Shown here one piece after another: positions 1 through 34,246 of a DNA stretch of 34,246 bases. The number at the start of each line of letters is the position of its first letter. Position 1 is the first letter of the stretch. Under the pieces are notes generated by a model that saw nothing but the letters and a program-made list of their open reading frames with translations, had not been told where the DNA came from and ran no database searches. The stretch covers positions 1 through 34,246 of the forward strand of contig CACDVH010000018.1 in the NCBI GenBank assembly GCA_902556205.1, read 5' to 3'. The translations under genes and the position numbers were made by a program. This stretch comes from an uncultured Gammaproteobacteria bacterium. GTDB lineage: Bacteria > Pseudomonadota > Gammaproteobacteria > PS1 > Pseudothioglobaceae.

Positions 1-1082
1 TTGGTGCAAGACAAAGGGTAGAAATCATCCGCTGCTTACTTCAAAATCCAAAATTATTAATTATGGATGAGCCCACTTCAGTTTTGACCCCACAGGAAGT
101 CTCTGACTTGTTTGTAACCCTTAAAAAGCTTGCTGAGGATGGGTGTTCTATTCTCTATATCTCTCACAAGCTCGAAGAAGTTCGAGAGATTTGTAGTGAA
201 GCGACAATCCTTAGAGGAGGACAGTTAGTTCAAAGCTGCGTGCCTCAAGAGCACTCACAAAAAGAATTGGCTGAAATGATGATTGGGAAAAAACTCACTG
301 AGTTAGCCAGAAGTAAAATAAATATTGGCTCTGAGATCTTTTCTATCAATAATCTAAGTCAAGAAAGTGACGATTTGTATGGAGTGGATTTAAAAAGCAT
401 TAATTTGACTATTAGGCAAGGAAGCATTGTTGGTATTGCTGGTGTGGCAGGAAACGGCCAAGATGAGCTGATGGAGTTATTGATAGGTGAAAAGTCCTCG
501 GCTGATGGCGTTCTAAAATTTAATGAGCAAGATGTGGGCTCATTAGGTTCTCATGAAAGAAGACAGCTTTCTATGTTCTTCATTCCAGAGGAGCGGTTAG
601 GTCATGGTGCAGTGCCTGATATGACTCTTGATGAGAATATGTTGTTGAGCAGGCCAGACTCCTCTGGTATGACCAAAAGTGAAGTCATTGATTGGAGCAG
701 TGTCGCCAGTTTTTCCAAGAAAGTCATTGATGATTTCAATGTTCAAACGCCTTCAAGCAAAATGTTGGCCAAATCTCTTTCTGGCGGAAACTTACAAAAA
801 TTTATGGTGGGAAGGGAGCTGATTAGAAATCCTGAACTACTGATAGTTTCCCAGCCTACTTGGGGTGTGGATGCAGGATCAGCCAATAACATTCATCAGT
901 CTTTAATCTCATTAGCAGACAATGGTTCAGCTATTTTGATAATTTCGCAAGATTTAGATGAAATTCTAAGTTTGTGTGAACAAATCCATGTTCTGTCAGA
1001 AGGTAAACTTTCAGAGGCTGTTGATATGAAAAATAATGGGCTTGAGAAGATTTCTCAGCTCATGGTGGGAGGAGAGAGATAA
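1..1082 (+). CDS. BMP-family nucleoside/purine ABC transporter, double ATPase subunit (5' truncated)
   Basis: The reading frame is open from base 3 at the window edge, so the true start lies upstream; the first visible residues (GARQRVEIIR) are the signature motif of the first nucleotide-binding domain, followed by its Walker B (LLIMDEPTS). A second domain follows, with a Walker-A-like GVAGNGQDEL lacking the usual lysine, a clear LSGGNLQK signature and a degenerate Walker B (QPTWGVD). Such a degenerate second domain is normal for the fused sugar/nucleoside importer ATPases (RbsA/YufO type). It acts at the inner face of the membrane with the two permeases that follow; its stop overlaps the next start by one base. 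The substrate is inferred from the BMP-type binding protein three genes downstream. Alternative: another CUT2-like importer. Confidence 0.9.
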   Translation, partial: GARQRVEIIRCLLQNPKLLIMDEPTSVLTPQEVSDLFVTLKKLAEDGCSILYISHKLEEVREICSEATILRGGQLVQSCVPQEHSQKELAEMMIGKKLTELARSKINIGSEIFSINNLSQESDDLYGVDLKSINLTIRQGSIVGIAGVAGNGQDELMELLIGEKSSADGVLKFNEQDVGSLGSHERRQLSMFFIPEERLGHGAVPDMTLDENMLLSRPDSSGMTKSEVIDWSSVASFSKKVIDDFNVQTPSSKMLAKSLSGGNLQKFMVGRELIRNPELLIVSQPTWGVDAGSANNIHQSLISLADNGSAILIISQDLDEILSLCEQIHVLSEGKLSEAVDMKNNGLEKISQLMVGGER

Positions 1083-2152
1083 TGATTAAACTTATCCCAA
1101 GAGTTGAAAATTCAAAAGCGATGATTTTATTGTCTCCATTGCTTGCGCTGACACTAACAGCGTTATCAGCATTAATAATTTTTATCTTTATTTTGGATGA
1201 TATCAAAGTTTCAAGCGTCTTTTTCACGCTATTTGTTCTCCCACTTACTGACTCCTACTTATTCCCAGAGCTATTAGTAAAGGCGGCTCCACTAATGATT
1301 ATTGGTCTCGGTTTATCGATTGGCTTTAGAGCTGGAATATGGAATATTGGAGCTGAGGGCCAATACGTAATCGGTGGAATTGCAGGCGGTGCAGTAGGCC
1401 TTTATTTCTATAATGTTGAGGGCTTTTGGCTTCTACCTTTAATGGCTTTAGCGGCAATTATTGGTGGGATGCTTTATGCCAGTATTGCCGCCTTTCTTAA
1501 AATAAGATATCAGGTCAATGAAATATTAGTTACCTTAATGTTGACCTATGTCGCTGTGTTGTTCTTAAGTGCGATGCTCCAAGGCCCTCTAAGAAATCCT
1601 GCAGGGTTTAACTTCCCAGAAAGCAGAATATTTCATGACAGTGCTATGTTGCCCATAATTTGGGGAGGAACTCGTCTACATGTTGGGTTTATTATTGCAA
1701 TTATTATCTCTTTTGTTGCCTGGTTTGGCATTAAAAAACATATGTTTGGAATGCAGATCAAGATCTCAGGAAGCGCTCCTAGAGCAGCTAAATTCGCAGG
1801 CTTTAATGACAATAAGACAGTTTTATATTCTTTGCTTATATCTGGTGGATTGGCAGGATTGGCCGGCTTCTTTGAGGCGTCTGGGCCGGCTGGCCAATTA
1901 ACCCCGGGGCTCCCGCAGTTCTATGGGTTTACTGCAATCATTGTTGCATTTTTAGCGCGACTTCATCCAATCGGCATTCTGTTTTCGTCTCTACTTATTG
2001 CGCTCAGCTACGTCGGAGGTGAAGAAGTCCAGATTGAGTACAATCTTCCGAGTTCAATCACCCAAATTTTCCAAGGCATGCTGCTTTTCTATTTTCTCGC
2101 ATGTGACATATTAATCAAATACAAAGTGGTATTAAATAAAACTAAAAATTAA
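1082..2152 (+). CDS. BMP-family ABC transporter permease 1 (YufP/NupB-like)
   Basis: A 356-residue hydrophobic protein of the BPD_transp_2 family that forms half of the membrane channel of a nucleoside/purine importer. The family hallmark NIGAEGQ appears around residue 95, within GFRAGIWNIGAEGQY, and there are roughly eight to ten membrane spans. Residues 1-60 contain a long first span. The start ATG overlaps the ATPase stop (ATPase TAA and ATG share base 1082), so translation is probably coupled. The order ATPase, permease, permease, binding protein matches the YufNOPQ/Nup systems except that the binding protein is last. Function as a permease is secure; the exact substrate is inferred. Confidence 0.9.
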   Translation: MIKLIPRVENSKAMILLSPLLALTLTALSALIIFIFILDDIKVSSVFFTLFVLPLTDSYLFPELLVKAAPLMIIGLGLSIGFRAGIWNIGAEGQYVIGGIAGGAVGLYFYNVEGFWLLPLMALAAIIGGMLYASIAAFLKIRYQVNEILVTLMLTYVAVLFLSAMLQGPLRNPAGFNFPESRIFHDSAMLPIIWGGTRLHVGFIIAIIISFVAWFGIKKHMFGMQIKISGSAPRAAKFAGFNDNKTVLYSLLISGGLAGLAGFFEASGPAGQLTPGLPQFYGFTAIIVAFLARLHPIGILFSSLLIALSYVGGEEVQIEYNLPSSITQIFQGMLLFYFLACDILIKYKVVLNKTKN

Positions 2153-2158
2153 AAGATT

Positions 2159-3088
2159 ATGAATGAAAGCTTATTTATAAACATCATCATTGGAATAAGT
2201 ATTGCCTCCACTCCACTTATTTTTGCAGCAATTGGTGAGCTTCTAGTAGAGCGCTCAGGAGTCCTAAATCTTGGCGTTGAGGGCATGATGATTGTTGGGG
2301 CATTGCTGGGCTTTATTGTTCAGTTTCATACTGGAAACCCATTTTTGGCTGTTGTAGCTGCTCTTCTAGGCGGCATGGCCATTTCCTCTATTTTTGCCTT
2401 TCTAACCCAATTTTTGCTAACGAACCAGGTTGCAACTGGACTTGCATTAACCCTTTTTGGTTTGGGTTTTTCTGCATTTGCAGGTCGGGGTTACACAGAA
2501 GAAACCATTGTTTTAATTAAGGCCGTAGACATCCCTGTTTTATCTGACATTCCTTTTATTGGTCCGTTACTTTTTTCTATGAACCCGCTTGTTTATTTAG
2601 CGTTCTTGATGGTGTACTTGGTTTGGTGGTTTCTTTTTAGGACAAAGCAGGGTTTAATTTTGCGATCAATTGGTGATAATCATGATGCGGCCCATGCAAT
2701 TGGTCACAACGTAGTTAGATATAGATTTATGGCTATTTTGTTTGGCGGTGCGATGGCTGGTGTTGGCGGTGCTTTTTTGTCGCTTGTTCAAGTCCCGATA
2801 TGGGGTGAAGACATGACAGCGGGAAGGGGCTGGATTGCACTTGGACTGGTTGTTTTTGCTTCTTGGCAACCATTTAGAATTATTTTAGGTGCAATTTTAT
2901 TTGGTGGAATCACTGTTCTTCAGCTTCATGCCCAAGGCTTCGATATTAGAATAAGTGCTCAATATCTATCGATGTTGCCGTATCTTGCAACCATCATCAT
3001 TTTAGTAAGTTTAAGAATAAGACTAAAAAATAAAACAAATCGCACAGTCCCTAATTGTTTGGGTAGAATATTTCATTCAACATCCTAG
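2159..3088 (+). CDS. BMP-family ABC transporter permease 2 (YufQ/NupC-like)
   Basis: A 309-residue membrane protein, second half of the permease heterodimer. It carries the paired family motif NLGVEGMM near residue 37 (ERSGVLNLGVEGMM), the counterpart of NIGAEGQ in the upstream permease. It starts six bases after the preceding stop with no strong Shine-Dalgarno sequence, which fits an operon. The last about 20 residues are polar and probably cytoplasmic. After it comes a 69-base gap holding a strong ribosome binding site for the binding protein. Assignment to the family is firm; the transported molecule is inferred from context. Confidence 0.9.
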   Translation: MNESLFINIIIGISIASTPLIFAAIGELLVERSGVLNLGVEGMMIVGALLGFIVQFHTGNPFLAVVAALLGGMAISSIFAFLTQFLLTNQVATGLALTLFGLGFSAFAGRGYTEETIVLIKAVDIPVLSDIPFIGPLLFSMNPLVYLAFLMVYLVWWFLFRTKQGLILRSIGDNHDAAHAIGHNVVRYRFMAILFGGAMAGVGGAFLSLVQVPIWGEDMTAGRGWIALGLVVFASWQPFRIILGAILFGGITVLQLHAQGFDIRISAQYLSMLPYLATIIILVSLRIRLKNKTNRTVPNCLGRIFHSTS

Positions 3089-3157
3089 TTAGGTGATTGT
3101 ATTTTAGGAAGTAAGAAAGTAAGTTAATTTGTTCAACAATAAAAAGGAGAGAGAAGT

Positions 3158-4240
3158 ATGTCTAAAGGTAGATTCTCTAGTATTTTAAAACTGTCTGTTT
3201 TAAGCACGGTTTTAGCTTTTACTAGTAATGTCTCAGCTGATCCTGTCAAAGCAGCGTTTGTTTATATTGGTCCAACTGGTGACCATGGATGGACTTATGC
3301 GCATGATGAAGGCGTTAAATATGCTAAGGAAAAGTTGGGTGACGATGTAATAATGACAACGATTGAAAATGTTGCAGAAAACTCTGACTCTGAGAGAGTT
3401 ATTACGAGTCTTGCCCGAAAAAATGATATTGTTTTCACAACTTCATTTGGTTATATGAATCCAACTGTTAAAGTTGCTAAGCGTTATCCAGATGTTAAGT
3501 TTGAGCATGCTACAGGATATATGTTAGAAGACAACGTTTCTGTATACTCAGCGAGATTTTATGAAGGAAGGCATGTCATTGGTAAGATTGCTGGAAGGAT
3601 GACAGAAAGCAATGTTATCGGTTATATTGCGTCATTCCCAATTCCGGAGGTAATCCGTGGAATTAACTCAGCGTTTTTAGCTGCGAAGTCAGTAAATCCT
3701 GATGTTCAGATTAAGGTTGTTTGGGTTTACTCTTGGTACGATCCTGGTAAGGAGGCAGATGCTGCAAATGCTCTAATTGCTCAAGGTGCTGATGTATTAA
3801 TGCAGCACACAGACTCTACTGCAGCAATGACAGTTGCTGAAGAGAAGGGTATTTATGCATTTGGACAGGCTTCAAACATGCGTGAATGGGGTCCAAACGC
3901 TCAGTTAACTGGAATTATTAATGATTGGGGTCCTTACTATGCAGACAGAATTGCTGCTGTAAGAGATGGAACTTGGTCTTCTTCTGACACTTTTGCTGGT
4001 GTTCAGCAGGGTATGGTTAAGTTTGCACCAATGAACAATAATATGCCTACTGAAGTTAAGAATGAGGCAATGAAAGCCATTATCGATCTATCAATGGGAG
4101 CAATTCATCCATTTACAGGTCCAATCAATAAGCAAGACGGTAGCCCATGGTTAGCAGAAGGTGAAACGCCACCTAACTTCCCTGACCTACTCACAATGGA
4201 TTTCTATGTTGAAGGTATTGACAGTCAATATCCAAACTAA
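3158..4240 (+). CDS. BMP-family (PnrA-like) periplasmic nucleoside/purine-binding protein
   Basis: A 360-residue secreted binding protein. The N-terminus is a Sec signal peptide (basic MSKGR, hydrophobic core to about residue 24, likely cleavage after SNVSA); no lipobox cysteine is present, so it is a free periplasmic protein. The mature part has BMP-family segments: GPTGDHGWTYAHDEG near its start, and later ADVLMQHTDS and a FGQASNM stretch around the ligand pocket. Known relatives bind purine nucleosides, adenine or related bases. An AAGGAG ribosome site (3144-3149) sits eight bases before the ATG. The gene is last in its operon and is followed at once by a strong terminator. Substrate not provable from sequence; the deaminase at 31935 makes a purine plausible. 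Confidence 0.9.
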   Translation: MSKGRFSSILKLSVLSTVLAFTSNVSADPVKAAFVYIGPTGDHGWTYAHDEGVKYAKEKLGDDVIMTTIENVAENSDSERVITSLARKNDIVFTTSFGYMNPTVKVAKRYPDVKFEHATGYMLEDNVSVYSARFYEGRHVIGKIAGRMTESNVIGYIASFPIPEVIRGINSAFLAAKSVNPDVQIKVVWVYSWYDPGKEADAANALIAQGADVLMQHTDSTAAMTVAEEKGIYAFGQASNMREWGPNAQLTGIINDWGPYYADRIAAVRDGTWSSSDTFAGVQQGMVKFAPMNNNMPTEVKNEAMKAIIDLSMGAIHPFTGPINKQDGSPWLAEGETPPNFPDLLTMDFYVEGIDSQYPN

Positions 4241-4260
4241 AATTCCATAAGTAATAATAA

Positions 4261-4288
4261 AAACGCGCCTTATTGGCGCGTTTTTTTT
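4261..4288. terminator. Strong, probably bidirectional rho-independent terminator
   Basis: Perfect stem AAACGCGCC / GGCGCGTTT (4261-4269 with 4275-4283), five-base loop, then an eight-T run on the plus strand. On the minus strand the same stem is followed by TTTTTATTATTAC, so it can also end tatC transcripts. It lies between the convergent BMP transporter and tatABC operons. Confidence 0.93.
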
Positions 4289-4293
4289 GCTCT

Positions 4294-4322
4294 AAAATAA
4301 TCTTTTGAGTAGAGATTATTTT
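4294..4322. terminator. AT-rich hairpin next to the tatC stop, possible second terminator
   Basis: Inverted repeat AAAATAATCT / AGATTATTTT (ten-base arms, 4294-4303 and 4313-4322) with a nine-base loop. It sits between the GC-rich terminator and the tatC stop. The stem is A/T only, so strength is doubtful; it may assist termination of tatC transcripts. Confidence 0.45.
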
Positions 4323-4340
4323 TTATCAAATCTTTTTAGA

Positions 4341-5195
4341 TTATTTGATTTTGTCATTACTTTTAACATTGTCATTCATTTCTTTTTCTACCCGGTCCAT
4401 CATGTCATTATGAGACTTGGAAGTCCAATCATTCGCAGAGCTCTTTGCGCTTCTTTGTTTGTCACTCTCACGAACTCTAAAAAACGATGAAAATATTAGT
4501 CCTGTCTCGAACAAAAGCCAAATGGGTATGGCTATTAAAAATTGTGATATGACATCAGGAGGGGTAAGAATCATTCCAATAACAAATGATCCCACAATAA
4601 TGTAGGATCGATTCTTCTTAAGTTTCTTTGGGGTAGTCACACCAAAAATAATGAGAAGGATTGTAACAACTGGAACCTCAAAAGCCACCCCAAAGGCAAA
4701 GGATACTTTAAGTATAAAATCTAAATAGTACTGAATATCAGGAGCAAAGTTAACTGAGTCAGGTCCCACTCCAGCTAGAAATCCAAAAATAACAGGAAAA
4801 ACTATATAGAAAGAAAACACTAATCCAGCATAAAACAAAAGTGTTGAAGAAACAATGAGAGGCAGTACCAATCTTTTTTCATGCCGATAAAGGGCTGGCG
4901 CTATAAACATCCATAGCTGGTAAAGAAGATAGGGCATAGCAATATAGATCGCTAAGATTAAGGACATTTTTAGAGGCGTTAGAAAGGGAGAGATGACGCC
5001 AATAGCAATTAGATTTGATCCAGGAATTGCTTGAACAATCGGTGCTGCAATGAAATTATAGACTTCGTCAGCAAAAGGAAACAGAATAACAAAAAAGACA
5101 ACAATTGCAATAACAGAGCGAAGTAGCGACCGTCTAAGCTCAATCAGGTGCTGCACTAAAGGAAGCTTCTCCATTGAATTCTTTTGATCAGCCAT
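4341..5195 (-). CDS. tatC: Twin-arginine translocase subunit TatC
   Basis: A 284-residue integral membrane protein, the substrate-receptor core of the Tat export system that moves folded proteins to the periplasm. Visible family features are the N-terminal cytoplasmic segment with HLIELRRSLLRS (residues about 16-27), six membrane spans, the FxxP-type segments after span 2 (YQLWMFIAPALYRHEKR) and the conserved F-E pair in the span-4 region (FAFGVAFEVPV). The C-terminal about 45 residues are a polar cytoplasmic tail rich in K, D, N and S. It begins three bases after tatB. No obvious Tat substrate (twin-arginine signal) is encoded in this window, so the neighbouring binding proteins probably use Sec. 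Confidence 0.97.
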   Translation of the reverse strand: MADQKNSMEKLPLVQHLIELRRSLLRSVIAIVVFFVILFPFADEVYNFIAAPIVQAIPGSNLIAIGVISPFLTPLKMSLILAIYIAMPYLLYQLWMFIAPALYRHEKRLVLPLIVSSTLLFYAGLVFSFYIVFPVIFGFLAGVGPDSVNFAPDIQYYLDFILKVSFAFGVAFEVPVVTILLIIFGVTTPKKLKKNRSYIIVGSFVIGMILTPPDVISQFLIAIPIWLLFETGLIFSSFFRVRESDKQRSAKSSANDWTSKSHNDMMDRVEKEMNDNVKSNDKIK

Positions 5196-5198
5196 CAG

Positions 5199-5495
5199 TT
5201 ATTTTGTCTTCTTATTAGAAAAAATATTTTCTTCCTTAAGAGAATCTGCGCTGGATTGAATAACTTCAGTAACTTCAGAGATTATAATTTTTTCCTCATC
5301 CATGGACATTTCATCTTTTATCTCATCCATTCTTAACTCTTCATTAATGTCTGACTTTACTTTATTGAAAAACCTATTGAGCTTTCCAAAGTAAAGACCC
5401 GCCTTTCTGGCAATTGCTGGCATCTTCTCTGGGCCAACGACGATAAGAGTGATGATGCCAATAATGGCAATTTCCCAGAGGCCAAAATCAAACAT
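5199..5495 (-). CDS. tatB: Twin-arginine translocase subunit TatB
   Basis: A 98-residue protein with one N-terminal membrane span (MFDFGLWEIAIIGIITLIVV), the conserved G-P-E hinge at VVGPEKMP, an amphipathic helix (ARKAGLYFGKLNRFF) and an acidic cytoplasmic tail. The glutamate in the membrane span (LWEIA) and the GPEKMP element are typical of TatB rather than TatA. It works with TatC to recognise twin-arginine signals. It lies 25 bases after tatA and three bases before tatC in one operon. The tail is shorter than that of E. coli TatB but within family range. Confidence 0.95.
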   Translation of the reverse strand: MFDFGLWEIAIIGIITLIVVGPEKMPAIARKAGLYFGKLNRFFNKVKSDINEELRMDEIKDEMSMDEEKIIISEVTEVIQSSADSLKEENIFSNKKTK

Positions 5496-5520
5496 AAAGT
5501 TATTAAATTAGAATTGAAAT

Positions 5521-5727
5521 TTATTTCTTATTCGTTTCGTCATCAGCCTCAACTTTTGCCTCAATGACCTCTTCTTTATCTTTTGATTCTGATTCTTTCA
5601 TAGAAGACCTAAAGCCCTTGATTGCACCTCCAAGGTCGTTACCAATGTTTTTAAGTCTTTTACCACCAAATATTAAAAGCACAATCACTAAGATAATGAT
5701 TAGTTCAAATGGTCCTGGCATACCCAT
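5521..5727 (-). CDS. tatA: Twin-arginine translocase subunit TatA
   Basis: A 68-residue pore-forming subunit: [20 protein letters not shown] membrane span, [10 protein letters not shown] hinge with the family phenylalanine-glycine, then an amphipathic helix ([14 protein letters not shown]) and an acidic, lysine-rich tail. An ATG 30 bases further upstream (5757) is in frame, but I chose 5727 because AGGAG (minus strand of 5735-5739) lies seven bases before it and because the protein then begins as TatA proteins do. First gene of tatABC; its promoter must lie in the 259-base region shared with the divergent galactoside operon. Confidence 0.94.
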
Positions 5728-5832
5728 AACGTCACTCCTGAATAAGAATACATACATTTTACACTCTAATAGTTTATGTATTTGATAACGTGATAGTATT
5801 GAAATTCCTATGATTTTTTAATTAAGTTTCAT

Positions 5833-5851
5833 ATAATGGAACCTTGTACTG
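5833..5851 (+). promoter_or_regulatory. Putative IclR-type operator upstream of the galactoside binding-protein gene
   Basis: ATAATGGAAC, then CTT, then GTACTG. The core TGGAAC-N3-GTACTG is a weak pseudo-palindrome. The same ATAATGGAAC..TGTAC appears at 26867-26885 before the other sugar-binding-protein gene, and both copies start exactly 58 bases before the -10 box. Binding by the IclR protein at 18985-19773 is inferred from TGGAAC-like half sites and gene context. Confidence 0.6.
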
Positions 5852-5868
5852 ATAGTTGGACAAATTTA

Positions 5869-5896
5869 TTCACATGAATACATATTGATGTATACT
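5869..5896 (+). promoter_or_regulatory. Core promoter of the galactoside operon, with overlapping palindrome
   Basis: Candidate -35 TTCACA (5869-5874), 16-base spacer and -10 TATACT (5891-5896). A perfect inverted repeat, ATACAT-ATTG-ATGTAT (5878-5893), overlaps the -10 and could hold a repressor. The predicted transcript start is near 5903, giving a leader of about 84 bases. The -35 is imperfect, which would suit an activator bound at 5833-5851 (about -70 to -52). Confidence 0.6.
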
Positions 5897-5986
5897 TACC
5901 CTTGATTTGTCATATTTAAGTGAATTTCTTCACAAAAGTATGTAATCAAAAAGAAGTTTACTTTTTTAAAAAATAGGAGATAAAAA

Positions 5987-7225
5987 GTGAAAAAAATATT
6001 TAAAAATCAAATAGCACTTGCACTTGCCGGAATCTTGGCTGGTACATCTGCTGTTGCTGGAACTCTTGTCATTAATGGTGACACTTCAGATCCGGCACCA
6101 AAGGCTGCATTTCAGGCTGTTATAGATGGATTCGAAGCTGAAAACCCAGATGTTGATGTTGTTTATAACCTTTTTGATCATGAAGGATATAAGGCAGCAA
6201 TTCGAAACTTCCTTAGCGCTGATGCTCCAGACATTGCATTCTGGTATGCAGGAAATAGAATGGCTCCATTTGTTGAAGCTGGTTTATTTGCGCCAATTGA
6301 TGATGTTTGGGCTGACCAAGGTCTATACTCATTGATGGCTTCTTCAGCTCCAGGTATGACTATGGATGGCAAGAAATGGGGTATCCCTTATACATACTAC
6401 AACTGGGGTGTTTACTATCGTCAAGATATCTTTGAAGACCTAGGAATTTCAGTTCCAACAAATTGGGATGAGTTTATTGCTGCGGGTGAGACTTTGAAAG
6501 CTAACGGCATCACTCCAATCACAATTGGAACTAAGTATCTTTGGACTGCAGGTGGTGTATTTGACTACTTAAACCTTCGTACAAATGGCTATGACTTCCA
6601 TATGGCTCTAACAAGTGGTGACATCGCATGGACTGATGACAGAGTGCGCGCAACAATGGCGAACTATCAGCAGCTTATTGATGGCGGTTTCTTCCTTGAG
6701 AATCATGCTGCACTAAGCTGGCAAGAAGCTTTAGCTCCAATGGCTAATGGTGAGGCTGCAATGTATGTAATGGGTAACTTTGCTGTGGCTCCATTAAAGG
6801 AGCTAGGTTTAGATGATAGTTCACTTGGATTATTCCAATTCCCTGCAATTACTCCAGGAGTTCCAATGGCTGAAGAAGCGCCTACGGATACAATCCACTT
6901 AACTGCTGGCGCTAAAAACGTTGCTGATGCTAAGCGTTTCTTAGCTTACGCTGCCCGTCCTGACGTTCAGACAGCTTGGAATAAAGCGCTTGGACAACTA
7001 CCTACAAATGCTGGCGCAGGCGTAACAGATGACAAGTTCCTAAACCAAGCATTCAGCATGCTTAATAATGATGCACCTGGCGGTGTTGCTCAGTTCTATG
7101 ATCGTGACACTAAAGCAGAAATGGCCTCAATTGGTATGGAAGCTTTCCAAGAGTTCATGGTTAAGCCTGAGCGTTTAGAGAAAATTCTAGAGCGTCTAGA
7201 AAAAGCTCGTCAAAAACTTTATTAA
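5987..7225 (+). CDS. CUT1 sugar ABC transporter, periplasmic (galactoside) binding protein
   Basis: A 412-residue extracellular solute-binding protein of the SBP_bac_1 type. It starts at GTG with AGGAGA (5975-5980) six bases upstream. Signal peptide: MKKIFK, hydrophobic core, probable cleavage at SAVAG (about residue 25). The mature protein starts with a TLVINGDTSDPAPKAAFQAV strand-helix, followed by DAPDIAFWYAG, typical of oligosaccharide binders such as MalE/UgpB relatives, and is rich in aromatic residues (WGIPYTYYNWGVYYR) that would stack on sugar rings. It is the first gene of an operon encoding two permeases and both galactosidases, so an intact short galactoside is the inferred ligand. 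A hairpin just after the gene probably raises its expression over the permeases. Confidence 0.9.
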   Translation: MKKIFKNQIALALAGILAGTSAVAGTLVINGDTSDPAPKAAFQAVIDGFEAENPDVDVVYNLFDHEGYKAAIRNFLSADAPDIAFWYAGNRMAPFVEAGLFAPIDDVWADQGLYSLMASSAPGMTMDGKKWGIPYTYYNWGVYYRQDIFEDLGISVPTNWDEFIAAGETLKANGITPITIGTKYLWTAGGVFDYLNLRTNGYDFHMALTSGDIAWTDDRVRATMANYQQLIDGGFFLENHAALSWQEALAPMANGEAAMYVMGNFAVAPLKELGLDDSSLGLFQFPAITPGVPMAEEAPTDTIHLTAGAKNVADAKRFLAYAARPDVQTAWNKALGQLPTNAGAGVTDDKFLNQAFSMLNNDAPGGVAQFYDRDTKAEMASIGMEAFQEFMVKPERLEKILERLEKARQKLY

Positions 7226-7243
7226 TCAATAAGGTTTTACTAT

Positions 7244-7278
7244 GTCCCGTGTTCAAGTATTCTTGACACGGGACTTTT
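7244..7278 (+). terminator. Intercistronic hairpin (attenuator or mRNA stabiliser) after the binding-protein gene
   Basis: Stem GTCCCGTGT-(T)-CAAG with CTTGACACGGGAC (7244-7257 and 7262-7274, one bulged T), four-base loop, then TTTTATTTT. Placed between the abundant binding protein and the permeases, it probably works as a partial terminator or 3' end stabiliser. Confidence 0.8.
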
Positions 7279-7306
7279 ATTTTAAAATTTAGAATCTTAA
7301 GTAGGT

Positions 7307-8194
7307 ATGTATTCTTACTGGAAAAATAATCAACTCAAGATAGCGCCATGGATTTTTTTGGCTCCTGGCATATTTATGTTTTCTCTTTATGTTATTTTTC
7401 CTATCTTTCAATCGATTAATTTAAGTTTTTATCAGTGGGATGGTTTAGGTGCAAAAACCTATATCGGTGCTGAAAACTATATCGAACTTTTGGATGATGA
7501 GTACTTCATTGTTTCATTAAAAAATAATGTTATCTGGCTTGTTTTGTATCTCTTAGCAGTTCCAGCAGGACTTTTTGCAGCACTATTTCTTAATCAAACA
7601 GTCAGAGGGATACGGATTTATAAGTCTATATTTTTCTTTCCTTTTGTTATATCTCAAGTTGTAGTTGGTCTGGTTTTCAGCTGGTTTTATGACCCCTCTA
7701 ATGGGCTACTCAACATCATTTTAGAGTTTTTTGGTTTTGATACAATTGCCATTCTTGCTGAGGAAGATTATGTCACTTATGGCATTATTGCTGCAGGCTT
7801 ATGGCCTCAAACAGCTTACTGCATGATTCTATATTTAACTGGATTAAACTCAGTCGATCCAGAGCAAATTGAAGCAGGTCGAATCGACAATGCAAGAGGT
7901 TGGAGAATGCTATGGTATGTGATCTTGCCTCAACTCAAGCCTGCAACTTTCATTGCAGTCGTTGTAACTATTATTGGCGCTTTGAGATCCTTTGATCTCA
8001 TTGACATTATGACTGGGGGTGGTCCTTGGGGATCTAGTCGCGTGCTCGCCTATTATATGTACGAAAAAGCATTCTCAGAATATGGTTTCCGGATGGGTTA
8101 TGGTGCAGCTATTGCAGTCGTTCTATTATTAATAATGATGGTTTACATTGCAACAATTCTGTATAGACTTTATCAAGATGAGAAAGGTAGCTAA
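7307..8194 (+). CDS. CUT1 sugar ABC transporter permease, MalF/UgpA type
   Basis: A 295-residue inner membrane protein with six predicted spans. The cytoplasmic EAA loop that docks the ATPase is clear: EAGRIDNARGWRMLWYVILP near residues 190-210. The N-terminus, APWIFLAPGIFMFSLYVIFP, is the usual first span of this family, and TGGGPWGSS near the C-terminus is the conserved periplasmic motif of MalF-type subunits. It starts after the hairpin, 81 bases beyond the binding-protein stop, and is two bases from the next gene. No ATPase gene lies in this operon; the MalK-type protein at 17910-18968 is the likely partner. Confidence 0.92.
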   Translation: MYSYWKNNQLKIAPWIFLAPGIFMFSLYVIFPIFQSINLSFYQWDGLGAKTYIGAENYIELLDDEYFIVSLKNNVIWLVLYLLAVPAGLFAALFLNQTVRGIRIYKSIFFFPFVISQVVVGLVFSWFYDPSNGLLNIILEFFGFDTIAILAEEDYVTYGIIAAGLWPQTAYCMILYLTGLNSVDPEQIEAGRIDNARGWRMLWYVILPQLKPATFIAVVVTIIGALRSFDLIDIMTGGGPWGSSRVLAYYMYEKAFSEYGFRMGYGAAIAVVLLLIMMVYIATILYRLYQDEKGS

Positions 8195-8196
8195 TT

Positions 8197-9045
8197 ATGT
8201 TTCCTACGCCAATTGAAAGAACTAAACCATCGACCCAGCTCCTTTATAAGATAGCGCTTCCCATTTCAATTATTATTTGGTTGCTTCCACTCCTTGCGGT
8301 GGCTTTAACCTCAATTCGTTCTGGAGCAGATATCAATTCAGGAAACTACTGGGGAATGCCAACTTCAATTAACTTTATGGAGAACTATACGGCAGTTTTT
8401 ACGGATTCTCCGCTTGGTTATTACATACTCAATAGCTTCAAGATTACTATTCCTACTGTTATTGGTGCCATTGTGTTGTCAAGTCTTACTGGCTTTGCCT
8501 TGGGAGTTTATCGATTCAAGCTGAACCTGTTTGTGTTTTTTATGTTTGTCGCAGGAAACTTTATTCCCTTCCAGATACTTATGGTTCCAGTAAGAGACCT
8601 TTCACTTTCTCTTGGCTTATACAACTCTGTCTGGGGATTGGTGGTCTTTCATATTGCTTTTCAAACTGGCTTCTGTACCTTTTTTATGCGAAACTTTATA
8701 AGGGCATTGCCTTATGAGCTTATTGAGGCTGCTCGAGTTGAAGGCGTTTCAGAATTTAAGATTTTCTGGTACATTGTGGTTCCTTTAATGCGCCCAGCAA
8801 TGGCTGCTCTATCGGTATTAATTTTTACTTTCATTTGGAATGATTATTTTTGGGCTATTGTCTTGACTCAAGGTGCCGATGCTATGCCTGTGACTGCAGG
8901 ACTAAATTCACTTAATGGGCAATGGGTTTATAACCAGCATTTGGTTTCAGCCGGTTCAATCATTGCTGCGCTTCCTCCAGTTTTGATGTTTTTCCTAATG
9001 CAAAAACACTTTATTGCTGGTTTAACTCTGGGTGCTGTCAAATGA
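8197..9045 (+). CDS. CUT1 sugar ABC transporter permease, MalG/UgpE type
   Basis: A 282-residue inner membrane protein with six spans and the EAA loop EAARVEGVSEFKIFWYIVVP (about residues 178-197). The periplasmic segment between spans 1 and 2 is the normal length of about 45 residues, which makes it a useful comparison for the enlarged loop in the other MalG-type permease at 29434. It pairs with the upstream permease. Its stop overlaps the alpha-galactosidase start by four bases (ATGA), so transport and hydrolysis genes are translationally coupled. Confidence 0.92.
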   Translation: MFPTPIERTKPSTQLLYKIALPISIIIWLLPLLAVALTSIRSGADINSGNYWGMPTSINFMENYTAVFTDSPLGYYILNSFKITIPTVIGAIVLSSLTGFALGVYRFKLNLFVFFMFVAGNFIPFQILMVPVRDLSLSLGLYNSVWGLVVFHIAFQTGFCTFFMRNFIRALPYELIEAARVEGVSEFKIFWYIVVPLMRPAMAALSVLIFTFIWNDYFWAIVLTQGADAMPVTAGLNSLNGQWVYNQHLVSAGSIIAALPPVLMFFLMQKHFIAGLTLGAVK

Positions 9046-11126
9046 TAAAACAATGGCGCCTTGATACTAATAATCAATCATTGGTGTTGTCATCTTCAGG
9101 CAATCGATTGCCCTGTGTTATATATTGGGGCAAGAGTTTGCCAAGCCATGAAAGCCCAGATGAAATGATTGAGGCGTCAAAAAAAGACTGGGGAGACAAC
9201 CTCATAGATTTAGTCCCTGAGCTATCAATTTTGCCAGAACAGTCGGCTAACTTTTCCGGACAGTTAGGATCTAAGATGAGGGATATTAATGGTCAGTTAC
9301 TCTCTTCTAGTTTTGTTTTTCATTCTGACAAGGTCAGCGCTAACTCCCTAACTTTAATCTATAAGGACAAAGAACTAGGATTAACGTATACGGCTAAGAT
9401 TGACTCAATGGAAGAGCATGATGTATTTGCCTTAGAGGCCAAGATTGAAAGTAAGAGTCCAATCATTATGGAGTGGCTATCTGCACCCGTTATAGAGGCT
9501 TCACAAAATAGCAATGAGATCGTTGGCTATGGCGGTCACTGGGGTGGCGAATTTCGAAGACAGATAACGCCATGGGTCACAGGAACACACTTAAGAGAAT
9601 CAAGGGTAGGAACCACAAGCCACGCTCATTTTCCAGGGCTATTGATTCCTACTTCTGGAAGCTCTGAAAATTCAGGCTCCTGCTATGGTTTTCACTATGG
9701 CTGGTCTGGTGGTCATCGCATGGTTGCAGAGCAGCTCCAAGATGGACGAAAGCAAATCCAATTTGGGCACACAGAGAATAGTGAATTAAGTCCTGGCAAA
9801 AGCTTTGAAACTGCAAAACTTTATATTACTCATTCGGGAGATGGAGCAGGTGGTGTAGGTCGAACATTCAGAGCCTTTGTATCCAATTCTCTTGTTGATC
9901 TTCCAAAAGATTCTATTAGGCCTGTTCACTATAACTGTTGGGAGGCGGTTTATTTTGATCATAACATTGAAGAACTCAAAGAGATAGCAACCATAGCTGC
10001 TGAAATTGGTGCTGAAAGGTTTGTTCTAGATGATGGATGGTTCAAGGGAAGAGATACTGCCAAAACAAGTCTAGGAGACTGGTCTGTTGACGACCAAAAA
10101 TATCCAGAAGGTATGCATCCATTAGTGAAGCATATTCATTCCACGGGTATGACATTTGGCCTATGGTTTGAGCCTGAGATGGTGAGTCCAGATAGTGATT
10201 TATTTCGCTCTCATCCAGAGTGGATTATGGGAGAAGAAAGCCAAGCTCTAGGAAGAGGGCAGTACGTTTTAGATATTTCTATAAAAGCAGTACAGGAATA
10301 TCTTTTTGAAAGTATCGACTCAATATTGAATGAGTATCCAATTGAATATGTCAAATGGGATCATAATAGAGTTCTGCCTTATCCAGACGCATCACAAACG
10401 AGAGCTCTATACAGTCTTTTGGGCAGGTTAAGAGAAGCCCATCCAGGCCTAGAAATTGAATCCTGTTCTTCGGGCGGTGGAAGGATCGATTATGGGATAT
10501 TAGAGCATACTCAAAGAGTCTGGTTGTCCGATAGTAATGATGCTTTAGAAAGATTACGTATTCAGCATGAGGCGCTTATTTGGTTACCGCTGTCCGTAAC
10601 CGGAAGCCATGTGGGTCCAAAAGTCTGCCATACATCTGGGCGAGAGTTGTCAATGTCCTTCAGAGCATGGGTAGCAGCTCAAAGACATATGGGTTTTGAG
10701 ATGGATCCAAGAGAATTGTCTTCTAAAGATAAAAAACTTCTTAAATCTGTAACATTATGGTGGAAGCAGAATCGAGAATGGATGATGAGTGCAAATATTC
10801 TCAGGTTGCCTTGCATAGATAAAAGTGTTATTGCCGAAATACAAGTAAATTCTAAAGGTGATCATTTTGTCGTTTTTGCAGGGCAAAATGCTGCTTCAGA
10901 ACTTAGTTCATCTGCACCATTAGTGCTAGCTGGGCTTGACTCTAAGTCGATGTATAATATTTCTCTTCTCAACACAAAAGAAATCAAATCATTAGGTAAG
11001 TCAGAGGAAGGCTTATTGACTAAAAAATTAATGTTAAGTGGACAATTTCTAATGACACAAGGTCTTCAATTACCTAAAGTTTTTCCAGCAAATATGATGG
11101 TTATAGAGGGAGACAAGGCAGCATGA
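9042..11126 (+). CDS. GH36 alpha-galactosidase
   Basis: A 694-residue cytoplasmic enzyme (no signal peptide) that removes terminal alpha-galactose from imported galactosides. The sequence shows the GH36 pattern: an N-terminal beta-supersandwich, then the barrel with RFVLDDGWFKGRD, VKWDHNR with the nucleophile Asp440, ESCSSGGGRID, and SDSND with probable acid/base Asp497. Length matches the bacterial GH36 tetrameric enzymes of about 700-730 residues. It overlaps the permease and the dehydratase genes by four bases each. With the GH42 enzyme encoded downstream, the cell could take apart mixed alpha/beta galactosides such as digalactosylglycerol; melibiose, raffinose-type sugars or floridoside are alternatives. 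Confidence 0.95.
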   Translation: MIKQWRLDTNNQSLVLSSSGNRLPCVIYWGKSLPSHESPDEMIEASKKDWGDNLIDLVPELSILPEQSANFSGQLGSKMRDINGQLLSSSFVFHSDKVSANSLTLIYKDKELGLTYTAKIDSMEEHDVFALEAKIESKSPIIMEWLSAPVIEASQNSNEIVGYGGHWGGEFRRQITPWVTGTHLRESRVGTTSHAHFPGLLIPTSGSSENSGSCYGFHYGWSGGHRMVAEQLQDGRKQIQFGHTENSELSPGKSFETAKLYITHSGDGAGGVGRTFRAFVSNSLVDLPKDSIRPVHYNCWEAVYFDHNIEELKEIATIAAEIGAERFVLDDGWFKGRDTAKTSLGDWSVDDQKYPEGMHPLVKHIHSTGMTFGLWFEPEMVSPDSDLFRSHPEWIMGEESQALGRGQYVLDISIKAVQEYLFESIDSILNEYPIEYVKWDHNRVLPYPDASQTRALYSLLGRLREAHPGLEIESCSSGGGRIDYGILEHTQRVWLSDSNDALERLRIQHEALIWLPLSVTGSHVGPKVCHTSGRELSMSFRAWVAAQRHMGFEMDPRELSSKDKKLLKSVTLWWKQNREWMMSANILRLPCIDKSVIAEIQVNSKGDHFVVFAGQNAASELSSSAPLVLAGLDSKSMYNISLLNTKEIKSLGKSEEGLLTKKLMLSGQFLMTQGLQLPKVFPANMMVIEGDKAA

Positions 11127-12838
11127 GTAAATCAAATAACCGGCGATCTTCAAACTGGTACGGAAAAATGGATAAAGATGGCTTCATTCATCGAAGCTGG
11201 ATGAAAAGCCAAGGGCTTCCAGAACATGTGTTTGATGGACGACCAATTATTGGTATTTGTAATACTTGGTCAGAGCTTACTCCATGTAATGCAGGCTTGA
11301 AGAATCTTGCTGAGGGAGTCAAGAGGGGTGTTTGGGAGGCTGGAGGAGTCCCACTTGAGTTTCCTGTAATGTCTCTAGGCGAAACTCAAATGAAGCCAAC
11401 TGCAATGCTTTTTCGAAACCTTTTGTCAATGGATGTTGAGGAGAGTATTCGGGCTTATGGAATGGATGGAGTTGTTCTTTTGGGTGGCTGTGATAAAACG
11501 ACCCCAGGCCAGCTTATGGGTGCAGCTAGTGTTGATTTACCAACTATTGTCGTCTCCGCAGGCCCAATGCTTAATGGAAAATATAAAGGCCAAGACATAG
11601 GCTCTGGAACAGATGTCTGGCGATTCTCAGAAGAGGTTAGGGCTGGAGATATGACTCTAAAAGAGTTCATGACAGCTGAAACTGGTATGAGTAGATCCTC
11701 GGGCGTTTGCATGACTATGGGGACGGCTTCAACTATGGCAAGTCTGGTAGAGGGGATGGGGCTCAGTTTACCAACAAATGCAACTCTGCCTGCAGTTGAT
11801 GCAAGACGAATGACCCTTGCTCATTTGTCAGGAAAAAGAATTGTAGAGATGGTTGAGGAAGAGCTCAATTTATCCAAAGTCATTACTAAAGAAAGTTTTC
11901 AGAATGCGATCACTCTGAACAGTGCAATTGGTGGCTCAACAAATTCAGTTATTCACTTGCTAGCCTTAGCCGGGAGATCAGAAATTGATCTGAATCTGGA
12001 GGACTTTGATAAAGCTGGAGACATTCCATTGCTGGTCAACTGTATGCCTTCTGGAGATTTCTTGATGGAGGATTTTTGTTATGCCGGCGGAATTCCAGCT
12101 GTTATGGATCAAATTAAGGGCTTCATCAAGCCAGCAAACACAATATTAAATAAAGATATAACGCATTACTTCAATGAGGCAGAGATTCTGAATGAAGATG
12201 TCATTAGGACTATTGATAAACCGCTTAAGCCTTCTGCTGGATTGAAAGTGCTCAGGGGTAATCTTGCACCGAATGGAGCTATTATTAAACCTGCTGCAGC
12301 TTCCGATGATCTATTAAATCATGAGGGAGTTGCTTATGTTTTTGAAGATATTGAGGATTTAAAAGAAAATATTGACAAACCTGACTTGCCAGTTACCAAA
12401 GATACCATTCTTGTTTTAAAAGGATGCGGGCCCAAGGGCTACCCAGGAATGCCAGAGGTTGGCAATATGCCAATACCCAAAGTGCTCGTTGAGCAAGGCG
12501 TAAGAGATATGATTCGTATTTCTGATGCAAGGATGTCAGGAACAGCATTTGGAACTATAGTTCTGCATGTTGCTCCAGAGGCCAACGTTGGTGGTCCAAT
12601 CTCGATTGTTGAGACTGGTGATCGAATTCGAGTTGACGCCCATAATGGAGTGCTAGAGCTTTTAGTTTCTGACTCGGAAATTAAGGAACGTCTCAAATCT
12701 AAAAAACAACCAGAAATGAACTATTCGCGGGGATACGCAAAGCTCTATATTGAAACGGTTTTGCAGGCTAATAAAGGTGCAGACTTAGACTTTTTGGTGG
12801 GTAAAGATACCCGCCTTCCTAACCGAGAATCACACTAA
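11123..12838 (+). CDS. IlvD/Edd-family sugar-acid dehydratase (probable D-galactonate dehydratase)
   Basis: A 571-residue Fe-S and Mg-dependent dehydratase, expected to convert D-galactonate to 2-keto-3-deoxygalactonate. Three conserved cysteines positioned as in the [2Fe-2S] pentonate/hexonate dehydratases are present: Cys55 (SELTPCN), Cys123 (GGCDKTTPG) and Cys196 (GVCMTMG). It is closer to L-arabonate/D-xylonate/galactonate dehydratases than to IlvD itself, judging from the N-terminus (RSSNWYGKMDKDGFIHRSWMK) and from the neighbourhood of a galactonate-type kinase and aldolase. E. coli uses an unrelated enolase-family enzyme (DgoD) for this step. The start overlaps the GH36 stop. Alternative substrates: fuconate, arabonate, xylonate. 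Confidence 0.88.
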   Translation: MSKSNNRRSSNWYGKMDKDGFIHRSWMKSQGLPEHVFDGRPIIGICNTWSELTPCNAGLKNLAEGVKRGVWEAGGVPLEFPVMSLGETQMKPTAMLFRNLLSMDVEESIRAYGMDGVVLLGGCDKTTPGQLMGAASVDLPTIVVSAGPMLNGKYKGQDIGSGTDVWRFSEEVRAGDMTLKEFMTAETGMSRSSGVCMTMGTASTMASLVEGMGLSLPTNATLPAVDARRMTLAHLSGKRIVEMVEEELNLSKVITKESFQNAITLNSAIGGSTNSVIHLLALAGRSEIDLNLEDFDKAGDIPLLVNCMPSGDFLMEDFCYAGGIPAVMDQIKGFIKPANTILNKDITHYFNEAEILNEDVIRTIDKPLKPSAGLKVLRGNLAPNGAIIKPAAASDDLLNHEGVAYVFEDIEDLKENIDKPDLPVTKDTILVLKGCGPKGYPGMPEVGNMPIPKVLVEQGVRDMIRISDARMSGTAFGTIVLHVAPEANVGGPISIVETGDRIRVDAHNGVLELLVSDSEIKERLKSKKQPEMNYSRGYAKLYIETVLQANKGADLDFLVGKDTRLPNRESH

Positions 12839-13608
12839 TGAATAATTACGCAACTTTTAAAGACCTCGAGGATACTTCTGTATTTATTACGGGTGGAGGT
12901 TCTGGAATTGGAGCCTCAATTACCGAAGGTTTTTTGTCGCAGGGCGCAAAAGTGACTTTCGTTCAGAGGTCGGATTGCGATGACTTTTTAGATCACGTCT
13001 CTTCAAAATACAAACATAAGCCATTATTTATTAAATGTGATATTACAAATACAGATGATTTGAAGTCTGCAATCTCAGAATCTATCAAGGTAAATGGCGA
13101 AATCACTGTGCTCATTAATAATGCAGCGAATGACTCAAGGCATACCCTTGATAAATTAACCCCAGAAGAGTGGGACCAAGCTATTAATATAAATCTAAAG
13201 CCTCATTTCTTTACCGCTCAAGCTGTAGCGCCTTCTATGAGAGAGCACGGCGGAGGAAGTATTATTAACTTATCATCAGCATCCTACCTGATGGGTAATG
13301 CTGGTTATCCCGCCTATGTCGCCTCAAAGGCAGGTATTACTGGTCTAACTCGAGCCTTGGCCCGTGAACTTGGAGGTGATGGTATTAGGGTTAATACATT
13401 GGTTCCTGGTTGGGTTTTAACAGACAGGCAACTCAAACTTTGGGCTAATGACAAAGATCTTGCTAGTCATATGCAAAAACAGTCTTTAAAGGAGCATTTA
13501 ATGCCGAATGACTTAATCGACTCAACTCTTTTTTTAGCATCAAAAGCATCACGAATGGTGACCGGTCAGGCGCTTGTGGTCGATGGTGGCGTTGTAGTTA
13601 CAGGGTAA
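12838..13608 (+). CDS. SDR-family sugar dehydrogenase (probable D-galactose 1-dehydrogenase)
   Basis: A 256-residue short-chain dehydrogenase. The NAD(P)-binding TGGGSGIG is at residues 18-25, NNAA follows near residue 97, and the catalytic Tyr160/Lys164 pair lies in YVASK, with a serine in NLSSAS upstream. In a De Ley-Doudoroff pathway this enzyme oxidises galactose to galactonolactone, the substrate of the lactonase encoded further along the operon. Several SDR proteins in such clusters are aldose 1-dehydrogenases; oxidation of another sugar or a sugar acid remains possible. The ATG shares one base with the dehydratase stop (TAATG). Confidence 0.85.
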   Translation: MNNYATFKDLEDTSVFITGGGSGIGASITEGFLSQGAKVTFVQRSDCDDFLDHVSSKYKHKPLFIKCDITNTDDLKSAISESIKVNGEITVLINNAANDSRHTLDKLTPEEWDQAININLKPHFFTAQAVAPSMREHGGGSIINLSSASYLMGNAGYPAYVASKAGITGLTRALARELGGDGIRVNTLVPGWVLTDRQLKLWANDKDLASHMQKQSLKEHLMPNDLIDSTLFLASKASRMVTGQALVVDGGVVVTG

Positions 13609-13615
13609 TAGGACG

Positions 13616-14527
13616 ATGAACGATATTAAAGCTAAATGGATTGCTGCTGACTGGGGTACAACCCATATGCGTGCTTGGGCTATTGGAGAAAAAGATAACG
13701 TGCTAGCGTTTAGAGAGTCAAACGAAGGCATGAAGGATCTCCAACAAAATGAATTTGAACCCGTTTTATTGAGACTTATTGAGAGCTGGCTAGATGACAC
13801 TAAAGTCACTGCAGTCATGGCTTGTGGAATGGTTGGAGCTAAGCAAGGTTGGGTTGAAACTCCCTACTTGAAAACACCCTGTGTACCTATAGACAACAAC
13901 CAACTGACAACGGCAAACACGCATGACAAAAGAATCATCGTGCATCTTGTCCCTGGTGTCATGCAAAATTATCCCGCAGATATTATGAGGGGTGAAGAAA
14001 CCCAAATTTCAGGATTCATTAATAAAAACAAAGGCTTCAAAGGCGTAGTATGTCTCCCAGGAACTCACGCAAAATGGGTCAATATTCAAGAAGGACAGAT
14101 AAGCAGTTTTAAAACTTTTATGACAGGTGAACTCTTTGGTGTTATCTCGAACCATACTCTGATAAGACATTCAACTTCAATTAAAGGATGGAACCAAGAG
14201 AGCTTTGAAGAGGGTATACATGATGGATTTAATAACCCAGGCTTAATTGCATCAAACCTGTTTTCATTGCGCGCTGAGTCTATTGTTAATAACATGGATC
14301 GAGATCAGGCAAGATCAACTCTATCAGGCCTTCTTTTAGGCGTAGAGCTTAATGGGGCTCAAAGTTACTGGAAAGACAACAATGTCACTCTTATTGGGTC
14401 AGAGCTCTTGTCTAATAATTACCATCAAGGATTGAAGGTTCTTGGCGGCCAGAGTCAATTGTTCAGTCTTGAAACCGCCACATTGTCTGGGCTAAGTTCT
14501 GCCTATACAAATCTTGTTTCTGATTGA
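13616..14527 (+). CDS. dgoK: 2-dehydro-3-deoxygalactonokinase
   Basis: A 303-residue kinase of the DgoK family, phosphorylating 2-keto-3-deoxygalactonate to KDPGal at the expense of ATP. The N-terminal ATP-binding element AADWGTTHMRAW and the following ACGMVGAKQGWVETPY segment are diagnostic; PGTHAKWV near residue 150 is the next conserved block. It lies seven bases after the SDR gene and seven before the aldolase, the usual dgoK-dgoA order. Together with the aldolase it identifies the pathway as phosphorylative and galactose-specific rather than a pentose route. Length agrees with the family. Confidence 0.95.
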   Translation: MNDIKAKWIAADWGTTHMRAWAIGEKDNVLAFRESNEGMKDLQQNEFEPVLLRLIESWLDDTKVTAVMACGMVGAKQGWVETPYLKTPCVPIDNNQLTTANTHDKRIIVHLVPGVMQNYPADIMRGEETQISGFINKNKGFKGVVCLPGTHAKWVNIQEGQISSFKTFMTGELFGVISNHTLIRHSTSIKGWNQESFEEGIHDGFNNPGLIASNLFSLRAESIVNNMDRDQARSTLSGLLLGVELNGAQSYWKDNNVTLIGSELLSNNYHQGLKVLGGQSQLFSLETATLSGLSSAYTNLVSD

Positions 14528-14533
14528 GGCTTT

Positions 14534-15139
14534 ATGACTAGAAATATAATTGCTATTTTGAGAGGAGTAAAGCCAAGTGAGGTACTTGAAATAGCACGCA
14601 CTATTGCAGAAAATGGAATCACTCAAATAGAGGTCCCAATGAACTCCCCAGATGTTTTTGATAGTATTCAATTACTTCATGATGAGATGAAAGATTTCAT
14701 CTCTGTAGGTGCTGGAACTGTCACTAACACTAATCAGGTTAAGATCCTTGAGGAGATTGGCATTGATTTTATTGTGTCCCCAAATTTCGATTCGAAAGTT
14801 GTAGAAGCAACTAAGCAAGCTAACATGTTAAGCTTTCCTGGAGTCATTACCCCGACAGAGTGCTTTTCAGCTTTAAATTGCGGTGCTGACGGATTAAAGT
14901 TCTTTCCGGCAAGTCTTTTGGGTGAGTCTAATTTGGCCGCCTTAAAGGCTGTTTTGCCACAAAACATTCCTCTATATATGGTTGGAGGTGTTGGTCCAGA
15001 AAACTTTTCATCATGGTTAAGCTCTGGTGCAACCGGTTTTGGAATAGGTTCTGGTATCTACAAAGCTGGAGATAGTTCTCAGAGTGTGGCCAGTAAATCA
15101 AAGCTTATTGTTCAATCTTATGATGAAGCCCATAAATGA
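14534..15139 (+). CDS. dgoA: 2-dehydro-3-deoxy-6-phosphogalactonate (KDPGal) aldolase
   Basis: A 201-residue class I aldolase of the KDPG/KDPGal family that splits KDPGal into pyruvate and glyceraldehyde-3-phosphate. Visible catalytic landmarks are IAILRG (residues 6-11), Glu33 in QIEVPMNSP and the Schiff-base Lys122 in GLKFFPAS; GGVGPEN later forms the phosphate site. The preceding kinase makes KDPGal the likely substrate rather than KDPG, as does the sequence style (VPMNSPDVFDSI) seen in DgoA proteins. The stop overlaps the lactonase ATG by four bases. Confidence 0.95.
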   Translation: MTRNIIAILRGVKPSEVLEIARTIAENGITQIEVPMNSPDVFDSIQLLHDEMKDFISVGAGTVTNTNQVKILEEIGIDFIVSPNFDSKVVEATKQANMLSFPGVITPTECFSALNCGADGLKFFPASLLGESNLAALKAVLPQNIPLYMVGGVGPENFSSWLSSGATGFGIGSGIYKAGDSSQSVASKSKLIVQSYDEAHK

Positions 15140-15999
15140 TTAAAGAGTGTTTGCCGGCAGATTCTTGTGATTTAGGGGAGGGGCCTCTATGGCACCCAAA
15201 ACTTGAGGCATTATTTTGGTTCGACATTAATGCCTTTAAGATGTATTGCTGGAAGGACAGCGAACTGAAGGCTTGGAATTTTTCTGAACCAGTATCTGCC
15301 GCTGGTTGGATCGATAAAGAAAACCTAATCATAGCCAGTGCTTCATCGCTCATAAAACTATCGCTCACATCAGATAAAAGGACAGTTTTAGTTGATTTAG
15401 AGGCTGATTTGCCGCATACACGTTCAAATGATGGAAGAGCTGATCCTTGGGGCGGCTTCTGGATTGGAACAATGGGACTTAATGCGGAAAAAGAAGCAGG
15501 TTCAATTTATCGTTTTTATAAGGGTGAGTTAGAACAGCTGCATCAAGAGCTAACGATTCCCAATAGTATCTGCTTTTCACCGGATAAAAAATTTGTTTAT
15601 TTTGCAGACACAAGACAAGAGAAAATCTGGAGACAAGATTTAGATCAGAAAAATGGTTGGCCAATCAATGAACCTATTATATTTATTGATTTGAAGGCAC
15701 AGGGCCTTCATCCAGATGGGTCAGTTTGCGACAGTGAGGGTTTTCTATGGAATGCTCAATATGGTGCATCTAGAATAGCTAGATATAGCCCGGAAGGATG
15801 GTTAGACAGAGTGGAGAACTTTCCTGCATCACAGGTGACTTGCCCAGCGTTTGGAGGTAAATCATTTGATACTATTTTTGTAACGACTGCTAGCCAAACT
15901 TTGAGTGATGAGGATTTGATAGTACAGCCTTTGGCTGGTAAAGTGTTTCATTTTGAAGTTGACGCAGTCGGTTTGGCTGAGTATCAAGTTGAATTGTGA
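15136..15999 (+). CDS. SMP-30/gluconolactonase-family lactonase (probable galactonolactonase)
   Basis: A 287-residue six-bladed beta-propeller lactonase that would open galactonolactone to galactonate between the SDR dehydrogenase and the dehydratase. Metal-binding positions of the family can be seen: Glu in LGEGPLWHP (about residue 15), Asn in RSNDGRADPWG, Asn in IPNSICFSPD and Asp in LHPDGSVCD. It has no signal peptide, so it is cytoplasmic like the rest of the pathway. It starts within the aldolase stop (ATGA) and is followed closely by the beta-galactosidase gene. Specificity for the galactose lactone is inferred from the operon. Confidence 0.9.
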   Translation: MIKECLPADSCDLGEGPLWHPKLEALFWFDINAFKMYCWKDSELKAWNFSEPVSAAGWIDKENLIIASASSLIKLSLTSDKRTVLVDLEADLPHTRSNDGRADPWGGFWIGTMGLNAEKEAGSIYRFYKGELEQLHQELTIPNSICFSPDKKFVYFADTRQEKIWRQDLDQKNGWPINEPIIFIDLKAQGLHPDGSVCDSEGFLWNAQYGASRIARYSPEGWLDRVENFPASQVTCPAFGGKSFDTIFVTTASQTLSDEDLIVQPLAGKVFHFEVDAVGLAEYQVEL

Positions 16000-16006
16000 G
16001 ATTACT

Positions 16007-17908
16007 ATGACTCCAAAACTAGGAAGCTGTTATTACCCCGAACACTGGTCTGAAGAGCAGTGGCAGAAAGATGCTGATGATATGATTAACTCTGGCTTGG
16101 CATGGGTAAGAATTGGAGAATTTGCTTGGAGTCGAATTGAGCCCGAAGAGGGTGTTTATAACTTCGAATGGCTTGATCGCGCAATTTCTATTTTGGGTTC
16201 TGCTGGATTAAATATAGTAATGAGCACGCCTACCGCAACACCGCCCCGATGGGTCATTGATAAATGGCCAGATATGCTTATCGTTGATGCTGATGGTAGG
16301 GCTCGTCAATCTGGATCGAGAAGGCACTATTGCTTTTCACATGAAGGGTACCTCGAGGAAGCAATAAGAATTTCAGAAATCATTGCAAAACGATATGGGG
16401 ATAATTCATTCATAAAAGCATGGCAGCTGGATAACGAATATGGATGTCATGACACCACACTATCCTATAGTAGATCTGCTCTTAAAGCCTTTAGAAGATG
16501 GACTTTGAAAAAGTATAAAACGATTGAGCAGCTCAATGAATCCTGGAAAAATGTATTTTGGTCGATGGAATACAATGATTTTGAACAAATCCAGCTACCT
16601 AATCTAACCGTAACTGATCCAAATCCAATACATTCTCTTGACTTCAAACGGTTCAGCTCTGATCAAGTTATTAAGTTCAATCGAAGCCAATCGCAAGTTC
16701 TGAGAAAATATACTCAAGTACCATTAATGCATAACTATATGGGTCGAATTACTGACTTTGATCATTTTGAGGTTGGCAAGGATTTAGATATAGCGAGCTG
16801 GGACAGTTATCCTCTGGGATTTTTGGAGGATCGATCGAATCAAAGTGATAGCTTTAAAAATAAATTTATGCGCTTTGGAGATCCAGATTTTCAGTCATTT
16901 CATCATGACCTTTACCGTTCAGTTGGAAATGGCCGCTGGTGGGTAATGGAGCAGCAGCCCGGCCCAGTCAATTGGGCACCTTATAACCCAGAGCCAGCAA
17001 ATGGAGCAGTAAGATTGTGGACTTGGGAGGCAATCGCCCATGGTGCTGAAGTTGTCAGTTATTTCAGATGGAGGCAGGCTCCGTTTGCCCAAGAACAAAT
17101 GCATGCAGGACTAAATAGGCCAGATGGAGTTAAGGCCCCAGGACTTAGTGAAGCATCTCAGGTCTTTTCAGAATTAAAAGAGTTTGATAGTATCGATCAA
17201 GTTCAATCAAAAGTAGCACTGATTTTTGACTATGAGAGCTGCTGGGCATGGGAGGTCATGCCTCAAGGAAAAGACTTTACGTATTTTGAGTTGGTATATG
17301 ACTACTACAGAGCTCTCAGATCGTTAGGTTTATCCATCGACATAATACCTCCCAATGCAATTGATTTGAGTGACTATAAAGTTTTATTATTGCCAGGCTT
17401 AATGCATATTGGAGATCAGCTTGAGAGCGCCATTAAAGAATTTGATGGGGTTATCATTTCAGGCCCCAGAACTGGCTCAAAGACTTTAGATATGTCGATT
17501 CCAATAAATCTTCCACCAGTGGTTCCAGGTATTAAAGGAACCGTTGCTCGCGTCGAAACACTAAGGCCTAAGGCAGAGATTCCCATCAAAGATCAAGGCT
17601 ATTTTAAAAAGTGGATGGAGACCTTAGTTGATTCTGATAATGTGATTAAGTTCTGTGATGATGGCAGGCCAGCAATTATTGGAAATGAAAAAAACCTTTA
17701 TATCGCTGGTTGGGCCGATCAAGATACGTTAAGAAGTATTTTTACTGATATATGTGCTGATCAAGAGATCAGTATTACTCATCTGAATGATTGTGTCAGG
17801 ATTAGAGAGACCTCAACTCATCGCTTTTGGTTTAATTTTAGTGAGGAGGAGTCAACGGTAGGCTCAATCAAAATCCCAGCCTCAGGAGTTTTTTGGGAAG
17901 CAATCTAG
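16007..17908 (+). CDS. GH42 beta-galactosidase
   Basis: A 633-residue cytoplasmic beta-galactosidase. An upstream in-frame start at 15953 would overlap the lactonase by 46 bases and add 18 unrelated residues; I chose the ATG at 16007 because the protein then begins with the family's N-terminus (KLGSCYYPEHWSEEQW). The acid/base is Glu144 (QLDNEYG) and the nucleophile Glu315 (VMEQQPGPVNWAPYNP). After the barrel comes the trimerisation domain (about 390-580) and a short C-terminal beta domain. It ends the operon; the next gene is convergent with a one-base gap and there is no visible terminator. It would hydrolyse a beta-galactoside, for example beta-galactosyl-glycerol left after GH36 action. 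Confidence 0.95.
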   Translation: MTPKLGSCYYPEHWSEEQWQKDADDMINSGLAWVRIGEFAWSRIEPEEGVYNFEWLDRAISILGSAGLNIVMSTPTATPPRWVIDKWPDMLIVDADGRARQSGSRRHYCFSHEGYLEEAIRISEIIAKRYGDNSFIKAWQLDNEYGCHDTTLSYSRSALKAFRRWTLKKYKTIEQLNESWKNVFWSMEYNDFEQIQLPNLTVTDPNPIHSLDFKRFSSDQVIKFNRSQSQVLRKYTQVPLMHNYMGRITDFDHFEVGKDLDIASWDSYPLGFLEDRSNQSDSFKNKFMRFGDPDFQSFHHDLYRSVGNGRWWVMEQQPGPVNWAPYNPEPANGAVRLWTWEAIAHGAEVVSYFRWRQAPFAQEQMHAGLNRPDGVKAPGLSEASQVFSELKEFDSIDQVQSKVALIFDYESCWAWEVMPQGKDFTYFELVYDYYRALRSLGLSIDIIPPNAIDLSDYKVLLLPGLMHIGDQLESAIKEFDGVIISGPRTGSKTLDMSIPINLPPVVPGIKGTVARVETLRPKAEIPIKDQGYFKKWMETLVDSDNVIKFCDDGRPAIIGNEKNLYIAGWADQDTLRSIFTDICADQEISITHLNDCVRIRETSTHRFWFNFSEEESTVGSIKIPASGVFWEAI

Positions 17909-17909
17909 C

Positions 17910-18968
17910 TTATTTAACTCTAAGCTCTGTTTTAGGGTCAAAAAATAAAGCTTTTGAGGCTTTAGCCTTAATACCTACTAAAGCTCCAGTTGATGGCAAT
18001 TTCTCTTCTCTCGACTCAACAACAATTCGTTCTCCATTTACAGTCTTAAGGTAAACGTAGGATATATCTCCCAAGGCCTCAGTAAATTCAACCTCTAGAT
18101 CGCCTGACTCAACAAGACTTAAGTGCTGAGGTCTGAGTCCAATGAGTAGTTCTGAGTGAGAAGAAGCAATAGATTGATCAATCTCAAGTTTGATAGTTTT
18201 TAGGCTAGGTATCGAAAGCTTAGAGCCATTAATATCACCCCTAACAAAATTGATGGTCGGTGAGCCAATAAATCCTGCTACAAAAACATTTTCTGGGTCA
18301 TCATAGAGTGACAATGGTGTTCCAACTTGTTGAATTAACCCATCCTTTAGAACGACAATTTTATCTGCTAAGGTCATTGCCTCGACTTGATCATGAGTCA
18401 CATAAATGATTGTGGTCCCCAGTTCACGGTGAAGGCGAGAAATCTCCACCCTCATCTCAACTCTGAGCTCTGCATCAAGATTAGATAAAGGCTCATCAAA
18501 TAGAAAAACCTCTGGACCTCTAACAATCGATCTTCCAATTGCTACTCTCTGTCTTTGGCCTCCAGAAAGAGTCTTTGGTTTTCTGTCCAGATACTCTTCT
18601 AAATGCAGGATTTCAGCGGCTTCATTAACTTTTTTATCAATTTCATTTGAAGGAACTTTTGACATTTTGAGTCCAAAGCCCATGTTCTCTCTCACAGTCA
18701 TATGTGGGTATAGCGCATAGGACTGAAACACCATTGCGATTCCCCTGTCAGCAGGATGCATAGTAGTTACATCTCTATCACCAATATGAATTTGTCCGCT
18801 GGTAACCTCTTCTAGTCCAGATATCATTCTTAGTAAAGTCGACTTTCCACATCCCGATGGCCCAACAAAGACACAAAACTCTCCATCTTGAATCTCTAGG
18901 TCAATACCGTGAATGACCTCTAAATCATCATATTTTTTAGTCGCATTGGATATATTTAAGGATGCCAT
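17910..18968 (-). CDS. MalK/UgpC-type ABC transporter ATPase
   Basis: A 352-residue CUT1 ATPase. Walker A GPSGCGKST is at residues 36-44, the Q-loop lies in VFQSYALYPHMT, the signature LSGGQRQR near residue 135, Walker B VFLFDEPLSNLD, and the switch histidine in YVTHDQVEA. Residues after about 240 form the regulatory TOBE/OB region (IGLRPQHLSLV). No permease adjoins it on this strand, so it is the likely energy subunit for the galactoside binding protein and permeases at 5987-9045, which lack one. It is co-transcribed behind the iclR gene (16-base gap). It could also serve more than one transporter, as MsmK-type ATPases do. Confidence 0.92.
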   Translation of the reverse strand: MASLNISNATKKYDDLEVIHGIDLEIQDGEFCVFVGPSGCGKSTLLRMISGLEEVTSGQIHIGDRDVTTMHPADRGIAMVFQSYALYPHMTVRENMGFGLKMSKVPSNEIDKKVNEAAEILHLEEYLDRKPKTLSGGQRQRVAIGRSIVRGPEVFLFDEPLSNLDAELRVEMRVEISRLHRELGTTIIYVTHDQVEAMTLADKIVVLKDGLIQQVGTPLSLYDDPENVFVAGFIGSPTINFVRGDINGSKLSIPSLKTIKLEIDQSIASSHSELLIGLRPQHLSLVESGDLEVEFTEALGDISYVYLKTVNGERIVVESREEKLPSTGALVGIKAKASKALFFDPKTELRVK

Positions 18969-18984
18969 AACAAGTAATATTTAA

Positions 18985-19773
18985 TTAGTAATTTTTTTCT
19001 GGAAAGCTCCAAGCCCCTGCTTCTTTTCCAATCAACTGTGAAGTTTCGAGCAATTCAGGCTTAAATTTTTCAAGACTTTTTAGGCTATGAATGTCAACAG
19101 AGCTTGTAATAGAAAGACCACCAATCACCTTACCATTTGTTGTAAGAATAGGGGAAGAGATACAAATAATTTTTTCCTCATGCTCCTGTCGATCGAATGA
19201 AATTCCTTCTTTTTTTATGGTGGCGAGCTCTTTCTTTAATGCTTTTGCAGAAGTAATTGTGTGCTCAGTATATTTATGAAATGCTTGTTTAGATATGACC
19301 TTATTTAATTCTGATTCATCTAAGAAAGCCATCATTGCTTTACCGACTCCTGTGCAGTATGCTGGCCCAACTTTACCAGCTTGAGAATACATCTCTATTG
19401 GAGAGGCTGGATTTCGTTTATCAACATATAAGACCTGTCCATTATCGAGCTCTGCCAAGTGGACAGTTTCTCCAACTTTTGCAGACAAATCGTCAATAAA
19501 GGGAACTGCTACTGGGGCTAATGAGCTTTGAAGCCATGCGGAATGAGCCATCCTAACAAGCTTAAGTCCAAGCTTATAGGTTTGCTCTTCTTCATTGTAG
19601 CTGAGCATATCTTGATTTAGTAATGTCTGAAGAAGTCTGTAAAGGGTAGCCTTAGGATACTTACTAGTTTTAAGTAGACTGGAGAATCTTACTGGAGAGC
19701 CAATCTCTGCAACTTCACTGAGCACATCTATCGCCTTTCCTACAGTACCATCTCCTCTTTTTTCATTTGGCAT
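18985..19773 (-). CDS. IclR-family transcriptional regulator
   Basis: A 262-residue regulator: N-terminal winged helix-turn-helix (residues about 8-75, with SSLLKTSKYPKATLYRLLQTL as recognition region), a linker, and the C-terminal IclR effector domain with GKVGPAYCTGVGKAMMAFL and ISSPILTTNGKVIGGLSI. Members bind short pseudo-palindromes as dimers or tetramers, and act as activators or repressors depending on the catabolic ligand. Its position between two sugar modules, transcribed with the ATPase and divergent from glycerol kinase, makes it the prime candidate for binding the shared TGGAAC-type sites at 5833 and 26867. Ligand unknown; a pathway intermediate is likely. Confidence 0.93.
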   Translation of the reverse strand: MPNEKRGDGTVGKAIDVLSEVAEIGSPVRFSSLLKTSKYPKATLYRLLQTLLNQDMLSYNEEEQTYKLGLKLVRMAHSAWLQSSLAPVAVPFIDDLSAKVGETVHLAELDNGQVLYVDKRNPASPIEMYSQAGKVGPAYCTGVGKAMMAFLDESELNKVISKQAFHKYTEHTITSAKALKKELATIKKEGISFDRQEHEEKIICISSPILTTNGKVIGGLSITSSVDIHSLKSLEKFKPELLETSQLIGKEAGAWSFPEKNY

Positions 19774-19962
19774 AACTTATTGGATCATATGTTTTAGTTA
19801 GAATGACTCTATATAATCAGACTTTTAAGCCTATTTTTAAATAAATTTTAACAGATAATGTATACTACATTTTATTAAGTTTTCAATAGTAGAACATAGT
19901 CTCATTATTTGGAAAATCCTTTTGAAGACTTAAATATTACTAAAAATCAAAAAAATAAAAAA
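19774..19962. promoter_or_regulatory. Divergent control region between iclR and glycerol kinase
   Basis: About 190 A/T-rich bases. ATGTATACT (19858-19866) repeats the -10 element of both sugar promoters and probably drives glycerol kinase, although no good -35 is visible. Downstream of it, TAGAACATAGTCTCA (19890-19904) matches nine of 15 positions of the TGGAACGCTGTACCA site at 26871-26885, so it is a possible weak regulator site. No iclR promoter boxes could be assigned with confidence. Confidence 0.4.
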
Positions 19963-21462
19963 ATGTCAGAAATTACAAAATATATATTATCAATTGATCA
20001 AGGAACAACCTCATCTAGAGGCGTTATATTTGATGAAAACTATGAAATTGTTTCAATAGGGCAAAGAGAGTTTACGCAATTTTTTCCTGATTCTGGATGG
20101 GTTGAGCATGACCCCGAGGAAATTTGGACTTCAACACTTGAGAGCTGTAAGAGTGCAATAAAAGAATCGAAAATTAAGCCAAATCAAATAGAAGCAATAG
20201 GCATCACCAATCAAAGAGAGACAACAGTTGTGTGGGACAAAGAAACTGGCAAGTCAATTTACAATGCCATTGTTTGGCAAGATCGAAGAACTTCTGATCA
20301 GTGTCAAAGTTTAAAAGATCTTGGTCACGAGAATCTGGTGACCCAAAAAACAGGACTTCTTCTCGATCCTTATTTTTGTGCTACTAAAATTGCCTGGATT
20401 CTCGATAATGTTGAGGGTGCTCGTGAAAAAGCTAACCAAGGCCAACTTCTTTTTGGAACAATTGATAGCTTTCTTATGTGGCGATTAAGCAATAAGAAAG
20501 TGCACTCAACTGACGCCACTAATGCTTGTCGTACCCTTTTATATAATATTCATGATGGCTGCTGGGATCAAGAGTTGCTTGACCTATTCAATGTGCCTGC
20601 ATCAATGCTTCCTGCAGTTTATGATAATGCTGCTGACTTTGGGAAAGTTGATGAATCTATCTTTGGCTCAGAAATAACAATCGCAGCATCAATTGGTGAT
20701 CAGCCTTCTGCTCTTGTTGGTCAGGCATGTTTTCAACCGGGTATGGTGAAGTCCACTTATGGTACCGGCTGTTTTGTTCTAATCAATACTGGCTTTAAGC
20801 CAGTGAAATCTAATAATAAATTACTAACCACCCTGGCTTTCCAAGTGAGTGGTAAAACTTGTTACGCTCTTGAAGGGTCAATTTTTATTGCTGGAGCTGC
20901 AGTTCAATGGCTGCGCGATGGTCTAAAATTCATTGATTCAGCTGAGCAATCTGAAACACTTGCTAAGCAGGCTGATGAGTCTCAACATGTTTATCTTGTT
21001 CCTGCGTTTGTAGGATTAGGTGCCCCTTATTGGGATCCCGATTGTCGGGGTGCGCTTTTTGGAATGACGCGCAATACAGGTCCAGCTGAAATCACCAAGG
21101 CTGCACTTGAGTCTGTCTGCTATCAAACTTCTGATCTATTAAATGCAATTTCAAAAGACTTGGGCGAAAGTAAGCTCAGTGCTATTAGAGTGGATGGAGG
21201 AATGGCCGCTTCAAACTGGACAATGCAGATGCTTTCTGATCTAGTTGAACTTCCAGTTGATAGGCCAAAGAATCTTGAAACGACTGCATTAGGGGCGGCA
21301 TATTTAGCTGGTATGCAGGTTGGTTTTTATCCGTCGATGGATGAATTTTCTGAGACTTGGCAGTCAGAGAGTCAATTTAATTCAAAGATGACTAATGACC
21401 AAAGACAAAGGAAGCTCTCTGGATGGGAAGATGCAGTTAAGAGAACGCTCTCTGATAGCTAG
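19963..21462 (+). CDS. glpK: Glycerol kinase
   Basis: A 499-residue FGGY-family kinase making glycerol-3-phosphate. The N-terminus [13 protein letters not shown] (residues 8-20), [10 protein letters not shown] substrate loop, [12 protein letters not shown] and [18 protein letters not shown] segments are typical of GlpK. A TTG at 19909 would add 18 polar residues (rich in N and K) that have no counterpart in the family; I therefore took the ATG at 19963, though neither start has a Shine-Dalgarno sequence. No glycerol facilitator or glycerol-3-phosphate dehydrogenase adjoins it, so its glycerol may come from inside the cell by glycoside hydrolysis. It ends on a CTAG shared with the convergent gene. 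Confidence 0.95.
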
Positions 21463-22385
21463 CCCCGAAGAAAGTTAATTGTCTTTTCTGCAATGAATTG
21501 ACTAACCCTGACGTTAGACTCGGTTGTCACTCCAGAATTATGAGGAGTTAGAATGCAGTTCATCGAATAAGAGATGTGTTTGTAAAAATCCTCTTCAACA
21601 GGTTCAGAGCTGAATACATCAAGAGCAAAGCCACTGATGATTTTTTCACTGTAAGCCTGAAGAAGGTCTTTCTCATTGACAATTGAGCCCCTAGAAGAAT
21701 TAATAATAATAGGGTTTTGTTTCATTAAAGTAAATGAACGAGCATTGATTAAATCTCTTGTTTGGTCAGTTAGTGGAAGGTGAATGGAAATGACATCAGA
21801 GAGGGCAAAGAGATCCTCTTGTTTCACGAGTGATACCTTGTGTTTAGAAGCCTCAGATTCAGGAACAAAAGGGTCATAGGCAATTACCTTGGCACCAAAT
21901 ACTTGAGCTAACCGTGATACCTTTTTTCCAATTACACCAAAACCAAGAAGCCCAAGGGTTTTTCCACCCAGCTCTCTTGACTCTATAGAAGTTCTTGGCC
22001 ATTGACCAGAGGATGTTCCATGATGCGCAATGGGTATATTTTTAAGCAAAGACAGCGAACAAGTGATTACATATTCAGCAACTGAGTCTGCATTCATGCC
22101 TGTTGCGGGCTGAACAAAAATACCATTATTTGAGCAATAATCCGTGTCAATATTGTCTAGACCAACTCCTAGTCGTCCAATAAAAGTTAATTGTTTAGCC
22201 TTTGATAGTAGGTCTTCAGTGAGCTGAGTTTTATTTCGAACTATCACAGCATTAGTATTCGCAATTAAAGAGCTGAGTTTGGCTTGATTTTCATGAAGAC
22301 AAGTGTCATAAGTTACATCAAAATTTTCAGACATTTTGTCAACACTGTCTTGCTCCATGAATTCTGTTATCAATACTTTTTTCAT
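21459..22385 (-). CDS. SerA-like D-2-hydroxyacid dehydrogenase
   Basis: A 308-residue NAD-dependent dehydrogenase of the phosphoglycerate dehydrogenase superfamily, without the C-terminal ACT domain of biosynthetic SerA. The NAD motif GLLGFGVIG begins near residue 144; the catalytic set is the arginine in NSSRGSI, the glutamate in DVFSSEP and the histidine in LTPHNSG. It is the last gene of the minus-strand sugar operon, three bases after the kinase. In this context it might oxidise or reduce a three-carbon 2-hydroxyacid produced after the aldolase step; (S)-sulfolactate dehydrogenase (SlcC) is a known member of this superfamily, so a sulfolactate role is possible but unproven. Glyoxylate/hydroxypyruvate reduction is another option. 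Confidence 0.85.
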
Positions 22386-22388
22386 TAT

Positions 22389-23294
22389 TTATATTTGTTT
22401 AGAGGGTTTAATTTGTTCAGAAAATTCTAAGACTTCTTCATAGCTGGGCAAAGTGCTGATTCCGCCTGTCCGAGTGCACTTCAGTGATGCAGTAGCAGTT
22501 GCCAGTTCGATCGCTTCTTGAGTAGTTTTGTTTTCAATAAATTTAGCAAAAGCGCCATGAAAGACATCTCCAGCTCCATTAGTTTCTTTGACATCAATTT
22601 GGGGAGAGCTACAATGAAAAATATTCCCATTCTCTATCCAGTAAACACCTTTAGATCCAAGAGTAACCGCATAAAATTTTTGGTTTTTTTGATAAAGACT
22701 CCTCAAAGCATTAATAATTGGCATATTGTTTGTAAATCGATTTAAACCAATTTCCGAAAAGACAGGATGTGAGGCTGAATTGACTACTTCATCAACTAGA
22801 TTACTGTTACTAAAATTATCAAGATCTACTACACAATTAATCTGATGTTTTTTTGACTGAATGGCAACAAAATGAGCCGCCTCAATCCAGTTTGTATCTA
22901 CAAGATAAGATTGGGTGCTTAAAAATTCAAATGCCGGCATTTTTTTTTCATTACTGAGCTTTTTTTCGTTATATACCGCTAGCATCCTCTCGCCCTTACT
23001 ATCTTCAAAGATATGACTTTGTGAAGATTGGGCTTTGTTCACAGTAATGGATTTTTCAGTAGAAATGCCATTTTCAAGAAACTCTGATTTCAAATACTCA
23101 GCATCATCATCACTACCAAAACGGCCAATAAATTCAGCCTCACCGCCTAAAGACTTAATAGCAAAACTGGCAACTGGAGCAGGCCCACCTAGTCGCGTCT
23201 CAAGGCCGCTTGCTACGAGTTTAATTGGCTTGTCAGGAAAACGATCAATCTTGATCACCCTGTCAAGAAAAATAGGTCCAACGCATGTAATCAT
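22389..23294 (-). CDS. PfkB-family sugar kinase, YihV (sulfofructose kinase)-like
   Basis: A 301-residue ribokinase-fold kinase. I chose the ATG at 23294, giving an MITCVGPIFLDR start, over the in-frame GTG at 23348 that overlaps the preceding gene and adds 18 unusual residues. Motifs: GGPAPVASFA (36-45), SSQS..EDSKGER (90-103), FSEIGLNRFT, NGAGDVFHG (239-247, base Asp243) and LKCTRTGG (271-278). Compared with my memory of E. coli YihV, the SSQS..D.KGER, FSE.GL.R and LKCTR.GG blocks correspond, making a ketose-1-kinase role likely. Lys25 aligns with a YihV sulfonate-contacting lysine (Lys27), but Val107 and Asn135 replace the other two contacts (Asn109, Arg138), so the substrate may not be sulfofructose. 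Confidence 0.85.
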   Translation of the reverse strand: MITCVGPIFLDRVIKIDRFPDKPIKLVASGLETRLGGPAPVASFAIKSLGGEAEFIGRFGSDDDAEYLKSEFLENGISTEKSITVNKAQSSQSHIFEDSKGERMLAVYNEKKLSNEKKMPAFEFLSTQSYLVDTNWIEAAHFVAIQSKKHQINCVVDLDNFSNSNLVDEVVNSASHPVFSEIGLNRFTNNMPIINALRSLYQKNQKFYAVTLGSKGVYWIENGNIFHCSSPQIDVKETNGAGDVFHGAFAKFIENKTTQEAIELATATASLKCTRTGGISTLPSYEEVLEFSEQIKPSKQI

Positions 23295-23331
23295 TTCAGT
23301 TAATTTTAATGAAAATATGAATCTATTGTTG

Positions 23332-24420
23332 CTAGAGGTTGAATTCACTCATTTGAACAATTCGACCTTCCTTAATTGATTGTTCTGCAGCCTCTCCTAT
23401 TGCAACAGCAATTAACCCATCATTAAGTGAAACCTCTGGTTTGGTGCTGTTGCGAATAGCATTAATAAAAGAGGTGTGTTCATAGTATGTGGATCCGTGA
23501 TGATGTCCTGCATCATGTATTTTAGGGTCTACACTTATGTTTTCTCTGAGCGCTGTTTGGTCTTCCCTCATTCCAATTCTAATGTCAGAGTTTGTAATTC
23601 CAGAGGCGTTCGATGGGACCTCAGTCTCAATCTTTCCAAGTGAGCCGACCGCACATAGCTCCTCTTGATACTCAGAGTTTTCTGCAAACATACACAAGTC
23701 TAGGAAGGCTCTAACCCCGTTCTCAAAGTCAACAATGACAAATGCATTATCTAGTATATCAGGCGTCATTCCATCGTAGGTCTCATCAAGATGATTTACA
23801 TCTTGATTACCGCTTGCATAAACCTTAACAGGCTCGCTCTGAGCAATCAATCTCATCAAATCAAAAAAATGACAGCATTTTTCAACTAATGTTCCTCCAG
23901 TTTTTATTGCAAAGCGATTCCAGTCATCTACCTTGTGAAGGAACGGAAAGCGATGCTCTCGGATTGAAAGCATTTTTAAATCACCGATTGTATTATTATG
24001 GATCTCGTTAATCAGCCTTTGGACAGGAGGCATATAACGATACTCCATTGCAGTCCATATAACACCAGGATAGTTTTCTGCTAGTTTTTCAAATTCTTGA
24101 CAGTCTTTGACGGTGGTGCAGAGAGGTTTTTCAATCAAAAGATGAACTTCTGATTTCATTACATCTTTGAGAACATCGATATGAGTGAAGTTGGGAGTTG
24201 CTATGATAAATGCATCAGCAATGTTTGCATCAATTAGGTCATTGTAATCATGAAAAATAGCAACTTCATCATTAAGAAGTTCAAGACTTTCTTGAATTGA
24301 TTTCTCACTAGTATCACATAATGCAACCACCTCAGCATCATCAATTATTCCAATGTTTAAGATGTGTTCTTGACCCATACACCCAGCACCGATAATCGCA
24401 TATTTTATCTTTTCAGTCAT
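23332..24420 (-). CDS. Gfo/Idh/MocA-family NAD(P)-dependent protein
   Basis: A 362-residue two-domain protein: Rossmann fold with IIGAGCMG (9-16), the EKP motif at Glu97-Lys98-Pro99, and a substrate domain with GGTLVEKCCHFFDL (175-188). The usual aspartate before the catalytic histidine is replaced by Glu180, with His184 and Asp187 retained, and two adjacent cysteines (182-183) are odd for the family. Members oxidise sugars or cyclitols; some (GH109, GH188 types) use transient NAD oxidation to hydrolyse glycosides, including sulfoquinovosides. As the operon has no other glycosidase, that role is attractive. It overlaps the isomerase by four bases (ATGA). A simple sugar dehydrogenase is the conservative reading. 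Confidence 0.85.
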   Translation of the reverse strand: MTEKIKYAIIGAGCMGQEHILNIGIIDDAEVVALCDTSEKSIQESLELLNDEVAIFHDYNDLIDANIADAFIIATPNFTHIDVLKDVMKSEVHLLIEKPLCTTVKDCQEFEKLAENYPGVIWTAMEYRYMPPVQRLINEIHNNTIGDLKMLSIREHRFPFLHKVDDWNRFAIKTGGTLVEKCCHFFDLMRLIAQSEPVKVYASGNQDVNHLDETYDGMTPDILDNAFVIVDFENGVRAFLDLCMFAENSEYQEELCAVGSLGKIETEVPSNASGITNSDIRIGMREDQTALRENISVDPKIHDAGHHHGSTYYEHTSFINAIRNSTKPEVSLNDGLIAVAIGEAAEQSIKEGRIVQMSEFNL

Positions 24421-25793
24421 AGAGTGTAAGTCGGTATGTCCATTTGCTGGCCAAAATGGATAAGTTTGTCAGAAATATCACCATAAGTAAATGCAACATG
24501 GTGCTCTAAACCGCCCTTGAACATTTGTTCTAATTTATGGGCGCTATTTTCACCTAGATTGATAACTCCAGAGGTCCCAGAGAATGAATTAGGACGATCA
24601 AGAACTTGGCCTTTCATCACAAAAAATTGAAGCCTGCCTCTCGCTTTAGAAACTCTAAAAATGGTAATTTCTCCCTCTTTCAGGCTAAAGTCATGAAGAA
24701 GTGGCTTTTTTCTATTTGAGTGAATTCCAGACTTAGCAGTGCCTTCTTTTGCCATACTAATAGGAGCTAATCCGCAATGCCAAAAAACTAGAGAATTATC
24801 AGATTTATCAACGTCAACAATATCTACTAAAAGCGAAGGGTTGTTATTCATTTGATTAAGAATGTTGCAACTTATTCCGCCCAAAACATCGGCTTCACAA
24901 GCGCAGCTTACTTTCTTTTCATTCATCATAGCCATTGGGCCACATGAGGCGCAGCCATATTCAGTAAATGTCTCTGGCCAACAGCGAATTGCAAATGCGT
25001 CTAGGTTATGCTTATCTTTGAGGTTTTCAAGTCCATGAAAGATAGAAAGACTTTTGTCAAATTCTTCTTGAACTAGCTCTTCTGTTCCAGCTAGGTAGCT
25101 TGATACGGTACTTTTAGTTTTAACAATTGTCTCTACTTCAATATCTTTGGCTTCGTCAAATAAATCTTCCAGCTCCAGATCAACTAGAGAAACATTGAGT
25201 TTGGAAGTCACCTCATTTGAGTCATAGTCACAGGTGTCAAATCCTTCAGGCCTGGTTCCAATAATTCCAATTGTTTGCTTGTCAATAGAATAGTCAAAGT
25301 CAGCATTACTATTAGTAATACTCGCTATATCCCATTCTATTTTCTCACTGCCACTTTGACCTTCGATAAAGTTAGAGAAAGAGATTTCGTTAGCTTTATC
25401 ATCTTCTTCCATTATTACAAAATCAGGAGTAATGTCATTTTTAATTAATGAATGCATTGCTAGATTAAGCCCACAAATTGAGTTTAATCTGAGTCTTCCT
25501 CCTGTTCTAGGCTCTGGAAAAGAAACGATACATATTGGTTTTTGAATCGATTTAGCAAAGTTTAAGAGAAACTTAGCATCAGTAAAGGTTGTTTGAAAGA
25601 GAAAAATCTTCTCAAAATCATTACTATTAAAAAATGATAAAGCGCTATTTGCATCTTCATCATTCGTTATGAGATTTTCAAAGCCAATTGCATCTGGCGA
25701 TAATGACAATAGAAGTGATTTTGCAATCTTAAACTTAGATTCAGCGTACTCCACATCAAAAGTCTCTCTCGCAAGGGCTAAATATCCAATCAT
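24417..25793 (-). CDS. L-fucose/L-arabinose isomerase-like protein
   Basis: A 458-residue cytoplasmic protein resembling the COG2407 L-fucose isomerase-like group: an N-terminal alpha/beta part (1-270), then RCWPETFTEYGC..CGPMAMMN, CACEADVLGGISC and, in the C-terminal domain, VFWHCGLAP and KGQVLDRPNSFSGT. Glu274, Glu300 and Asp302 are candidate metal ligands, with His431/His432 near the C-terminus. Five cysteines cluster at 281, 284, 297, 299 and 309, which could bind a metal. It probably interconverts an aldose and ketose ahead of the kinase. It overlaps both neighbours by four bases. Its substrate is not known; whether it matches any described sulfoquinovose isomerase I cannot tell. Confidence 0.75.
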   Translation of the reverse strand: MIGYLALARETFDVEYAESKFKIAKSLLLSLSPDAIGFENLITNDEDANSALSFFNSNDFEKIFLFQTTFTDAKFLLNFAKSIQKPICIVSFPEPRTGGRLRLNSICGLNLAMHSLIKNDITPDFVIMEEDDKANEISFSNFIEGQSGSEKIEWDIASITNSNADFDYSIDKQTIGIIGTRPEGFDTCDYDSNEVTSKLNVSLVDLELEDLFDEAKDIEVETIVKTKSTVSSYLAGTEELVQEEFDKSLSIFHGLENLKDKHNLDAFAIRCWPETFTEYGCASCGPMAMMNEKKVSCACEADVLGGISCNILNQMNNNPSLLVDIVDVDKSDNSLVFWHCGLAPISMAKEGTAKSGIHSNRKKPLLHDFSLKEGEITIFRVSKARGRLQFFVMKGQVLDRPNSFSGTSGVINLGENSAHKLEQMFKGGLEHHVAFTYGDISDKLIHFGQQMDIPTYTL

Positions 25794-26812
25794 TCAAAAC
25801 CTCCAAAATCTTTAGTGAACTTCTCAGGATTATCAATTTTAAATCCATTATTAAAAAAAGTATCAAGAGATTGAGCATTTCTTGCAGTTAGTTCATTGAG
25901 CTTCTTTACATAAGAAACAGAAGCATTTTTAAGGCCTTCTTCTACTTTCTCGATATTTGGATAGTTTTTAAAGGCATCTAGCCAAATAGTTCTTCCTGCA
26001 AGATAACCTGAAGCTCCATTAATGTATGCAAGCTCTAAACACTTATAAAAGGAATCTTTATCCATTCCTGAGGATAGTACAACCCATGGTTTGTCATTAG
26101 TTGCTTCTGCAAGATCACTAAATGCTTTTTCAGTGCTATTAGTTATGTCACCCTCAAGCATACTGCTGTCGACAGGACTCTCAAGCTTAAAGATATCAAC
26201 CTTATATTTATCTTTTGCGAATTCTTTAACACTTTCAATGACATGCTGAGTTTTTTTCTGTTTTTGCTCTTGATATTCTGTGGTGTGATTTTCATCATCT
26301 TTGAATGGGTATACAAGAAGTTCAAGAAGAAAAGGGATACTATATTTTTCGCACTCTTCGCCTATTTTTTTTACATATTCTTGTTGATGCTCAATAGATT
26401 CCTCATCTGCATCAGGCCTATACCAGGCGAGAACTTTAACTGCATCACCACCAGCTTTTTTTATTTTTTCCACACTCCAGTTATCTATATTTCTTGAATA
26501 ACGGCCCTTTTGAGCTTCAATAAAACTATGCTCTTCAAGAGTTATAACAAGACCTTTTGATTGATTAAATCTAAGAATATTTGATAATGAATAGTGAGGA
26601 TCCATTAAGATTGCTGTAGCAAGTTTAGACAAGTGCTGTGTAATTAATCTCTTACATTCAACAACTTGAGAATATGTATAGCTTTGTCCAGTTGAGTCAG
26701 TGATGAGATTAAAAATTGGTGGCCTTTGGTCGACTGCTAGCATATGAAAATGATTTTTATCAGTACAAAGTTTTTTTAAATGTATAAGTTTTCCTAGGTT
26801 GTTTTTTTTCAT
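25790..26812 (-). CDS. Class I aldolase of the LacD/YihT superfamily
   Basis: A 340-residue barrel aldolase, first gene of the minus-strand operon. HMLAVDQR (23-30) near the N-terminus, AVKVLAWYRPD (124-134), the Schiff-base lysine Lys209 in DIFKLESPVD and ASGYLAGRTIW (267-277) with the phosphate-site arginine are typical of tagatose-1,6-bisphosphate aldolase and sulfofructose-1-phosphate aldolase relatives. It would cleave a ketose-1-phosphate made by the PfkB kinase into dihydroxyacetone phosphate and an aldehyde. It is longer than YihT (about 290), with extra sequence at the C-terminus ending FGGFE. A tagatose-type substrate, or use of a differently substituted hexulose, cannot be excluded. 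Confidence 0.85.
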   Translation of the reverse strand: MKKNNLGKLIHLKKLCTDKNHFHMLAVDQRPPIFNLITDSTGQSYTYSQVVECKRLITQHLSKLATAILMDPHYSLSNILRFNQSKGLVITLEEHSFIEAQKGRYSRNIDNWSVEKIKKAGGDAVKVLAWYRPDADEESIEHQQEYVKKIGEECEKYSIPFLLELLVYPFKDDENHTTEYQEQKQKKTQHVIESVKEFAKDKYKVDIFKLESPVDSSMLEGDITNSTEKAFSDLAEATNDKPWVVLSSGMDKDSFYKCLELAYINGASGYLAGRTIWLDAFKNYPNIEKVEEGLKNASVSYVKKLNELTARNAQSLDTFFNNGFKIDNPEKFTKDFGGFE

Positions 26813-26866
26813 TATTTAGGATTATTGTTAAAAAAAAGAATAAAGCTTTTGACACTCTAGTTTTAC

Positions 26867-26885
26867 ATAATGGAACGCTGTACCA
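26867..26885 (+). promoter_or_regulatory. Putative IclR-type operator upstream of the second binding-protein gene
   Basis: ATAATGGAAC-GCT-GTACCA. The core TGGAAC-N3-GTACCA is a good pseudo-palindrome (five of six arm positions pair). It shares ATAATGGAAC and TGTAC with the site at 5833-5851 and has the same distance to its -10 box. It could also control the divergent aldolase operon. Confidence 0.62.
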
Positions 26886-26901
26886 AAATCTAGTTTTTAT
26901 T

Positions 26902-26930
26902 TTACTGCTATATATGAATTCATGTATACT
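26902..26930 (+). promoter_or_regulatory. Core promoter of the second sugar transporter operon
   Basis: The -10 TATACT (26925-26930) is preceded by ATG, as in the galactoside promoter; the -35 region is poor (TTACTG, 26902-26907, 17-base spacer). TGAATTCA (26915-26922) forms the centre of an imperfect palindrome overlapping the -10, in the same columns as the perfect palindrome at 5878-5893. Confidence 0.55.
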
Positions 26931-27046
26931 CCAATTTGATTAATTTCATATATTTTTTTAACTTTTCCTTTATTTTGTATGAAGTTAGTCGAAAAAAATA
27001 AATTACATTCTTTGTGATTTTTCATTAATAACAATTGGAGAGAGAT

Positions 27047-28297
27047 ATGAAAAAAAGTATTTTTTTGGCATCTGTTCTTGCCGTCTCCTCGTTTAGTATT
27101 AACGCTGCAGAAATTAAATTTGTATGCTATCAAGATGCTAATGAGTGCGATGTCTTAGAGCAAATGGCATCAGTTTGGGAGAACTCTACTGGTAATACTG
27201 TTAACTTTGAAGTGGTTGGTTATGATGTTGTGAGAGATCAACTTGAAAACCAACTAGAAGCTGGTTCTGCGCCGGATGTTGCGCGTATCACCAACCTAGG
27301 TGGATTGAATCAGTACTACCTTGACTTAACTCCTTATGTAGATGCGGGAGCTTGGGAAGCAAATTATGGTGCAACGCTTCCATGGTATAGAAAACCATCT
27401 GGAGATAATGGAATTTATGGCTGGCAAACTCAGCTAACGGTTACTGGTCCATATGTTAACGTCACTATGTTTGAAGATGCTGGCGTAGATATGCCAGAAG
27501 AAGGAGCGACTTGGGATGATTGGGCTGACGCTCTAAGAGTGGTTAAGTCAGAGCTTGGACTAACATCAGGTCTTGCAATGGACAGAACTGCACATAGATG
27601 GGCTGGTCCTGCATTTTCTTATGGAGCTAAATTCCATGAGAATGGTGTTCCTATCCTAGTTGATGAAGGCTTTAGAGCCTTTGCAGAAACATTTGTTGGA
27701 TGGCACGAGGAAGGCTTAATGCCTGCTGAAGGTTGGCCAGCTGGTGGTGGTACTGCTTATAGAAATGCAGCGCCTCTTTTCCTTGACGGAACTGTAGCTA
27801 TGCACATGTCTGGATCATGGATGCTTGGCAACTATGATGCAAACATTACTGACTTTGAGTGGAAAGTAGTTCCAATTCCTTGCGGTACTGGCGGTTGCGG
27901 TGCAATGCCTGGCGGATCTGGAATTGTTGCATTTAATTCAACTGACCATCCAGAAGAAGCAGCATCATTCGTTGACTTTATGTCACAAGCTGGAAGAGCT
28001 GGTTACTTTGCAGCGAACACTGGAAACATTACTGCTCACCAAGGTCTTCAGAAAGCTGGTATCGACTACTCAGGTGTAAGCCAAAGAGTATCAGAAGGTC
28101 TTTCGACTTTCGCAGCTAACGCTGGTAAAGCAGCAGAATCAACACCACAAGCGTATTGGTTCCAAGGTTACAACAAGAACTTTGCGATTTATGGCATCGT
28201 TCCTGACTACATAACTAAAGCAATTACGGGTGAAATGAGCCTAGATGACGCTTTGGCAGCAATTGATGCTGACGTAGCAGCTAAGATAGCTGAATAA
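27047..28297 (+). CDS. CUT1 sugar ABC transporter, periplasmic binding protein (second system)
   Basis: A 416-residue solute-binding protein. A TTG at 27035 is in frame but lies on the ribosome binding site; the ATG at 27047 has GGAG (27037-27040) six bases upstream and gives a normal signal peptide, MKKSIFLASVLAVSS, cleaved after INAA. The mature protein starts EIKFVCYQDANECD and contains IPCGTGGCGAMPGGSG; the two cysteine pairs may form disulfides in the periplasm. GSAPDVARI and GTVAMHMSGSW are usual for the family. It differs clearly from the binding protein at 5987. Its ligand is probably the sugar or glycoside processed by the divergent aldolase operon. A hairpin follows the gene. Confidence 0.9.
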   Translation: MKKSIFLASVLAVSSFSINAAEIKFVCYQDANECDVLEQMASVWENSTGNTVNFEVVGYDVVRDQLENQLEAGSAPDVARITNLGGLNQYYLDLTPYVDAGAWEANYGATLPWYRKPSGDNGIYGWQTQLTVTGPYVNVTMFEDAGVDMPEEGATWDDWADALRVVKSELGLTSGLAMDRTAHRWAGPAFSYGAKFHENGVPILVDEGFRAFAETFVGWHEEGLMPAEGWPAGGGTAYRNAAPLFLDGTVAMHMSGSWMLGNYDANITDFEWKVVPIPCGTGGCGAMPGGSGIVAFNSTDHPEEAASFVDFMSQAGRAGYFAANTGNITAHQGLQKAGIDYSGVSQRVSEGLSTFAANAGKAAESTPQAYWFQGYNKNFAIYGIVPDYITKAITGEMSLDDALAAIDADVAAKIAE

Positions 28298-28330
28298 ACA
28301 ATATTCAGTTATACTAAAGTTCTAAACTTT

Positions 28331-28360
28331 AAGGCCGTCTCTTGAGGCGGCCTTAATTTT
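28331..28360 (+). terminator. Intercistronic hairpin after the second binding-protein gene
   Basis: Stem AAGGCCGTCT / AGGCGGCCTT (28331-28340 and 28345-28354, one G-T pair), four-base loop, then AATTTTATTT. It mirrors the hairpin at 7244 in position and probably favours expression of the binding protein over the permeases. Confidence 0.85.
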
Positions 28361-28381
28361 ATTTAAAATTCAATCCTGATA

Positions 28382-29437
28382 ATGTTTGAGTCTGTTTTAA
28401 ATCTTAATAGTTGGTTTGTGTTCTTTACTGTCTATCTTTTGATTGGCTTTGTGCTCTCAAAAGAAGTCTATGGTTTTGTCCCCAAACTAATGTCTAGTAT
28501 AGGTTGGCCAATAGAATTTACTCAAAAATTATTCGGCACCAAGTCACTACCTTATTTATTTTTATTCCCAAATATTCTGATATTTGGTTTGTTTACATTC
28601 CTTCCATTGTTTATGAATTTTGGTTTCTCGGTAACCGATGGAACAAGCATAAACTTTGAATCTCGAGACTTCTCTGGTCTTGATAACCTCGCAAGAATTA
28701 CCCAAGAAGTTCAAATTGATACGGGTGGAATTAATGTCGAGAATGATAAATTCCAGGCGGCTCTTTATGACACCTTTGTTTTTGTTATTCTTCAAGTTCC
28801 AATTATGATTCTTATTGCACTATTCACTGCTATCGTTCTGAATAGAGAGATTATTGGAAGAGGTTTTTGGAGAGCTGTTTTTTTCTATCCAGTGATGCTC
28901 AGCCCTGTCGTTGTTGCCTTCTTATGGACTCTTATTTTGAAGCGGCAGGGGATGCTATCCCAAACCTTGATTGATTGGAATTGGATTAGCGAGCCGATCC
29001 AGTGGCTAGTGGATCCTTCTTGGACAATGTTTTGGTCTATCTTTGTTTACACTTGGGCCCATATGGGTTTTTATATGCTTATATTACTGGCCGGTCTGCA
29101 GTCTATTCCTAGAGACTTATATGAAGCAGCACAAATGGATGGTACATCCGATAGAAGGGTATTTTGGCGCATTACATTACCATTATTAATGCCAATTCTG
29201 CTTGTTGTTACAGTGCTTTCACTGATTAAAGCTGTTCAGGCGTTTGAAGAGTTGTATGCTCTCCAAGTGGGTTGGATTTCTTTGGTCTCGTATATCGTCG
29301 AAAATGCTGGCATTAGGGGCCAAAAAACATTTTTTGGTCTTGGTATTGCCGCAATGGCTTCCTTAATTGTAGCGTTGATTTTGATTATTTTATCGTTGCT
29401 ACAATTCTACTTAACTAGGAGACAAGTCAAGCTATGA
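28382..29437 (+). CDS. CUT1 sugar ABC transporter permease, MalF type, with extra N-terminal span
   Basis: A 351-residue permease. The core from about residue 58 (PYLFLFPNILIFGLFTFLP) has the usual six spans and the EAA loop EAAQMDGTSDRRVFWRITLP (about 243-262). Before it lies an additional hydrophobic segment (SWFVFFTVYLLIGFVLSKE, residues 9-27) and a short amphipathic stretch, making it about 55 residues longer than the MalF-type permease at 7307. The loop after span 1 is also somewhat long. It starts 84 bases after the binding-protein stop and overlaps the next gene by four bases. Confidence 0.9.
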   Translation: MFESVLNLNSWFVFFTVYLLIGFVLSKEVYGFVPKLMSSIGWPIEFTQKLFGTKSLPYLFLFPNILIFGLFTFLPLFMNFGFSVTDGTSINFESRDFSGLDNLARITQEVQIDTGGINVENDKFQAALYDTFVFVILQVPIMILIALFTAIVLNREIIGRGFWRAVFFYPVMLSPVVVAFLWTLILKRQGMLSQTLIDWNWISEPIQWLVDPSWTMFWSIFVYTWAHMGFYMLILLAGLQSIPRDLYEAAQMDGTSDRRVFWRITLPLLMPILLVVTVLSLIKAVQAFEELYALQVGWISLVSYIVENAGIRGQKTFFGLGIAAMASLIVALILIILSLLQFYLTRRQVKL

Positions 29438-30867
29438 CAGACGTCATTAAATTTTTTACTAGAAGGCAAGGAAAAAAGAAAGCCAGCCTGACTGATTGGA
29501 TATCCTATGGGTTCCTGTTTCTAGGTTTTTTAATCATATTCCTGCCTGTGTTGTGGCTTGTGATGAATTCTATTAAGTCTCAATTTCTACTTCAGAAATA
29601 TGACACTAACTTTCTACCAATGGATTATGAACGAGTTGCAAGAGCGACAACTTATGGTCCTGATGGGAAAGACATTTTAATCATTAAAGATCTTGAGCCG
29701 TGGGTCATGTTTTGGAAGAATTTAGATGATGAGGAGCGAGCTGAAAAAGATGTTGTCAATTACATTAAAAATTTCACTGGGAATGAGTATTACGCTTTAA
29801 GGTCTCACTTTGGATTAGTTTCAGTCTTTGCAAAAGATTTAATAGTTAATCAAAATTTACCTGAGTGGCTCATCAAATATCCAAGTATGTTTCCTAGTGC
29901 AAAAAAAGACTACGATCCTCAGTCAATAGTTGACAATTTGAATACTGAAGACGCAAGATTGTTATCTGAATACCTTGGTCTTAAGCCCTACAAAGCAAAT
30001 GGATTTACTGCTCAAATTCTCGTCTCTATGCCAGATCCTGAAACTGGTGAGCTAGTAGAGTATTCGGTAAGCAGAATAAATCCTACCAAGGATACAGTCA
30101 ACGCAAGACTCGTTACAAATCCTAAAGGTGGAATTACTAAACTTCCTCAGAATGAGATCATTATTAACAAGAGTCTCAAACCATCTTGGATTAATTACAC
30201 GGACCCTCTGACTAAGAAAGCTTTAGGAAGTTTTGACGCTGTTCGATGTTTGAATAACTCTGTATTTGTCACAATTGTTGCTACAATCATTACACTTCTT
30301 ATCAACTCAATGGCAGCCTTTGCTTTGTCGAAGTATCGCTTCAATGGACAGATTGTTTTCTTTGTCATTATTTTGGCAACACTAATGGTTCCAGCCTCTG
30401 TTCTCATAGTTGGAATCTTTAAAATGGTAACAATGACGGGACTGTCAGGGTCTCTGTGGGGGGTTATTATTCCGGGGGCTGCAACACCCACCGGGGTCTT
30501 TATGTTGCGGCAGTATATGCTTACAATTCCAGACGAGTTACTCGAGGCAGCCCGAATGGATGCGGCTAGTGAATGGACCATCTATTGGCGCATTATATTT
30601 CCACTAGCACTTCCAGCTATTGCGGTTCTCGGTATTCTTTCAATCATATGGCGTTGGAATGATTTAATTCTTCCAATGATAGCCGTTTCGACAACTAAAG
30701 CTGCCTACACTATTCAGCTTTGTCTTCTCGACTTTAATGGAGAGTATCTTGCTCGAGAGCACTACGCATTGGCAATGACAGTGGTCAGCTTGATTCCAAC
30801 AACGCTAGTCTTTGTTTTCCTTCAAAAATACATTACAACAGGTATTGCCTCAACAGGCATGAAATAA
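29434..30867 (+). CDS. CUT1 sugar ABC transporter permease, MalG type, with large periplasmic insertion
   Basis: A 477-residue permease against about 280 for ordinary MalG-type subunits. Span 1 lies at about residues 24-46; the next recognisable core block (CLNNSVFVTIVATI) begins near residue 269. Between them are about 220 mostly polar residues predicted to be periplasmic, where the permease at 8197 has about 45. The EAA loop (EAARMDAASEWTIYWRIIFP) and C-terminal spans are intact, so it should function. The insertion may dock the binding protein, as the P2 loop does in E. coli MalF, but on the other subunit. The gene is read through without frameshift and has composition like its neighbours. 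Confidence 0.9.
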   Translation: MTDVIKFFTRRQGKKKASLTDWISYGFLFLGFLIIFLPVLWLVMNSIKSQFLLQKYDTNFLPMDYERVARATTYGPDGKDILIIKDLEPWVMFWKNLDDEERAEKDVVNYIKNFTGNEYYALRSHFGLVSVFAKDLIVNQNLPEWLIKYPSMFPSAKKDYDPQSIVDNLNTEDARLLSEYLGLKPYKANGFTAQILVSMPDPETGELVEYSVSRINPTKDTVNARLVTNPKGGITKLPQNEIIINKSLKPSWINYTDPLTKKALGSFDAVRCLNNSVFVTIVATIITLLINSMAAFALSKYRFNGQIVFFVIILATLMVPASVLIVGIFKMVTMTGLSGSLWGVIIPGAATPTGVFMLRQYMLTIPDELLEAARMDAASEWTIYWRIIFPLALPAIAVLGILSIIWRWNDLILPMIAVSTTKAAYTIQLCLLDFNGEYLAREHYALAMTVVSLIPTTLVFVFLQKYITTGIASTGMK

Positions 30868-30870
30868 ATT

Positions 30871-31887
30871 ATGGCAAATCTAAAACTAATTGATATTAAA
30901 AAATCCTATGGCAAAACCGAAGTCATTCATGGGCTTGATCTTGAGGTTCTTGATGGTGAGTTTTGCGTCTTGGTCGGCCCTTCGGGCTGTGGTAAATCTA
31001 CTCTTCTTAGAATGATAGCTGGTCTTGAGGCAATAACAGAAGGCTCAATATTGATTAATGACGAAAAAGTTAATGATATTTCAGCTGCAAAAAGAGGGCT
31101 TGCCATGGTTTTTCAGTCCTATGCTCTATACCCGCACATGACAGTTCGTCAAAATCTAGCTTTTGGTCTTGAAAATTTGAAGTTAGATAAAGATGATATT
31201 GAAAAGAGAATTACCAAAGCTGCGAATCAGTTACGAATGGAAGACTACCTCAAAAGAAGACCTGGTCAGCTCTCAGGTGGCCAGAGACAGCGCGTTGCAA
31301 TTGGAAGGGCTATCGTAAGGGAGCCGTCAATCTATCTCTTTGATGAGCCATTATCGAATCTAGATGCTGAGCTGCGTGTTGCAACCCGAGTTGAACTTAA
31401 AGCGCTCCATGCAAGGCTTGGAAATACCATGATCTATGTGACTCATGACCAGGTTGAGGCGATGACAATGGCTGATAAAATTGTAGTCATGCATGATGGC
31501 ATTATCGAGCAAACGGGCTCTCCATTGGATTTATATAATAAGCCGGCTAACTTGTTTGTAGCGGGCTTTATTGGCTCGCCCAAAATGAATTTTTTAGACA
31601 GCTCTTCGTTACCAGAGGATATTAAAAAGCATGCTCCAAAAGGCGCTAAAACCTTTGGTGTAAGGCCTGAACATCTAAACATTCAAGACCAGAACGCTCT
31701 TCCACTTGAGGTAAGAACTGTTGAACAATTGGGATCTGACAGTTACCTTTATGGCGCAACCATAGACAATCAAGAAATATCTATAAAGCTCAATAGTCAA
31801 ACCAGCATCAAGGGGGGTGAGTCTATCAAGGTAGGTTTTGATGATAGCAATACCCACTGGTTTAATGAAAAAGGAGTTTCTCTTTAA
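30871..31887 (+). CDS. MalK/UgpC-type ABC transporter ATPase (second system)
   Basis: A 338-residue CUT1 ATPase: Walker A GPSGCGKST at 36-44, VFQSYALYPHMT Q-loop, LSGGQRQR signature, Walker B IYLFDEPLSNLD, switch histidine in YVTHDQVEA, and a C-terminal regulatory region containing FGVRPEHLNI. It starts three bases after the permease, completing a four-gene transporter operon. Its N-terminal 50 residues are nearly the same in pattern as those of the ATPase at 17910, so the two may be paralogues and might partly replace one another. Confidence 0.94.
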   Translation: MANLKLIDIKKSYGKTEVIHGLDLEVLDGEFCVLVGPSGCGKSTLLRMIAGLEAITEGSILINDEKVNDISAAKRGLAMVFQSYALYPHMTVRQNLAFGLENLKLDKDDIEKRITKAANQLRMEDYLKRRPGQLSGGQRQRVAIGRAIVREPSIYLFDEPLSNLDAELRVATRVELKALHARLGNTMIYVTHDQVEAMTMADKIVVMHDGIIEQTGSPLDLYNKPANLFVAGFIGSPKMNFLDSSSLPEDIKKHAPKGAKTFGVRPEHLNIQDQNALPLEVRTVEQLGSDSYLYGATIDNQEISIKLNSQTSIKGGESIKVGFDDSNTHWFNEKGVSL

Positions 31888-31934
31888 TTTTTGATTGTGT
31901 ATCATCGTTTTATTTAGTTTTTAATCAAGTTTAA

Positions 31935-33299
31935 ATGACCTCTAATAACCCATCAACGGTTTGGATTAAAAACCCTTTGGCAGTCTTCGCAGAGAATGCT
32001 GAAGGAGGAATCGTTCTGAAGGATCAAAAAATTTTAGAATTGGTTCCTTTGGGCCAAAGCCCCAAAAATCAAATTGATGTAGTTTATGATGCGAGTGATA
32101 GTGTTTTACTTCCTGGACTTATCAATACACATCATCACTTCTATCAGACACTCACTAGGGCTTATCCTGAAGCATTAAATAAAGAGCTTTTTCCATGGCT
32201 TAAGAGTCTTTACAAGGTCTGGGCAAATATTCAACCTGAAATGATAGCAGTATCAACAGAGCTAGCGTTATCAGAGCTCTTATTATCTGGCTGCACCACA
32301 GCGAGTGACCATCATTATTTGTTTCCAAGTCAGCTTGAGAGCGCTATCGACATTCAGGTTGAGGAAGCTAAAAAATTAGGAATGCGAGTTGTTTTGACGA
32401 GAGGCTCCATGAGTCTGGGTGAGAAAAATGGAGGTTTACCTCCCCAGTCTGTTGTTCAAACTAAAGAGCAAATTCTATCTGACAGTGAGCGCCTCATCAA
32501 AACTCATCATGACAATAGTGATGGTGCAATGACTCAAATCGCACTTGCTCCATGCTCTCCTTTTTCTGTAAGCACTGACTTAATGATTGAAACTGCTCAG
32601 CTTGCTAAGCAGCATAATGTCAGGCTTCATACCCACCTCGCAGAGACGATCGATGAAGAAAATTTTTGTTTAGAAAAGTTTGGACTAAGAACTGTTGACT
32701 ACCTTGAGAGTGTGGGATGGTTGTCTGATCAAACTTGGCTCGCTCACGGGATACACTTTAATAAAGAAGAGGTACAAAAATTAGGCCAGGCGGGTGTTGG
32801 TATTTGCCACTGTCCAACCTCTAATATGATGTTGGCTTCTGGTATTTGTCATAGTCTTGAACTTGAGAATGCAGGATCTACTATTGGTCTTGGTGTGGAT
32901 GGTTCTGCCTCGAATGATGGCTCTAACATGATTGCTGAACTAAGACAGGCAATGTATTTACAGCGCCTTCGTTATGGTGCATCTAAGATTACCCACCAAA
33001 AGGCTTATCATTGGGCTACTAAAGGCTCTGCTGCACTATTAGGGAGAGATGATATTGGTGAGATTGCTGTTGGTAAGCAGGCTGATTTAGCACTCTTTAA
33101 GCTTGATGAGATGAGATTCTCTGGCAGCCATGATGCTTTAGCGGCATTGCTGCTTTGTGGTGCACAAAAGGCAGATAGGGTTATGATTGCTGGAAACTGG
33201 AAGGTGATTGATGGTCGTATTATTGACCAGGACAGCTCTGAATTGATAAGCCGTCACAGTGATGCAGCCAAACAATTGCGCCAACTATCTAGCCTATAA
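31935..33299 (+). CDS. Amidohydrolase, probable 8-oxoguanine deaminase
   Basis: A 454-residue zinc amidohydrolase of the TrzN/AtzB/8-oxoguanine deaminase branch. Metal ligands are visible: NTHHHFYQT near residue 67, RLHTHLAET (about 236), LAHGIHF (about 273) and the aspartate in GVDGSASNDGSN (about 322). The HHHFYQTLTRA and VDGSASNDGSN segments are characteristic of 8-oxoguanine deaminases, which convert 8-oxoguanine to urate. It starts 48 bases after the transporter ATPase with no terminator between them, so it might be co-transcribed. Its natural partner in the window is the BMP-type purine importer at 1-4240. Other deaminated aromatic heterocycles are possible. Confidence 0.87.
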   Translation: MTSNNPSTVWIKNPLAVFAENAEGGIVLKDQKILELVPLGQSPKNQIDVVYDASDSVLLPGLINTHHHFYQTLTRAYPEALNKELFPWLKSLYKVWANIQPEMIAVSTELALSELLLSGCTTASDHHYLFPSQLESAIDIQVEEAKKLGMRVVLTRGSMSLGEKNGGLPPQSVVQTKEQILSDSERLIKTHHDNSDGAMTQIALAPCSPFSVSTDLMIETAQLAKQHNVRLHTHLAETIDEENFCLEKFGLRTVDYLESVGWLSDQTWLAHGIHFNKEEVQKLGQAGVGICHCPTSNMMLASGICHSLELENAGSTIGLGVDGSASNDGSNMIAELRQAMYLQRLRYGASKITHQKAYHWATKGSAALLGRDDIGEIAVGKQADLALFKLDEMRFSGSHDALAALLLCGAQKADRVMIAGNWKVIDGRIIDQDSSELISRHSDAAKQLRQLSSL

Positions 33300-33319
33300 A
33301 ATTTTTCTTAAAACAGCCG

Positions 33320-33348
33320 TTGACTTGCCATATAGAGTTATTTATAAT
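33320..33348 (+). promoter_or_regulatory. Sigma-70 promoter for umuDC
   Basis: TTGACT (33320-33325), 17-base spacer, TATAAT (33343-33348): the best consensus promoter in the window, 36 bases before the umuD ATG. Confidence 0.8.
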
Positions 33349-33351
33349 CTA

Positions 33352-33380
33352 AACTTGAATATTGTTACATAAATCAAGTT
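33352..33380. promoter_or_regulatory. Inverted repeat over the umuD transcription start, candidate operator
   Basis: AACTTGA (33352-33358) and TCAAGTT (33374-33380), seven-base perfect arms 15 bases apart, just downstream of the -10 and ending four bases before the ATG. No enterobacterial LexA box (CTGT-N8-ACAG) is present, so this may be the damage-response operator or a site for autoregulation. Confidence 0.45.
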
Positions 33381-33384
33381 AGTT

Positions 33385-33966
33385 ATGAATACAGCAAATC
33401 ATGGAGGCGCCAGGAAGGGCGCTGGCCGCAAAAAAAACTCAGGTAGATTCAAGGAAGAGACAAAGGTTATTAGGGTTCCTGTTAGCCTCGTTAATACTAT
33501 CAATCCCGTTATTGAGATCTATAAGTCTCAGGTTAAATCTGATGTCGAAGTTCTTTTGGCTAATGACAATCCAACTGAATTATCGATTCCAATTTTTACC
33601 TCTAGGGTTCAGGCAGGTTTTCCTTCTCCAGCCGATGACCACTTGGAGGATACGCTTGATCTGAATACACATTTAATTCACCATAAAGAGGCTACATTCT
33701 TTGTAAAGGCTCAGGGCGACTCGATGATAGGCGCAGGTATTCAGCAAGGAGATATTCTGATAGTTGACAAGTCTTTAACTGCTAAAAGTGGAAAGATAGT
33801 GATTGCAGTTGTCGATGGTGAGTTTACTGTTAAGCGCCTACATAAATACAAAGGAAATATAACGCTTAAGGCTGAAAACCCTGATTTTAAAGATATTAAG
33901 ATTGGGGGTGATGATGAGCTTATTATATGGGGCGTTGTGACATCAGTCATCCATCAATATGAATAA
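33385..33966 (+). CDS. umuD: UmuD-like S24 peptidase, SOS mutagenesis protein, with N-terminal extension
   Basis: A 193-residue self-cleaving protein. The C-terminal part has the S24 pattern: cleavage site Ala77-Gly78 (VQAGFPSP), nucleophile Ser113 (GDSMIG) and general-base Lys150 (FTVKRL). After RecA-stimulated cleavage it would form the UmuD' subunit of polymerase V. E. coli UmuD has 139 residues; this protein has about 50 more at the N-terminus, starting with a glycine-arginine-lysine motif ([11 protein letters not shown], 7-17) common in DNA-binding proteins of plasmids and phages. This extension would be removed on cleavage. It overlaps umuC by eight bases. The assignment is firm; the role of the extension is not. 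Confidence 0.93.
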
Positions 33967-34246
33967 TAAGACTAAGTTTGCATTAGTCGACTGTAATAAC
34001 TTCTATGCCTCCTGTGAAAGAGTGTTTGAACCTAAGCTAGAGAGAAAGCCAATAGTTGTTCTTTCTAATAATGATGGCTGCATTATTGCCCGTTCTAATG
34101 AAGCCAAAGCACTAGGTATTAAAATGGGAGCGCCTTTTTTTAAAGTGAAAGATTTGGTTGTTAAGAATAATGTTGTGGTTAAATCCTCAAACTACCCTTT
34201 GTATGGAGATATGTCTTCTAGAGTCATGAAGATTATTGGAGAGTAT
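33959..34246 (+). CDS. umuC: DNA polymerase V catalytic subunit UmuC (3' truncated by the window)
   Basis: The first 96 residues of a Y-family translesion polymerase run off the window end. [17 protein letters not shown] (residues 7-23) carries the first catalytic aspartate and steric-gate region; [17 protein letters not shown] and [15 protein letters not shown] follow, the latter typical of UmuC rather than DinB. The ATG lies inside the umuD coding region (eight-base overlap), in a different frame, so translation is coupled. It bypasses DNA lesions together with UmuD'. Confidence 0.95.

Follow-up and report, generated by a model that had tools for sequence, protein, structure and literature searches.

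A 37-bp tandem operator shared by an iclR gene and putative galactoside, sulfoquinovose and glycerol kinase units in an uncultured gammaproteobacterium

Results

We analysed a 34,246-nucleotide stretch of DNA (the window) from an uncultured gammaproteobacterium of the Pseudothioglobaceae. On the forward strand, an operon begins with the gene for a solute-binding protein (SBP1, 5987-7225) and continues with the two permeases of this transporter (transporter 1; 7307-8194 and 8197-9045). At 9042-17908 follow genes for a GH36 alpha-galactosidase, an IlvD/Edd-type dehydratase, a short-chain dehydrogenase, a 2-keto-3-deoxygalactonokinase, a KDPG/KHG-type aldolase, an SMP-30 lactonase and a GH42 beta-galactosidase, whose family names suggest a role in a galactose pathway. 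An IclR-family regulator is encoded on the reverse strand (18985-19773), with both domains above the Pfam cut-offs (HTH_IclR, 5.9e-06, 26.4 bits against 22; IclR_C, 1.8e-40, 138.8 bits against 24). Downstream of iclR, on the same strand, lies a gene for a UgpC/MalK-type ABC ATPase (17910-18968), and this ATPase may act for transporter 1, which has none in its own operon. The divergent neighbour of iclR is a glycerol kinase gene (glpK, 19963-21462, forward strand; TIGR01311, 700.5 bits against a cut-off of 590.35). We placed its start at the ATG lying 47 bp beyond the core of the operator described below; the list of open reading frames has a TTG at 19909.

The second sugar operon of the preliminary description most likely concerns sulfoquinovose. 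A likely sulfoquinovose pathway operon occupies the reverse strand at 21459-26812 and encodes an SFP-type aldolase (25790-26812; 2e-82 to 8tnf, 2.4e-17 to a named SFP aldolase), an isomerase (24417-25793; no solved relative at 1e-5), an SqgA-like NAD-dependent sulfoquinovosidase (23332-24420; 9.4e-114 to PDB 8qc2), a sulfofructose-kinase-like PfkB protein (22389-23348; 1.8e-43) and a 2-hydroxyacid dehydrogenase (21459-22385). Transporter 2 is encoded on the forward strand (27047-31887) by the gene for a solute-binding protein (SBP2, 27047-28297), for which a search at 1e-10 gave no solved relative, and by genes for two permeases and an ATPase. Judged from its neighbours, it likely imports sulfoquinovose or sulfoquinovosyl-glycerol.

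The preliminary description had reported similar control regions before the two transporter operons, and both were confirmed. ATAATGGAACCTTGTAC begins at 5833 and ATAATGGAACGCTGTAC begins at 26867, and at both sites TATACT follows 58 bases after the start of this 17-mer (at 5891 and 26925) inside the element ATGTATACT. The two 64-bp stretches align without a gap and are identical at 39 of 64 positions. When 300,000 pairs of non-overlapping 64-bp stretches were drawn at random from the window, none reached this value (best pair, 35). Identity is mostly at the two ends; the stretch of 38 bases that separates the 17-mer from ATGTATACT matches at only 15 positions. The exact 17-mer pattern matched twice in the window and nowhere else in the host genome (1.65 Mb searched, 92% complete; reversed control, 0). 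That this likeness is a chance event or the leftover of a duplicated promoter, devoid of regulatory meaning, is extremely improbable: if mismatches are allowed, AT-rich cores as short as these occur often in the host genome, and shared origin could explain part of the 39/64 identity, but the 17-mer pattern gave no match in 100 shuffles, the stretch between operator and -10 box has diverged while its ends and spacing hold, and the sites are kept across the genus, which already makes this explanation unlikely.

With up to three mismatches, the 17-mer matched 45 times in genome G000 (control, 32) and showed no excess in most other genomes listed, and a 15-bp palindrome with up to two mismatches was rarer than its reversed control (87 against 177 per strand). 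Such short cores lie near or below control, and information comes from the long operator only. ATGTATACT occurs three times in the window against 0.35 expected, the third time before glpK (19858-19866, forward strand), where it lies upstream of the glpK operator. Genome-wide it had 14 matches against 10 for its control and it is also kept at SBP2 genes without an operator, and we rejected it as a regulon-specific element.

The 17-mer proved to form the core of a longer tandem operator of 37 bp, GTTYCA-N5-TGRAAC-N3-GTNYYA-N5-TGRAMA. It consists of two neighbouring GTTYCA-N5-TGRAAC palindromes, whose centres lie 20 bp apart at SBP1 and in most of 28 aligned distant sites; this arrangement would suit two IclR dimers on one face of the DNA. 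We built two models of the operator, R1 from the 28 distinct sites of 30 distant loci only, and thus independent of the genus sites, and R2 from 35 genus sites. Operator 1, before the galactoside operon (5826-5862, forward strand), reads GTTTCA-TATAA-TGGAAC-CTT-GTACTG-ATAGT-TGGACA, with four half-sites, and contains the 17-mer; its first palindrome, GTTYC..GRAAC with 11 inner bases, is present as GTTTCATATAATGGAAC at 5826-5842. It scored 27.3 bits with R2 and 16.4 bits with R1. Operator 2, before SBP2 (26860-26896, forward strand), reads GTTTTA-CATAA-TGGAAC-GCT-GTACCA-AAATC-TAGTTT, with three good half-sites and a poor fourth. It scored 23.4 bits with R2, whose training set included it, and 5.3 bits with R1 in the window, and was missed by R1 in the genome scan. 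The enzyme operon for sulfoquinovose and the corresponding transporter operon flank this operator.

A third operator, absent from the preliminary description, lies at the iclR/glpK junction (19880-19915, reverse strand). In the direction of iclR it reads TTTCCA-AATAA-TGAGAC-TAT-GTTCTA-CTAT-TGAAAA, with a last spacer one base shorter, and it scored 20.4 bits with R1 and 27.4 bits with R2. The fourth is outside the window, on another contig, before ugpBAEC, which encodes a transporter of the glycerol-3-phosphate type, and TATACT again follows at +58. This target was identified as UgpBAEC by equivalog cut-offs (UgpB, 511.5 bits against 411; UgpA, 390.5 against 335).

Whole-genome scans, with 150 first-look candidates scored per genome, did not reveal many unrelated matches to the full operator. 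The top R1 sites in the host genome were those at ugpB (20.6 bits), iclR/glpK (20.4 bits) and the galactoside operon (16.4 bits; 14.7 on the other strand), and the next best had 12.5 bits (150 of 2936 candidates scored). At 18.5 bits or above, R2 gave 37 matches in 29 genomes, namely all 35 sites of the training set plus two at ugpB from outside it, one of the latter being the best R2 match in G000 (31.6 bits). The joint operator-promoter module had 21 matches in the 29 genus genomes and none in the control, all before SBP1 (13), SBP2 (6) or ugpB (2).

The operator lies upstream of iclR at each of the 15 iclR loci in the genus and at 30 of 30 more distant, mostly alphaproteobacterial loci (L091-L120). 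In the distant loci the galactoside operon is the divergent neighbour of iclR (SBP1 was detected in 29 of 30), and this links the site to the IclR studied here. Among 14 genomes at least 89% complete, all eight with iclR have a site at E 1.2e-6 or better and none of the six without iclR has one below E 0.014 (Fisher 0.0003, uncorrected for kinship). Four of these six genomes are also without SBP1 and SBP2. The helix-turn-helix stretch PKATLYRLLQTL is kept with a few changes in eight aligned IclR proteins.

Another regulator could bind these sites, with iclR merely a neighbour. A different local regulator gene stands at SBP2 in other genomes, three genomes with iclR have no strong SBP2 site, and sites occur in G018 and G020, in which no iclR was detected (both genomes are incomplete, at 70 and 65%). 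This explanation is nevertheless very unlikely, as the site accompanies iclR across genera of two classes, none of the six near-complete genomes without iclR has a strong site, and the motif type suits the IclR family as described in the available text of PMC8222616. Co-regulation of the operons by the IclR encoded between them is well supported. The preliminary description had proposed co-activation; the common regulator is supported by the operators at iclR itself, activation only moderately.

Loss of the site in relatives that keep the genes had been named as an argument against this proposal. At SBP1 one of 14 genomes lacks the site (G016, in which no iclR was detected); at SBP2 a strong site is absent in seven of 14 genomes with readable upstream regions, including G002, G006 and G011, where iclR is present. 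The 14 SBP2 loci of the genus have either a strong operator (seven), an adjoining DeoR/GlpR-type gene (six) or neither (one), and never both. In the relatives this gene scored best with the DeoR/GlpR model, below the model cut-off. The window has no DeoR-type gene and carries the IclR operator at SBP2 instead.

We then compared the promoters. In the window, putative promoter 1 (5869-5896, forward strand) has TTCACA at 5869-5874, a 16-bp spacer and TATACT at 5891-5896, and putative promoter 2 (26901-26930, forward strand) has TTTACT at 26901-26906, an 18-bp spacer and TATACT at 26925-26930, both -10 boxes within ATGTATACT. Both -35 boxes had been called weak. At random positions of promoter regions the best hexamer matched at least four of six bases in 1440 of 5000 cases and at least five in 246, so that only the second box (4/6) is near chance, and the first (5/6) does not merit the description. 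TATACT lies at a spacing of 58 to 60 in 22 of 22 operator-bearing transporter promoters (58 in 14, 59 in seven, 60 in one). The distance from operator to start codon varies, from 135 to 183 at SBP1 and SBP2, with 345 and 233 at ugpB. The best -35 hexamer is without TTG in all 22 and, if TATACT is the -10 box, the operator lies upstream of -35 in every case, ending just before it. SBP2 promoters of the other kind have TTGACA-17-TATATT in five of five readable cases (four beside the DeoR-type gene, and G016). ATGTATACT persists at SBP2 in G014, G016 and G017, whose operator is absent or degenerate, so that this promoter is not strictly operator-dependent.

Just upstream of the SBP1 operator is a possible further promoter, YTGANA-17-NTAAGT (for example TTGAAA-17-TTAAGT), as in distant relatives; by eye none was seen at SBP2 or ugpB. 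Conservation was compared in seven of 13 SBP1 rows chosen as non-redundant (four near copies, G006, G025, G024 and G008, were omitted, as were G011 and G028 because of their spacings of 59 and 60). It is 0.71-0.76 for the upstream candidate and 0.88-1.0 for the downstream promoter, against a far-upstream background of 0.64, and ATGTATACT is identical in all seven rows. It is possible that the less conserved upstream promoter is the main one at SBP1. A search for RNA elements in the leaders gave no Rfam family at gathering threshold in the window or in L162.

Discussion

From the operator, its distribution and its spacing we infer a model in which IclR (18985-19773) would bind at four units, the galactoside operon, the sulfoquinovose transporter, ugpBAEC and the divergent iclR/glpK pair, activating the transporters and repressing glpK. 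On balance we consider this model the probable one. The divergent sulfoquinovose enzyme operon is perhaps also under IclR control. At the transporter promoters IclR would lie at about -77 to -41 from the predicted transcription start, beside a -35 box without G, and would most likely activate. The preliminary description had put the operator at about -70 to -52; it is longer, at 37 bp. At glpK the operator follows TATACT and precedes the start codon, and IclR, at about +7 to +43, would most likely repress. The likeliest effector would be glycerol or glycerol-3-phosphate, because glycerol or a glycerol-linked product is common to the proposed substrates.

An operator upstream of -35 is typical of activators of the MhpR and PcaU kind, and the MhpR site centres near -58. 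The class I activator position claimed earlier agrees with the near-constant spacing and with an operator just upstream of -35 at the transporter promoters, but not with the geometry at glpK and the distant loci. Repressor geometry is seen at glpK, or the gene replacing it, in 15 of 15 iclR loci of the genus (in three, the operator stands before another gene with glpK beyond), and in the 11 of 30 distant loci inspected by eye the operator precedes the first gene, with a TTGAC-type -35 box upstream of it in 10. The family also includes GylR. IclR may be purely a repressor everywhere, hindering polymerase from upstream or acting on true promoters upstream of the operators until an inducer releases it, in the manner of GylR, the Streptomyces repressor of one glp operon with glycerol-3-phosphate and DHAP as effectors (available text of PMC9732521). 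If the candidate promoter upstream of the SBP1 operator is real, that operator would be a repressor site too. We regard pure repression as a real possibility, if not a probable one: the upstream promoter is weakly conserved at SBP1 and not seen by eye at the other transporters, a near-constant spacing with no overlap of -35 or -10 is unusual for simple repression, and a consensus -35 box is found in the other kind of SBP2 promoter and not in the IclR kind. The constant spacing and the -35 boxes without G favour activation, and a role of IclR as activator at the transporter promoters is plausible.

Among the lipids that phototrophs make, sulfolipid and galactolipids belong to the most abundant, and little is known about the way in which ocean bacteria link the use of these headgroups. 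The presence of glpK and ugp alongside galactoside and sulfoquinovose genes suggests glycerol-linked headgroups as a shared theme. The substrates would be (di)galactosyl-glycerol from galactolipids, sulfoquinovosyl-glycerol from sulfolipid and glycerophosphate compounds from phospholipids, together with the glycerol released. In this lineage the operator, which in alphaproteobacterial relatives stands in repressor position, would have turned into an activator site set at a constant distance from the transporter promoters. The sulfoquinovose operon would have alternated repeatedly between the IclR regulon and a private DeoR-type regulator. We offer this combined reading, of one IclR regulon for headgroups of phototroph membranes, a shift from repressor to activator in this lineage and repeated regulator switching at SBP2, only tentatively. 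Two observations speak against the glycerol theme: the 30 distant loci showed no glpK close to iclR, and only two of 29 genus genomes have ugpB. If the reading is true, a marine lineage treats glycerol compounds bearing galactose, sulfoquinovose or phosphate as a single class, which it senses through one regulator, and its four operators, two geometries and natural swap with a DeoR-type gene offer a compact system for studying changes between repression and activation.

The operator resembles known IclR-family sites of the GTT-11-AAC and three-box types. According to Suvorova and Gelfand 2021 (PMC8222616, available text), their half-sites alternate in direction and the centres of tandem palindromes are separated by 18-22 bp; here the distance is 20 bp. 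The main text of that paper has no occurrence of 'galact', and a galactoside-linked IclR group was thus not seen there. Among the matches listed, openly licensed PMC papers judged by title and abstract, none described a regulon joining sulfoquinovose, galactolipid or galactosylglycerol, glycerol kinase or IclR; those matches also covered sulfoquinovose in Thioglobus, marine ABC transporters for galactosylglycerol, and the catabolism of floridoside. A word search in the available text of a review of sulfoquinovose catabolism (PMC12890257) gave no occurrence of IclR, DeoR, CsqR or regulator. CsqR (YihW) of E. coli is a DeoR-family regulator of sulfoquinovose genes (PMC10991401), comparable to the DeoR-family gene beside the sulfoquinovose transporter in six of 14 genus loci, which is absent from the window. 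With sulfo-EMP clusters containing the GH188 enzyme SqgA (PMC10755693, PMC13372026, available text) the window shares homologues of SqgA, sulfofructose kinase and SFP aldolase; its match to the sulfoquinovose isomerase model is below the cut-off (302 against 700 bits). MhpR, PcaU and PobR are activators of the IclR family, the role proposed here, but regulate genes for aromatic compounds through a GTNCG-type motif, and PcaU requires an extra half-site (PMC8222616, available text). Like GylR, as described in the available text of PMC9732521, the IclR of the window would target a glycerol kinase gene and its own gene, and the operator is suitably placed for this at all 15 genus loci; unlike that of GylR, the predicted regulon adds sugar and sulfosugar transporters, whose sites lie upstream.

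Two upstream sites and a 37-bp operator

The preliminary description reported 17-mer operators at 5833 and 26867, each followed by a ATGTATACT element with TATACT 58 bases after the operator start. Both pairs were present, with this spacing, upstream of the solute-binding protein genes that open the galactoside operon (SBP1) and the likely sulfoquinovose transporter operon (SBP2). The exact 17-mer pattern matched only twice in the 1.65-Mb genome (92% complete; reversed control, none), and twice in the window (39% G+C) against none in 100 shuffles. The 64-bp stretches of the two sites were identical at 39 positions, a level reached by none of 300,000 random non-overlapping pairs; the interval from operator to ATGTATACT matched at 15 of its 38 bases. 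Alignment of upstream regions from the genus and from 30 loci of other genera (distant loci, L091-L120) showed that the 17-mer is the middle part of a longer element, 37 bp in length, in which four half-sites are arranged as GTTYCA-N5-TGRAAC-N3-GTNYYA-N5-TGRAMA; its last spacer is 4 at iclR within the genus. The element is a tandem of IclR-family motifs of the GTT-11-AAC type, and 20 bp separate the two centres. Since the named close relatives are Candidatus Thioglobus, Pseudothioglobus, PS1-clade and SUP05-cluster bacteria, we infer that the genus is Pseudothioglobus or a close ally.

Association of the operator with iclR

The IclR-family gene between both operons (iclR; 18985-19773, minus strand) is encoded in 15 of 29 genus genomes at 83-100% identity; a sixteenth match, 27% identical and of another family, was excluded. 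The operator was found upstream of iclR in all 15. In the distant loci (IclR identity 56-62%, 41% in L120; L121, a 35% match, was excluded), an ABC ATPase gene comes after iclR in 30/30, iclR is divergent from SBP1 in 29, and the galactoside genes are those of the window wherever the sequence extends that far. All 30 carry the operator between iclR and SBP1; it differs at 0-7 positions from a consensus built on those same loci, the next best place having 9-15 mismatches. Among the 14 genomes at least 89% complete, strong sites were found in 8/8 with iclR and 0/6 without it, four of the latter also being without SBP1 and SBP2. Genome G016 (89% complete) has kept SBP1 and SBP2, with no iclR detected and no operator, the SBP1 upstream region being readable for 112 bp only. 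Sites without a detected iclR occurred in G018 and G020 (70% and 65% complete). The constant placement of the operator at iclR, in genus and distant loci alike, gives good support to the proposal that the IclR protein would co-regulate both operons.

Genome scans and a proposed fourth target

A model built solely from 28 distinct distant sites ranked the ugpB, iclR/glpK and SBP1 sites of the window's genome first (glpK being the divergent glycerol kinase gene), the next reaching 12.5 bits among 150 scored of 2936 first-look candidates; the SBP2 site was missed (5.3 bits). A model of 35 genus sites, with 150 candidates scored per genome, gave 37 matches of at least 18.5 bits in the 29 genomes: all 35 sites used in training, plus two upstream of ugpB. 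The next match stood at 16.7 bits. In the window's genome the operator before ugpBAEC lies at 9682-9711 of contig C22 (31.6 bits). These genes are present in 2/29 genomes, and both have the operator, with TATACT at 58 and 59 bases downstream.

In the ugpB leader (about 9560-9700 of locus L162), a T run precedes an inverted repeat, GATTAGATATTT...AAATATCTAATC; the repeat was not seen in the G010 stretch compared, and the leader had no Rfam match. Putative pst, phoU and phoB-type phosphate transport and response genes, assigned by eye, lie close to ugpBAEC (L162, 11585-17729), so ugp may also respond to phosphate.

Activation or repression

Counted from the ATARTGG start to the TATACT start, spacing at the operator-bearing SBP1 promoters (13/13) was 58 in 11, 59 in 1 and 60 in 1, and at the operator-bearing SBP2 promoters (7/7) it was 58 in 2 and 59 in 5. 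SBP1 was found in 14 genomes, the operator being absent only from G016. SBP2 was found in 15; G025 lacked sequence upstream of it, and among the remaining 14 the operator was present in 7, weak in G028 (18.7 bits) and G008 (18.5 bits). A degenerate operator in G017 (12.9 bits) likewise has a spacing of 59. The distance from operator to start codon varies, being 135-183 at SBP1 and SBP2, and 345 (window's genome) and 233 at ugpB. A joint operator-promoter pattern tolerating 40-44 bases gave 21 matches in the 29 genomes, all at SBP1, SBP2 or ugpB operons (control, none).

With TATACT taken as -12 to -7, the transporter operators span about -77 to -41. The -35 boxes lack G: TTCACA-16 at 8/13 SBP1 promoters, TTTACA-16 at ugpB of the window's genome and TTTACT-18 at 6/7 SBP2 promoters with the operator; random positions gave at least 5 of 6 matches in 246/5000 and at least 4 in 1440/5000. 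At glpK, or the gene substituting for it, TATACT starts 23-25 bp before the 30-bp operator core and the gene begins 6-68 bp past it (15/15 each), so that the operator is placed as a repressor's would be. Of the 30 distant loci, 11 were viewed by eye: in most, some 20-60 bp separate the operator from the SBP1 start downstream, and in 10 (exception, L120) a TTGAC-type -35 is ahead of the operator, again a placement expected of a repressor. Co-activation had been proposed at first; co-regulation is well supported, and because of the repressor geometry at glpK and in the inspected distant loci, we hold activation at the transporter promoters to be only the somewhat likelier reading.

A DeoR-type alternative at SBP2

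In 6/14 SBP2 loci a DeoR/GlpR-like gene stands next to the transporter gene, lying between it and the aldolase gene wherever the latter is in view. A strong IclR operator was found in 0/6 of these and the DeoR gene in 0/7 operator loci (Fisher two-sided 0.005, kinship ignored); G016 has neither. Four DeoR-type loci (G006, G002, G012, G011) and G016 share a TTGACA-17-TATATT SBP2 promoter with an inverted repeat, TTTTGRTAT..ATATCGAA, on its 3' side, which is likely the operator of the DeoR-like regulator; the DeoR-type loci G014 and G017 retain ATGTATACT. With up to 3 mismatches, the repeat pattern matched 7 times in the 29 genomes, 4 at SBP2. On the SBP2 tree the operator label changes 4 times; well-supported branches force at least 3 of these changes. 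Clustering of the label was not significant (141/500 shuffles as low). The E. coli sulfoquinovose genes are described as being under the DeoR-family CsqR (PMC10991401).

Loci with the repeat, on the 3' side of TTGACA/TATATT promoters next to the DeoR-like gene, are L036, L042, L045, L048, L178, L180, L181 and L183. A different DeoR-type gene (37% identity) lies beside an ABC ATPase gene in L085 and L089 (about 3265-4026), from two galactoside-operon genomes, on the side where the window has sulfoquinovose genes. G016 (L030, L047) has a near-identical stretch, TATATTTCTATTAAGTTTTGATATGATATGAAAAATATCGAACTTTGTA, upstream of both SBP1 and SBP2, which places an SBP1-like ribosome site and start ahead of the native SBP2 promoter; this is either a copied promoter or a contig-end assembly effect.

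Gene functions and substrates

The first operon encodes GH36 and GH42 galactosidases, and its enzymes would fit an oxidative galactose route with a KDPGal-type aldolase as the last step. The enzyme operon divergent from the second transporter has matches to the NAD-dependent sulfoquinovosidase SqgA (8qc2, 9.4e-114), sulfofructose kinase (1.8e-43) and SFP/tagatose-bisphosphate aldolase, and a below-cut-off match to a sulfoquinovose isomerase model. The kinase adjoining iclR passes the glycerol kinase cut-off; in G009, G022 and G008 another gene adjoins iclR, with glpK beyond it, and by eye its first residues look like glycerol-3-phosphate dehydrogenase. Cleavage of digalactosyl-glycerol, galactosylglycerol and sulfoquinovosyl-glycerol would each release glycerol, and these are the substrates we infer. 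Against this glycerol-linked reading, the 30 distant loci showed no glpK in the vicinity of iclR.

The first genes of the window form a PnrA-like ABC operon (63-4240), and an 8-oxoguanine-deaminase-type amidohydrolase gene follows the sulfoquinovose transporter genes (31935-33299). In G008 (L032, L033, L088), SBP1 and GH42 are each in two pieces and the IclR match begins only at residue 17, either through sequencing frameshifts or true decay.

Comparison with known regulons

As a whole, the analysis confirms the preliminary observation and extends it. IclR regulons with tandem operators are a known kind: tandem GTT-11-AAC motifs have been described for the IclR family (PMC8222616), and the operator here has both motif type and tandem layout in common with them. 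As far as the literature searched shows, what is new is the set of genes, the occurrence of two geometries and the exchange with a DeoR-type gene.
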